NCBI GenBank assembly: GCA_963402885.1 | Contig: OY727099.1 | Span: forward strand, 8,606,001-8,670,000 | Length of the DNA stretch: 64,000 nt | Reading direction: 5' to 3' | From: Antedon bifida | Taxonomy: Eukaryota > Echinodermata > Crinoidea > Comatulida > Antedonidae | Part shown: in pieces, positions 1-64,000 of the stretch | Layout: each line of letters starts with the position of its first letter | Position numbering within the stretch: position 1 is the first letter of the stretch | Position numbers and translations under genes: made by a program | The notes under the pieces: generated by a model | Told to the model about the DNA's origin: nothing | The model's database searches: none | What the model saw: the letters and a program-made list of their open reading frames with translations, nothing else

Positions 1-101
1 CACATACAGTTGATTATTTTAATATTAATATACTATTTTATAAAAGCCTTTGATTATCATTGTACTAGATAATTAACAGCAAATAAAACAATTTTTTTTA
101 G

Positions 102-3100
102 AGCTAAAACAGAACTAAAGAAAGAGACTGACCCATTCAGAAAGAAGGTACTGGATGGCCGCCAGTTAGCTTTGAAAATCAGTGCCAACTCTGTGTATGG
201 CTTCACAGGGGCTCAAGTTGGCAAGCTACCATGTTTAGAGATCTCACAGGTACTTTAAATATATTTAAATAAAATATAATAATTAAAATGGTCAATAAAT
301 TTATTGTTAGATTGTTAGAGTAAAATTTAAAAAGAGTAGAGATGAAGAGTAAAGATTATTTGTGCATTTTGCAAGTAAAAAAATCAGGCATTTGTAATGT
401 TATGTCATATATTTCATTTCATTTATTTATTTGACCAACTAACCATAATATAAAATATACAGAGATGAATTGGTCAGGGACTGCTAAAGTAAATAAGATT
501 ACTATAACTACAAGAGTCAGCAGTCCCATATATATTATATAAATATATATCATATTTTTCTGTCCTGTACTGCAGTATCAATTGGAATGAATTCTATATA
601 AAAACTTGCATTTCAGAGCGTAACAGCATTTGGAAGAATGATGATTGAACGAACCAAAGACTTTGTGGAATCTAAGTACACAGTTGCAAATGGTTATCAA
701 CACGATGCAAAGGTACATTAGCAATGGTAGATTGGTAGTTAACATGTTTACCATAATTCCGGGTTCAACCTTAAGCTAGTGCCAGGGTTCAATCTTAAGC
801 TAGTATCTGGGTTCAATCTTAAGCTAGTGTCAGGGTTCAATCTTAAGCTAGTGTCAGGGTTCAATCTTAAGCTAGTGTCAGGGTTCAATCTTAAGCTAGT
901 GTCAGGGTTCAATCTTAACCTAGTGTCCGGGTTCAATCTTAAGCTAGTGTCAGGGTTCAATCTTAAGCTAGTGTCAGGGTTCAATCTTAAGCTAGTGTCA
1001 GGGTTCAATCTTAAGCTAGTGTCAGGGTTCAATCTTAACCTAGTGTCCGGGTTCAATCTTAAGCTAGTGTCAAGGTTTAATCCTGACCTAGTTGTTTGTT
1101 TTTATATATTTAGGCAAATTGCCAAGAATCAATTATTTAGTTATAAACTGTTGTTTATCATTAGAAGAAATCCTGACACTGACAGGACTTGAACCCAGGA
1201 CCCTTGGATTGGTAGCTAAGAATCAACTCCAACAACAACAACAGTACAGTACAACTGTTTCTCCATTCCCTAAACTTCAAATGAACCTTTAGGATGGCGA
1301 GTTACTTGCTGTTGGATGTGTAGTTCATTACATTTTTATAACTATTACAGTAATAATTAAAATCATTGCTTTATTCTGAAATAATTTCTAACATTTGTAG
1401 GTAATTTATGGCGACACAGATTCTGTTATGATTAAGTTTGGTGTAGATACTGTCCAGGCAAGCATTGACCTGGGAAAAGAAGCTGCAGAGTGGATAACAA
1501 AGGAGTTCCCAGATCCGTGCAAGTTGGAATTTGAAAAAGTACATTTATTTTTCTTTTTATAATAAACGTTTTTTAAATGTTAATTTTATCCTTTTTTTAT
1601 TCATAAATTGTTATATTTATTTTATTTTTTTCAGGTTTATTTTCCTTACTTATTAATCAATAAGAAACGGTATGCAGGATTGTATTTCACAAAAGCTGAT
1701 GTTCATGATAAGATGGATTGCAAAGGGATAGAGACGGTCCGTCGGGATAACAGTCCACTTGTTGCAAACCTCATAAACACTTGTCTCCAGAAAATATTAA
1801 TCGAAAGGTATGTGATATCTTCTGCAAAATTATGTTATATATATATATATATAGGTATAGAGAAGCTCTAAAAGTAATATACTGGGATTTAATTGATTTA
1901 TATTAAAAATACTCCAACCAAGATTCAAACCCAGAACCTTCTCTTCTCTTAACATTTATTTATATTCGCAGTTTGATTTGTTTGATAACTAACTAGTTTT
2001 TCAGTAGCTAAAATTGAGCGTTATAACGTTTTATTCTTTTAATCATTAGAGACCCTGACGGCGCTGTTGAGCATGCGAAGCAGACAATATCCGACCTCTT
2101 GTGTAATCGGGTTGATATCTCTCAGCTTGTCATCACGAAAGAGCTAACGAAGACTGGGGAAGAGTATGCTGGGAAACAAGCGCATGTTGAGTTAGCGGCA
2201 AGGTTTGTGAATTGATGTTATATTATAAGAAATTATGAGTGAACTTGTATTATTGTGTGTTTATATTATTGGCTATGGCTTATAATAGTTTATTAGTAAC
2301 CCACTTATATATATAAGTATATTAAAGTTATATTGTCCCCCTGCAAAAATAATTGTTCACAATTTTGTTGTTGAATATGTCATTTAATGTCACATAATAG
2401 TTATTCCCTTTGACCAAAAATAAAAATTTACCTGAAAAAAAAGTGAAAAAATGTTATTTTTCCATGGAATGCATTACTTTTATTAAAATTACAAAATGTA
2501 AGTTTGATTTTATTAATCTTCATTTTTCATGTTTTTGGGGACAATACATCTTTAACAAGAAATGTTATATGGAATTTTTATTAATCACACTGAAATTTTT
2601 GTTCTAAATGGTTCAACTTTAAATGCAAAACTTGGTATGTAAAAGTAAACTTTATTACCAGCAATTCACAACCTAATCTAATCATTGGTAGTAATTAGCC
2701 AATCAGAAACCTTTCATATATATTTTTAACATTATCAACCAATCTACAAGCTATGTGTGATTTCAGTCAACCAATCAGGACTATTTTTGTATTCTCTGAT
2801 GTGTTTTCAGCCAATGAGAAAATGTGTTATGACAGTGTTTTGGATCAACCCATCTCTTGGTTCCCACTAGAACACGACGCAAGGACGTAGATGCAACATA
2901 ATCGAGTCGAGCAATGACAAGTGACTGATCGAATAATCCATCACTTGTGATTGGTCAAATTCCTTACCTTGCTTTACGTCGTTGTGTCTCTAACGTGAAC
3001 CAAGCATTATTGTTGAACTTATTTCAAGTTCACAGTCAGAAATTCAATGAACTTAAAACTTAATAATGAACATATTGTGATGGAATGTTATCTAATCAAT

Positions 3101-6100
3101 AAAACCACATTTTTAATCTAATAATGGAGATGGACATTTTTAGAACAAAATTAGAAATATCGAACAATATAATATTGTTTGTATAAAAATGATTTAACAA
3201 TTGTATACTTGTTTTTTTTCATATGATGTTAAATCATTCAAAATATGAAATGTATTCATATTTTTTTTTTTGGACTTTAAAGATGTATTGTCCCCCTAAA
3301 ACATAAAAACGAAGATTAATTACATCAGACTTTGAATAGGTTATTTTGTAGTTTTAATCAAGTTAATCAATTGCGTAGAAAAAAAAAAAAAAAAAAAAAT
3401 TATTTTTTCACTAAAATGACAAAATAAATGGTTAAATTCAACCAAAAATTCATTGGCTGGCAGCCAATTTGACGATTTTTTGCTTTAAATTACAGTTTTT
3501 TCAGGTAAATAATTTTTTTTTCAATCCAAGTTTTGGTCAAAGTGGATAACTATTATATGATAATATTAAAATGGCATAATAAAAAAAAAGTGTAAAAAAA
3601 TTTTTTTTTCAGGGACAATACATCTTTAAATGTTGACATATTTTTAAAGAGATCTCTTGTCCACTATTCAACTTTTAAAACAGCAAATATTTGTCATTGT
3701 TTTCTGTATTGAATGATTATACCTTTACATGAACAACTTTATGGTTCTTTTTTGGAACTACTAAATTTACTGAAAAAGGATGCAGATTTTAATTAAAATT
3801 ACTATAATCCTTTTTGTGTGTAGAATGCGTAAAAGAGATGCTGGAAGTGCGCCAACACTTGGGGACCGTGTACCATATGTTATCGTCTCCGCATCAAAGG
3901 GTGCTGCGGCTTACGAGAAATCGGAGGTATTGTTTTTGTTCATATTAAAATATGGAGTATTCCGTGGTCAGAGACATTATCTCATACAACAATCTGAACT
4001 TCTTTTTAATGAGCTATGCTCAACACGATATTGGGTATGAAAACTTCTTCTAATTTTGTATAATTTAAAATGTATTTGTTTATTTTTATTTATCAGTGTG
4101 TGTTTGTTTTTGTAGGATCCTATCTATGTTCTTGAGAATAATATTCCAATTGACACAAAGTATTATTTAGATAATCAACTTAAAGGACCTCTGTTGCGTA
4201 TCTTTGAACCGGTTCTTGGTGAAGCCAAAGCTCTTTCTGTTCTCTTCAGTAAGTCTATTTTCACACTGTACAACTTACAATTAGTTAAAGCGACGCCCCG
4301 CAAATTATGGGCCGCGGCCCAAAACATGTTTTGGGCTGCATGGTGGCTTGAGAAATTACACAAAAAAAACCAAAATAATGTTTGAGAATTGTAAGCGCCT
4401 TTATTTTAATCATGGAGAAATAAGTTTGGTTTGGTTAATTTGAAAGGCACTGCTGCATGCGGTCTATTGCATTTCCAGGAATTAAGAATAGGTGTTATTT
4501 TAAAAACTAGTTTGTTCCATTATTATAACTTCTATACCAATGTGAGAACAAATTATTAGGTTAAAAAACCAAATATATTTTACTTTTTAAGAGGGTGACC
4601 ACACTAGAACAAAGACTTTAGTAACGTCGAAGGTCGGAGGGTTGTCAGCATTCACAAAAAAGCGCAGTACTTGTATAGGATGCCGTACACCATTGGATCG
4701 CGACAATATAGCTGTGTGTCAATACTGTAAGGAGAAAGAATCCGAGTTATACCAAAAAGAGGTACATTTTGATATTATTTATTTGTAATTTGATACAATA
4801 CTTACAATAGCGTAAGTACATTAACCGAATTGTGGCATATAAGGATACAAATGTAGAACACAAATCCCTGGATACCGCTGATTCCGGGAATCCAGGTCAT
4901 TTATGGAAATGTTTGTATGAAAACATGAAATAATAATGATACATTTTTTGCAAAATATGTTTAAAAAAAAAATCATGATTTTTTATAAAATTGTTTATGC
5001 TGCCCTCTAGTGTCAATATTGGTAACTGGATAAAATAAGAACAAAATCTTTTCAGGTGAAAAAACCTAAAAATGTTTTTCTATAGTAAAAAGTTGCAGTA
5101 TTTAGCTCTGTCTACACTATCAAATTTTATGTGACATTTTTATCATGAAAAAGTTGGCGGGACCAACTTCTGTTTAAGCTGTATGCGCACACAATGTCAA
5201 GATGTAGCTTGTTTGTTTAGGTGCTCAGCTTCTGATACCAGAGTCCTGGGTTCAAATCCTGTCAGATGCCAGGATTTTTTCTTCAATCTTTATCAACTTC
5301 ACTCTCTAGTAGAGTATCTTTTATATATGTTTGTCTTTGTGTTTATTTAAGGAGGGGGTGGAGGTTTCTTTTATAGCCACTGTCTGGAGACTTTTCTCCA
5401 AACTGTCGTAGAATAAAATATAAATAAATGTAAATCCTAAAATAAATTGAAATTGGTTAACCTTCCTGAAACTAGATTCCTTGAATGAAGCCTCTCTCAA
5501 AACCAGAAGGTAGACCATCACAAATTGTTTTATACAGCGTAAAATCCATTGCTTGCAATTCCTTCGCAACAATGTCTGTTTTTGTAAGAGTTGATCTATT
5601 AGTTGTTAGTGTACTGTATTATTACCTAAATATGAACAGTTAAAAAAACAAATATAGATTTGATTAAATCCTCATAATGTGGTAGTCCGATTTGTTTATG
5701 TTGAAATCATCTAAAGTTGACTGTAAGATTTGAACTTTTTTCCTGTAGGAAACAAAACAACTTATAATGTGGTTGGAAATGAAATAGGAGTAAGCCAAAA
5801 ATAAGAGCACTTGTGAATATTGATGACATAAACATATAGAGACGAAGATGTTATTTCACAACGTACATGTTTTTCTCAAAAGGGCATACACTTTTACACG
5901 AATCCAATATTTACCCAGGTTTTTTTTATTTTTCAGTTTCGGCCTAACCTTTTCTTAATTCTGCTTATAACCAAGGCAATCTAACAACAGGATACTGATC
6001 TCTCCTTGCAAAGATAGGAACTCTTAACAGTCCTTTGATCTTATGTCTGGCTGCGACAAAGATTAGCAGTACTGTACAATATTCTCTGTGACACGCGGTG

Positions 6101-9100
6101 TCTGTTAAGGGGCCTGGAACTGATTGTGCCGCAGCCACAGATAAACCCTTTGATCTCTGGAGCTCAGCATCCTGTTGTTAGATTGCCTTTTTATAACTAA
6201 GCACATTTTGAAGCAGAAAATGGGCTATATTTAAGCATTATGAATAGGTTTAAAAACTTTCTAAAAACTCTGCCAATACCAGAATTTTCTTGAAGTCCAA
6301 AAGGTTGCAAATTCTTTTTTATAATTAAAAATACATTCTGAATACCAGAATAACTGGAAAACCAGACATATTAGAGTAACCCAAGGGTTCCGGTATTTGG
6401 ATACTTTCCTATGACTTATTATAGCTACCTGTCAAAAAACCCAAAAACCTATTTTTATTGTTACTACCGGTAACCCATTATTATATATATATACACAAAG
6501 CCACAAATTTGTCCTGTCTAGAACTGGTTTAGAATGCACGTCATCATTACTCATTGTACAACTGTCATATTTTTAGTTTCACAGACTCCCCATATCTATG
6601 ACCACTAATGTTGCTTTGCTAAGAGAAGTGTCTGGGCTAACCTTTTTTATTCCACCTTATTTATAGAGGGTGACCCTAAAAAGTGTATGCTGACAATCAA
6701 GGGGCCCTCGTTATGATAACTTTCTGTGTGTGACAGTGGCTTTGTGTGTACTAGTAGACTGGGGTAACCCCCTACTCATCACATCTTTAAAATGCACACA
6801 TTAGCCAGATGAGTACACTGGACCTACAGTTTATAGACCTTATCCGAGAAGACTCGTTCTACCACCAGAACCATGGAGCGAGTGAGGCTCGAAATCTTGC
6901 CGATGTTATGGCTAGGTATTACGGTTCCACTGTCTTGACCACTCATTCGCTCAGAATGGGCAAAGACATTTCCAGTTAATGACCATTGTATGTGATGGGG
7001 ACACATTATAACAAGCCTCTTAGACTCTTATTATAGACTGACACGGCTAGCCTAAATATGCATTCTTAAAATGAAGATTTTTCAAATTGACCACTAAACC
7101 CCTGTCACAAAATGATGTATATTTAAAGAAATCTGCACTTTCAAAGGACTGTTTTTTTAGCATATTGTACTAACACCAGATATGGCTTTCCCTGCGTCTT
7201 TCCCTAAACCTTCAAGATACTAGGAAATCACACAAAAAAATGAATCCTTAAATAAAAGAACTTTCAAATTGACCACTAAACCCCTGTCACAAAACGATGT
7301 ATATTTAAAGAAATCTGCACTTTCAAAGAACTGTTTTTTAGCATATTGTACTATAACACCATATATGGCTTTCCCTGTGTCTTTCCCTAAACCTTCAAGA
7401 TACTAGGAAATCACACAAAATTAATCCTTAAATAAAAGAACTTTCAAATTGACCACTAAACCCCTGTCACAAAACGATGTATATTTAAAGAAATCTGCAC
7501 TTTCAAAGAACTGTTTTTTTAGCATATTGTACTATAACACCATATATGGCTTTCCCTGTGTCTTTCCCTAAACCTTCAAGATACTAGGAAATCACACAAA
7601 ATTAATCCTTAAATAAAAGAACTTTCAAATTGACCACTAAACCCCTGTCACAAAACGATGTATATTTAAAGAAATCTGCACTTTGAAAGAACTGTTGTTT
7701 AGCATATTGTACTAACACCAGATATGGCTTTCCCTGCGTCTTTCCGTGAACCTACAAGATACTGTAATAGGAAATCGCACAGGAAATGCAAGATTAGAGG
7801 TCTTGGAATGATTGAGTTGTTCATACCATCGTAAGCAACGCTCGTATCTAACTATTGTCTTAGTTTGATGCAAAAATAGTTCTTTGAATTTCAAACTGGG
7901 AAAGCACGGATCAGAGATCTTGGAATTTAGATTTTTTGATATGTGTGTGGTAAACAATCTTGTCTCACAAATGTAATTAGTCATAGTTCATGCGAAATTG
8001 TGAGATTAATCTGCTGAAGGTTAATCATTCAAGAATGTCAAATAAGGCCTGATAAATTCTTAAAATCTTGAAATAATTTTATTTGAGTTAATAATATTAA
8101 ATAGATTAATAATTTAGCTATATTTTGTATATTTACATCTTAGAGCAAATGAGGTTTATGAAATTTATTTTCTGTTTTTTGTTTTTAATTAATAAAATGA
8201 AAATTATTATTATTTAAAAAAGTTAAAGTGTCCTTAATTTAGTCAAAATTGAGCAGCAGTTTGATGGTAAAAAAGCTATTTTAACCAATTGCACAACTTC
8301 AGTGATTCTCATGAGAATTATGATGTAAATCAATTACTGTAAATAAATTATTAAAAAATCTGGATTTTTACCGAGACTTTGTTTAACAAGACAATATATA
8401 AAGGGAGTTAGTGAAACGTGATGAGCGCTGTCACGCATAGTTTTGTTACAATGAAAGCAAATGAAAAGCCATATAGATGACCTAATTGAATAAACACAAT
8501 TTATATTACAATTTATATACACAATATATAATATTAATATATATTTGTTTATTACAATCATATATTTTCATTATATAATTAATAAAAGAGTTACAAAGAA
8601 TTTCTTTTAACTAAAAATTCAATGAGTCACTCAATCAACTATACAGTATGTTTTAGAAAAAAGGGGATAAACATGGAAAATAAAGATGAATAAAAACAAA
8701 CTTAATATTCAAAATCATTTTGTTGTTTTAATCAAGTTTTGCCCAAAAGAATGACAAAAATATTGATTTCACATTCATAAAAACTAAATAAAAGACCTTC
8801 CGGATGCTTTTCTTTTTTCTTTAAGTTATGATTTTATCAAGTAAATACTTTTTTCTCAACAATTTTTGATCAAAGTTAAATTATGTGGCATTAAAATGGT
8901 CTATTCAACACCATTTTAAAATTATTTTTTGAGGGGATGAAGATCTTAAAATATTGTAATTTGGTAGGTTTTTGGTGTTTTTTGTGTAAAAAAGTGAACT
9001 GCTTTGAGACTCAGGAAAATTATAGAGAACAATATTGTTTATGCTGGAGTTGTTCTCCAAATCATCAATTTTTCATTTATTTTTTATTATTTCAACAATT

Positions 9101-10790
9101 TGTTAATTGGATTGATGATACTGATGCTTTCAATACTGTCATCCATTCAAACACCATGAGTATGTTAGCTTTCATATCATTTTATCATCCTAATGAATTA
9201 ATTGTAGAGGGAAGTTATTTTTTTATTAGTGGAAGATAAACCAATTGAGGTCCTTGACAAGAAGCATTGTGTATTATCACGGCACATCCACATATTTCAA
9301 TAAAACATGTCATCATTATCAATTTAGATGATTTGTTAGTTTTTAGTGATTTCTTCCTCTTTACATTATTTAGCTAATTGTTGACGAGTGCTCTTAATTT
9401 AAATTCAATGTAGCTCTTTGTTTTACAAATATTCATATATGTCATGTTTATTAGCAGCTGATCCCGTGTACAACGTTTTATTTATTATTACATTTTGCCT
9501 TTTCAACAGCTATAAAAATTTACAGATTTTAGAATTTTGTTGTCGTACATCAACAATTTAACTTTAAAAAAAATGAATGGATAAATTTGCTTTATTATAG
9601 ATATATTGTCCCCCTAAAAATTTTTTTTTTTTAAATTTTTTGTTGAACATGCCATTTTAATGTCACGTAATAGTTATTCACTTTGACCAAAAACAGGATC
9701 GGAAAAAAAATGAATTACCTGAAAAAAATGTAATTTAAAACAAAAAATTCTTAAATTGTCTGTCAGACAATGGTTTTGGTTAAAACTAACTGTTTCTTTT
9801 GTCTTTTTATTATTGAAATAATTTTTTATTTTTTTTATAGAAGTGAATATCTTTATTAAAATTGCCCATTTTTAGTCTGATTTTATTAATCTTCATTTTT
9901 CATGTTTTTGGGGGACAATACAATATAAGATATATTGTAAGTTGTTTCCAGTTCTGTGGTAGTTTTCTGTGATTATACTGCCCTCTTTAGTGGGGAATTT
10001 CCAAGATTGTAACTACTGTAATGGATTTAAAAGCATTACCGGAAATTGACAAAATCATACAATTTGATAGTAATACATATTAATATTTTTATTTGTATAC
10101 CAAAAAAATTCAAGATATACCCCTCCTGTCTAAAGCTCTGTCTACACTATTAAACTTTATGTGACAAAAAAATGTGATATGCCCATGTATGGACATGATG
10201 ATGTCATATCACTACCATATTTGGGCACATCACACTTTTTTTGTCAAACTAGTTTGATAGTGTAGACAGAGGTTTACCCCAACATATAATTTGATTAAGA
10301 TGTTATAAACCCCACCTGGTTTTTGGGTGGAATCACACCCACAAACTTAACTTTGGTATCAAGACCTGTGGACCTCTTTGTCAGAAGCAGGAAAAATATT
10401 ATTGATATGATAAGTATGGCGAAAAAACATCCGTGTATATGATCGTATTAACTTTTAAAAAATTGTATTTTCTTTCTTTCAGATGTCTCAATTTAATGCC
10501 ATGGAAGAGAAATTTTCAAGGTTGTGGACACAATGTCAAAGATGTCAGGGTAGTCTCCATGAAGACGTCTTATGTTCCAGGTAAAGAGGCGATAAAAGAT
10601 ACAATAGTGCCTATTATGTACTGTATTGGGGTAAAACAGTATTATGGTAAAGTAAATAAAATCTGTCATTGATTGAATTCTGTTTCTTTATAGTCGTGAT
10701 TGCCCTATTTTCTACATGCGTAAGAAAGTACAAAAAGATCTTGCGGACCAGGATAAGTTAATCAGAAGGTTCGGCAATCCAGCATGGTAA
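102..10790 (+). CDS. POLD1: DNA polymerase delta catalytic subunit, C-terminal ten exons (5' partial)
   Basis: Replicative B-family polymerase that synthesises the lagging strand and acts in repair in the nucleus. I assemble ten exons by GT-AG borders and homology: 102-249, 617-712, 1401-1538, 1635-1807, 2050-2202, 3824-3926, 4116-4248, 4592-4761, 10483-10580 and 10694-10790. They total 435 codons and keep frame throughout. Visible motifs are the region around KISANSVYG (motif B, first exon), YGDTDSV (motif C with the catalytic aspartates, 1407-1427), NKKRYAG (1660s), the CysA zinc module CIGC...CQYC in exon 4592-4761, and the CysB iron-sulfur module CQRCQ...CSSRDC split across the last two exons. 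The protein ends FGNPAW, close to the vertebrate end. The exonuclease and N-terminal domains lie upstream of the window. The intron at 4762-10482 is unusually long and full of repeats. Identification is by family recognition and is very secure. Confidence 0.97.
761..1096. repeat. 24-bp minisatellite, 14 units, in a POLD1 intron
   Basis: Fourteen consecutive 24-bp units begin at 761, 785, 809 and so on to 1073. The consensus is close to GGGTTCAATCTTAAGCTAGT followed by GTCA. The unit lacks in-frame stops and its length is a multiple of three, so it reads as a periodic peptide on both strands, which is not evidence of a gene. The unit resembles the box B region of the tRNA-derived SINE seen at 18931-19020, and the sequence just before the array (729-760) resembles the rest of that SINE. 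Confidence 0.95.
1150..1215 (-). mobile_element. tRNA-derived SINE-like fragment
   Basis: Read on the minus strand it contains a box-B-like CTGGGTTCAAGTCCTGTCAG and then a short inverted echo (CAGGATTT), matching the plus-strand copy at 5204-5285. It lies next to the SINE-derived minisatellite. The ends are not defined. Confidence 0.5.
2322..2555. mobile_element. TTAA-flanked palindromic MITE, copy A
   Basis: Starts TTAAAGTTATATTGTCCCC and ends GGGGACAATACATCTTTAA, so both ends carry the family's inverted repeat and a TTAA. The interior matches the other copies (TTATTC...TTTGACCAAAAA, and TTTTATTAATCTTCATTTTTC near the right end). It has no coding capacity; a 65-codon frame within it is a by-product. 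A TTAA target would fit a piggyBac-type transposase, which is inference. Confidence 0.85.
2857..3005. mobile_element. MITE-like inverted repeat element
   Basis: The left end TTGGTTCCCACTAGAACAC and the right end, whose reverse complement reads TTGGTTCACGTTAGAGACAC, form imperfect terminal inverted repeats around about 150 bp. CGACG motifs lie just inside both ends. No coding content and no clear target-site duplication. Confidence 0.6.
3277..3629. mobile_element. TTAA-flanked palindromic MITE, copy B
   Basis: Nearly full-length copy of the family, from TTAAAGATGTATTGTCCCCC to GGGACAATACATCTTTAA. The interior includes the GGCTGGCAGCCAATTTGAC palindromic core and runs of A and T. The orientation is opposite to copy A. 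It lies in the POLD1 intron between exons 2050-2202 and 3824-3926. Confidence 0.9.
5100..5157. mobile_element. Half copy of the CTCTGTCTACACTATCAAA MITE
   Basis: TTAGCTCTGTCTACACTATC followed by AAATTTTATGTGACA matches the left end of the palindromic MITE seen whole at 10131-10275. The right half is missing. Confidence 0.6.
5204..5285 (+). mobile_element. tRNA-derived SINE-like element
   Basis: Box-A-like TGTAGCTTGTTTGTTTAGG is followed about 40 bp later by box-B-like GGGTTCAAATCC and then a short hairpin (CCTGTCAGATGCCAGG) and T-run. It is related to the copies at 1150-1215 and 18931-19020. The spacing fits an RNA polymerase III promoter of tRNA type. It is not a functional tRNA, because I see no complete cloverleaf. 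Confidence 0.55.
5962..6202. mobile_element. MITE with long terminal inverted repeats
   Basis: The left end contains GGCAATCTAACAACAGGAT and the right end its complement ATCCTGTTGTTAGATTGCC; both are extended outward by GCTTATAA-like sequence. The element is about 240 bp with a GC-richer middle and no open frame. It sits in the long POLD1 intron. Confidence 0.8.
6784..7015. repeat. Conserved interspersed repeat, copy 1
   Basis: Shares about 95 bp with 60485-60605, including TTATCCGAGAAGACTYGTTC and CCACCAGAAC. On the minus strand it contains CTCGGATAAGG...TAAACYGTAG...TCCAGTG, a layout that resembles a SINE or SINE-like family widespread in aquatic animals. A 60-codon minus-strand frame in it is not considered coding. 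Confidence 0.6.
7078..7770. repeat. About 181-bp tandem repeat, nearly four units
   Basis: The phrase TTCAAATTGACCACTAAACC recurs at 7081, 7263, 7443 and 7624, giving periods of 180-182 bp. Units differ at few positions (for example GATATGGC versus ATATATGGC). The last unit decays near 7770. The array lies within the long POLD1 intron. Confidence 0.93.
8690..8945. mobile_element. Diverged copy of the TTAA MITE
   Basis: TTTTGATCAAAGTTAAATTATGTGGCATTAAAATGG and the run to TTTTTTGAGGGG resemble the right half of copies B, E and H. The termini are degraded, so the limits are approximate. Confidence 0.5.
9594..9935. mobile_element. TTAA MITE, copy C (decayed right end)
   Basis: The left end reads GATATATTGTCCCCC and the right end GGGGGACAATACAATATAAG. 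Internal landmarks match the family (TTATTCACTTTGACCAAAAA; TTAATCTTCATTTTTCATG). The last few bases and the TTAA are no longer clear. Confidence 0.8.
10131..10275. mobile_element. CTCTGTCTACACTATCAAA palindromic MITE, full copy
   Basis: The ends are TAAAGCTCTGTCTACACTAT and, on the other side, ATAGTGTAGACAGAGGTTTA. The middle pairs GATATGCCCATGTATGGACATG with TGATGTCATATCACTACC. The whole element can fold on itself. It is about 145 bp with no coding content, and lies just upstream of the penultimate POLD1 exon. Confidence 0.88.
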
Positions 10791-11620
10791 CAATAGGTTT
10801 GACAAGGTATCTGTAAGCTTTATCTTCCAATACCTACAGAAGACTAAGGTATGTTACTACACACTTTTAATGTACAATTGTTTTGATTATAAACTGGAAA
10901 AGTATTACTTTTTGTTGAACCAAATAATACAGACACAAATGGTATAAATACATTTGTGATGTTGCGTTGACATGCTGTCAACTTCTTTTAACTACTGTTT
11001 GGAATGGACTGTACAGTCTTGGAGACGATGTGTACCGCCAACAGTCATCCTGCTGTTGACGATTGAGCGTTTTTACGTATGGTTGTAATATACCTTGCAG
11101 GCCAGGAATACAGCGTGCCGCCATATATTGATGTATTGATTAAGGATTGTATCGTTTTTCTTTTGGAGTTTGTGTACTGTAACATGCGAAATGAAATGCT
11201 ATTTTTGCGAGCAGCATAGACTTGATTTGATTGGAGCATAGAAGAGTAGCTAATTCTTCCTGGAGTATGTAGGCCTATGCCTTACTGGGCTTAAATATTT
11301 GATTGGAATATGGCTTACTGGTCTTACATACGAGATAAACACTGTTGTTTGTGGATATGACTATGTTTGGAGAATGCTGTTTGTACAAGTATTACTGTGG
11401 ATTATAAACTCTGGATAACTTTATGTATATTGGACATCAATTTTTCATTCAATTTTTGTATTTATACAGAACTTTCATATTAACTTTATTTACGCACATC
11501 AAGTTTTTGTTAATGTACAGAACTTTCATAATAATTTGTTAAATTTCGGGTATGAATCTCTGATGAAAATAGACGCAAGGATATTTTGCTTAACTATGCA
11601 AATAAATAGTTTATTTCATT
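10791..11620 (+). other. Probable POLD1 3' UTR with a candidate poly(A) signal
   Basis: No reading frame of note follows the POLD1 stop. The first AATAAA in a plausible context is at 11601-11606, giving a 3' UTR of about 0.8 kb. This is inferred from position only, and an earlier variant signal could be used. Confidence 0.4.
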
Positions 11621-11789
11621 CATTTATGTGTTTCATTTGGTTCAGTTCTGCTTCAGTGCTTCAGAATCGGAAACTATTATAAAGCTGCTAATGACTGCCA
11701 AGAGAATATTTTTGAGAAAAAAAGCAAGTTTTGAAGGTTTCACAGAATTGTTGGAAATACAATTTGGTCACCAAGATAAACTTATTACT

Positions 11790-12086
11790 TTAAAGAAATA
11801 TTGTCCCCTGAAAAAATAATTTTGTTGTTGAATATGCCATTTTGATATTCCATATTAGTTATTCACCTTGAACAAAAATTGGATCGAAAGAAAACCATTT
11901 ATTTACCTGAAAAAACTGTGATTTAAAGCAAAAAATAGTCAAATTGGATGAATTTAACCTTTTTATAAGTAGTTTTTTTCTGTGGAAGTGATTAACTTTT
12001 AATATTAAAATTACGAAATAGACTATTCAAATTCTGATTTTATTAATTTTCATTTTTCATGTTTTTGGGGGACAATACATCTTTAA
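11790..12086. mobile_element. TTAA MITE, copy D
   Basis: TTAAAGAAATATTGTCCCC on the left and GGGGGACAATACATCTTTAA on the right, with TTAA at both ends. The interior has been shortened relative to copies B and F. Confidence 0.88.
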
Positions 12087-13787
12087 GAATTTGTTGTGAA
12101 TTTTTCACAAAAAGTAGATGAAAATATAAATATGAATGCGCATTAGTCAACACTTCTATTTTTGCCAATAAATTTGACTAGTGGAAAAATAGCTTTACAT
12201 AGATTTGTTTTATCCAGAGTTGATTTTTTAAACTGTTGTTCAGTATGAACTGTTAAAATACATACTTTGGAGGAACCACATCAAAGGACTTCCAAACTTT
12301 ATTCTCTACTCACTCGACTCGACTCAAATACTTTTCAGGCGCCATCTGTTTGTGCCTTTTTTTTTCATGGTATTCATGATCAAAGTACTATTTTAACAAT
12401 ACAAACAGACAAGACTTTCTAGAAAGTACAATAGGTATTATTGAATTCTTACAAATCGGATTTGTTGGTCACTTTTTATATTGCTTGCAGATTAGATAAT
12501 AGTCCTTTAACAATATAAACTTTACAATAAGGCTAGAAATGTAAATCTACATAACTCAACTTAAGTAATTCAACTGAAATCATAGCTCAACTGTGTATCT
12601 ATGGCATTTGGATAAGTGTAAAATAATAAAGAAGTACCATTATTATCTTTCTTAAATAACTTGTTTCTTTTGTTTTTTTGTCTAATATTTTCATGTTGCA
12701 ACACAGAATGACTTTTTAACTCAACAGCTGTGACATTGCAATTGATAAATAAAAGTGTGAAAATATTATTACACTCACTAGAAACTTTACTTTAAATAAA
12801 AATAAAACATAATTTATACTGAAAATATTTATTATTAAATAATATTTCAGGTTAAATTAAAGATAAAACAAGCAATATTTATTCTGAAATGATTGTGTTT
12901 TTTATGCTGACATTTGATACTATCAATGAAAAATCGAAAATAAAAATACAAACTAATACTGGACTCGGATTTAACCTTTGACACCAATACAACTTTAGTT
13001 TAGTTTCGGTTTCATTTCATTGCCACTATTTACATTGATCTTATACATGACAACACATTTTCACAAGATGAACATATACAATAAGAATTTTACCTTTTTA
13101 GTTTTATGAATTTTTAACAAGAAATTTCTTTCAAGTTTACAGTACATTGGAGTTTTTGTACTAACAATTTATAGCATTGGTTTATGGAAAAAAGACCCGT
13201 TTTCAATATATACTTACTACAGGGTAGGCGAGCGCAAATGCTTGTTATAATTGTATCACAATAGATATTCAAAACCACAAACTCAGCATCCACCATTAAA
13301 TCTTTTTATATATTCTTCCCATAAAAATCAGCTAAAATGACTCCAGAATGAGAAACGTCTTTGGAATGTTAAACTTGTTACCCAAATTGTCAACGAGAAT
13401 TATTTCTATTTATCCATCAAGAAGTAGTTAAATGTGTTCAGGTTGTCAATTTCTACTTTTTTTAAGTGTTCTGTTTATTTTCTTATGTCAAAGTGTCTAC
13501 TTTAGGTAATATCATGAATATTATTGCACTATATTCTACATAAGAGTGAAGTATGGCCAAAAAGCCTGGAAAGTATGTAGTATTAGTAATGGCATTTATA
13601 TTGCAACCCCCTTTGTGGAACAATTACGACACCCTGCACTTTTAACTTGGCCTCTATAAATGCATTATTATCAACATTTTTTTCCCCTAAATAAATATTA
13701 AAAGAAACACATTAGTCTTGTGATCTGCAATTATTCCATTTCAAACTGATTTTCTTGTCAATATATGATCAATCTGTTTATCTTTAT
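12087..13787. other. Gene-free A+T-rich spacer
   Basis: I see no exon-like frame, RNA gene or clear repeat family here, only A+T-rich sequence with short poly-A and poly-T runs. The one 60-codon minus-strand frame (13114-13296) shows no family resemblance. Confidence 0.5.
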
Positions 13788-13882
13788 TTAAGCTCTGTCT
13801 ATTCAAACTAGTTTGACAAATAAAGTGTGCTCAAATATGGTAGTGATATGCCCAAATATGGTAGTGAAATGACATCATCAGT
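13788..13882. mobile_element. Rearranged copy of the CTCTGTCTACACTATCAAA MITE
   Basis: TTTAAGCTCTGTCT is joined directly to CAAACTAGTTTGACAAA and then ATATGGTAGTGATATGCCC, twice. A left end is thus fused to right-half sequence read in the reverse order, as expected from internal recombination of a palindromic element. Confidence 0.65.
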
Positions 13883-14208
13883 TGTTTCAAGGTGTATTGA
13901 TGTGATATATTTTTTGTTTATCCTTTTAAATAAATACTGTTGAAGTGTTGAGGGAGGCGTAGTGTCTGTTTATAATACAGTTAATGTGAATATTTGGACA
14001 TAGATTAATCACACTATTAGTAGGATATTGTATCAAAAGTTCAATGCACAATAGTATCTTATAGATAAAAGATAGTATTTGTTGCTGAATAATCAAATGA
14101 AGAAGATACTATTAACTGATATAGGATAAAGGAACAAACAAGTAAAGGGGGCGGTGAACGCTGGTTTACTTCAGTTAGGTCTCTTAAGAATTTTATATTT
14201 TTATGACA

Positions 14209-14560
14209 CAGTAGAACCCCTCCTTTGGTACACCTCTATTAAGGCCCGTTTACACTAGGACGATCAAAAAATCGCTGTATTGTCACGATATTATTGCTCT
14301 TACTAATCATGACATCATAAATAAATGATTATTCTATAGTTCTAGAATGAAAAGTTTTTGTATTTTCTTTGTTTTATGTATAAGAAATGCATATTTGTCT
14401 ATTTATCGTCAATCGTTATCGTCCTAGTGTAAATGGGCCTTTAGGGGACACTTCCCTGTGATAGGAAGAATGGACAATACATGTTTCAACACTAGGGCCA
14501 ATTTCTATTTAAGGGACACCCTTATTTTTATTTGGTTCAGATAGAGTCCCCATAAATATG
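14209..14560. mobile_element. CAGTAGAACCCC-type repeat, interrupted by a Harbinger-like MITE
   Basis: ACAGTAGAACCCCTCCTTTG and the following GGGGACACTTCCC motif at 14444 read as one element once 14242-14440 is removed. Related starts (CAGTAGAA followed by C-rich sequence) occur at 19509 and 60760. The right limit is uncertain. Confidence 0.45.
14242..14440. mobile_element. PIF/Harbinger-like MITE with TTA target-site duplication
   Basis: The terminal inverted repeats AGGCCCGTTTACACTAGGAC and (reverse complement of the right end) AGGCCCATTTACACTAGGAC differ at one base. TTA flanks both sides (14239-14241 and 14441-14443). The length is 199 bp. A 3-bp TTA duplication and GGCC-type ends fit the PIF/Harbinger superfamily. 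Confidence 0.88.
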
Positions 14561-15162
14561 GATACCTACTTCAATTCAAAAGTACTACTGTAGTAAAGTT
14601 AGGTTTCTGCAAACCTAACTTTACTTGTGTTTAATTGGCATGCAAACATTTAAACTGTATTACATTAAAGTACACATTTTTTACTTTTTCAAATGAAATA
14701 TAATCACTTTATTTTGAATCTGATATTTTGCATCTGATTATTTCACACTAATCATTTTGTTTTCAAAATATTTTTAAATAGTATACAATTTACTTATAGT
14801 AATGAATACTAATGTTACAAAATCTATGTTTCGCAGAGGAGATCTGTACAAAAGCTTTTGCATTGTGTCTACCTATTTCAGAATTAAGCATAATATAGAT
14901 GTACAGATTAGTACAAGAATAATACTTTGTCTTTGCAGAATATATATTCAATATTTGAAATAAAATATTTAACTTTGTTTAAACTTTAAATTGATCATCG
15001 ATTTAAAAATATAGTTTTGAACATTAAATTTTACATTTTACAATTAATTTGTAACAATATTGCAGTCAATCAAAAAATAACTTTCTATTTTGCAACGGAC
15101 CTCATAATTTGTTTTCTATATTGTTTTGAATATTATATACGGAACATTAAGGATCTGCTTCT

Positions 15163-16842
15163 TTATTTTTGTCTGTCCATTTCATCCTTCATAGCTGGGA
15201 TAAGACCATCCCTAAACGCAATGTCAAGAAGCTCTTGACTACTTTCAACTTTGGGATGTTGTCTTCCAGCCCAAATCAAGAAGTGTCTAAACTCAAACCA
15301 GTCAATCATGCCATCTTGGTCCATATCCATAGCTTTCAAGCCTTGTTGGCTGTCTTCGCAGCGATAGCATCCGAAGTACGGCGCCATAAAACCGATATAA
15401 AAATGGTCAAAGGTCAAACGATTATCTACCTTGCTGCCACGTCTTCCATCCCATTCATCCCATGTTTTTTTAATCTCATCTATGAGGGTGTTAATGTATG
15501 GAGAGTTCTTGTTATCCTGTGCGATGATTCCGGCCATCTCATTTGTCAACTTTCCACCAGCTTGATCAAACAACATGGCAAGTCCTACTTTACTGTTATA
15601 TTCTTCCTTTCTGCCATCTGAAGCATTTTTCAACATCTGCTCCTTCATCTTTCCTGCCATTTCAAGAGTAAATTGTGGATCTTCACCAAACACATCATTT
15701 AGTTTTATCAGTATCATATCTGCATTCGCCATGTTTGAAATTCTAACTTCTTGTTCAATTCCGAAGAATTTGGCCATGTTGAATCCACCCTGGGCTGTAG
15801 GATCTGAGAAAATGAAGCCGAACACCAAGTCAGTTGCCCTTTCACCGTAGATTGGTTGCTTAGGATTTGGCTTTTTACCAGTGACTGCTTTGGTGACGTT
15901 GATAGCTGCTTTTCTGAGATATTCACAGTTGTATTGCTTCAATACTTTTGTGTTTCCAAGTCTGATCAAGTTCAAAATGGCAGTACAAGTATCGGCATGG
16001 CCAAGTGCAGCGCCCTCTATGCATAAGCCTGCCCACATGCCTGTAGCACCTGATGCAAGAACCTCCAGGTTGGCTGCATGCATTACACCCCACTGCTCGT
16101 GCTGGTGGAACAAAAGTTGTCCATCTTTCCATCCACATCGTTCCATCTCTTTCTTAACGGCATGTGTCCAAGCTCCTAGCTGCTCTGGCATAACAGCACC
16201 AAGATCTTCAAATGCTAAACCGAGAATTCTTTCTTCCTTAGGAAGACTGGAGAGATAGTTCACAACATGTCTGACACGTTCAGGATACTTAATCATAGTT
16301 GTGGAGAAATCTCTGAAATTGACTAAAATTAATGAATCTTTGGAAAGATTAGCTCGAATCCAGTCGATTTTTTCTTTGAAATACTTGCAAACTTCATCCA
16401 TGTTCATCTTATTATAATCAATCTTGTAATACATCAGGTCAAATTCGAGGAACACGTTATTTATGCCAAACTCTTTACATTTCAACATTCCAATTGGGAT
16501 GTCAGGCTGAGGAACTTTATCAACAATCTTCTCCCACAGTTCTGAGAAGGCAAACGCATTGGATAAGTCTTCACCCTTGGCATTTAGTTCTTCCAAAAAC
16601 AGATCTCCAATTCTTGTCTGATGGTTGAAAGATTCCACGATGAAGTATTTAAACCTGCATTTCTTAATCTCTTCATAGATTGCTCGCTTGTTCTCGATAG
16701 TGTGTGCCTTTAACGAAGCTACAGTCGTCTCTCGCAAAGAGTTGTCGAGAACAAACAGCTCCATGCTCTTCAATCTCTCATGATCCTTGTTAACTGCAGT
16801 CATTTTTTTTTCGATGTTTTCATGAAATTTAGCAGAACTCAT
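15163..16842 (-). CDS. HMGL-like (DRE-TIM metallolyase) / EF-hand fusion protein, copy 1
   Basis: Single coding exon of 559 residues. Residues about 28-300 match the HMGL-like TIM barrel of HMG-CoA lyase, isopropylmalate synthase and homocitrate synthase. The metal and catalytic signature LDNSLRETT places Asp33, Arg37 and Glu38; EDLGAVMPEQ (212-221) is the strand-6 region; LLFHQHEQWG supplies His246 and His248. The usual GN of the last metal ligand appears as Gly281-His282. Residues 385-460 form a helical linker. The C-terminus has a degenerate EF-hand (about 458-485) and a canonical loop DMDQDGMIDWFE (506-517). There is no signal peptide or membrane segment, so it is probably cytosolic. The start is set by a splice acceptor (TTTTTTTCAG) ten bases upstream of the ATG. 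The stop codon overlaps AATAAA. The fold is well supported; the reaction is unknown. Confidence 0.93.
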   Translation of the reverse strand: MSSAKFHENIEKKMTAVNKDHERLKSMELFVLDNSLRETTVASLKAHTIENKRAIYEEIKKCRFKYFIVESFNHQTRIGDLFLEELNAKGEDLSNAFAFSELWEKIVDKVPQPDIPIGMLKCKEFGINNVFLEFDLMYYKIDYNKMNMDEVCKYFKEKIDWIRANLSKDSLILVNFRDFSTTMIKYPERVRHVVNYLSSLPKEERILGLAFEDLGAVMPEQLGAWTHAVKKEMERCGWKDGQLLFHQHEQWGVMHAANLEVLASGATGMWAGLCIEGAALGHADTCTAILNLIRLGNTKVLKQYNCEYLRKAAINVTKAVTGKKPNPKQPIYGERATDLVFGFIFSDPTAQGGFNMAKFFGIEQEVRISNMANADMILIKLNDVFGEDPQFTLEMAGKMKEQMLKNASDGRKEEYNSKVGLAMLFDQAGGKLTNEMAGIIAQDNKNSPYINTLIDEIKKTWDEWDGRRGSKVDNRLTFDHFYIGFMAPYFGCYRCEDSQQGLKAMDMDQDGMIDWFEFRHFLIWAGRQHPKVESSQELLDIAFRDGLIPAMKDEMDRQK

Positions 16843-16852
16843 GATTGACTAG

Positions 16853-17556
16853 CTGAAAAAAAAGAGTAGTGTTTGTTTACCTACTGACAGATCTACTTTA
16901 ATTTAAATTTTCCCTAATGACTAGAGCTTTTTGATTGTTGTGCATTGATTTGCATCCATCATTTCTATAACTAGTTTTCAACAGGTTTTATCCTGATAAT
17001 GTCATAGTTTGGTTTGACAATAATGATATCAAATATTTTGAACCATGCTAAATTGTACATCTCGGTAACCAGTGGTGTAATGGCTATGAGCGCTCACTGG
17101 CTAAACTCAGGGGCCCCGGATCTTATGGGGCCCCCCTGAGCAGTGTCTAGAGAAAAAAGCAGACATTCAAATATGTCGAAAAAGGCTAGAATCACCCGAT
17201 GCCTCCAGCGTTGGAGGGCCCCTTGGGGTTCCTAAGCCAGGGGCCTCAGGTCTCTCCATTACGCCACTGTCAGTAACATAACACAAAAAAGAATACTTTA
17301 GTTTTACTTTTTACTTGACTCTAAAAGTATGTAATAACTTCACTTCAAGAATTTCTATATTAAGAAAGAAATAAAAATTCTAAAGTGTCTAATTCTAAAT
17401 ATCGCTGCACATATTTTAAGATGCATACCTATGAAGCAATTAAAATTCATATATATATATAATGTATAAAATTAATTAATTTACTTAATCATATCAAGTT
17501 ATAGAAGGTGTAAACACTGAAATTATATTACAGATAAAATAATCTACCTTACTTAC
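16853..17556 (-). other. Putative 5' UTR intron of copy 1
   Basis: The acceptor AG is at 16854-16853 on the minus strand. A good donor (AAA|GTAAGT) lies at 17556-17551. The intron contains a hAT-type MITE at 17070-17269. The pairing of these sites is inferred from the equivalent arrangement at copies 2-4. Confidence 0.45.
17070..17269. mobile_element. hAT-type MITE with 8-bp target-site duplication
   Basis: The ends are CAGTGGTGTAATGG and CCATTACGCCACTG. It is flanked by TCGGTAAC (17062-17069) and TCAGTAAC (17270-17277), eight bases with one mismatch. The length is 200 bp, with GGGGCCCC-rich subterminal sequence. The same family is at 52498-52696. Non-autonomous. Confidence 0.9.
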
Positions 17557-17655
17557 TTTGATACTTTTGTAGACTTAAATAAGTGCAAAATGTGTAGACT
17601 TTTAGGTCCTATTGGTACTGACTCTTCACAGTGTCCTATAGGCTGCTAATAATAA
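17557..17655 (-). other. Candidate non-coding first exon of copy 1
   Basis: Ends at the donor AAA|GTAAGT on the minus strand. A TATAAAAG lies upstream at 17688-17681, at a distance that would put transcription start near 17650. Copies 2 and 3 have the same TATAAAAG 120-160 bp before their donor. Confidence 0.35.
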
Positions 17656-17774
17656 TAATGGTCATGTCCGGTATGAACTGCTTTTATAACTAAATGTTAT
17701 CTTTTAAAGGCATTGAACAGAAAGGTTTGTTTGCTAAAGCTATTGACTAGATAAAAATCAGGATGTAGGATGTA

Positions 17775-18060
17775 ATTGAACAACCGACGTCACCAGCATT
17801 CAGTTGAATGACCACCGCCACCTGGGTTTAGTTGAATGACCACCGCCACCAGGGTTTAGTTGAATGACCACCGCCACCAGGGTTTAGTTGAATGACCACC
17901 GCCACCAGGGTTTAGTTGATTGAACGCCGCCACCAGGGTTTAGTTGAATGACCACCGTCACCAACGTTAATTGAATGACCACCATCACCAGGGTTTAGTT
18001 GAATGACCATCGCCACCAACGTTTAGTTGAATGACCACTAGGTTTCTTTTGAATAACCAT
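17775..18060. repeat. 28-bp minisatellite, about ten units
   Basis: The unit is about TTGAATGACCACCGCCACCA plus GGGTTTAG, with a period of 28 (for example starts at 17804 and 17832). Units at the left edge and after 17940 are more diverged. It lies upstream of the putative copy 1 promoter on the minus strand. Confidence 0.93.
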
Positions 18061-18175
18061 TTCCTGCCTGGTTTTATTGAAAAAACTCTTCTATCATGGT
18101 TTTAAATTCTACCCATTTTTCATGAACAAAACTTTGCTTTTTTCTTTTAAGAAAAATCCACTTCACTACATTCAA

Positions 18176-18295
18176 AATTGTAAACGTTAAAATATGTGCA
18201 CTTTAGAAATATTTGCAAGTCAACCATTGACTGGCCAAATATGCCCATATATAGGCACATCACATTTTTTGTCACATAATTGTAAACGTTAAAAT
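18176..18295. repeat. 84-bp copied segment between 18-bp direct repeats
   Basis: AATTGTAAACGTTAAAAT occurs at 18176-18193 and again, perfectly, at 18278-18295. The sequence between (about 18196-18279) matches 19850-19933 at almost every base, including the junction between array-flank sequence and a MITE. It therefore looks like a short insertion templated from the locus 1.66 kb away. Confidence 0.75.
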
Positions 18296-18698
18296 TGTTT
18301 TCAACCTGCATTTGTTGTGAACACAGCAAACAAATGGAATAGAGAAAAAGAATAAAGTAAAGTGTAAGGTGATATTAAAGGTGAAAAGTTGAATCCCAGG
18401 TTAATATACTACAATTGTGTTTACTATCTATAGTTTATGTGCAGCAAATCACATTACACTGTCTGATTGACAAACAGATTGACAAACAAACAAACGTCAT
18501 CAACTGTCAACTTGCCTAATATTTAATTTGGTTCAATTCATAACTTTATTTATGACAATAACTTGTTATTGAGTGTCATAACCAGTGTAAGTAACTTTAG
18601 TATCATATATATCGTGTTTTTATAAGTAACTCTAGATAATTCATTATACTATAATATTTAATATCATTCACCAACCTATAATTGTTTACATAAAAAAA

Positions 18699-18813
18699 AA
18701 TTTGACAAAAAAAGTGTGATGTGCCCAAATATGGTAGTGATATGCCCAAATATGTTCATATATGGGAACATCACATTTTTTTTGTCACATAAAGTTTGAT
18801 CGTGTAGAGAGAG
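18699..18813. mobile_element. CTCTGTCTACACTATCAAA MITE, partial
   Basis: Begins in the TTTGACAAAAAAAGTGTGAT region and ends TTTGATCGTGTAGAGAGAGC TTTAAG. The middle carries ATATGGTAGTGATATGCCC. The extreme left terminus is missing. Confidence 0.7.
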
Positions 18814-18930
18814 CTTTAAGAAATATGTTACATTTTTTATAATATTAGAAAATTGTACCCGGAACTCATTTCATATATAAAAAATCTTGTAATAAAAATA
18901 ATGTAATGTTGTGGTTGCTTTATGGGTAAT

Positions 18931-19025
18931 GTGTAGCTGTGGTTTTGTGGTTAACATGCTTGGCTTTTAATCCCACTGTCCAGGTTTTAAATCCTGACCT
19001 AGTGCCACTCCCTAATCCTCAAATT
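18931..19025 (+). mobile_element. tRNA-derived SINE-like element
   Basis: GTAGCTGTGGTTTTGTGGTT (box A-like) is followed by GTCCAGGTTTTAAATCCTG (box B-like) and CTAGTGCCAC. The box B tail matches the unit of the 24-bp minisatellite at 761-1096. Confidence 0.55.
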
Positions 19026-19884
19026 AAACATAGTTTATAAACATGGTAAAATAGTTTATCCATCTTTAATTCACAAGTTCCGTATGAAATAAATAAAAAA
19101 AAAAGTTGTACAATTATGAGTAAATCGAACTAGTGTGTTATGAGGTACAAGTGTCTAATGCCACGCCTTTAATGTCCACCTTTTCACTTTATGTATCTAT
19201 AATAGCACTAACCCAAAACTCTGTCTCCCCTTAAACCGCACGACCGACAGTACTGTCAGGTACCAGCAGATACCATTACACCACATATTAATTTAAAGAG
19301 AAAAATATGTATCAGTGCATACAGTATGGTAATTAGTTTCAGTAATTCAAATTCATGTTCTCTGTGCATGTAAATGTTAGCATAGTGTCTATAGTTTAAT
19401 TAGATTGGATTACAGTAGCAGTGAAGTAGGGCATTCATTTTCACGGTTTGTGACCCCTTGTAGATGGCCCGGCCGGTCTGAGTAGGTTGTTTTAAAAACA
19501 GTCCATATACAGTAGAACCTCCATTTTATGTGCGGTACGGGACCGAAAGGCGTACTTAAACAAGATCGTACTGTAGCTAAAAAGGCTGCCATGTTTGCCT
19601 ACAGCATGCAGGTGGTAAACAGAGTTCTTTTGTTTGGCCATTCTTTCATAAATTCTCTCGATATTATATTTTTCCAAGTAAGGACCTCTGCCTAAATCCC
19701 AAACTTTGTCTGGTTGCCCATAATGTGCATGTGTACATATTGTGTTTTTACTAGGTTAATCAAGTATAAAATATGTATGCATACCACATATGCAATAATT
19801 ATATTATCATAATGCTTTGGTATTTTTGTATAAAGTGCATTGTAAATACGTGCACTTTAGAAATATTTGCAAGTCAACCATTGA

Positions 19885-20789
19885 CTGGCCAAATATGTCC
19901 ATATATAGGCACATCACACTTTTTGTCACATAACGTACGTTTGATAGTGTAGACCAGGGGCGGATTTAGAGGGGGGGGGGGGGGGCCGGCCCTTGTGTAA
20001 TATACATATATATATTATGCTCCCATTTACATACGATTTTATCAACGATTTTACAGGAAAAGGGGGTACAAATCAACATTAAAAATCGTTAAAATCTTCA
20101 ATTTTTTTTTAAAAGTTGAACCGAGTTTAACTTCAACGTTAAAACTGACTGACCAATCGAATAGTTCATAAATTACGTCATCATTGTTTGTGGGAAAATA
20201 CGTACGCGCTGACAATTCTTGATTTTTTACAACGCGACGATGTTTTTGTACTCTTTTAAAGTCTGATATTTCAAAATAACAAGTGTAAGTAAAACTAAAT
20301 TTTAATATAAAAACAATTTAATTTTATGTGTAAAGACTAGATTAAGATATCAGCGAAAACATGTCCTAGGCCGGCTGGGTTGAAGCATCAAAAAGCGTAG
20401 CTTTTTCAATTTTCACACGGGCCCGGCTGTGCGTGACCGGCCTTGGCTTGGCAAAACTTCACGTCTATGTGTCCCAGCAACATCAAAAGAATCAAGAAAC
20501 CATTAACGATCGCGTAAAAAATGTGTAAAAATTCATGACGGGAAAACAGGCTTTAGGCGCAAAAAAAAACCAGTTCCGTATATTAAATGTGGTCTATAAA
20601 ACCCACTATATTCAGATAATTATATGACAAGAATTGACTGGCTAAAACGCCTCAAATGCTATCTCCGGGCGTCTAGAAAAAAATTTTTCCGGGGTAGCAT
20701 GCCCCAGGACCACCCTAGACGATTATTTTTCCCATATCGGCCCCCTCTTTATCAAGATCCTAGATCCGCCCCTGTAGACAGAGCTTTAG
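19885..20789. mobile_element. Partial palindromic MITE in array unit 2, split by a second element
   Basis: The units at 25730, 30950 and 37755 read CAACCATTA(A/G)(A/G)CCGCA without interruption. Here the same spot has GACTGGCCAAATATG...TTTGATAGTGTAGAC, then the 820-bp element, then TAGACAGAGCTTTA and back to GGCCGCAGACC. The other units preserve the empty site. Confidence 0.75.
19955..20774. mobile_element. CAGGGGCGGAT-type DNA transposon remnant, nested, TAGAC duplication
   Basis: The ends are CAGGGGCGGATTTAG and CTAGATCCGCCCCTG. TAGAC is duplicated at 19950-19954 and 20775-20779. The host MITE consensus (GTGTAGACAGAGC) has a single copy, so the empty site is known. The length is 820 bp, it carries a run of 16 G near the left end, and I see no transposase. 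The same 5-bp duplication size is seen for the related element at 42518-42675. Confidence 0.85.
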
Positions 20790-21976
20790 GCCGCAGACCT
20801 TTTGAAATTATTCAGGTTGTTTTTTTTACTTTCTAAAGCATATTAGCATCAATTAAAACCATGAAGACTGCGAATGAAAAAGGCGCTACTGTACTTTCGC
20901 ACCTAAGACTTCATGGTCACTCACCATCACCACCGCAGAGCGGGTGAATATTTTTTAATTGGGTATTAAAGATCGAGAAATTTAGGTGCGAAAGTGTAGT
21001 AGCATCATACAAAATCAGCTCGTTTTCACACATTATAGTAGAGTATTATAATTAAGTTATTTTAAATTTCAATGTAAATGGGCTAGATTTAAAGTTGAAT
21101 TGAATAGAAAGGAAAGAAAATGGTATAATATGTTCAGTTTTTATATATATTTTTTCATATATTGTGTAATACGGGAACCCAAGTGAAATTTTCCAAATAA
21201 TACTAAATTTAATATTCTTTAGATTTTATATTGTGACTATACTAAAAATAAACAGTTAAAGGTAAAGTTAGCATAATTGCAATTTCTGTTAGGTTAACAT
21301 AAAATATAGGATGACAAAAATCAGTCAAAAATTAATTGCTATCATTGGCGGATTCAGGATTTCAAAATAATACACATCTTAAAAGATCAACCATAAAACA
21401 TAAACTGAATAATAATGAATATATCCTAATAATTTTGACCATTTAAATACAAGCGCCTATATCCTGCCACGTTTCGATTAAACATTAATGTTTTTTGATT
21501 GTGCATTTAATAATAATATGAAGATTAACAAATAACTAAACTGAAAAGGTGCTAAAAAATTTACTACATCGCTATACTAATTATAAATGAATTTAATCAC
21601 TACAAATGCAAACAACATTTAATTGTGCTTTAGACAAAAATAAACCACATCACCAAAAGCACTATAAATGAATTTAACTTTAATACCTCTATTAATTATT
21701 TAGTTACTACAAATGCAAACAAAATCATTGTGCAAAACCACTTAAGAACTATAAATGAATTTAACTTATTCCTCTATTACCGTAACTATTTAGTTACTAC
21801 AGATGCAAAGAAATCAAACTGTTGGTTAGGAACTTCTATTAGAAAACCATTTATAATCAATCACTAAATAAATGTTATTCCATCAAAATTAAACATTAGG
21901 TTAAAGTATATCATCAGAAGTTGTGGAAAAGGGAACTCAAAATAAGCTTAATCCCCATTAGTAGTCATGTTTTCCC
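20790..21976. other. Intergenic 3' flank of copy 2
   Basis: Shared flank sequence of the array with no gene. Relative to units 3 and 4 (26466-26660, 31630-31830), about 190 bp is missing here between TTTCGAT and TAAACATTAATG near 21478. Confidence 0.7.
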
Positions 21977-23656
21977 TTATTTTTTTTTATTCATTTCATC
22001 ATTCATAGCTGGGATAAGACCATCTCTAAACGCAATGTCAAGAAGCTCCTGACTACTTTCAACTTTGGGATGTTGTCTTCCAGCCCAAATCAAGAAGTGT
22101 CTAAACTCAAACCAGTCAATCATGCCATCTTGGTCCATATCCATAGCTTTCAAGCCTTGTTGGCTGTCTTCGCAGCGATAGCAACCAAAGTACGGCGCCA
22201 TAAAGCCATTATAGAAATGGTCAAAGGTCAGTTGGTTGTCTACCTTGCTGCCACCTCTTCCGTCCCATTCATCCCAAGATTCCTTAATCTCATCTATGAG
22301 TGTGTTGATGAATGAAGAGTTCTTGGTACCCTCTGCAATGACGTCAGCCATCTCTTTTGTCAACGTCCCACCAGCTTGATCAAACAACATGGCAAGTCCT
22401 ACTTTACTGTTATATTCTTCCTTTCTGCCATCTGAAGCATTTTTCAACATCTGCTCCTTCATCTTTCCTGCCATTTCAAGAGTAAATTGTGGATCTTCAC
22501 CAAACACATCTTTTAGTTTCATCAGTACCATATCTGCATTCGCCATGTTTGTAATTCTAACTTCCTGTTTCATTCCAAAGAATTCGGCCATATTGAATCC
22601 ACCCTGGGCTGTGGGATCTGAGAAAATGAATCCAAACACCAAGTCAGTTGCCCTTTCACCGTAGATTGGTTGCTTAGGATTTGGCTTTTTACCACCAGTG
22701 GCAGCTTTGGTGACCCTGATAGCTGCTTTTCTGAGATATTTGCAGTTGTATTGCTTCAAGACTTTTGTGTTTCCAAGTCTGATCAGATTCAAGATGGCAG
22801 TACAAGTATCGGCATGGCCAAGTGCAGCGCCCTCTATGCATAAGCCTGCCCACACACCTGTAGCTCCTGATGCAAGGACTTCCAGGTTAGCTGCATGCAT
22901 TAATCCCCACTGCTCGTGCTGGTGGAACAAAAGTTGTCCATCTTTCCATCCACATCTTTTCATCTCTTTCTTGATAGCAAGTGTCCAAGCTCCTAGCTGC
23001 TCTGGCAGTACTGCACCAAGATCTTCAAATGCTAAACCAAGAATTCTTTCTTCCTTAGGAAGACTGGAGAGATAGTTGACAACATGTCTGACACGTTCAG
23101 GATACTTCATCATGGTTGTGGACAAATCTCTAAAGTTGAGCAAAATCAGTGAATCTTTGGAAATATTTGCTCGAATCCAGTCAATCTTTTCTTTCAAATA
23201 CTTGCAAACTTCATCCATGTTCATCTTATTATAATCAATCTTATAATACATCAGATCAAACTCAATTAACACGTTCTTTATGCCAAACTCTTTACATTTC
23301 AACATTCCAATTGGGATGTCAGGCTGCGGAACTTTATCAACAATCTTCTCCCACAGTTCTGAGAAGGCAAATGCCTTGGACAGGTCTTCACCCTGTGCAA
23401 TAAGTTCCTTCAAGAACAGATCTCCAATTCTTGTCTGATGGTTGAAAGATTCCACGATGAAGTACTTGAACCCACATTTCTTAATTTCTTCATAGATTGC
23501 TCGCTTGTTCTCGATAGTGTGCGCCTTTAGAGTACCTACGGTTGTCTCTCGCAAAGAGATGTCGAGAACAAACAGTTCCAAGTTCTTCAATCTCTCTTTG
23601 TCCTTGTTAACTGCGGACATTTTCTTTTCAATGTCGGAGTAAAATGGTAAACTCAT
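21977..23656 (-). CDS. HMGL-like (DRE-TIM metallolyase) / EF-hand fusion protein, copy 2
   Basis: Intact single-exon frame of 559 residues, closely similar to copy 1 along its whole length. The barrel signature reads LDISLRETT (Asp32, Arg36, Glu37), with Ile where the other copies have Asn right after the metal-binding Asp. His245 and His247 form the HxH. The canonical EF loop DMDQDGMIDWFE is at 506-517, preceded by the degenerate hand around DEWDGRGGS. The ATG lies six bases downstream of a strong acceptor (TTATTTTTCAG, AG at 23664-23663), so translation starts at the top of the second exon. The tail (MNDEMNKKK) is shared with copies 3 and 4. Expected to be an active cytosolic protein if the family fold is right; its substrate is not known. 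Confidence 0.93.
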   Translation of the reverse strand: MSLPFYSDIEKKMSAVNKDKERLKNLELFVLDISLRETTVGTLKAHTIENKRAIYEEIKKCGFKYFIVESFNHQTRIGDLFLKELIAQGEDLSKAFAFSELWEKIVDKVPQPDIPIGMLKCKEFGIKNVLIEFDLMYYKIDYNKMNMDEVCKYLKEKIDWIRANISKDSLILLNFRDLSTTMMKYPERVRHVVNYLSSLPKEERILGLAFEDLGAVLPEQLGAWTLAIKKEMKRCGWKDGQLLFHQHEQWGLMHAANLEVLASGATGVWAGLCIEGAALGHADTCTAILNLIRLGNTKVLKQYNCKYLRKAAIRVTKAATGGKKPNPKQPIYGERATDLVFGFIFSDPTAQGGFNMAEFFGMKQEVRITNMANADMVLMKLKDVFGEDPQFTLEMAGKMKEQMLKNASDGRKEEYNSKVGLAMLFDQAGGTLTKEMADVIAEGTKNSSFINTLIDEIKESWDEWDGRGGSKVDNQLTFDHFYNGFMAPYFGCYRCEDSQQGLKAMDMDQDGMIDWFEFRHFLIWAGRQHPKVESSQELLDIAFRDGLIPAMNDEMNKKK

Positions 23657-24878
23657 GGTTGACTGAAAAATAAAATATAAAGTCCATAATTTTTATTTTA
23701 ATAAAACATGCATGTGCTTTAAGAGCAGGTGAAGTGTCCCTCACCCTTTTTTTTTTATAAAACCATAATTAAAAATGCAAGTCAGTGAAATTAATTTGTA
23801 AGTTCAGCCTATTGCAATTTTCTATGACTTTGGAATAAAAAAAATCTACAGATTTGAATTGTTGAGATAATAAAAATGCAATTATCACTTTCTCGGATTT
23901 GTGGTTGTCATTAATTTTATTTTCCATAAGTATACAACAGCTATTTATATAAATAAAATGACAATGTGTGAAAAGAGATCAAAAAGTAAAAATTGACAAC
24001 CTAAGCAGTAGTAAACTATTTATATATTATGTTTTTCAGTTCCAAGCTAACTGATATAGCAATATATACAATCTAAATTAATTTTGCTTCTTTTACAGGA
24101 AAAAAATTGCTCACCTTATGCATATGATTAAATTTCTGCTATAAATAAAATTATATTTATATAATAACTCAACCACTTTCAATTTTCAACTCTATTTGTC
24201 AGTTTTTTTTATTTGCTTTGTGAATGAATTAGCAATATATATAAAGGGTATTGGGAAACTTTGAAAATAATCCCATGGGCTTAAATCTCTTTCTAATTAT
24301 TGTTTTTGAGAGCAATATATTATAGTATAAATGTGGAATTGGTTTGTATATTAAACATATTTTAAGTTACTGAAGTAAGTTTTCAAAACCAAACAACTCC
24401 AAAAAGTATTTTTTTAATACCCTTTTATTTTACAAATGCAGTTATGTTGGAAATTATTAACCTGATTGCCATCAATTTTCAACTCTGTCTAACAATAGTT
24501 TGTTTTAGATTATTCTGTTATTTGAAAAGGTTAGAAATAATGTGCAGTCCTTTAGCTTTAGAACTCAAGTCTTTTCTCTACCAGTATAAAATAGCTGTTT
24601 AAAACTAATTGTGATAGAAATGATTTTAAAAGCATTGTATAATTGTTTATTAATTATTATTAAAGTAAAACACAAAATTGTCTGAAGTTTGTCTCCTTCA
24701 ATGTTTAAACTAGTTCAAATCAGTTTGCACTAGTTTGCACTAAAATAAAACTTCCCTTCTTTTTTACTTTAAATTTATCTAACTTTACTTATTCTTGACC
24801 GCTTGACTAACAAATTGTGCTAATACCAACAGAATGAACCTATGGATTCTTCCTCTCACCCCATCTTTTTAATCTTAC

Positions 24879-25000
24879 CTGTAAATAAACTGTTGTCCTA
24901 GAAGGAATATTCTTCTGAAGTGCAATTTCTTATGTTTGATGACCAAGCACCAGAGTAGAAAATTTAAAGTGGATCAATATAAATCTTGATGGATTGTGTT
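24879..25000 (-). other. Candidate non-coding first exon and promoter of copy 2
   Basis: The minus-strand sequence TTTATTTACAG|GTAAGATT gives a strong donor (GT at 24878-24877). The block is conserved at copies 3 and 4. TATAAAAG on the minus strand is at 25029-25022. This would leave a 5' UTR intron of about 1.2 kb (23665-24878). Confidence 0.5.
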
Positions 25001-25139
25001 ATAAAAAGTTGTTTTTTTTTTCTTTTATAAGCATGGTATAATAGACAGGAAATCTTCTTTAATATTTTAATGTCCATTAACCAATCAACAAGTTTCTTGG
25101 AGGTCTGTAATGTATTGTTATAGTCTGTATCAAGGCAAT

Positions 25140-25540
25140 CTTTTGTCATATTGTATAAATTTGCTTTTAAATGCTTTTAATCATCTTAGCATTGTAGTTT
25201 CTTTTTTTTCTTCCAGTAAATATATTTTAATGGAACAGGGTCGGCCATTGTTTGACCATTCTTACATAAATTCCCTTGATACTTCATTTTTTCAAGTTAA
25301 GACCCCTACTTATCCATGTAATCTTTGGTCTATATTGTGTAAATTCATTAAGTGCTTTTAATCATCTCAGCATTGTAGTTTCTTTTTTTTATTTTTTTTT
25401 TCTCGCAGTAAATATACCTTCATGGAACAGGGTCGGTGGAGCGCACCGTCTTTTGTTTGACCATTCTTTCATAAATCCTCTTGATATTTTATTTTTCCAA
25501 GTTAAGACCTCTACTTACCAAGTGACTATAAATCCTTTTA
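25140..25540. repeat. Two-unit tandem duplication of about 181 bp within the array flank
   Basis: TGCTTTTAATCATCT...AGCATTGTAGTTTC...AAATAT...ATGGAACAGGGTCGG...CATTCTT occurs twice in succession. The same pair is present at about 30350-30750; only one copy remains near 37300-37560. Confidence 0.8.
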
Positions 25541-26688
25541 ATTGCCAACCATTGTCTGCTTTTCCATAATGTGCATGTATGTACATTGTGTTTTTATTAC
25601 TATGTTAGTAAAGTATAAAATATGTATGAATACCACACGCAATAATTATATTATCATAATAATTTGATATCTTTGTATAATGTGTAATGTAAAAACGAAC
25701 GCTTAGAAATATTTTCAAATCAACCATTAAGCCGCAGACCTTTTGAAATTAGGAAGGTTGTTTTAGTTTCCACCACTCAAAGAGCAGAGTGAAATTTACT
25801 TTCTAGAAAATATTTCCATAGTAGCATCAATTAAAAACCATGAAGACTGCAAATAAAAAAGGCGCTACTGTACTTTCGCACCTAAGACTTCATGGTCACT
25901 CACCATCACCACCGCAGAGCGGGTGAATATTTTTATATTGGGCAGAGAAATTGAGCTCGAGAAATTTAGCTGTGAAAGTGTAGTAGCACCATACAAAATT
26001 GGCTAGTTTATTGATTGATATTCCAGAATTACAAGAAACATTTTGTAATACTCCTGTCCACACATTATAGTAGAGTATTATAATTTGTAAAGTTGTTTTA
26101 AATTTCAATGTAAATGGGCTAGATTTAAAATGGTATAATATGTTCAGTTTTTATACAATATTTCATATATTGTGTAATACGGGAACCCAAGTGAAATTTT
26201 CCAAATAATACTAAATTTAATATTCTTTAGATTGTATATTATGACTATATTTTGCAAATAAACAAAGTTAATATAATTGCAATTTCTGTTGGTTAACATA
26301 AAATATATGACAAAAATCAGTCAAAAATTAATAGCCATCATTTGCAGATTCAGGATCTCAAAATAATACACTTCTTAAAAGATCAACCATAAAAACTGAA
26401 TAATAATGAATATATCCTAATAATTTTGACCATTTATACAAGTGCCTATAGCCTGCCACTTTTCAATATTCAATATTGAAGTTGACCTGACATGGTTCTA
26501 CAATATCTTTATATGAAAATGGTAGAGTGGATAGAAAATATCTTGTCAATTCAATTCAAAAGCAAATACATTCATTTTTTTTTTCTCCCACTTTATTTTT
26601 CCAACAAACATATTTCTTTTATTAGTACTACAGTGACCTCATGGAATAAATCACATTGATTAAACATTAATGTTTTGATTGTGTGTTT

Positions 26689-26714
26689 AATAATAATAAT
26701 AATAATAATAATAA
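26689..26714. repeat. (AAT)n microsatellite
   Basis: An uninterrupted run of AAT triplets. The homologous position in the next unit (31858-31880) also carries an AAT run of different length. Confidence 0.9.
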
Positions 26715-27115
26715 TGTGAAGATTAATCACTACAAATGCAAACAACATTTAATTGTGCTTTACACAAAAATAAACCACATCACCAAAAGCAAAATTAATT
26801 TAACTTTAATACCTCTATTAATTATTTAGTCACTACAAATGCAAACAAAATCATTGTGCGTTACACAAAAATAAACCACTTAAGCACTATAAATGAATTT
26901 AACTTATTCCTCTATTACTGTAACTATTTAGTTACTACAGATGCAAAGAAGTCAAACTGTTGCTTAGGAACTTCTATTAGAAAACCATTTATAATCAATC
27001 AATAAAATAAATTTTATTCCATCAAAATTAAACATTAGGTTAAAGTACATCATCAGAAGTTATGGAAATGGGAACTCAAAATAAGCTAAATCCCAATTAA
27101 TAGTCATGTTTTCCC

Positions 27116-28790
27116 TTATTTTTTTTTGTTCATTTCATCATTCATAGCTGGGATAAGACCATCTCTAAACGCGACATCTAGCAGCTCCTGACTTGTTTTA
27201 ACTCCAGGATGTTGTCTTCCAGCCCAAATCAAGAAGTGCCTGAACTCAAACCAGTCAATCATGCCATCTTGGTCCATATCCATAGCTCTCAAGCCTTGTT
27301 GGCTGTCTTCGCAGCGATAGCATCCAAAGTATGGCGCCATAAAACCATTATAGAAATGGTCAAAGGTCAGTTGGTTATCTACCTTACTTCTACCTCTGCC
27401 GTCCCATTCAAGATTCCTTAATTTCATCTATGAGGGTGTTGATGAAGGAAGAGTTCCTGGTACCCTCTGCAATGACGTCAGCCATCTCTTTTGTCAACTT
27501 TCCACCAGCTTGATCAAACAACATGGCAAGTCCTACTTTACTGTTATATTCTTCCTTTCTGCCATCTGAAACATTTTTCAACATCTGATCTTTCATCTTT
27601 CCTGCCATTTCAAGTGTAAATTGTGGATCTTCACCAAACACATCTTTTAGTTTCATCAGTACCATATCTGCATTCGCCATGTTTGAAATTCAAACTTCTT
27701 GTTTCATTCCAAAGAATTCAGCCATGTTAAATCCACCCTGTGCTGTAGGATCTGAGAAAATGAATCCGAACACCAAGTCAGTGGCCCTTTCACCGTAGAT
27801 TGGTTGCTTGGGATTTGGCTTTTTACCACCAGTGGCAGCTTTGGTGACTCTGATAGCTGCTTTTCTAAGATATTTGCAGTTGTATTGTTTCAAGACTTTT
27901 GTGTTTCCAAGTCTGATCAGGTTCAAAATGGCAGTACAAGTATCGGCATGGCCAAGTGCAGCGCCCTCTATGCATAAGCCTGCCCACATGCCTGTAGCAC
28001 CTGATGCAAGGACTTCCAGGTTAGCTGAATGCATTAAACCCCACTGCTCGTGCTGGTGGAACAAAAGTTGTCCATCATTCCATCCACACCTTTCCATCTC
28101 TCTCTTGATAGCAAGTGTCCAAGCTCCTAGCTGCTCTGGCAGTACTGCACCAAGATCTTCATATGCTAAACCCAGGATTCGTTCTTTTTTAGGAAGACTG
28201 GAGAGATAGTTGACAACATGTCTGACACGTTCAGGATACTTCATCATGGTTGTGGACAAATCTCTAAAGTTGACAAAAATCAGTGAATCTTTGGAAATAT
28301 TTGCTCGAATCCAGTCGATCTTTTCTTTGAAATACTTGCAAACTTCATCCATGTTCATCTTATTATAATCAATCTTATAATACATCAGGTCAAACTCAAT
28401 GAACACGTTCTTTATGCCAAACTCTTTACATTTCAACATTCCAATTGGGATGTCAGGCTGAGGAACTTTATCAACAATCTTCTCCCACAGTTCTGAGAAG
28501 GCAAATGCATTGGATAAGTCTTCACCTTTGGCAATAAGTTCCTTCAAGAACAGATCTCCAATTCTTGTCTGATGGTTGAAAGATTCCACGATGAAGTACT
28601 TGAACCCACATTTCTTAATTTCTTCATAGATTGCCCGCTTGTTCTCGATAGTGTGCGCCTTTAGAGTAGCTACGGTTGTCTCTCGCAAAGAGTTGTCGAG
28701 AACAAACAGTTCCATGTTCTTCAATCTCTCTTTGTCCTTGTTAACTGCGGACATTTTCTTTTCAATGTCGGAGTAAAATGGTAAACTCAT
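27116..28790 (-). pseudogene. HMGL-like/EF-hand fusion gene, copy 3, disabled
   Basis: Nearly identical to copy 4 over the full length, with 1675 bp against 1680. Two lesions break it. An Arg codon CGA in the stretch KQEVRISNM has become TGA (27690-27692), a CpG-type transition. Five bases are missing in the Trp-Asp-Glu region (junction 27410/27411), shifting the frame before both EF-hands. The barrel-coding half, including LDNSLRETT and HQHEQWG, is still open, so a truncated barrel of about 365 residues could be made. The splice acceptor before the ATG, the candidate first exon and TATAAAAG are all intact. The loss looks very recent, although an assembly error could mimic it. Confidence 0.88.
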
Positions 28791-30034
28791 GGTTGACTGA
28801 AAAATAAAACATTTAATAAAATATATAAAGTCCATAATTTTTATTTTAATAAAATGTGCTTGCGCTTTAAGAGCAGGTGAAGTGGTTTTAGAATAAACAA
28901 AATCTGCAGATTTGAATTGTTGAGATAATAAAAATGCAATTATCACTTTCTTGGATTAATTTTCTTTTCCACACATTATAATATTTAAAGTACAACAGCT
29001 ATTTATATAAATAAAATGACAATGTGTGAAAAGAGGTCAAAATAAGTAAAAATTGATTTGAATTGAATTGAAGCATTGACCAACAAATGATGACAAGTAA
29101 ACTAAAAGCTATAATGACATTTTACAATTGCAAGCTAACTGATATAGCAATATATAAAATCTAAATTAATTAATTAATAGCTTCTTTTACAGGAAAAAAA
29201 CTTTACCTTAGGTTTCTTTCCAACTTGATCTTTTGGCTGACATTTTCTAAACATTTCTGCTCACCTGCCTATGATTAAATTTCTGCTATAAATAAAATTG
29301 TATATATTATATATCAATTAATTAATAACTCAACTACCTTCAATTTTCAACTCTATTTGTTTTAAAAGGTCAATTATTTTTTATTTGCTCTGTGGATGAA
29401 TTAGCAATATTATAAAAAGGGTGTTGTGAAACTTTGAAAATAATCCCATGGGCTTAAATCCTTTGTTTTTGAGAGAAATATATTGTAGTATAAATGTGGC
29501 ATTGGTTTGTATATTAAACATATTTACAAAAGTAAGTTTTCAAAACCAAACAATTCCAAAGATTATTTTTTTAATACCCTTTTATTTTACAAATGCAGTT
29601 ATGTTGGAAATTATTAACCTGACTGCTATCAATTTTCAACTCTGTCTAACAATAGTTTGTTTTAAATTATTATTCTGTTATTTGAAAAGGGTAATTAGAA
29701 ATAATGTGCAGTCCTTTATATTAGCTTTAGAATTCTTCTCTTCTTTTAAAAAGTCTTTTCTCTACCTAGTAAAAAATAGCTGTTTAAAACTAATTGTGAT
29801 GGAATGATTTTAAAAGCATTGTATAATTGTTTAATTATTATTAAAGTAAAACACAAACTTGTCTGAAGTTTGTCTCCTTCAATGTTTAAACTAGTTCAAA
29901 CCAGTTTGCACTATATCAAAACTTAACATCCCTTCTCTTTGACTTTAAATGTATCCAACTTTACTTATTCTTGACTGATTGACCAACAAATTGTGCTAAT
30001 ACCAATACCTCTCACCCCATCTTTTAAATCTTAC

Positions 30035-30170
30035 CTGTAAATAAACTGTTGTCCAAGAAGGAATATTCTTCTAAAGTGCAATTCCTTATGTTGGAGCACC
30101 GAGCACCAGAGTAGATTACTTTCACTGTTGCTTAAAAATAAAATGGATCAATATAAATATTGATGGATTG
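30035..30170 (-). other. Candidate non-coding first exon and promoter of copy 3
   Basis: Same TTTACAG|GTAAGATT donor block as copy 2 (GT at 30034-30033). TATAAAAG is at 30202-30195 on the minus strand. The 5' UTR intron would be about 1.2 kb. Confidence 0.45.
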
Positions 30171-32342
30171 TGTAATAAAAAGTTGTTTTGTTAACTTTTA
30201 TAAGCATGGTATAATAGTTACTTTTCAATTTGACACAACAGTTAGAAATCTTCTTTAATATTTTAATGACTATGTCCATTAACCAATCAACGAGTCTCTT
30301 GGAGGTCTGTAATTTATTGTTATAGCCTGTATCAAGGCAATCTTTGGTCATATTGTATAAATTTGTTTTTAATCATTTTAGCATTGTAGTTTCTTCTTTC
30401 TTTTTTTTTCTTTTGGACCGTAAATATACTTTAATGGGACAGGTTCAGCAGAGCGCACCCTTTTTTGTTTGACCATTCTTTCATAAATTCCCTTGATATT
30501 TCATTTTTCTAAGTTAAGAACTCTACTTACATATCCAGGCAATCTTTGGTCATATTGTGTAAATTCAATGAGTGCTTTTAATCATCTCAGCATTGTAGTT
30601 TCTTCTTTTTATTTTTTTTTTCTCGCAGTAAATATACCTTTATGGAACAGGGTCGGAGCGCACCCTCTTTTGTTTGACCATTCTTTCATAAATCCTGTTG
30701 ATATTTTATTTTTCAGTTCAGACATCTATTTACCAAGTGACTTATAAATCCTTTTAATTTCCAACCATTTTCTGCTTTTCCATAATGTGCATGTATGTAC
30801 ATATTGTGTTTTTATTACTAGGTTAGTAAAGTATAAAATATGTATGAATACCACACGCAATAATTATATTATCATAATGATTTGATATTTTTGTATAATG
30901 TGTAATGTAAAAACGAACGAACGCTTAGAAATATTTGCAAATCAACCATTAAGCCGCAGACCTTTTGAAATTAGGAAGGTTGTTTTACAAGTTTTTAAAG
31001 TCTTTTGCATCTAACTGAGCCTAAGACTTCACGCTCACTCACCATCACAGCCGTGCAGCGGGTGAATATTTTTAAAATTGGGCATTAAAGCTCGAGAAAT
31101 TTAGGTGCGAAAGTGTAGTAGCACCATACAAAATCGGCTAGTTTATTGATTGATATTCCAGAATCACAAGAAACATTTTGTATTCCTTCAGTCCACACTG
31201 TATAATCGAGTATTATAATTAAGTTGTCTTAAATTAAATGGACTAGATGCCTCTAAAGTTGAATTGAATAAAAAGGAAAGAAAAGGATATAATATAACAT
31301 ATGTTCAGTTTTTATACAATATTTCATTTATTGTGTAATACGGTAACCCAAGTGAAATTTTCCAAATAATAATAAATTTAATATTCTTTAGCTTTTATAT
31401 TATGACTATATTTTGTAAATAAACAAAGTTAATATAATTGCAATCTCTGTTAGGTTAACATAAAATATATGACAAAAAAAATCAGTCAAAAATGAATTGC
31501 CATCATTGGCGGATTCAGGATTTCAAATTAATACACTTCTTAAAAGATCAACCATAAAAACTGAATAATAATGAATATATCCTAATTTGACCATTTAAAT
31601 ACAAGCGCCTATAGCCTGCCACGTTTCGATATTCAATATTGAAGTTGGCTGACATGGTTCTACAATATCTTTATATGAAAATGGTAGAGTGGATAGAAAA
31701 TATGTTGTCAATTCAATTCAAAAGCAAATACATTCAGTTTGTTTTTCTCCCACTTTATTTTTCCAACAAACATATTTCTTTTATTAGTACTACATTAATT
31801 AGTGACCTCATGAAATAAATCACATTGATTAAACATTAATGTTTTGATTGTGCATTTAATAATAATAATAATAATAATAAGATTAACAAATAACTAAACT
31901 GAAAAGGGGCTAAAAAATTAACTACATCTCTATACTAATTATAAATGAATTTAATCACTACAAATGCAAACAACATTTAATTGTGCTTTAGACAAAAATA
32001 AACCACATCACCAAAAGCAAAATGAATTAACTTTAATACCTCTATTAATTATTTAGTCACTACAAATGCAAACAAAATCATTGTGCGTTACACAAAAATA
32101 AACCACTTAAGCACTATAAATGAATTTAACTTATTCCTCTATTACCGTAACTATTTAGTTACTACAGATGCAAAGAAATCAAACTGTTGCTTAGGAACTT
32201 CTATTAGAAAACCATTTATAATCAATCAATAAAATACATTTTATTCCATCAAAATTAAACATTAGGTTAAAGTACATCATCAGAAGTTATGGAAATGGGA
32301 ACTCAAAATAAGCTAAATCCCAATTAATAGTCATGTTTTCCC

Positions 32343-34022
32343 TTATTTTTTTTTGTTCATTTCATCATTCATAGCTGGGATAAGACCATCTCTAAACGCG
32401 ACATCTAGCAGCTCCTGACTTGTTTTAACTCTAGGATTTTGTCTGCCAGCCCAAATCAAGAAGTGCCTGAACTCAAACCAGTCAATCATGCCATCTTGGT
32501 CCATATCCATAGCTCTCAAGCCTTGTTGGCTGTCTTCGCAGCGATAGCATCCAAAGTATGGCGCCATAAAACCATTATAGAAATGGTCAAAGGTCAGTTG
32601 GTTATCTACCTTACTTCTACCTCTGCCGTCCCATTCATCCCAAGATTCCTTAATTTCATCTATGAGGGTGTTGATGAAGGAAGAGTTCCTGGTACCCTCT
32701 GCAATGACGTCAGCCATCTCTTTTGTCAACTTTCCACCAGCTTGATCAAACAACATGGCAAGTCCTACTTTACTGTTATATTCTTCCTTTCTGCCATCTG
32801 AAACATTTTTCAACATCTGATCTTTCATCTTTCCTGCCATTTCAAGTGTAAATTGTGGATCTTCACCAAACACATCTTTTAGTTTCATCAGTACCATATC
32901 TGCATTCGCCATGTTTGAAATTCGAACTTCTTGTTTCATTCCAAAGAATTCAGCCATGTTAAATCCACCCTGTGCTGTAGGATCTGAGAAAATGAATCCG
33001 AACACCAAGTCAGTGGCCCTTTCACCGTAGATTGGTTGCTTGGGATTTGGCTTTTTACCACCAGTGGCAGCTTTGGTGACTCTGATAGCTGCTTTTCTAA
33101 GATATTTGCAGTTGTATTGTTTCAAGACTTTTGTGTTTCCAAGTCTGATCAGGTTCAAAATGGCAGTACAAGTATCGGCATGCCCAAGTGCAGCGCCCTC
33201 TATGCATAAGCCTGCCCACATGCCTGTAGCACCTGATGCAAGGACTTCCAGGTTAGCTGAATGCATTAAACCCCACTGCTCGTGCTGGTGGAACAAAAGT
33301 TGTCCATCATTCCATCCACACCTTTCCATCTCTCTCTTGATAGCAAGTGTCCAAGCTCCTAGCTGCTCTGGCAGTACTGCACCAAGATCTTCATATGCTA
33401 AACCCAGGATTCGTTCTTTTTTAGGAAGACTGGAGAGATAGTTGACAACATGTCTGACACGTTCAGGATACTTCATCATGGTTGTGGACAAATCTCTAAA
33501 GTTGACCAAAATCAGTGAATCTTTGGAAATATTTGCTCGAATCCAGTCGATCTTTTCTTTGAAATACTTGCAAACTTCATCCATGTTCATCTTATTATAA
33601 TCAATCTTATAATACATCAGGTCAAACTCAATGAACACGTTCTTTATGCCAAACTCTTTACATTTCAACATTCCAATTGGGATGTCAGGCTGAGGAACTT
33701 TATCAACAATCTTCTCCCACAGTTCTGAGAAGGCAAACGCATTGGATAAGTCTTCACCCTTGGCAATAAGTTCCTTCAAGAACAGATCTCCAATTCTTGT
33801 CTGATGGTTGAAAGATTCCACGATGAAGTACTTGAACCCACATTTCTTAATCTCTTCATAGATTGCTCGCTTGTTCTCGATAGTGTGTGCCTTTAAAGTA
33901 GCTACGGTCGTCTCTCGCAAAGAGTTGTCGAGAACAAACAGTTCCATGTTCTTCAATCTCTCTTTGTCCTTGTTAACTGCGGACATTTTCTTTTCAATGT
34001 CGGAGTAAAATGGTAAACTCAT
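32343..34022 (-). CDS. HMGL-like (DRE-TIM metallolyase) / EF-hand fusion protein, copy 4
   Basis: Intact 559-residue single-exon frame. The frame extends 15 codons further upstream, but that part lies beyond a splice acceptor (TTTTACAG, AG at 34030-34029), so I place the start at the MSLPFYSD methionine. It keeps LDNSLRETT, EDLGAVLPEQ, HQHEQWG and the canonical EF loop DMDQDGMIDWFE. It differs from copy 3 at very few residues, for example RQNPRVKTS for RQHPGVKTS, so the two arose from one recent duplication. The coding region looks functional, but its presumed promoter block is missing and its 5' intron is about 3.2 kb through insertion of a LINE fragment and a second repeat. Expression is therefore in doubt. 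Confidence 0.93.
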   Translation of the reverse strand: MSLPFYSDIEKKMSAVNKDKERLKNMELFVLDNSLRETTVATLKAHTIENKRAIYEEIKKCGFKYFIVESFNHQTRIGDLFLKELIAKGEDLSNAFAFSELWEKIVDKVPQPDIPIGMLKCKEFGIKNVFIEFDLMYYKIDYNKMNMDEVCKYFKEKIDWIRANISKDSLILVNFRDLSTTMMKYPERVRHVVNYLSSLPKKERILGLAYEDLGAVLPEQLGAWTLAIKREMERCGWNDGQLLFHQHEQWGLMHSANLEVLASGATGMWAGLCIEGAALGHADTCTAILNLIRLGNTKVLKQYNCKYLRKAAIRVTKAATGGKKPNPKQPIYGERATDLVFGFIFSDPTAQGGFNMAEFFGMKQEVRISNMANADMVLMKLKDVFGEDPQFTLEMAGKMKDQMLKNVSDGRKEEYNSKVGLAMLFDQAGGKLTKEMADVIAEGTRNSSFINTLIDEIKESWDEWDGRGRSKVDNQLTFDHFYNGFMAPYFGCYRCEDSQQGLRAMDMDQDGMIDWFEFRHFLIWAGRQNPRVKTSQELLDVAFRDGLIPAMNDEMNKKK

Positions 34023-34320
34023 GGTTGACTGTAAAATAAAACATTCAATAAAACATATACAGTCCATAATTTTTATTTTAATAAAATGTGCTTGTGCTTG
34101 AAGAGCAGGTAAATTGCCTATTGCAATTTTCTATGATTTTAGAATAAACAAAATCTGCAGATTTGAATTGTTGAGATAATAAAAGGCATTGATCACTTTC
34201 TTGGATTTGTCGTTAATTTTCTTTTCCACACATTAATATTTAAAGTACAACAGCTATTTATATAAATAAAATGACAACAATGTGTGAAGAGATATCAAAA
34301 TAAGTAAAAATTGATTGAAG

Positions 34321-34380
34321 CATTGACCACCTAAGAATTGACCACCTAAGCATTGACCACCTAAGCATTGACCACCTAAG
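34321..34380. repeat. 15-bp short tandem repeat, four units
   Basis: CATTGACCACCTAAG is repeated four times in the putative 5' intron of copy 4. Copies 2 and 3 have one unit or none at this place. Confidence 0.9.
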
Positions 34381-34949
34381 CAGTGGTCAACATGACAAGT
34401 AAACTAAAAGCTATAATGACATTTTACAATTGCAAGCTAACTGATATAGCAATATATAAAATCTAAATTCATTAATTAATAGCTTCTTTTACAGGAAAAA
34501 ACTTTACCTTAGGTTTCTTTTCAACTTGATCGTTTGGACGAGTTTTTCTAAACATTTCTGCTCACCACCTGTCTATGATTAAATTTCTGCTATAAAAAAA
34601 ATGATATTTATATAGATTAATAACTCAAGTACCTTCAATTTTCAACTCTACGGTATTTGTTTTAAAAAGTTGTTTTTATTTGCTTTGTGGATGAATTAGC
34701 AATATTATAAAAAGGGTATTGTGAAACTTTGAAAATAATCCCATGGACTTAAATCTCTTTTTAATTAACTATTGTTTTTGAGAGCAATATATTGTAGTAA
34801 AAATGTGGCATTGGTTTGTATATTAAACATATTTTAAGTTACTAAAATAAGTTTTCAAAACCAAACAACTCCAATGAGTATTTTTTTAATACCCTTTTAT
34901 TTTACAAATGTTGGAAATTATTAACATGACTGCCATCAATGTTTTAACT

Positions 34950-36169
34950 TAGTAATAAACAATATTTATTCAACATCAACAGACAGTTTACATTGTTTAT
35001 GGTCAAGACACACAGAAGCCAAAGTGGCATGTCTTTGTAGTCCCTAAGCATAAAACATAGACGGACGCATTACAATTACAAAAAAAGACATTTTGATAGA
35101 CAGAAAAATAAAAAAATACAAAGTGAGATCAAGCATAATAAAAACATATCATAGAAATATAATGCAATCATGGAGGGTGTTAAAAATTTTAGAAGTAATG
35201 CAAAATAGTTACAACTCCATGATGCAGTGTACCCCTCCAATTTGGACCACCGTCGGATTTCAGAGATCTCGCTCCTGATGTCTACGGCTGACTTTGGCAG
35301 CCAGCCGCAGCCGTCAGTCAGTCCTGGACATCTCCGGCGTCCATCTAGGCTGTACTGTGTGTGTACACCGATTGGATGAGGAGTGGACTGGTCCACAATT
35401 GGAGGGGTCATGCGTCTTAGGCGTTAAATCTAAAATATATTGTAAGCATAATATGCAGGCAATAGGTAACAATAATTTTAATGATCTTATAAGCTAGCAA
35501 TATGTTTCAAATATCATCTTTTTTATCATTGTACTTTAGTATAGGGAGCGAGGTCATGTGATTTTGTTCTAGAGTAGACTGGAGTTTATTCCAGTAAGAT
35601 GGTCCTTCAATGAAAATTGATCTTTTATTTATTTCTAGTCTACTGTGTGGGATATATATTTGCGTTTCTTAATGTCTTTGAGCGATCAGTTTTAGGGTTT
35701 AAATCAATCAAGTTGTTTATAGGAAAGGGAAGTTCTTGGAGATGATATTTGAACATAAAGCATGCAATTTGAATTTTATATATATCGTATATATTTAACA
35801 TTTTTAAACTTTGTAATAGTGGTTTGGAGACTGTTCTCATCGGTGAGTTTTTAATCATTCTAGCTATACGTTTTTGTAATTTATGTATTTGATAACATGT
35901 AAATGTATAAAATCATTTATTTTATCATTTTATCATAATGAATAAGGTTAATATTAAAATCGCCCATAATGTGGCATATTTTATTTTCCGAATTTATTTT
36001 GAATAGGAGATCTTCAATTTTCTTGGCGAATGCATCGACAGAGATTATTCCAATGCTAGTATTTTTATTTTTGTTTGGTATTTCTATAAATAAGCTTTCA
36101 CAAATATCATTGTGGGTTTTGATGTCGATTCTTTCAATAACGTTTATGTGTTCATGAACATAAAAGCCT
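34950..36169 (-). mobile_element. Internally deleted LINE fragment inserted in the copy 4 intron
   Basis: Comparison with copy 3 (around 29640) shows about 1.2 kb of extra sequence here. Minus-strand reading from 36160 gives an endonuclease-like stretch ending HIMGDFNINL, then after a short gap (35858-35640) a C-terminal LINE stretch containing LNIYDIYKIQIACFMFKYH. The reverse transcriptase between them is absent. The remaining 35500-34950 is LINE 3' sequence carrying a small inverted-repeat element at 35231-35407. Confidence 0.75.
35231..35407. mobile_element. GC-rich MITE-like element inside the LINE fragment
   Basis: Begins ACCCCTCCAATTTGGACCA and ends with the complementary TGGTCCACAATTGGAGGGGT, enclosing about 140 bp that is much GC-richer than its surroundings. 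No open frame of interest. Confidence 0.65.
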
Positions 36170-36274
36170 AATAGTTTGTTTTAAATTATTATTCTGTTTA
36201 ATTTGGAGATGACTTGGTAATATTGTAAAAGTTATTGTAAAAGTTATTTGAAAAGGGTAAAAATAATTAGAAAC

Positions 36275-36859
36275 TAGAGGGTACTCCGAGAGTACAAACC
36301 TCTGCCTACTGTAAAATTCCCCTACATAAAATGTCCCTGGAAAATATATATATATTTTTTTACATTTTTTTTTATTAGATGTAAATGTAAATAGGCTAAC
36401 TGCACACTACAAAGTTGTAGATGAGAGTTTGGTGTAATGGTTATGTATCCAGCCTCTCACAGTTGAGATCGCTGGTTCAAGTCCCGCTGAGGTTTTTTTT
36501 TTTTTTTTTTTTTTTTTCTTTTTTTTTTTTGTGGACCTTGATCTTTGACCCTGACCCTTCAAAATTTAACCACAATTATATGATGAGTCATTGATCATTG
36601 TGGCTAAGTTTGGTGAGAATCGGATAAAAACTGTGGTCTCTAGGCATTAAAATAGTTTTTGGTTAGTTGTGACCTTGACCTATGACCTTTTCCCCTCAAA
36701 TTCGAACTTGTCCGAGCTTTTGAGGCATAGATCATTGTGGCCAAATTTGGTGAGAATCGGATAAAAACTGTGGCCTCCAGGCTGTTCACAGACACACACA
36801 CTAACACACGCACACGCAAACATACAGGGGTGAAAACATAACCTCCTTGGCGGAGGTAA
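36275..36859 (+). mobile_element. Composite repeat with a tRNA-Gln-like head, inserted in the copy 4 intron
   Basis: Absent from copy 3, where the empty site TTAGAAATAATGTGCAG is at about 29695. It opens CTAGAGGGTACTCCGAGAGT and closes CCTCCTTGGCGGAGGT. Inside, TTTGGTGTAATGGTTATGTA (box A-like, as in tRNA-Gln) and CTGGTTCAAGTCCCGCTGAG (box B-like) precede a long T-run. Two tandem, related blocks containing GGTGAGAATCGGATAAAAAC then follow. The family is not assigned. Confidence 0.65.
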
Positions 36860-37182
36860 TAATGTGCAGTCCTTTATATTGGCTTTAGAATTCAAGTCTT
36901 TTCTCTACCAGTATAAAATAGCTGTTTAAAACTAATTGTGATGGAATGATTTTAACAGCATTGTATAATTATTTATTAATTATTATTAAAGCAAAACACA
37001 AACTTGTCTGAAGTTTGTCTCCTTCAATGTTTAAACTAGTTCAAACCAGTTTGCACTACAACAAAACTTCCCTTCTCTTTGACTTTAAATTTATCCAACT
37101 TTACTTATTCTTGACCGCTTGACTAACAAATTGTTTTAATACCTTACAGTAAACTCCCAAGAGAATGAACCTATGGATTCCC

Positions 37183-37202
37183 AAACCCCCCCCCCCCCCC
37201 CC
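37183..37202. repeat. Poly-C tract
   Basis: A homopolymer run of about 19 C at the place where copies 2 and 3 have CTCACCCC. It is prone to length error in sequencing. Confidence 0.9.
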
Positions 37203-37225
37203 TCATCACATCTTTTTAATCTTAC

Positions 37226-37298
37226 CTGTAAATAAACTGTTGTCCTTGAAGGAATATTCTTCTGAAGCGCAATTCTTTATGTTGGATAACCGAGCACC
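37226..37298 (-). other. Candidate first exon of copy 4, promoter side deleted
   Basis: The donor TTTACAG|GTAAGATT is kept (GT at 37225-37224), but at 37298 the homology jumps from GAGCACCA straight to TAAATTC. About 390 bp present at copy 3 (30110-30490) is lost, including the TATAAAAG. Confidence 0.45.
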
Positions 37299-38833
37299 AT
37301 AAATTCTCTTATGGCATTTTTCCAAGTTAAGAGCTGTACTTACATATCCATGTAATCTTTGGTCTATATTGTGTAAATTTGTTGAGTGCTTTGAATCATC
37401 TCAGCATTGTAGTTTCTTCTTTTTATTTCATTTTTCTTGCACTGAGTAAATATACCTGAATGGAACCGGGTTGGCGAAACGCACTTTCTTTTGTTTGACC
37501 ATTCTTTCATAAATCCTGTTGATATTTTATTTTTCAGTTCAGACATCTATTTACCAAGTGACTTATAAATCCTTTTAATTTCCAACCATTGTCTGCTTTT
37601 CCATAATGCGCATGTATGTACATATTGTGTATTTATTACTAGGTTAATCAAGTATAAAATATGTATGCATACCACATGCAATAATTATATTATAATGCTT
37701 TGATATAAGTGCAAGGTAACTACGAGCACTTAGAAATATTTGCAAATCAACCGTTAGACCGCAAACCTTTTGAAATTAGGAAGGTTGTTTTAGTTTCCAC
37801 CACTCAAAGAGCAGAGTGAAATTTACTTTCTCAAACATATTTCCATAGTAGTATCAATTAAAAACCGTGAAGGCAGCGAATAAAAAAAGTCTTTCACACC
37901 TAACTGGGCCTAATACTTCACAGTCACTCACCATTACCGCCGCACAGCAGGTGAATATTCTTTAATTGGGCATTAAAGCTGGAGGGATTGCAGTGCAAAA
38001 GTGTAGTAGCACCATACAAAATCGTCTAGTTTATTGATTGATATTTCAGAATCACAAGAAACAATTTGTATTCCTCCAGTCCCCACTATATAATCGAGTA
38101 TTATAATTAAGTTGTCTTAAATTAAATGGGCTAGATGCCTCTAAAGTTGAATTGAATAGAAAGGAAAGAAAAGGATATAATATAACATACTGTATGTACA
38201 GATTTTATACAATATTTCATTTATTGTGTAATACAGTAACCCAAGTGAAATTTTCCAAATAATACTAAAACTAATATTCTTTAGCTTTTATATTATGACT
38301 ATACACTGCAAATAAACAAAGTTAATATAATTGCAATTTCTGTTAGGTTAAAATATATGACAACAAATCAGTCAAAAATGAATTGCCATCATTGGCGGAT
38401 TCAGGATTTCAAAATAATACACATCTTAAAAGATCAACCATAAAACATAAACTGAATAATAATGAATATATCCTAATTAGTATTATAAAATAGTATTTAT
38501 TTTAATGTATTATATTTATAAAGTAATATTATAATTAATTATTTTGTTACTTGCAATGTCTATCGGTGAAGTATTTAAAAAGAAGGAAATTATTCAGCCA
38601 AGAAAATAAATTAGCAATAATATTTACAGTTAGACAGCCAAAAAAAATTATCTTTACCTTAAAGTTTAAATAAATATGTAAACAATTTAATACTTATGTT
38701 AGAACAAGTATAGTTATTAGGCACTTCAAAATGTAAACAAATTGTTTTACATCGTTTTATTAGGCAGTAAGGGAAATTAATTTTCAGAAAGTATGATGAG
38801 ATGACACAAATAAAAACAACTGCTGCTTCTATT

Positions 38834-40582
38834 TTATTCTGAGTTTGCAGCCTTATTTTTATTTCTGTCCATTTCATCCTTCATAGCTGGGATAAGACCA
38901 TCCCTAAACGCGATGTCGAGCAGCTCCTGACTTGTTTTAACTTCAGGATGTTGTCGCCCAGCCCATATCAGGAAGTGTTTAAACTCAAACCAGTCAATCA
39001 TGCCATCTTGGTCCATATCCAAAGCTCTCAAGCCCAATTGACTGTCTTCACAGCGATAGCATCCAAAGTACGGCGCCATGAAACCAATATAGAAGTTGTC
39101 AAAGGTCAGTTGGTCATCCACCACACCATCTCTTCCATCCCATTCATTCCAGGTTTCCTTGATCTCTTCAATAAGAGTGTTGATGTGAGGCAAATTCTTA
39201 TTACCTTCAGCAATGATTCCTGCCATCTTTTCAGTCAGTTTCCCGCCAGCCTGATCAAACAACATGGAAAGCCCTAACTCACTGTTATACTCTTCCTTTC
39301 TGCCATCCGCAGCATTTTGTACAATCTGTTGTTTCATCTGTCCAGAAATCTCCAGCGTGAACTGTGGGTCTTCTCCAAAAACATCATTTAGTTTCATCAG
39401 AATCATTTCTTCATTCGCCATAGTTGTGATTCTAACTTCACGCTCTACTCCCAAGAATTCTGCCATGTCAAATCCATCTTGTGCCGTGGGGTCCGAAAAG
39501 ATGAAACCATATACCAAGTCGGTTGCTCTGTCACCATAAATCGGTTGCTTAGGGTTTGGCTTCATACCAGTGACAGCTTTGGTAACATTGATGGCTGCCT
39601 GCCTAACATATGGACAGTTATATTGCTCCATAACAGTCTTGTTTCCAAGTCTGATAAGGTTTAGAATGGCCGTACATGTATCAGCATGACCAAGTGCAGC
39701 GCCCTCTATGCATAAGCCTGCCCACATCCCAGTAGCGCCTGCTCCAAGTGCTTTTAGGTTAGCTGAATGCATTAAACCCCACTGCTCGTGCTGGTGGAAC
39801 AAAAGTTGTCCATCTTTCCATCCACATCTTTCCATCTCCTTTTTCATAGCATGTATCCATGCAGCTAACTGTTCTGGCATACCAGCACCGAGATCTTCAA
39901 CTGCTAAACCAAAGATTCTTTCTCCTTTCGGAAGGCTGGACAGGTAGTTGATGACATGTCCAACACGTTCTGGATATTGAATCATTGATGTTGTGAAATC
40001 TCGGAAGTTGATCACAATCATAGAATCTTTGGAAAGATTAGCTCGAATCCAGTCTATTCTGTCCTTTAACAACTTGCAAACTTCATCCATGTTCATCTTA
40101 TTATAATCAATCTTATAATACATCAGGTCAATCTCAAGGAACACGTTCTTTATGCCAAACTCTTTGCATTTCAACATTCCAATTGGGATGTCAGGCTGAG
40201 GAACTTTATCCACAATCTTCTCCCACACTTCTGAGAAGGCAAATGCCTTGGACAGGTCTTCACCTTGGGCAATAAGTTCCTTCAAGAACAGATCTCCAAT
40301 TCTTGTCTGATGGATGAAAGATTCTACCATGAAGTACTTGAATCCACATTTCTTAATTTCTTCATAGATTGCCCGCTTGTTCTCGATAGTGTGTGCTCTA
40401 AGAGAAGCTACGGTCGTCTCTCGCAAAGAGTTGTCAAGAACAAACAGTTCCATGGTCTTCAGCCGCTCAAGCTCCACATTGACCTCATGCATGCCTTTTT
40501 TAACATCTGAACAAAATGTCGGTTTTAGCGATGATATGGAACGTTGAAGTTTTTTCTCCAACTTGCTTAGAATTTCGCTCAT
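38834..40582 (-). CDS. HMGL-like (DRE-TIM metallolyase) / EF-hand fusion protein, copy 5 (diverged)
   Basis: Intact single-exon frame of 582 residues, the most distant copy. The N-terminus is 17 residues longer, with a charged helical start (MSEILSKLEKKLQRS), and the C-terminus has an added KNKAANSE. Catalytic landmarks are kept: LDNSLRETT (Asp50, Arg54, Glu55), EDLGAGMPEQ, HQHEQWG (His263, His265), and the EF loop DMDQDGMIDWFE at 522-533 after a degenerate hand around NEWDGRDGVVDD. An acceptor-like TTTATTTTTAG lies seven bases before the ATG, as in the other copies. The flank upstream is unrelated to the other units, so its promoter is different. The stop codon overlaps AATAAA. It may be the oldest member or one specialised for a different task. 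Confidence 0.93.
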   Translation of the reverse strand: MSEILSKLEKKLQRSISSLKPTFCSDVKKGMHEVNVELERLKTMELFVLDNSLRETTVASLRAHTIENKRAIYEEIKKCGFKYFMVESFIHQTRIGDLFLKELIAQGEDLSKAFAFSEVWEKIVDKVPQPDIPIGMLKCKEFGIKNVFLEIDLMYYKIDYNKMNMDEVCKLLKDRIDWIRANLSKDSMIVINFRDFTTSMIQYPERVGHVINYLSSLPKGERIFGLAVEDLGAGMPEQLAAWIHAMKKEMERCGWKDGQLLFHQHEQWGLMHSANLKALGAGATGMWAGLCIEGAALGHADTCTAILNLIRLGNKTVMEQYNCPYVRQAAINVTKAVTGMKPNPKQPIYGDRATDLVYGFIFSDPTAQDGFDMAEFLGVEREVRITTMANEEMILMKLNDVFGEDPQFTLEISGQMKQQIVQNAADGRKEEYNSELGLSMLFDQAGGKLTEKMAGIIAEGNKNLPHINTLIEEIKETWNEWDGRDGVVDDQLTFDNFYIGFMAPYFGCYRCEDSQLGLRALDMDQDGMIDWFEFKHFLIWAGRQHPEVKTSQELLDIAFRDGLIPAMKDEMDRNKNKAANSE

Positions 40583-40719
40583 GATTTTCTAAAAATAAAA
40601 ATGATAGTAATTTTTTAACACTATCATACAACCAAACAGAGGGCATATTTAAAATAATCTTGAAATCGGGATCTTTTGTAGGTTAGGGCTGAAAAAGGGT
40701 AAATTTTGGCTACGATCAC

Positions 40720-41770
40720 TTTTAAGATCAGTAGCAACACACTTGCAACAAACTTCATAAAAATTAAATCATAACAAATCATCTTACACTTTTAACAGTG
40801 AAAAAATGAACCTTAAATCAGTGGCTACACACTTGGTGAAAACTTTGAAAAATTAGAATAGTATAAATACACAACAGCAATAATAAAAAAGGGAAAATAC
40901 AAGAGCATTTGCTAACATTTTAAGCGTATATGACGGAAGAAAATGTTTTACATGTCGGATGACACCAATATGTTTTGTAACATTTGAGAATACCTTGTTT
41001 ATATGATCATTCCAGTTTAATTGCGGATCAAATGTGACCCCAAGATATTTAAAAGATTCAATAATATCACCATTGTAAGATATGGAAATATCTTTAAATT
41101 TAGGAAGAATGTGGTTTGTCCCAAAAATCATAAGTTTTGTCTTTTTTGATTTGAAAGTAAGTTGATTAATTTTAAACCAATTAGCAATTGTATTTAAATA
41201 GGCATTTAGCTCAGAAGAATAGTGGTGTCATCTGCATACATAACACATTTGCATGGCATAATATCTGGTAGGGAGTTAAACATCAATTAATGAACAATAG
41301 AGGACCTAAAATAGAGCCCTGTGGTATACCAATATTTATATTCATAAAATCTGATTGAGAAGTGTTAATATTTACAACTTGTGATCTGTTTCTTAAATAT
41401 GATATAAACCAATCTAATTCATTATTATTGACTCCATAACATTTTATTTTATTTTATACCAGGAGTTCATGATCTACTGTATCAAAGGCTTTCTTAAGAT
41501 CCAGGACTATGCTAGTTTGATCACGATTCTTTATATAGGACCTAGGGAACACATGTGTGTGTTCCTTTACAAAAATTGATTAATAAAATGGTAAGCAAAA
41601 AATGTAATTAGGCCCTAAAAAAGTGAGCCTTAAATCAGTGGCTACACACTGCGAAAAATTAAAATAGTATAAAATATGCTAGTTTGATCATAGAGCACAC
41701 ATATGTGTTTCTTTACAAAAATTGATTCATAAAATGGTAAGCAAAAAATGTAGTGGGCCCTACGCGAGAC
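40720..41770. repeat. Direct duplication flanking the LINE fragment
   Basis: CCTTAAATCAGTGGCTACAC plus AAAAATT...ATAGTATAAA occurs at 40811-40866 and 41626-41674, and TGCTAGTTTGATCA...TTACAAAAATTGATT...AAGCAAAAAATGTA occurs at 41508-41607 and 41677-41753. In the second copy the two parts are adjacent; in the first they are separated by the LINE fragment. Confidence 0.8.
40866..41520 (-). mobile_element. LINE reverse transcriptase fragment
   Basis: Minus-strand reading gives, in broken frames, SIVLDLKKAFDTVDHELL, WFISYLRNRSQVV, GIPQGSILGPLLF and then (41131-40853) FKYLGVTFDPQLNWNDHI of the RT thumb. This order is typical of Jockey/CR1-like non-LTR retrotransposons. Several stops and frameshifts show it is dead. 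Confidence 0.85.
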
Positions 41771-42517
41771 GACTAAGTTTGCTGTTGAGATTTGTTTTCT
41801 CAAATGAAAATGTTCACTATTATCTTCTTTAAAACACTTATCACCTGAAATGTTGTCTTATAGAAAATAAATATAAAATAACTATTACCTTTCTTGCGAA
41901 AAATTTGCAGAAACAAAGTTATATGAGCAACAGGAGTACATTAAATGGAAATGTATTGGAAGCAATTGGGCCCTACCCTTAAAAATCGAAGACAGACTAT
42001 TGGTTCATTTCACTTCAATTAACCGGTCGTCTTCGTTATGGTTTTTGTTTTATGTGTGAATTGGCATTAGTGAAGCAACAACAATAAATAATGTACGATT
42101 TAATCTTTTGTATTTAGCAACTATAAAAGTGACTATTTACGTAGAAATGCTAGATTAATCGTAATTCAAGTATTTGTCTTTTGTGATCTCTGTGATGCAT
42201 GAAAGCTATTTCGTTGTTGTAGTATTAGTATTATAAGATTGTTATGTTAATCCTGTATCAATACCACTCTGGGCCACTATTGTTATAATTATTTCAGCCT
42301 GATATTGTCACTCAAATGGTATAATGGCGCCCTCGTGGTAAAACTTGAATGTCAAGTGACAGTGTCATGAGAAGTCATGGAAACTTCAAAGTTGGTGGAA
42401 CTGTTAAGGAGTTATAATAGCAACAAAAAAAAAAGAAAGCGTCAAATTTAGAATAGGGGCTGAATGATCTTTTAAAAATAAAACTTTATAAAAGAACATA
42501 CAGAGCTCATTTGTATG

Positions 42518-42675
42518 CAGGGACAGATTAAAGGAGGGTCCAGCCGGCCCGGGCCCCCTCTAAATTTTCGCAAATTGTAATGCAAAAGATAGGGACATCA
42601 AATTAAATTCAGCACGTTATTTCACTACTTTTAGGCCCTGGGCCCCCTATTTCAAAATCCTGGATCCGCCCACTG
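42518..42675. mobile_element. Short CAGGG...GGATCCGCCCACTG element with GTATG duplication
   Basis: The ends are CAGGGACAGATTAAAGG and CCTGGATCCGCCCACTG. GTATG flanks both sides (42513-42517 and 42676-42680). The length is 158 bp with GGCCC-rich subterminal parts. It is a deleted relative of the 820-bp element at 19955. Confidence 0.85.
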
Positions 42676-42807
42676 GTATGCAATCCTAGAAGATACTTAA
42701 ACCACCTTTTGTAATAAGACACACTTGGCGCTCCATACATGCTCATCATGTTAGCATTTTTCTACTATTTCATTATAAAATCAATATAATAACAATTATT
42801 GTATACA

Positions 42808-43130
42808 TTAAAGATGTATTGTCCCCCAAAAACATGAAAAATGAAGATTAATTAAATCAGACTTTCAATAGGTTATTTTGTAGTTTTAATAAAGTTAATC
42901 ACTTCCATAGAAAAAAAAAATGAAAAAAAATAATGTCTTCACTTATAAAATAACATAATAAATGGTTAAATTCAACCAAAAATCCATTGGCTGGCAGCCA
43001 ATTTGGTGAATATATTTTTTTAGACCCAATTTTATCCAAAGTGGATAACTATTATCAGACATTAAAATAGTATATTCAACAACAAAAAAAGTTAAACATT
43101 ATTTTTCAAGGGGGGACAATACATTTTTAA
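42808..43130. mobile_element. TTAA MITE, copy E
   Basis: Starts TTAAAGATGTATTGTCCCCC and ends GGGGGACAATACATTTTTAA, with TTAA at both ends. It carries the GGCTGGCAGCCAATTTGG core. Confidence 0.9.
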
Positions 43131-44364
43131 TTTAAACATTAATTTATTTAATATTTCCTTTTTGATTGATACAAACATCTTCCCGTGGGAAGCATAATCT
43201 TTTATATTGCTATTTTTAATCCATGTAAAGGAAATCTTATAGGGAAGGATCCTGTTGGAATAACCAATATCAGATTGGGAAAACACCTACTTGTGGTGAA
43301 TTGCTTAGGCCCTTCAAGTACATTACTTGGATTATAGGGAGAAGTTTTAAACTGCAGTCAGTATTATTATTATTATTGGTATTTTTTTTTTAATTCAACA
43401 TCCAAATTACTAGAACATAGCAACAAAAAATGCTGAATTGAGTTCTAATTTACATTAAAAACATTAAAGGTAAAAAGTAGACCTACAGTACAATAAAATA
43501 TAAACAATATAAATTCATAACAAAAGCCCTATCTAGATATATACAAAAGGCAACCATTCATTAATAATAATTTAATTTAATGACTATATAACAAAAGGAA
43601 AAACAACAACAAAACACTTAGTGCAAGTTTGGTAGGTTGATCGCAGTTATCATAATAGCTAACCCCAAAAATGTCCCACTACTATGTAGCTCTTATTCTT
43701 AAAATTTAAATAAAAATGCATAACATGTTATAAACGTAGATCTCAAGCACACCAGCAGTGGAGTCAATTGATATTAAGTATCTGTCAATGACGGCCATGT
43801 GTCTTCAGAAGAAGACAGCTACAAGAACAGAACCAGTAAACTAGCAGTATTATTTGAAAACAAAGTAGTGGTTGCTACAAAAACATTTTCTTCTTTAATT
43901 TCAGCTATGAACAAATCTTAGTAGTAGGCTCACTTGAACCCTGGACAATAAGAAGGGAAGGCAAGAGCAAAGTTACAACATCCTTTCGTCCCTTTAATAC
44001 TCATGACCACTCCTCATCCTACCATGAATGGGCGTACTTAGACGTACACTTATGTAAACTTACTATTATAACTTTCGATATTGGATATTATTATTATTGT
44101 GAGAAAATGTGGTACGTACCGAGAGTGAATTTGTGTTAGTGGAGTACTCGGAGTACTGAGTGCATCAGTCCAAATAAGGTCATGGAAATCTTTCTCAACA
44201 GTGCACTCAAGATTATTTTCCCATTTGAGTGATGGAAGCTGATTGGGGAATATCCCTACTCACTGTACTACAACAACTAGCCCTATACAACTTAGCTGTC
44301 TACCTTGGAAATTTGATAATGTACAATAGTTCGTACCTTACTGATAGTTGAAGAGCCAGTTAGC
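43131..44364. other. Gene-free stretch
   Basis: No exon-like frame. The part after 43350 (TTATTATTATTATTGG, T-run, AATTCAACATCCAAATTACT) resembles the 3' end of a minus-strand LINE, but nothing codes for a recognisable protein. Confidence 0.4.
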
Positions 44365-44706
44365 TTAAAGATATATTGTCCCCCTAAAAAATAATTTTTT
44401 TGGTGAATATGCCATTTTAATATCACATAATAGTTATTCACTATGACCAAAAACTTGATAAAAAAAAAAAACATTTTTCACCAAAAAAATGTAATTTAAA
44501 GCAAAATATACCTAAATTGTCTGGAAGACAATGGTTTTTGGTTGAAATTAACCATTTCTTTTGTCTTTTTATAAGTGAAATAATTATTTTTGATGATTTT
44601 TTTTCTACAAAAGTAAATAACTTTATTAAAACTGTGAAATTGCCTATTCAAAATCTGATTTTATTAATCTTTATTTTTTCATGTTTTTGGGGGACAATAC
44701 ATCTTT
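44365..44706. mobile_element. TTAA MITE, copy F
   Basis: The left end is TTAAAGATATATTGTCCCCC and the right end GGGGGACAATACATCTTT, with the final AA lost. The 64-codon frame at 44517-44711 is internal to the MITE and is not a gene. Confidence 0.9.
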
Positions 44707-46735
44707 CCTGATAGTCTAGATACTGTATTCAAAACACAATGTTGGGGCTGGAAAAAAGCTTAAGTTAAAATCTTCTAGAATTTACAATAACAATTGCAGG
44801 TGAATATACCTGGTCACACACCTGGGAATGGTATAAAATAAAATATATCAACAATTGGAGATTTTTCTTCAGTCTGATGAGATATTCTCAACAAATCGTA
44901 AAAGGTGAAAACAGGTGCCAGTGAAACATTTTGGGAGATGCTCAATCAAAGGGAACAGATTTACTGCAATTATATTATGATTTAGTATCCAAATTTGTTA
45001 AACTTTATATTGTATACCAATTAATTGTGTGATTTACTGGTTATTTTTCTGTCTAAATTGCAATCCTATGCTTATAAAATCCAGAAGTACTAAACATGGA
45101 ATCAAGGGGTTTTTTTTGTCCATGGTGATTTATCCCAAAGGATGGGTTCTACTGTATATATCTGCAAATACTGTATTTTTGAATACCAGCTAAATCATGG
45201 AAAGCAACTAAAAAGTTAATTAGAAAAACTACAAACAAATATTGTGTTGGTTGGTGTTCAGTTTATGATTTATATTAACAACAATTCATTCTGTTTTTAT
45301 CAATGTCAAATTACAATTACAATTTAAAACAATAAACAGAGGAATGTATTGAACAGTAAGAACTCTATTCTTGCGAATAAAAAGACACCAGAGGGAATTA
45401 AAACTTAAAGGATTATAAAATGACTTTTTAATTGAAGGCTCACGGCCACTAATTAAAAATTTATAGGGATTTATATAAGCTGTCAAAACTAGTTTAAACT
45501 GATGGTTAATTATCATAATTATAACAAAACTCTGGTATTACTACTGAGAATATTTTATAAGATTTTGTTGTTGCTTTTTATGTTAAAAATAGACTAAAAA
45601 AACAGTATAATTGTTTAGTCTATTGTTCAACGAATTAATTATTTAACGGCTGGTTATTGCTTGGCGAAATAATTAACATTACTAATATAGATATCCCAGG
45701 ATTACAGGCATGATTGGCCACAATTTCTGATTCGAATCTTAATGGGGTCAAAGAAAAACCAAAAATTGGTTTTGAAAAAGTTTTTGACAGGTACAGGTAT
45801 TTGTATACTGCATATAAACATACCTCTTCTTACAAAGATTTGTCCCAGAGGGCTCAGTACACAAATCACATATACAACAAGATATATTTCTTACAAAAAA
45901 CGCTGTTCGACTTTTTGACGTAACAGTTTTAATTATTGTTCTTTCTTCATTAAATGATGCTTTTTTTTATTGATCTTCTATTTAATAATTTACGAAATAA
46001 TGATTTGTTATCAATTATTTTTGTTTAATCAATAGTAACATTTTGTGTAACTTAAATATAGTCTGAAATGAACAAATTCCGTGGCATACTGTACATATAT
46101 ATATGTATATACTCCGAGGTAGGGGCATAGTGACCCACATACCCCAATATTCCAGTAAACAACATATCAAATTTTCAAGCAGCTAAAGGCGAGGCACGAA
46201 AAAATGTATACCTCTCCAAACTCAGCAAAGCAAGTTATCCCAAATAAAAAAGCTTCCATTTTAAATTTAGTTCTAGCCTTGTGTAGAAGTACCATTCCAA
46301 AACATAACACATTTTGGAAAACTTTTGTTGTGAACTCATAACAAATGGCGTTACATAGAATCTTTTCAAATATTACAGACTCGTGGCCTGAAGCGACAAA
46401 CTAAGAACCAAAACTAGCCTTGAATATTATTTTATTTCAATCATTGAATTGAAAAAAGGTATAGAAATCTACTCTTTCATAGTGCGGTGACAATGACCGG
46501 ATTCTATGAAACATATGTTATTACCTAGAATGATAGATTTAGAATACAACAAACAATACTATATTAAAATGCCATCTTATTTGAAGAAAGTATAACGCTG
46601 TAATTAAATGTATTGTGTATTGTAATTGGATCCCAAAAATAAAAACAATGTTTACACACTCTTCAGAACACTTTGATGAAAAATTCTTTGAAATTTTTGT
46701 TTTTTAACTTAATACAATTGATTAAAATAAGACCC
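44707..46735. other. Gene-free stretch
   Basis: A+T-rich sequence with a short TATATATATGTATATA run near 46097. Small frames at 45286-45516 (minus) and 45714-45923 (plus) show no family signature or splice context that I can support. Confidence 0.4.
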
Positions 46736-46877
46736 TTAAGCTGTCTACACTATCAAACTTTATAATATGACAAAAAATGTGATGTGCCCATATATGGAAA
46801 TGTATATTACTACCATATTTGGGCACATCTCACATTATTTGTCAAAATAGTTTGATAGTGTGTTTGACAGAGCTTTA
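46736..46877. mobile_element. CTGTCTACACTATCAAAC palindromic MITE
   Basis: Starts TTAAGCTGTCTACACTATCA and ends TAGTTTGATAGTGTGTTTGACAGAGCTTTA (read in two parts). The interior has GATGTGCCCATATATGG and CCATATTTGGGCACATC. Confidence 0.85.
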
Positions 46878-47409
46878 CCAAAACCTCGAAAAAGAAGCCA
46901 TACTAAAAATGGCACTAAAACAAAATACCCAACGTGATCAAAATGATATAATAAGAAATACATAAAGTTGTTAGATAATTTGTATTTTTCAGTTTGTAAC
47001 TTTACCACTTACCTCAGATTTTGAACAGAAAATTAGGAACAGACAACCCGTAGCTTGTCAAAGTGTATAGATGAATATGTGAATTTTTGTTTTAATTAAT
47101 ATACAGCTATTTGCATTCATTTGACTAATGAACTATACTGTAGTTAATTGGTCGATTCCATCTGGGGGAGTCAAAGATTGTGAAATAATAGTAGGAGTTT
47201 GTTGTTTAATGTATTACTGTGGCTCAAAATGTACATTGAAAGTCCTCAATCAACCATCCAGGAATGACAATGTGGTTTTTATCAAAATCAAGATTCTTTT
47301 AAGTGTACACATGATATTAAAATGATTACATAACAGTTAATATTGAAATTTTTTCAGGGAATCTCAAATATCTCAATTCAATGTACATATTAATAATTAT
47401 CTCCAAATA

Positions 47410-47880
47410 TCCCGAGTTTTAATTTGGTTTATAATGCTAAAATGGGATGTATCAATTTGATCTCTGTTGCATACATACGGTAGGTCTACGTACATCAATA
47501 TTATATCAATTTACTGTAGATAACCATAATAAATGCACTCGCTCCCAAAGTAATAATGATTTATGTATTCCGTTATGGAATAACTCTCAGGGTAAAAGAA
47601 CTTTTGTTTATAGATCAACTAAATTATGGAATTCTCTACCAAATAACATAAAATCAGTACTCCATAATATGTCTTTGGCAACATTTAAATCTTCACTATA
47701 GAAAACATATATGTATTAACCTTTTTGCCTTCACAATTGTAAATAGTTTTATATCTGTATTCTTTCTTTTTGTTTTTCTTTTATATTTGTTGTAAATATA
47801 TTTACTGAACCACTTTGGAAATCAGTACATTTGTATTGAAAGTGTATTTCAGTTTAAAGAACAAATAAAATAAATAAATC
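47410..47880 (+). mobile_element. LINE 3' end with C-terminal ORF2 remnant
   Basis: The open frame 47447-47701 ends with the typical non-LTR tail: NDLCIPLWNNSQGKRTFVYR, then STKLWNSLPNNIKSV and ATFKSSL. An A+T-rich 3' UTR follows and ends in AATAAAATAAATAAATC. It is 5' truncated, as LINE copies usually are. Confidence 0.8.
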
Positions 47881-49339
47881 AGAAACCAGTTTGAAGTATG
47901 TCGCATATTATAAAACAATTATATTATTATTATAACAGACAATACTGACCGTACAAAAATACAATTTGCAATCATTTAAATAACTACAAAGCTTTAATCG
48001 CACCTTCTGTTTAATTCTCAATCCACATAATGTATGTAAGTTTAATGCAGGTTGCAGACTGGCATTTAAACCAAAAACTTGCAAAATTTACTTGTTCTGA
48101 AAAGAAAAATGTTTAGCATAATGGCCGAGGAATGAACCTCATTCCTTGGTGCTTCTCACATTGTGGTTTGTAAGTGTATCGTCATTTCAAGGCAAGACAT
48201 CTTTCTCCAACCACTTATCACGATAGGCCAATTAAACCCAAGAAATCAACACATACTAAAACTACTTTTACAAGATGAACTCACAGGCCTAGGCTTGTGA
48301 ATACAAATTGAAACTTCCAATCAACATTATTTACTGTTTGTTGAAGGATTAGTAGATATTTGAAAAACCTCCTGGGAGAATGTGTGCTGATTACTAAACC
48401 CAGACATTCAATTCAAGTTTAAATTGGATTCTTTTGTGAAAGGTGTTCAACTTTCAGTTTTGAATTCATCACACATATATTAATCCTGTTTCGTTTTATT
48501 TGCTTGATTAACAACATTCCATGACGTATATTTAAAGGGTCCATTCTTTAAAATTTCTGTTTGAATTGCCCTCTAGATTAAAAAAACACATTGCAATACA
48601 TTTAAGATTGACACATCACCATGGATGGGCAAGTAGTACTGTAGGACTATCATATTGCATTTTTTTAATGCAAATTATTAATAGAGTTTGGACAAACTCA
48701 CGTATGAATTTATAGCTTTTTTTCATTTGGGCAAATCATTTTACATATTGTTAGATGGCTAAAGGTATGAGGAGGTAGGCCTAGCCTAGGCTCATCGGCG
48801 TAGCTGGCCTAGGTGCTAGGCCTCCCAAGATGTTTTTTTCTGTCGTTTTCTTGAAACATTTTTATACTAATAGTAAAACTCTGTCTGAATTTTTTTGAAA
48901 ACTTTGTTTTACTGGTAAAATGTGATCTGTGCTATGTTTTCAATGAATAAATCGTAAACGTGTGAAATGCAATCTGTATGTCAAAACGCATAAAAAAAAT
49001 CGTTATCATGTCTGTATTGATGTTGGGCTACACAGAATATGTGACATAACACAAAAACTGCCTATTCATGAATATACTATACCTAGATTTTATGAAGAGC
49101 CTCATCAGCTGTATATAGGCCTACATGCCTAGACATAGCCCCTTAAATAAGGATAAACTTAACATGATCAAAAAAATATTAACCTATTCACTCCAGCAAA
49201 CCTTTCACCACCCATTTTGGCTGCTATTTGTTGTACTGTAAATCGCTTGCACATTTAAACAGAAGCCGTTTAAACAGAAGCCGTTCAAACTCACCTCTTT
49301 GTTTCTTTTGGCGATACTGTGAGGCTAGTACTATATTAA
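47881..49339. other. Gene-free stretch
   Basis: No recognisable coding exon, RNA gene or named repeat. A short palindrome-rich spot (TAGGCCTAGCCTAGGC) is at about 48776. Confidence 0.4.
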
Positions 49340-49562
49340 CACTGGCATCAACTTGGAATGACGGATTGGATTAGAACACCAATGTTAGTTGTAATGCATC
49401 AAACTTAGTTGTGTTGTGTAAGTGTTGTTTTGGGTTTGATTATGTGTTACTGTGCCATAAGGTAAATATTTGACATAGTTGTTTTTTGGAAAAAGTTAGT
49501 TATATCACCTTCATTTTATTTATAGATAGACTTGTCTTAACTTAAATAAATAAATAAATAAT
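49340..49562 (+). mobile_element. Probable LINE 3' UTR with (TAAA)n tail
   Basis: A G+T-rich stretch ends in AACTTAAATAAATAAATAAA, the kind of tail seen on the LINE ends at 47880 and 50133. No coding part remains. Confidence 0.4.
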
Positions 49563-49629
49563 GCAATAAATTTGCATAGCTGACTTCACCCAGGGTTAGA
49601 GATTGCAGTTTAGAACAATAAGCTACTAC

Positions 49630-50138
49630 ATAATTTGCATAGGATGAATTTTAATCCAAGGTATTCCGAATCAGTTATTTTTAAACACAAATATGCCAGA
49701 ACCAATTCTTTTAAATATTCATTGTACACTAATTTTCCCCGTGTATGGCAAGAGATTCCTAATTATATTAGAGAACATTCTTTATTTAGTTTTAACACAT
49801 TTGTGACAGCTCTCCGGTCTTATGTCAGGCAACTTTAAACTTTTTATCTTTTTTTTTATCTTTAAACAATCATTTTTATCTGTACATAATATTTATATAT
49901 ATATATTTTTTAGATTCAATTTTAATGATTGTTCAACTTGATGCCTCGCAGTTTTAAAATTTTTATATCTTTGTTTTTTTTTTTATGGTTTACTTATATG
50001 TTCAAGTGCAGTATATGGAGAGCCATCTCGATAGTGCTTTGCACTCATGGCAATCCTCAGGGTGCTGCACCGCTGTCTTGTTGTTATGTATTTTTGTGCC
50101 TGAAAATTGAATAAAATAAATAAATAAATAAATAAAAT
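49630..50138 (+). mobile_element. LINE 3' end with C-terminal ORF2 remnant
   Basis: The frame 49635-49838 reads NPRYSESVIFKHKYARTNSF...FPRVWQEIPNYIREHSLFSF...FVTALRSY, the usual WN-x-LP-x-x-IR type C-terminus of CR1/Jockey-like LINEs. A 3' UTR follows with CAGTATATGGAGAGCCATCT and ends in (TAAA)n at about 50110-50138. Confidence 0.75.
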
Positions 50139-50199
50139 TTAAGAACAATAGAAATAGTAGAACTGCAGTCAAGACATGTATGGGTAGTTGCTATATGGT

Positions 50200-50475
50200 T
50201 AGTTTAGCTAACCAATGCACCACAAGATAGTTGATGTAAGGTAGGCTAGGTTCAAGTTGTATACCTTAGGGCTAGCAAACCAGTGCACTACAGGATAGTT
50301 GATGTAAGGTAGGCTAGGTTCAAGTTGTATACCTTAGGGCTAGCAAACCAATGCACTACAAGATAGTTGATGTAAGGTAGGCTAGGTTCAAGTTGTATAC
50401 CATAGGGCTAGCAAACCAATGCACTACAGGATAGTTGATGTAAGGTAGGCTAGGTTCAAGTTGTATACCATAGTT
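50200..50475. repeat. 68-bp tandem repeat, four units
   Basis: GATAGTTGATGTAAGGTAGG recurs at 50226, 50294, 50362 and 50430, exactly 68 bp apart. Units differ at a few sites (CACCACAAG/CACTACAGG, CCTTAGGG/CCATAGGG). Confidence 0.95.
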
Positions 50476-50539
50476 GAGACCTAAGTGCCCATGTAGATCT
50501 CACTCATTCTCAGTCTTCTGCACATTTCTGCGCAAATAC

Positions 50540-50950
50540 TTCTGCAGATTGCAGCCCCAGTCTTCTACAGATTGCAGCCCCAGTCTTCTACAGATTGCAG
50601 CCCCAGTCTTCTGCACATTGCAGCCCCAGTCTTCTGCACATTGCAGCCCCAGTCTTCTGCACATTGCAGCCCCAGTCTTCTGCACATTGCAGCCCCAGTC
50701 TTTTGCACATTGCAGCCCCAGTCTTCTGCACATTGCAGCCCCAGTCTTCTGCACATTGCAGCCACAGTCTTCTGCACGTTGCAGCCCCAGTCTTCTGCAC
50801 ATTGCAGCCCCAGTCTTCCAATCATTACAGCCCCAGTCTTCTGCAGATTGCAGCCCCAGTCTTCTGAATATTTCAGCCCCAGTCTTTTGCACATTGCAGG
50901 CCCAGTCTTCTGCACATTTCTGCGCAAATACTTCTGCACATTGCAGCCTA
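50540..50950. repeat. 23-bp minisatellite, about 17 units
   Basis: The unit is CAGCCCCAGTCTTCTGCACA plus TTG. Because 23 is not a multiple of three and the unit has no stop in most frames, long periodic reading frames appear on both strands (for example 50474-51013 plus and 50565-50960 minus). It is GC-rich against its surroundings. I do not consider any of these frames a gene. Confidence 0.95.
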
Positions 50951-52489
50951 AGGATTTCAAATGATTTTGTCCATTGGCGATTCTTTATTTGCTTTATTTT
51001 GCTACATGTGTGACCTTGATTATCGATGAAATTGCAATAAAATCTTCTACCCCCACCATTTGAAGAGAGAAAGGAATGTAGAGTACATTATTAGGTTAAA
51101 TACTACAGCGGTAGACATGGTATTTCAGATTTTGTTTAGGGTGCTTTCTGGGTGAAGTATTGGGTGTTGAACTGTAATGTGTAGAGTTCAGTGAACTTTG
51201 TTACTAACCTTGACAACATTTCAACCAAGAAAGCTCTCTAAATCTGTCACAGTGCCCTCTATAGTTTATAAGATTCACCCCTCGATTTAGCTACCATATT
51301 TTACATGTTTAAATTGCAATAGTATTTCAGCAACTAGCATGAATGGAATTGTTTCACAAATTCTTTTTTACTCATTTTGTAAAGAACAGAAACTTCAGAA
51401 ATCTATTTATGAATATTTACTTTGTACACTTTGACGTTAAATATATTACAATAATGCACAATTTGTTCTTTTTTTCTTTTTATGGTGTATTTTATTATCT
51501 CCAACAAAATTTCAAGCCAGGTTGATGTGTTTTACACAATAACATTGCTATATTTACTCAGTAGAACAGTGTATTAAACCTATATACATCGTGGCAATAT
51601 TACAGAATCTCTTTAAAATTCAATTAAATTTAAAAGCTATAACAATATACAGGTACCATGTAAAGTTTATTAAATTATCTGTCGGTTGTTAAACTATAGA
51701 TCTAATTTATGTATTTACATTTACAATTAGACCATTTTTATCGTAGGTCATATAATAACCCATAATAATATGTTATTCAATCATAAAAATGTCTTTTAAT
51801 AATTTGGAATTTTTTATTTAGAAAATCTAGTATTGTTTGGATTTATCTACTACTTCTAAAATAACAGGTTTCTACAGACATTTGGTGGTCATTCACTTCA
51901 TGTTAATTGTTAACATTTGTAATACACTGCTTTTTTTTTTACTGTAATTGAGTGATCATCAAACCTAACGCCATTTAACCAGTTATTAACGACCAATCGC
52001 AAATTTAAACAGTTATCCGGGAGCAGAACAGAAATGTGGTCGGCCTAAAAATTGTATTTTTAAAATAAATGGTTAATTCAGCACTATGCCCATAATGTAT
52101 ACCTGACAGGTGGCTTGCAAAAATGTATTTGTTACTAGCAAGGCTAGTAACTACCTTGCTTGCATGTTGCACATGATTACTATAGGTTTTGTAAAGATAT
52201 CAAAAACGAAACACTTACTCAGCCAATCAAAGTTATTATTAAAGTGGTCATGTGGTTGGCGTCAGTGAGGATTAAGGATGGATGGAGGTATTGTTACAGA
52301 CTAAACCTATTGTTTTTATAGAAGAATGTGATCTTTTTTAGGAACTTCCTTGTTTTCAATTGTTTTATTACCCTTGAAATTTCCCAATAAAGGAATTCAT
52401 AAAGTTTGGTAACCTTAAATAGCTGAAATTTAAATTGTACATTTTTTAACATTTTTTTTTTCACATATTAAAAAAATAGCTGACTATTA
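50951..52489. other. Gene-free stretch
   Basis: A+T-rich with no recognisable exon. The frame 51343-51525 is low-complexity F/Y-rich translation of T-rich DNA. Confidence 0.4.
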
Positions 52490-52497
52490 GGTAAATA

Positions 52498-52696
52498 CAG
52501 TGGCGTAATGTAGAGACCTGAGGTTTAAAAACATTAATACTAATCATGAAGGAATGATTTAGTACATTGAATTTCTAAGGTAATATTGTAAAATGTCATT
52601 TTAAGCCCTCCAACGCTAGCGCCTTTCTCGACATACTTTAATGGATTTTTTTTACTCTTTAGCCAGTGAGCGCTCGTAGCTGTTTTTACGCCACTA
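52498..52696. mobile_element. hAT-type MITE with perfect 8-bp duplication
   Basis: The ends are CAGTGGCGTAATG and TTTTACGCCACTA. GGTAAATA flanks both sides (52490-52497 and 52697-52704). At 199 bp it belongs to the family at 17070-17269, sharing the reversed phrases GCCAGTGAGCGCTC and CCCTCCAACGCT. Confidence 0.92.
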
Positions 52697-53439
52697 GGTA
52701 AATATAAACGTTCTTACAAACCACTTTATTTTTTCTTGGCCTGAACAGCTCTCGTTTGTTTAAAATTTTTGTTTTGCCTTGAAAGTAAAATCTTTGGTAT
52801 TTGGCACATGTTTGGAGGGGCTTCCCAAATCTAGCCCATAAAAAGTTACTTTCGATATAACTAAACATTCTCCAAAACTGTTTTGTTAGTTTATGTTTAC
52901 TTCTGTACTTGAATATCCGTAACAACCATTGTTACTGCATGTTGATATAAGTTAGAATGACATTTTATGTGTTTTTAGGCAAACTTCAAAGCATTGTATA
53001 CAATTAAAGTAACTTGTTCATTTTCCATTAATTTATGGTCTTAAAAGGCTCACTAACCAGTATAGTCCCTTGTACTTCTTCCATCTTTCCGGGCCGAAGC
53101 CAGCAACTATAGTACAATGGAAAAAAAATAGACCTTGCAGTCTACGCTAAATTAATTTAAATTAATTAAAACTTTTTTTACATTAAATGCCCTTAATTAT
53201 GGCTCATTATCAGAGTGTAACAAGGAGTATATACCCCCTCTGTTTGATCAATAATTAATAAGTTCCTCTTGAAATTACTACTCACTTATAAAATAATAAA
53301 CCAAATATTTTTATAGTTATAAATCCAGTGCTACAACATCATATAACATGTCATATAAGTGTAACATCAAACAAATGATTGTATTAATCAGAAGCAGATG
53401 AAATGATAATGCAATGTCAATGGAGGTTTTTTTTTGTAT

Positions 53440-53613
53440 TTTGTATATACTGTAATTGGATTTTATTGTAAATAATTACCAAATTTATATATTATTTTAT
53501 ATTGTATAAAGGAATTACTGACTCATTGAGTCATAGTGGCCTAGGTCGCTTTTGTTTTTCCTGACCTGTTTTTATTGGGGTTTTTTTTGGTCAAATAAAT
53601 AAATGAAATGAAA
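53440..53613 (+). mobile_element. Probable LINE 3' UTR
   Basis: ATTGTATAAAGGAATTACTG followed by ACTCATTGAGTCATAGTGG and a tail AATAAATAAATGAAATGAAAT. The tail style matches the other LINE ends in the window; no coding part remains. Confidence 0.5.
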
Positions 53614-55410
53614 TTAGGGTAGGTGTGTTCATTTTGTTGTTTATTTCAGAATAGGTTTAGTTTTTTTAGGGTTATAAGGATGAGATACAATTTGTGAAAA
53701 ACATACATAATGTTACATTATAATTGACTGTTCCTGTGTTAATATCTATTTTTGCTCTCATATAATGTGAAAATAGCCTAATCTAGTTTCAGTTTAGTCC
53801 ATCAATTAGTTATTTAGTAGGTTTTTAAACGGTAAATTATAATTAGCCTAATTGTTTCATTATTGTTTCTCAGATGAAAAAGCACTTGATAAACGCAGAA
53901 CTTAAAAGCTGATTTGGATTTCATTAACAGAATTTGTTAAATAGCTATAACTTTAAATTTTCCAGAAAACCTAGCGATTTCCAGCAAAATAATGACAGTA
54001 GAATGAGATATTGTGCAGTGTATATGCTAATTTATTGTTTCAAATGGAATGAATTTTAAATATGCGTTTTCGTACGGCCATGACCTCAGAGTTCGTGATC
54101 TAGTTTACTAGCAAATTTATCAAATTCGTTGAACTTTACCAAGACACCTATCGGATTACTGATAAGTAGCAAATGATATTCTATTAATATTATATGATGG
54201 TTCATATTCATTTTAATGGTTTATGATATCCGGTTTAATAGTAGACCAAACTGTGCCAGCCTATCGAAAAGACAGTTTGGTGAATTGTGAGAATTAGTAT
54301 CAAAATAACAATTCTTAGAACAATTCAAAATTATACGCCAGGTGCTATATTATAGTAAGATAAAATCAAATTAGTTATTTTTTTTTTCATCAATCATCTC
54401 ATGATTGTGCAGAATATGTTCTTTAATCCTGGTGTGACAAAATTTATGAAGAAAGGTGTTTGTATTTTTTTAAAAACCTAGTTTTAATATAAATTAAAAG
54501 GGAAAAATGAATAATATAATGGTATATAAGATTGTATGAATGAGAATGCTAATTCAAACTCAGACAGCATCGTATGACGAGGCCAGACGAAACGTCGTCT
54601 TGAAATAGCGTCGGGTGTAGTTTTTAGATCGTCAGGAGAACAATGAACATATTTTCTTTCGACGAGATTACTCGTCCGGCCTCAGCGTAAGACACTTTCT
54701 GAGTAGGCCTTTTAGTAATGCTCTGATTCCCATTCTCTCAAAATCATACAAGTTTTTGTGTAGTACTCTTGGTATAATACAAGTTAAAAACATTTACTTA
54801 GTCGGTTCAATAATGTCATTGTCAATAATATTGACAATGAATATTTGGCAACACCTCATGAGATTTTATTACTTGCCAGCATGGTTTTTTGAGACCTGGA
54901 TGCAGGATCTTTTGTAGTATTGTCACTACAAAGAATGTACGTCTATGACAGGGTAAGGTATTTTACTATGTTAACCTGTGATGTTTGTGTTGGAAACACA
55001 ATAGTCTCACGTCTGCTGCAGACATATGCAATGCATACATACCCAAACATATTTTTTAACAGCAGTTAGTTTCACCAAACATGTTTTTAAGTGCTAATGC
55101 TAACGTCTTGTTGGTTAACTTAACCCAACCACTGGTGTGTTTTATGTACGTCATTGAAAAATGTATTAATTCTTGCAAACTTTTTTTGAAAGAAAATTTT
55201 ACTGAATTGTATATGCCATTTGATATACTACAGCATGATATAAAACAAGTCTAGAGATTTATTTCTTTTTTTATTTCAAAATCTTGGACCAGTTTTATCT
55301 ATAATTAGATGAACAGGTAAAAGCTGTGACTAATTCAATTTGTATGCAAATAATGAATGTTTATGAGTTGCCTGAGGATGAGTTGAACAAACATATACAT
55401 AGGCCTATTG
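53614..55410. other. Gene-free stretch with one possible MITE
   Basis: No gene seen. At about 54540-54745 an imperfect inverted repeat (GAGAATGCTAATTC...GACGAGGCCAGACG against CGTCCGGCCTCAGCG...GATTCCCATTCTC) with several CG dinucleotides may be an old MITE. Confidence 0.4.
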
Positions 55411-55560
55411 TTAAGCTCTGTCAACACTACTAAACTCAAATGTGATGTGCCCATATATGGACATGATGATGTCATATCACTACTAAGTTTGGGCATATCC
55501 CTACCATAGGCATGTCACACTTTTTTGTCAAGCTAGTTGGATAGTGTAGACAGGGCTTAA
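55411..55560. mobile_element. CTCTGTC...ACACTA palindromic MITE, full copy
   Basis: Starts TTAAGCTCTGTCAACACTAC and ends ATAGTGTAGACAGGGCTTAA. The interior has GATGTGCCCATATATGGACA and TGATGTCATATCACTAC. Confidence 0.88.
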
Positions 55561-56419
55561 TGTAAAGTTTTTCAAATTAATCTGTCGCTTTCATGTTTAA
55601 TTGAATCGCAACACATTGGATGGCCACGGAGTAAGCAGTTTGACAACGCATCCTTCCCCAGCCTAACATCGCATAATATTTCTAAAAAATGAGCATGCAA
55701 TAGTACCCACAATCATTAAAATGGGAGATTCTAATGCATGACACATGTCAACCAATTAAATGGCAAAGAAATTTAAATTAAAAATTAAAAGGCAGTGAAT
55801 AGTACTTATACTAATCTAGTAGGCCTATTATCAAAATTGTTATAAAATGGAAATATTATAGAAAACCAGCAAATTAGCATATAAATGTACTATCTTTGTG
55901 CGGTTATACAAACAATTTGAATAAGTAAATCCAAACTTCTATTTAATCGGCCTCAGAGAATACAATGTATGAGATCACATTGCTTGTTTAGGGAAAGTCC
56001 CCAAAAATTTTTAAATCGATTCATTCTATTTAGTCAAATGACAACAGGGTCAAAATCTCAATGTCTAGTACCTTCTTTGAAGTAGCGTGAATAGCTTAAA
56101 ATTGACTATTATATTTTAAAATTCACGCCTTAGCACTCAGGGCGTTATATTGTTATGTTGGTATTGTGTGTGAATATTACTAGGCCAAGTATTTTGATAA
56201 TATTGTTGGTAGTAGACGAATCAATTTAGTATTTTGATATTTTTATATATATAATATATATATTTATCTACAATAGGATAATATAATATTATTGTACTAA
56301 ACCACGCCCCTTCCCAACCCCTAGAAATGTATTTAATTTTTCCTGTTATTCTAAAAAGATTTTACAAACTTGATAAATATAGATCCATGTGATAGCAGAG
56401 TAGTTCTTAGTAGTCCAGA
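55561..56419. other. Gene-free stretch
   Basis: No exon-like frame or clear repeat, apart from a TATATATATAATATATATAT run at about 56244. Confidence 0.4.
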
Positions 56420-56905
56420 TAGTTTAATCTGATCATGATGGACTCTGAATCTGACAATGGTTTTATTGGTTCACACAGAGTAAGTTGATCATGATTAACT
56501 TTGAATCTGATAACGCTGTCGTGTGTTCACATAGAGTAAATCATGATCAACTCCGATTGTGAGAACTCTGTCGCATGTTCACATAGAGTAAATTGATCGT
56601 GACCAACTTTGATACTGACAATGTCGTCACTGGTTCACATCGACTAAGTTGATCTTGATTAACTTAGATTTTGAAAACTCTGTCACATGTTCACATAGAG
56701 TAAATTGATCATGACCAACTCTGATTCTGACAATGCCGTCACTGGTTCACATCGACTAAGTTGATCTTGATTAACTTAGATTTTGAAAACTCTGTCACAT
56801 GTTCACATAGAGTAAATTGATCATTATCAACTCGATTATGACAACTCTGTCACATGTTCACATAGAGTAAATTGATCATGACCAACTCTGACTCTGATCC
56901 ATTAC
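56420..56905. repeat. 56-bp tandem repeat with 112-bp higher-order pairs, GATC-rich
   Basis: GTTCACAT(A/C)GA recurs at 55-56 bp steps (56577, 56633, 56689, 56745, 56801, 56856). Two unit types alternate: one with TCTGTCACATGTTCACATAG, the other with GTCACTGGTTCACATCGAC. Each unit carries a TGATC(A/T)TGA motif. The left units are more diverged. Confidence 0.9.
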
Positions 56906-57885
56906 CTTTATTTCTGTTTATTGAAATTTCTTTGGAATGCAACTATCCAACTGATCATAATCTAAAGTCTGATCACACTTTTGAAACGTTTGTTCTTTTT
57001 ATGTTGACATTCTAGTTTTATGAAAAGACTGATCAGATTATTTTCAATGTCAGATACCTGACTTTGATGTTTTTATTTTTATAAGCGTTTGGCACACGTT
57101 CTTAATTTCTGAGGGAGTTTCCCTAAAAGTTTAATGGTTTCCTGCAGTGCTCTCTACAATGTCACAACATGAGAGTATCCAGGTCTCATTTTGTAAATAT
57201 ATAATGCTTTTATTAGAACTTCAATTTTTAATGGTCATTATACTGATGAAAAAGAGCTAATAGATTGGCTTGTCAGTAGGTATTTGTATTTTCTCACCAT
57301 ACCACTTCGAGTTTTTGAAACTAAACTTCATGACATCCTTTTGCCCAGGCAGTGAAATGGTCGACATCCTGATTTTAAAGATGTCTCAACATTTTTAATC
57401 TTTTGACGGCGAACAAATGTCTGCTGTGCTATAAATAGCATGCGAAACCAAACCTTTTCATGTGTCGTTTTTAAAATACAATGCTAGAATACTGTATGGG
57501 AACCATACTATATATAAAATGTGACGTACAATACTTCAATCAAAATATATACTTTAGTATGCGTTACATAATTCCTTCGTACAATAACATTGAATTAACA
57601 AGTTGTAACAAGGCATGCTATTGTAATCCAGTTAATCATTCCTAAGCTGAAGGATTACATGGGATTTACTCCTGTTGTTCATATACCATGGCCTGTGGTT
57701 TTGTTGCGTTTTATGGCCGCTCACGATTTACTCGGCATGCATAGCATATTATGCTGGTATTAGGGCGTCAACATTGTTCAAGGTCTTTTGTGATGATTTT
57801 CATAATTATCAGTAAAGCTATTGTAAATTCATCAATTTCGATTAACTAAACAAAGTCATCACTAACATTGGCACAAGAGTTGCAC

Positions 57886-58737
57886 CTGTATAAGTGATAC
57901 TTGTTAGAGAACACTTGTATAAGTGATATCTGTTAGAGAACACTTGTATAAGTGATACCTGTTAGAGAACACTTGTATAAGTGATATCTGTTAGAGAACA
58001 CTTGTATAAGTGATATCTGTTAGAGAACACTTGTATAAGTGATACCTGTTAGAGAACACTTGTATAAGTGATATCTGTTAGAGAACACTTGTATAAGTGA
58101 TATCTGTTAGAGAACACTTGTATAAGTGATATCTGTTAGAGAACACTTGTATAAGTGATACCTGTTAGAGAACACTTGTATAAGTGATATCTGTTAGAGA
58201 ACACTTGTATAAGTGATATCTGTTAGAGAACACTTGTATAAGTGATACCTGTTAGAGAACACTTGTATAAGTGATACCTGTTAGAGAACACTTGTATAAG
58301 TGATACCTGTTAGAGAACACTTGTATAAGTGATACCTGTTAGAGAACACTTGTATAAGTGATACCTGTTAGAGAACACTTGTATAAGTGATACCTGTTAG
58401 AGAACACTTGTATAAGTGATATCTGTTAGAGAACACTTGTATAAGTGATACCTGTTAGAGAACACCTGTATAAGTGATATCTGTTTGAACACTTGTATAA
58501 GTGATACCTGTTAGAGAACACCTGTATAAGTGATATCTGTTTGAACACTTGTATAAGTGATATCTGTTAGAGAACACTTGTATAAGTGATATCTGTTAGA
58601 GAACACTTGTATAAGTGATACCTGTTAGAGAACACTTGTATAAGTGATACCTGTTAGAGAACACCTGTATAAGTGATATCTGTTTGAACACTTGTATAAG
58701 TGATACCTGTTAGTGACACCTGTATAAGTGATATAAG
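57886..58737. repeat. 29-bp minisatellite, about 29 units
   Basis: The unit is ACTTGTATAAGTGATATCTG plus TTAGAGAAC, with an exact 29-bp period over most of its length. One site alternates between T and C (GATATCTG or GATACCTG). Units near the right end (58480 onward) have a short deletion (CTGTTTGAACAC) that itself recurs three times. Confidence 0.96.
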
Positions 58738-60484
58738 TCTAGAGATAAGTCTTTTCAGATAAGGAGTGGAACCAGTACATATCTGGCTTGTTTGAAACAA
58801 GAACCCAGAACTACAAAACATTTTTAAAAAAATGCATAAATATATGATAGTGGTCTAGAGTGATATTGTTTTGAGCATCAACATGCAGTGTCCATAAGTG
58901 CTAATCATATGTGATCTAGTATCACGGTTACAAGTACCAGTACCAGTTCATCTTTCGGGAAGTGTAGGGTGCACAACCCCTTTCATTAAGAGGTTGGCTG
59001 AAGGTGTAGACCATAATCCCTCTAAAAAATGACTGATATACCCTATATAGAATAACAAAAAATTCAAATCATTTTGGGGAATATATAATCTTGCTACCTT
59101 TTTTGATTTGTTTAAAAAGTCAATACAATTGTAAACTGTATTTAATGTAATAATAGAATCATTCAATCATCAAATATTTATATTTGTTTATAATACTATT
59201 ATATATTTCAGTTATTTTGGTAAGTTGCCAAGTTGTGTGGATGTTAAAGGTAGGTCTACATGTCAGAAGTTGATTGGATGATGATAATAACTTGTACAAA
59301 AGTCTCAATGCTTTTCAGGAGAAATAAGTAATGCTACAACAATAGCAAATAGGTACGCGATTGCAATGATAGATATTCTTATGGTACATATGACAGAATT
59401 TCGGTTTACTATTTCTTTCTTAATCCTATTGTAATACTACATTCTCACTAACAATGAAACCTAAACAAAGCAAGGGGATAATTTATTCACATGGTTATTT
59501 AATCGCTCGCAGCAGAAAGAAACCTTTCATGTTTTTGCTGTACTCTGGAAAAAAAATAAAAGGGACAGATTTTGGGGGAAAAATGGCAAAAGGTAAAACA
59601 AAAATCATGTGTTTAGTAAGTGATAAAGGTTTGAAAGGCCAATATTTTAGTTTGTGTCCCTGCCAAAATGTACCAATAAGTTTGTTTCTCATTGGTTGGT
59701 CTTTCTCAAAGCAATGATATGTTTTAAGGGGATTTCCCTTTTATTAGAATGCATCCCTTTATAATTACCCTAGGGTCTAGGATAGGTACTAAGATATTTG
59801 AGGAGAAATAAGAATAGACCATGGGATATTCCAAATAAATTTTACAGATTGTTTTTATAAAACTTATTATTTAATGAATTTCAGACCAAAGCAGTATGAT
59901 GCATTTTTATTTGTTGACATTACAGCATTATATTACCTTTGTAATTTCTACTTTGCAGCCCCCAAGGGTGCTTTAAGTAGGCCTAAGTCATGAAACATGT
60001 TCTTCAGAACATTACTACCTCCTACGCTATTTTCAAAATTTCAAAAAAAATTTTTTCCCCTTCTTCAACTAGGGAATAATTTCAGTCATAAATTAAGTTT
60101 ACCCACATATTGAAGAAGAAAAAGATATTTGAAATAAAAATTGTCTGGGAAACATTTTAAAAGTGTTTTGTTCTGGTATATGTTTGGTGGAAATCAGTTT
60201 GTGCAGATGGTAGCGTTTCAATCACTTGGATAATTAGTTTGGACGTTTAAAATCAAATTTCTAGGAAATTTATCTTTTAATCGACGACATACTTTTGAAA
60301 ATATTATGGAGTAAATGTTATCAAATAAATATATATAAATTTTATTTTTACTGGCTGTTTTACTTTATCGTTTTGGTTAAGCTTTTTGCTTATTTTATCT
60401 ATATCTCCATTGAGATCTAGCTCTTACTACTCTCATTTTTAGTCGCGTGCAAACGCTACGCTACGCTACTGATGAACTGGGTTC
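58738..60484. other. Gene-free stretch
   Basis: The 87-codon plus frame at 59454-59717 and the minus frame over it have no recognisable domain. Nothing else supports a gene. Confidence 0.4.
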
Positions 60485-60605
60485 TTTAAAGTGCACACAG
60501 GTTATAACTGTGTACACTGGATCTACGGTTTATAGTCCTTATCCGAGAAGACTTGTTCCACCACCAGAACTAAGAGCGAGTTGACCTCGAACCCTTGCCG
60601 ATATT
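60485..60605. repeat. Conserved interspersed repeat, copy 2
   Basis: Matches 6784-6910 from CTTTAAARTGCACACA through TTATCCGAGAAGACTTGTTC to CCACCAGAAC and CTTGCCGAT. See the first copy for the resemblance to a SINE-like family. Confidence 0.65.
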
Positions 60606-62034
60606 TTTCAGTTCAAAATTCACTAAACACTATTCAGGTGTTTTTATGAAATGCTTTGAAAGAAGGAAAGGGAGCAGTCTTTACTTTGAAAGCCAAACCT
60701 TTAAAAGTATGATTAATAAAACATGGTCTTTTGCTCCATAAAGAAGATAAACACATGCAGTAGAAACCTATTAAAGGTGACACTTTCGGGACCAAACACA
60801 GTGTCTCCTTAAAGGCCAGGTGCGGGCAAAAAAAATTCTATTGATCATACATTCCAATAATTATCGATCTATAGTTTCCCCTATGTTTCATAATTTTTGG
60901 GATTTTATTTGTGTTACACGAGCTTGTTGAAAATAAGCACTTTCGTATCAGTGGGGGGATAGTTCAAATTACACAGTAAAATCTCTATTCTTTTGTACAC
61001 AAATTGTGTAAATAGAGAGGCATTTTAAAAAGCTATGAAAAATAAACGGTGTGGTAAAAAATGTTATCAGATGACTAAATATAGGTAATATAACTTGAAT
61101 ATTACATTTCTGGTATTTTTATTCAACTTCAGATTTTTATTTTCGTGCTATAGCAAAAATTATCCACCGTATATCCACCATCTTTTTTCACCTTCTAGGG
61201 AGTCACCAGACATGTTATTACATTAGGTTAACTACCTAACTACTGAAAAAAAGTCTTCCTGGTTTTTATGGAAGAATTTTGCCAAATTTTGTATTTGACC
61301 ATATTAAGGGAAATTCATGTTTTTTCATCTTGATTTCTGTTACAAATATTTCATTTATGTACAATTAACCAAATATTATATTTAAAATTCATGCCTGTAC
61401 CTGAAAACATTTACCCCTAGTTCATTTCACGGAAACTTTTTCCTTGGAATGTCCTAAAGTAGGTTCTGTTGCCGTTGTAGTAAGTGACTGAGTTGAATAC
61501 GCGAATTCAAACTGGCGTATCTAATGCAGCCACATACAGTTACCTTGCTCCATGGTATTTTATTTCAGAACATTTATTTCTCTTCTTTTCTATGTACAGA
61601 GTTTGAAAAAAAACCCCAAAAGCGAAAACTTGTGAAGGCCTGTCAAAAATAGAAAAATAAGGTACAATTTAATAAAAAAAAAAATAAAATAACCAAAGTA
61701 AAAATTGAAACAGATTGAAAATATCAATGAAATTTGAATTAATATTAATATTTAGGATTCAGTGATTGTATGTGTTGCTTACAGCCGCTAATTACTATAG
61801 GTGTGGTTTGTAATCTTCGATAAAGCAATGTTGGATATTTGCACCGCACGGTTCTTCACCTGTATAATGCCTTTTTTATATTCTAAAGATACCACATGAA
61901 ACTGTGGTGAACCTTTTGATAGTTGTGTTGTGAAAATAATAGTAAAACGAAAATAAAACTAAGGAAGTATTGTTGACTGTTGTAATTAGGAAAAATAAAC
62001 AATTTTCTCTGTAGTGTTAGTTAGATTTAGTTTA
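60606..62034. other. Gene-free stretch
   Basis: A CAGTAGAAACCTATTAAAGG...GACACTTTCGGGACC motif near 60760 recalls the repeat at 14209. I see no gene. Confidence 0.4.
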
Positions 62035-62226
62035 TTAAGTTCTGTCTACACTATCAAACTTTATGTGACAAAAAATGTGATGTGTCCATATATGGACATG
62101 ATGATGTCATATCACTACCACATTTTTTAATATCACATGCGCTATATATTGACCATTATTATTATAAATATTATTATCACTACCATATTTTTTGTCAAAC
62201 TAGTTTGATAGTGTAGACAGAGCTTT
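62035..62226. mobile_element. CTGTCTACACTATCAAAC palindromic MITE with internal expansion
   Basis: Starts TTAAGTTCTGTCTACACTAT and ends TTGATAGTGTAGACAGAGC TTTA. It is about 45 bp longer than the copy at 10131 because of A+T-rich sequence (TATTATTATAAATATTATTA) inserted near the middle. Confidence 0.88.
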
Positions 62227-63175
62227 AGACATGTAGTTTGATTAAGCAAAATTTGTAAGGTGTATACAAAAAAAATCAAAATTTTTTACCATAATAAAGG
62301 ATAAAAAGCTACTGAAAAACAATTTTTTATTTCAAAGGTACATAAAAAAAACAAAAAATTAAATTATTTTTTTGTTTTTTAAACTATATTTTAAAATCTA
62401 GTAATTAAATTAATTTACAATACAAATATATAATAATATAATACAAATTATATTACAAAATATTGTAGATTAAGTTTAGCAGTAAAAATGTTAAAATTTT
62501 ATGAAAACCAATATATTTCTTTAGTAATTTAGTTATGCTTTATTAGATTATTATTTATAAGAATATAAATATATTTCCCCTAATTTTTCTTATCATTCCA
62601 GTTGACTGGACATAATTGATTGTTCACCCACGTTAAAACTAATAGGATGTGCGTTTTAATAAACCACAGGAAAGGTAGCTAATACTTCTAATGCCAACTG
62701 GACTGCTACCGGTACCATTTTCATTTTAGCCCCACTTCAATCCTGTCAAATTGGTTGTTGCGGTATGTGATGTTCCGGAATTGGAACCAGAATGACCACC
62801 GGAGTAGCACCAACAATACTGGGATTTTTTAAAATTATTTTTATTAAACTTTGTATATTACTGCAAAACATTATCATTATCCATATAGTGTCAAAGTTTT
62901 GCACCGTTTTCTGTATTTGTAGCAATTTTCTATATCTTTTATGCAAATGTCAACACAGATGAGAATAAATAAGGAAAAAGCTAAATCAAAGTATACAAGT
63001 GAAAAGAAAAGCCTATTATTCTTAAAATTTTATTTTCTCAAGAAAAAAAAAGAATAAAATTATTGTGTAGTGGCAAAAGAAGATAAAAGCAACAGAAAAA
63101 AGCAGTAATATTTTTAAAGCTTGTGATGTACTTCTGCATTTCCCTTACTTTCTATTAAAACAGTTGTATGTTTTT
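62227..63175. other. Mostly gene-free stretch; one weak exon candidate
   Basis: Extremely A+T-rich apart from 62680-62830. That part, read on the minus strand, gives a proline- and valine-rich segment (ATPVVILVPIPEHHIPQQP) with more balanced base composition than its surroundings. An acceptor-like CCCAG lies just before it. The support is too weak for a gene call. Confidence 0.3.
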
Positions 63176-63345
63176 AAAAGATATATTGTTCCCTATATAT
63201 TATTTTTTTATATGTCATTTTATTTTCACATAATATTTATTCATTTTGACAGAAATATTTTTATAATTTTATTTTAAAAAATCAAATCTAAAGAAACCCA
63301 TTATCTGTCAGACAACCAGTTTTTGGTAAATTTAATTGTTAATAA
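63176..63345. mobile_element. Half copy of the TTAA MITE (G)
   Basis: TAAAAGATATATTGTTCCC and TATTCATTTTGACAGAAAT through TCTGTCAGACAACCAGTTTT match the left half of copies C and F. It stops where copy H begins. Confidence 0.7.
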
Positions 63346-63712
63346 TTAAAGATGTATTGGCCCCCCCCCCCCAAAAAAAAAACCATGAAAAATGAAGATT
63401 AATAAAATCAGATTTTGAATAGGCCATTTTGTAGTTTTAACAAAGTTAATCACTTCCGTAGAAAAAAAACCCTGAAAAAAAAATTATATACTTATAAAAT
63501 GACAAAATAAACGGATAAATTCAACCAAAAACCCATTGGTTGGCAGCCAATTTGACCATTTTTTGCTTTGCATTACAATTTTTTCAGGTAAATAATTTTG
63601 TTTCCAATCCAATTTTTGGTCAAATTGAATAACTATTATGTGCCATTAAAATGGTATATTCAACAACAAAATTGTAAAAAATTATTTTTTCAGGGAGACA
63701 ATACATCTAACT
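63346..63712. mobile_element. TTAA MITE, copy H
   Basis: Starts TTAAAGATGTATTGGCCCCC and ends GGGAGACAATACATCTAAC. It includes the TTGGTTGGCAGCCAATTTGACC core. It abuts or interrupts half copy G, which has the opposite orientation. Confidence 0.88.
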
Positions 63713-64000
63713 TTATCGTAATTTTTTTTCTCCAGAAAACCACAAAATGGCATATTCAAATTTAAATTATATTCATCTTTTATAATAATAATACCATACC
63801 TTTTAAGGAGTGTTCTGCCTACTACTAATTTTCATTTTTTTTTTGCTGCTTTTAGTCAAAAAACAAAACTATTGAAAATGCATATTGAATGAAATATTAC
63901 AGGATAGGGTTAGGCATGAGGAGTGTCCTCATACAGGAGTGGTCTTTTACTAAGCCCTGTTAAACGTAAACTATAAACACAATTGACCTGACTGATGAGG
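63713..64000. other. Window end, nothing recognised
   Basis: No coding or repeat feature that I can support. Confidence 0.4.

Follow-up and report, generated by a model that had tools for sequence, protein, structure and literature searches.

Tandem ilborin genes in the crinoid Antedon bifida and cyanobacterial ilborins adjoining ovoA

We found that a cluster of five genes in the crinoid Antedon bifida is best explained, as a whole, as a tandem array of ilborins, proteins in which a metalloenzyme barrel of the DRE-TIM type is followed by a Ca2+-responsive C-terminal EF-hand and which would operate by an aldolase- or lyase-type mechanism (probability about 0.85). The fusion itself, which the original prediction did not know from this superfamily, is not new. 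Ilborin was published in 2022 from a sponge as an enzyme-like barrel with a calcium-binding end, and the array, likened to it through that published description, fits (PMC8864356). The possibility that the fusion had already been described and characterized, raised by the original prediction itself, thus holds by half: ilborin was described and localized in 2022, but without biochemical characterization (PMC8864356). New here are cyanobacterial ilborins with an EF-hand, from two families, which adjoin ovoA in five of five genomes. Since its publication in 2022 the family has had no assigned reaction, and the ovoA-ilborin pair offers a testable pathway.

The array and its five copies

The window, a 64,000-nt stretch of contig OY727099.1, holds the array at positions 15163 to 40582. 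As predicted, the open reading frames (ORFs) listed there define five same-strand copies, four open and one broken; the open copies encode proteins of 559 to 582 amino acids. The copies and the 5' features of copy 4 are given in window coordinates.

15163 to 16842, minus strand: ilborin copy 1, intact, 559 amino acids (ORF list, six-frame genome search, and alignment)
21977 to 23656, minus strand: ilborin copy 2, intact, 559 amino acids (ORF list, six-frame genome search, and alignment)
27116 to 28790, minus strand: ilborin copy 3, broken, otherwise very near copy 4 in sequence
32343 to 34022, minus strand: ilborin copy 4, intact, 559 amino acids, start ATG at 34022
34029 to 34565, minus strand: probable 5' intron of copy 4, predicted from its donor GTGAGC and an acceptor AG whose end lies 6 nt ahead of the ATG
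34508 to 34555, minus strand: optional in-frame coding exon MFRKTRPNDQVEKKPK, a weak candidate, found ahead of copies 3 and 4 but of no other copy
38834 to 40582, minus strand: ilborin copy 5, intact, 582 amino acids, the most diverged copy

Two lesions account for the broken state of copy 3, whose truncated ORF covers 27690 to 28946: a TGA at 27690 to 27692, where the other copies encode Arg, and a frameshifting 5-nt deletion near 27427, ahead of the EF-hand. The ORF of copy 4 extends from 32343 to 34067 and would give 574 amino acids if its first ATG were used. Identity to the protein of copy 1 is 89, 89, and 81% for the remaining three open copies. Because direct repeats span the coding length of the copies and dN/dS is 0.11 to 0.18 in all six pairs among the four intact ones, the array is beyond chance, and the intact copies are under purifying selection (dS of copy 5 against the others, 0.72 to 0.90). 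A six-frame search of the whole 315.6-Mb genome returned at least six matches, all inside the array, making its copies the only ones found.

In each of the five copies, the end of an acceptor-like AG lies 6 or 10 nt ahead of the ATG, and the intron donor is conserved in copies 2 to 4; we therefore rejected the reading of the genes as single-exon retrocopies. An extra first coding exon giving 577 amino acids, and so matching Halisarca ilborins A and B in length, could be modeled for copies 3 and 4 only. We did not rely on it, because an alignment of the upstream regions showed no exon of this type in copy 2.

Amplification had been read as lineage specific. Several paralogues are usual in the family, however (four in Halisarca, three in Sycon, and three in Amphimedon, for which the same paper elsewhere gives two), so the amplification is not peculiar to the crinoid lineage (PMC8864356). 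The array differs in being one tandem cluster with a broken copy, whereas the 2022 study inferred separate genes from transcripts; in its accessible text "intron" does not occur and "tandem" occurs only within "tandem MS/MS" (PMC8864356). Two Halisarca ilborin primers had no usable match in the array, the observed score being reached by 164 of 300 shuffles.

A synthase-like barrel and its EF-hand end

The barrel belongs to the HMGL/DRE-TIM superfamily, as originally predicted, and is closest to homocitrate, isopropylmalate, and citramalate synthases. A profile search found homocitrate synthase (3a9i/2ztj) at 5e-11. Its main match takes in the second half of the barrel and the post-barrel region up to residue 352 of 376/382; a second, weak match covers the Arg-Glu strand. 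The AlphaFold model (mean pLDDT, 75.9) has seven barrel strands of at least three residues and a two-residue eighth. Compared with solved structures, it matched the folds of both HMG-CoA lyase and homocitrate synthase, with synthases ranking first: Foldseek ranks 1 to 14 were all homocitrate, methylthioalkylmalate, isopropylmalate, or citramalate synthases. Alignment of profiles with isopropylmalate/citramalate synthases (hhalign) gave 96.4%.

Domain models matched less strongly. The expected Pfam matches, PF00682 and an EF-hand, were both found, but both fell below their cut-offs: the HMGL-like match scored 11.7 to 23.1 bits in all five proteins (cut-off, 29) and EF-hand_5 scored 21.1 to 21.9 bits in four of five (cut-off, 25.9). 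For this scoring copy 1 was entered without its first Met, and the copy 3 ORF stops short of the EF-hand. For no family did any of the five array proteins reach a curated Pfam cut-off. The array was not among the matches when the crinoid's own genome was searched with PF00682, which hit two other places only; no NCBIfam cut-off was reached by copies 1 and 5 (citramalate synthase, 20.1 and 20.4 bits against 450); and a single-sequence search of the PDB returned no barrel, only weak matches to calmodulins and one coproporphyrinogen oxidase. Exact peptide patterns matched seven stretches in genome contigs, none from a relative of the array protein, and found no relatives in viral contigs. Against plasmids, tblastn gave only insignificant matches for copy 5 (best E, 3) and none for a cyanobacterial relative.

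The residues expected of a DRE-TIM metal site are in place, as is a calcium-binding loop.

16729 to 16734, minus strand: Arg37-Glu38 of copy 1, the DRE-TIM pair of substrate Arg and metal ligand, aligned with R12-E13 of Thermus homocitrate synthase
16099 to 16107, minus strand: His246-x-His248 of copy 1, the metal-ligand motif, aligned with H195/H197 of Thermus homocitrate synthase
15292 to 15327, minus strand: canonical EF-hand loop DMDQDGMIDWFE, copy 1 residues 506 to 517

R37, E38, H246, and H248 were invariant in nine of nine sequences, five of them bacterial. Glu38, His246, and His248 would hold a divalent metal, which together with Arg37 may polarize a 2-oxo-acid-like or hydroxy-acid substrate for the making or breaking of a carbon-carbon bond. 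Leu339 and Phe345 of copy 1 align with two synthase histidines, and H292 of Thermus homocitrate synthase, the catalytic histidine of its post-barrel segment, falls in an unaligned insertion of the profile alignment. The animal copies apparently lack the synthase histidine, in an alignment that runs through a stretch of low model confidence (residues 333 to 364, pLDDT < 50); in the cyanobacterial EF-hand relatives, a His is present near that position. Because the animal proteins appear to be without this histidine of the acetyl-CoA-dependent synthases, an aldolase or lyase reaction is likelier than that of a Claisen synthase.

In the four intact copies, the HMGL-like match precedes the EF-hand match (both below cut-off). 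The loop DMDQDGMIDWFE is identical in all four and has the DxDxDG form with Glu at position 12. Several EF-hands had been predicted; one canonical loop is real, and the plural was an overstatement. The AlphaFold model places short strands at 475 to 477 and 512 to 514 in an EF-like pair, which suggests a degenerate partner beside the canonical loop. The domain order is a DRE-TIM barrel, a helical segment after the barrel that resembles the one in homocitrate and isopropylmalate synthases, and a C-terminal EF-hand unit, where Ca2+ binding might alter the post-barrel segment and hence activity. By eye, the intact proteins show no sign of a signal peptide.

Cyanobacterial ilborins and the ovoA neighborhood

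The array profile matched 6 of 388 cyanobacterial genomes of one order, and the EF-hand form was present in four of the six, in one case interrupted by in-frame stops. PF00682 scored 14.2 to 21.8 bits in four of four cyanobacterial relatives, below 29. In a class-wide draw of 388 cyanobacterial genomes there were no matches at 1e-12, the known carriers evidently lying outside the draw. Two wider family searches with a nine-row profile matched 10 of 20 and 37 of 61 genomes. Beyond three carriers in each (including G359 and the G251 remnant), these matches were weak (E, 1e-8 to 3e-4), and the five weak matches inspected were ordinary synthases (two of the five typed). EF-hand relatives were recovered in two families.

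In all five cyanobacterial genomes found to carry the EF-hand form or its remains, the gene lies just downstream of a full-length ovoA on the same strand. Three of these ilborins are intact (G045, G087, and G306), one has stops (G187), and one is a remnant (G251); the gap is 93 to 308 nt, with 93 nt in the remnant case. Ovothiol is an antioxidant and OvoA is its synthase (sulfoxide synthase/methyltransferase), a protein unrelated to ilborin and linked to it by neighborhood only. The OvoA proteins of G087 and G306 scored 616 and 621 bits with TIGR04344 (cut-off, 400) and 215 and 200 bits with TIGR04345 (cut-off, 170). A scan of the ovoA-ilborin stretch for promoters and terminators gave nothing above shuffles. 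When the two families are compared, identity is 89% for OvoA and 92% for ilborin but 78 to 79% for UvrA (one control protein), and the genes flanking the pair differ; the identities suggest that ovoA and ilborin moved between families as a unit. Two barrel relatives, G203 and G359, do not adjoin ovoA. Their lack of an EF-hand and their low identity to the cyanobacterial EF-hand form (29% and 23%) led us to exclude them from that count of pairings.

This neighborhood makes a role of ilborin in ovothiol metabolism plausible, and it lends partial, unexpected support to the earlier guess of a secondary-metabolite pathway; no result spoke to the symbiosis suggested alongside it. We tentatively consider that ilborin works together with OvoA, acting either on a thiohistidine intermediate or on the three-carbon compound left by the lyase step, and that the animal copies keep this role under Ca2+ control. 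Besides the five adjacencies and the apparent joint transfer, the rarity of OvoA frames of at least 700 amino acids (7 of the 388 genomes of the order) speaks for this, as do OvoA-like exons in the crinoid's own genome (contig C11). It would also bear on the enzyme behind the sulfoxide-lyase step in animal ovothiol synthesis, since hydrozoans are reported to be the only metazoans in which the OvoB lyase has been identified (PMC8623360).

Several observations weigh against it. The five adjacencies may go back to a single arrangement that transfer and descent have spread, and the count is five of seven once G203 and G359 are included. In G187 and G251, ilborin is broken beside an open OvoA, so ovothiol synthesis there is probably independent of ilborin; G248 and G264 have a long OvoA frame with no adjoining ilborin, their OvoA being about 41% identical. 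In the crinoid, OvoA and ilborin are unlinked, on different contigs. No single OvoA exon exceeds the cut-off, the methyltransferase part is weakly seen, and the exons have no clear nearest type among cyanobacterial OvoA. We know of no chemistry that joins a DRE-TIM enzyme to the known ovothiol steps. OvoB has the fold of a PLP-dependent enzyme, which the array protein does not share, AlphaFold and Foldseek giving a DRE-TIM barrel. OvoA also occurs in annelids and molluscs (PMC4768315), where the 2022 ilborin survey, in its accessible part, lists none (PMC8864356). The same text mentions neither ovothiol nor OvoA, and no published link of ovothiol or ovoA with ilborin-type enzymes was among the matches listed. 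The boldest form, in which ilborins are Ca2+-gated ovothiol (thiohistidine) enzymes of marine animals that supply or replace the lyase step, for which no OvoB is reported from metazoans other than hydrozoans, and ovoA with ilborin is a small transferable cyanobacterial cassette, we regard as unlikely. Were the link true, an abundant sponge larval protein with relatives in marine invertebrates would join antioxidant chemistry, perhaps under Ca2+ control.

Other readings and comparison with known systems

Ilborin has been reported from cnidarians, ctenophores, echinoderms, a flatworm, and two cyanobacteria, with expression in larval flagellated cells and choanocytes (PMC8864356). It is reported to rank among the major proteins of larval flagellated cells, and its transcript to account for about 20% of the molecules in a single Amphimedon cell cluster (PMC8864356). 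Such abundance is odd for a catalyst.

The 2022 authors read ilborin as a Ca2+-regulated enzyme of central energy metabolism, which would make the ovoA neighborhood a historical accident (PMC8864356). We find this possible but doubtful. A distant resemblance to enzymes that metabolize acetyl-CoA and 2-oxo acids is consistent with it, as is expression in energy-demanding larval flagellated cells (PMC8864356), but the nearest solved relatives by Foldseek are mostly amino-acid-biosynthetic synthases, the substrate is putative, and the ovoA pairing is left unexplained. A mainly Ca2+-buffering, storage, or structural role with the barrel kept as a crystallin-like scaffold would suit the larval abundance, and tandem amplification would fit a need for dosage, but it is improbable because a scaffold would require neither the Arg-Glu and HxH residues, invariant out to bacteria, nor the strong purifying selection.

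Homocitrate, 2-isopropylmalate, and citramalate synthases (PF00682) share with the array proteins the barrel, the Arg-acidic and HxH metal motifs, and the post-barrel segment, whereas the array proteins score below the family cut-offs, carry an extra C-terminal EF-hand unit, and apparently do not conserve the post-barrel histidines. HMG-CoA lyase has the same fold (Foldseek E, 1.2e-6), first appearing at rank 33 behind the synthases, and to our knowledge has no EF-hand. Its metal-site layout is that of ilborin, although its first metal ligand is Asp, as opposed to Glu in ilborin and homocitrate synthase (PMC8864356). The closest likeness is to the ilborins A to D of Halisarca dujardini and their metazoan homologues: a TIM barrel and then one canonical C-terminal EF-hand, the Arg-Glu and HxH motifs, several paralogues per genome, cyanobacterial relatives with the same domain order, and a length of 560 to 610 amino acids, which the 559 to 582 found here undercut at the low end by one residue (PMC8864356).

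The ilborin array in the window

Five same-strand copies of a gene for a TIM-barrel protein with a C-terminal EF-hand, called ilborin below after an animal family described in 2022, lie in tandem in the window. The original prediction of four open copies and one broken copy was borne out.

Ilborin copies (window positions)
15163-16842, minus strand, copy 1, open
21977-23656, minus strand, copy 2, open
27116-28790, minus strand, copy 3, broken twice, by a TGA at 27690-27692 and by loss of 5 nt near 27427
32343-34022, minus strand, copy 4, open
38834-40582, minus strand, copy 5, open

The A. bifida assembly comprises 315.6 Mb in 27 contigs, with the window at C12:8606001-8670000; searching all of it with ilborin returned at least six matches, every one within the array. 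The other open copies encode proteins 89, 89, and 81% identical to that of copy 1. The repeat units of copies 3 and 4 share 90.5% identity across almost 4 kb, and these copies have two 300-nt stretches of 100% identity (rounded; the TGA difference sits in one of them). By a simple counting method, synonymous divergence among intact copies was lowest for copies 2 and 4 (0.19) and highest for copies 1 and 5 (0.90), with dN/dS at 0.11 to 0.18 in all six intact-copy pairs. The graded divergence and the dN/dS values indicate that the array grew stepwise and that its products have been under selection.

The coding region is a single open exon. In each of the five copies, an acceptor-like AG stands 6 or 10 nt 5' of the ATG, and copies 2, 3, and 4 share a conserved upstream GTGAGC donor; judged from these signals, a noncoding first exon is likely. 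A putative optional in-frame exon occurs at copies 3 and 4 and is missing at copy 2.

Several repeats were also observed. Tandem 28-nt units occupy 17739-18051, between copies 1 and 2. An 84-nt inverted repeat (12003-12086 and 42808-42891, 90% complementary, 30.7 kb apart) brackets the entire array and probably represents two copies of a dispersed repeat. Immediately upstream of copy 5, an open frame (40853-41227, minus strand) resembles by eye the terminal part of a reverse transcriptase from a non-LTR retrotransposon. Short tandem repeats at 743-1192 and 50474-51087, open in several frames with units SGFNLKLV and CSPSLLHIAAPVF, are likely satellite-like sequence.

Fold and putative active-site residues

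Both predicted Pfam domains were matched, yet under their cutoffs: HMGL-like scored 11.7 to 23.1 bits in all five window proteins (cutoff, 29) and EF-hand_5 scored 21.1 to 21.9 bits in four of the five (cutoff, 25.9). A PDB search with a single window sequence did not find the barrel. A nine-sequence profile, built from four window proteins plus five relatives from bacteria, matched homocitrate synthase (3a9i and 2ztj) at ~5e-11, from the barrel's second half into the post-barrel segment. Against five cyanobacterial synthases, two of them typed (one isopropylmalate, one citramalate), hhalign gave a probability of 96.4% (E = 1.1e-9).

The AlphaFold model (mean pLDDT, 75.9; pTM, 0.59) has a barrel of seven strands of at least three residues plus an eighth of two, and short strands at 475-477 and 512-514 arranged like an EF-hand pair. 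In the proposed structural comparison, Foldseek matched both enzymes named for it, with synthases ahead: the best 14 of 50 matches listed were homocitrate, methylthioalkylmalate, isopropylmalate, and citramalate synthases (best E = 1.5e-9), and HMG-CoA lyase first appeared, among the matches listed, at rank 33 (E = 1.2e-6).

Arg37, Glu38, His246, and His248 are unchanged in all nine sequences and align in the profile match to R12, E13, H195, and H197 of Thermus homocitrate synthase, which we take to be the substrate-arginine and metal-ligand site. These roles are in part also given in the accessible ilborin description, where the Arg-Glu and His ligands are conserved among ilborins (PMC8864356). 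The hhalign alignment places the two post-barrel synthase histidines opposite Leu339 and Phe345, where model confidence is low; in the cyanobacterial EF-hand relatives, a His lies nearby.

Cyanobacterial relatives and the ovothiol pathway

In 6 of 388 genomes from the cyanobacterial order containing Okeania, a profile built on the four window proteins gave a match. The EF-hand form occurs in G045, G087, and G187, of one family (which includes a Coleofasciculus, G002), and in G306, of the family of Okeania sp. SIO2F4 (G001); G203 and G359 carry the barrel only. G251, a member of the same family as G306, keeps a C-terminal remnant interrupted by stops, 85% identical across 94 residues. The decaying genes adjoin open ovoA at L104 (G187; 16374-18113, in-frame stops) and L159 (G251; 8265-8546, the remnant). 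The two barrel-only relatives, which lack an EF-hand, do not adjoin ovoA (L107, 10161-11612; L108, 1-1521), and homocitrate synthase models are their weak best scores.

In all five genomes with the EF-hand form or its remnant, ilborin lies 93 to 308 nt downstream of ovoA, the ovothiol synthase gene, on the same strand. Both OvoA domains scored above cutoff in the two proteins tested. Across the order, 137 of 388 genomes passed the N-terminal domain cutoff, mostly with listed frames of ~450 aa, and 7 of 388 had OvoA frames of at least 700 aa. Identity between the two families is 89% for OvoA and 92% for ilborin, versus 78 to 79% for UvrA, the sole control protein. The OvoAs of G306 and G251 resemble each other (89.4%) no more than they resemble the other family's OvoAs (88.7 to 89.8%). 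The ovoA-side neighbor is common to G045, G087, and G187 and missing in G306 and G251; ilborin-side neighbors are unlike one another in G045, G087, and G306, and the G187 contig ends there. Joint transfer of ovoA and ilborin between families is the simplest reading.

An ovothiol role for ilborin in animals is plausible but less likely than not. OvoA-like exons are present in A. bifida, and the accessible text of PMC8623360 states that metazoan OvoB, the pathway's sulfoxide lyase, has been identified only in hydrozoans, so that the lyase step elsewhere is without an assigned enzyme. Ilborin is not an OvoB, because a DRE-TIM enzyme differs from a PLP enzyme; that it could do OvoB's job is speculation. 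Against the ovothiol link, the five pairings may be one event, ilborin is stopped in G187 and a remnant in G251 while OvoA stays open in both, and long OvoA frames (~41% identical) in G248 and G264 have no adjoining ilborin. In A. bifida itself, the OvoA-like exons lie on contig C11, apart from the array on C12, as eight matches covering model positions 25-444, each singly below cutoff, and the methyltransferase part is seen mainly on C14, possibly as a stand-alone thiohistidine methyltransferase-like gene.

OvoA-like features in the A. bifida assembly (G000)
C11:13448212-13460601, OvoA N-terminal exons, below cutoff
C14:663450-664636, a separate three-exon group giving the best match to the methyltransferase domain at the OvoA C-terminus, below cutoff

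Furthermore, OvoA is listed for annelids and molluscs (PMC4768315, accessible part), and the accessible part of the ilborin survey lists no homolog for either (PMC8864356).

Placement among known ilborins

The barrel/EF-hand fusion, originally noted as not known among members of the superfamily, was published in 2022: the accessible part of that paper introduces ilborin in a sponge, Halisarca dujardini (569 to 586 aa, four paralogs), and reports homologs of 560 to 610 aa from sponges, cnidarians, ctenophores, echinoderms, and Macrostomum, along with two cyanobacterial relatives and a labyrinthulid relative at 39% identity (PMC8864356, Open Biology). With published ilborins compared by description, the architecture, motifs, length, and same-form cyanobacterial relatives of the window proteins identify them safely, if not with formal closure, as ilborins. 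The ovoA pairing is of lasting interest, as it renders the family's function testable. The array is real, and as a tandem array it is a new addition to a published, biochemically uncharacterized family.
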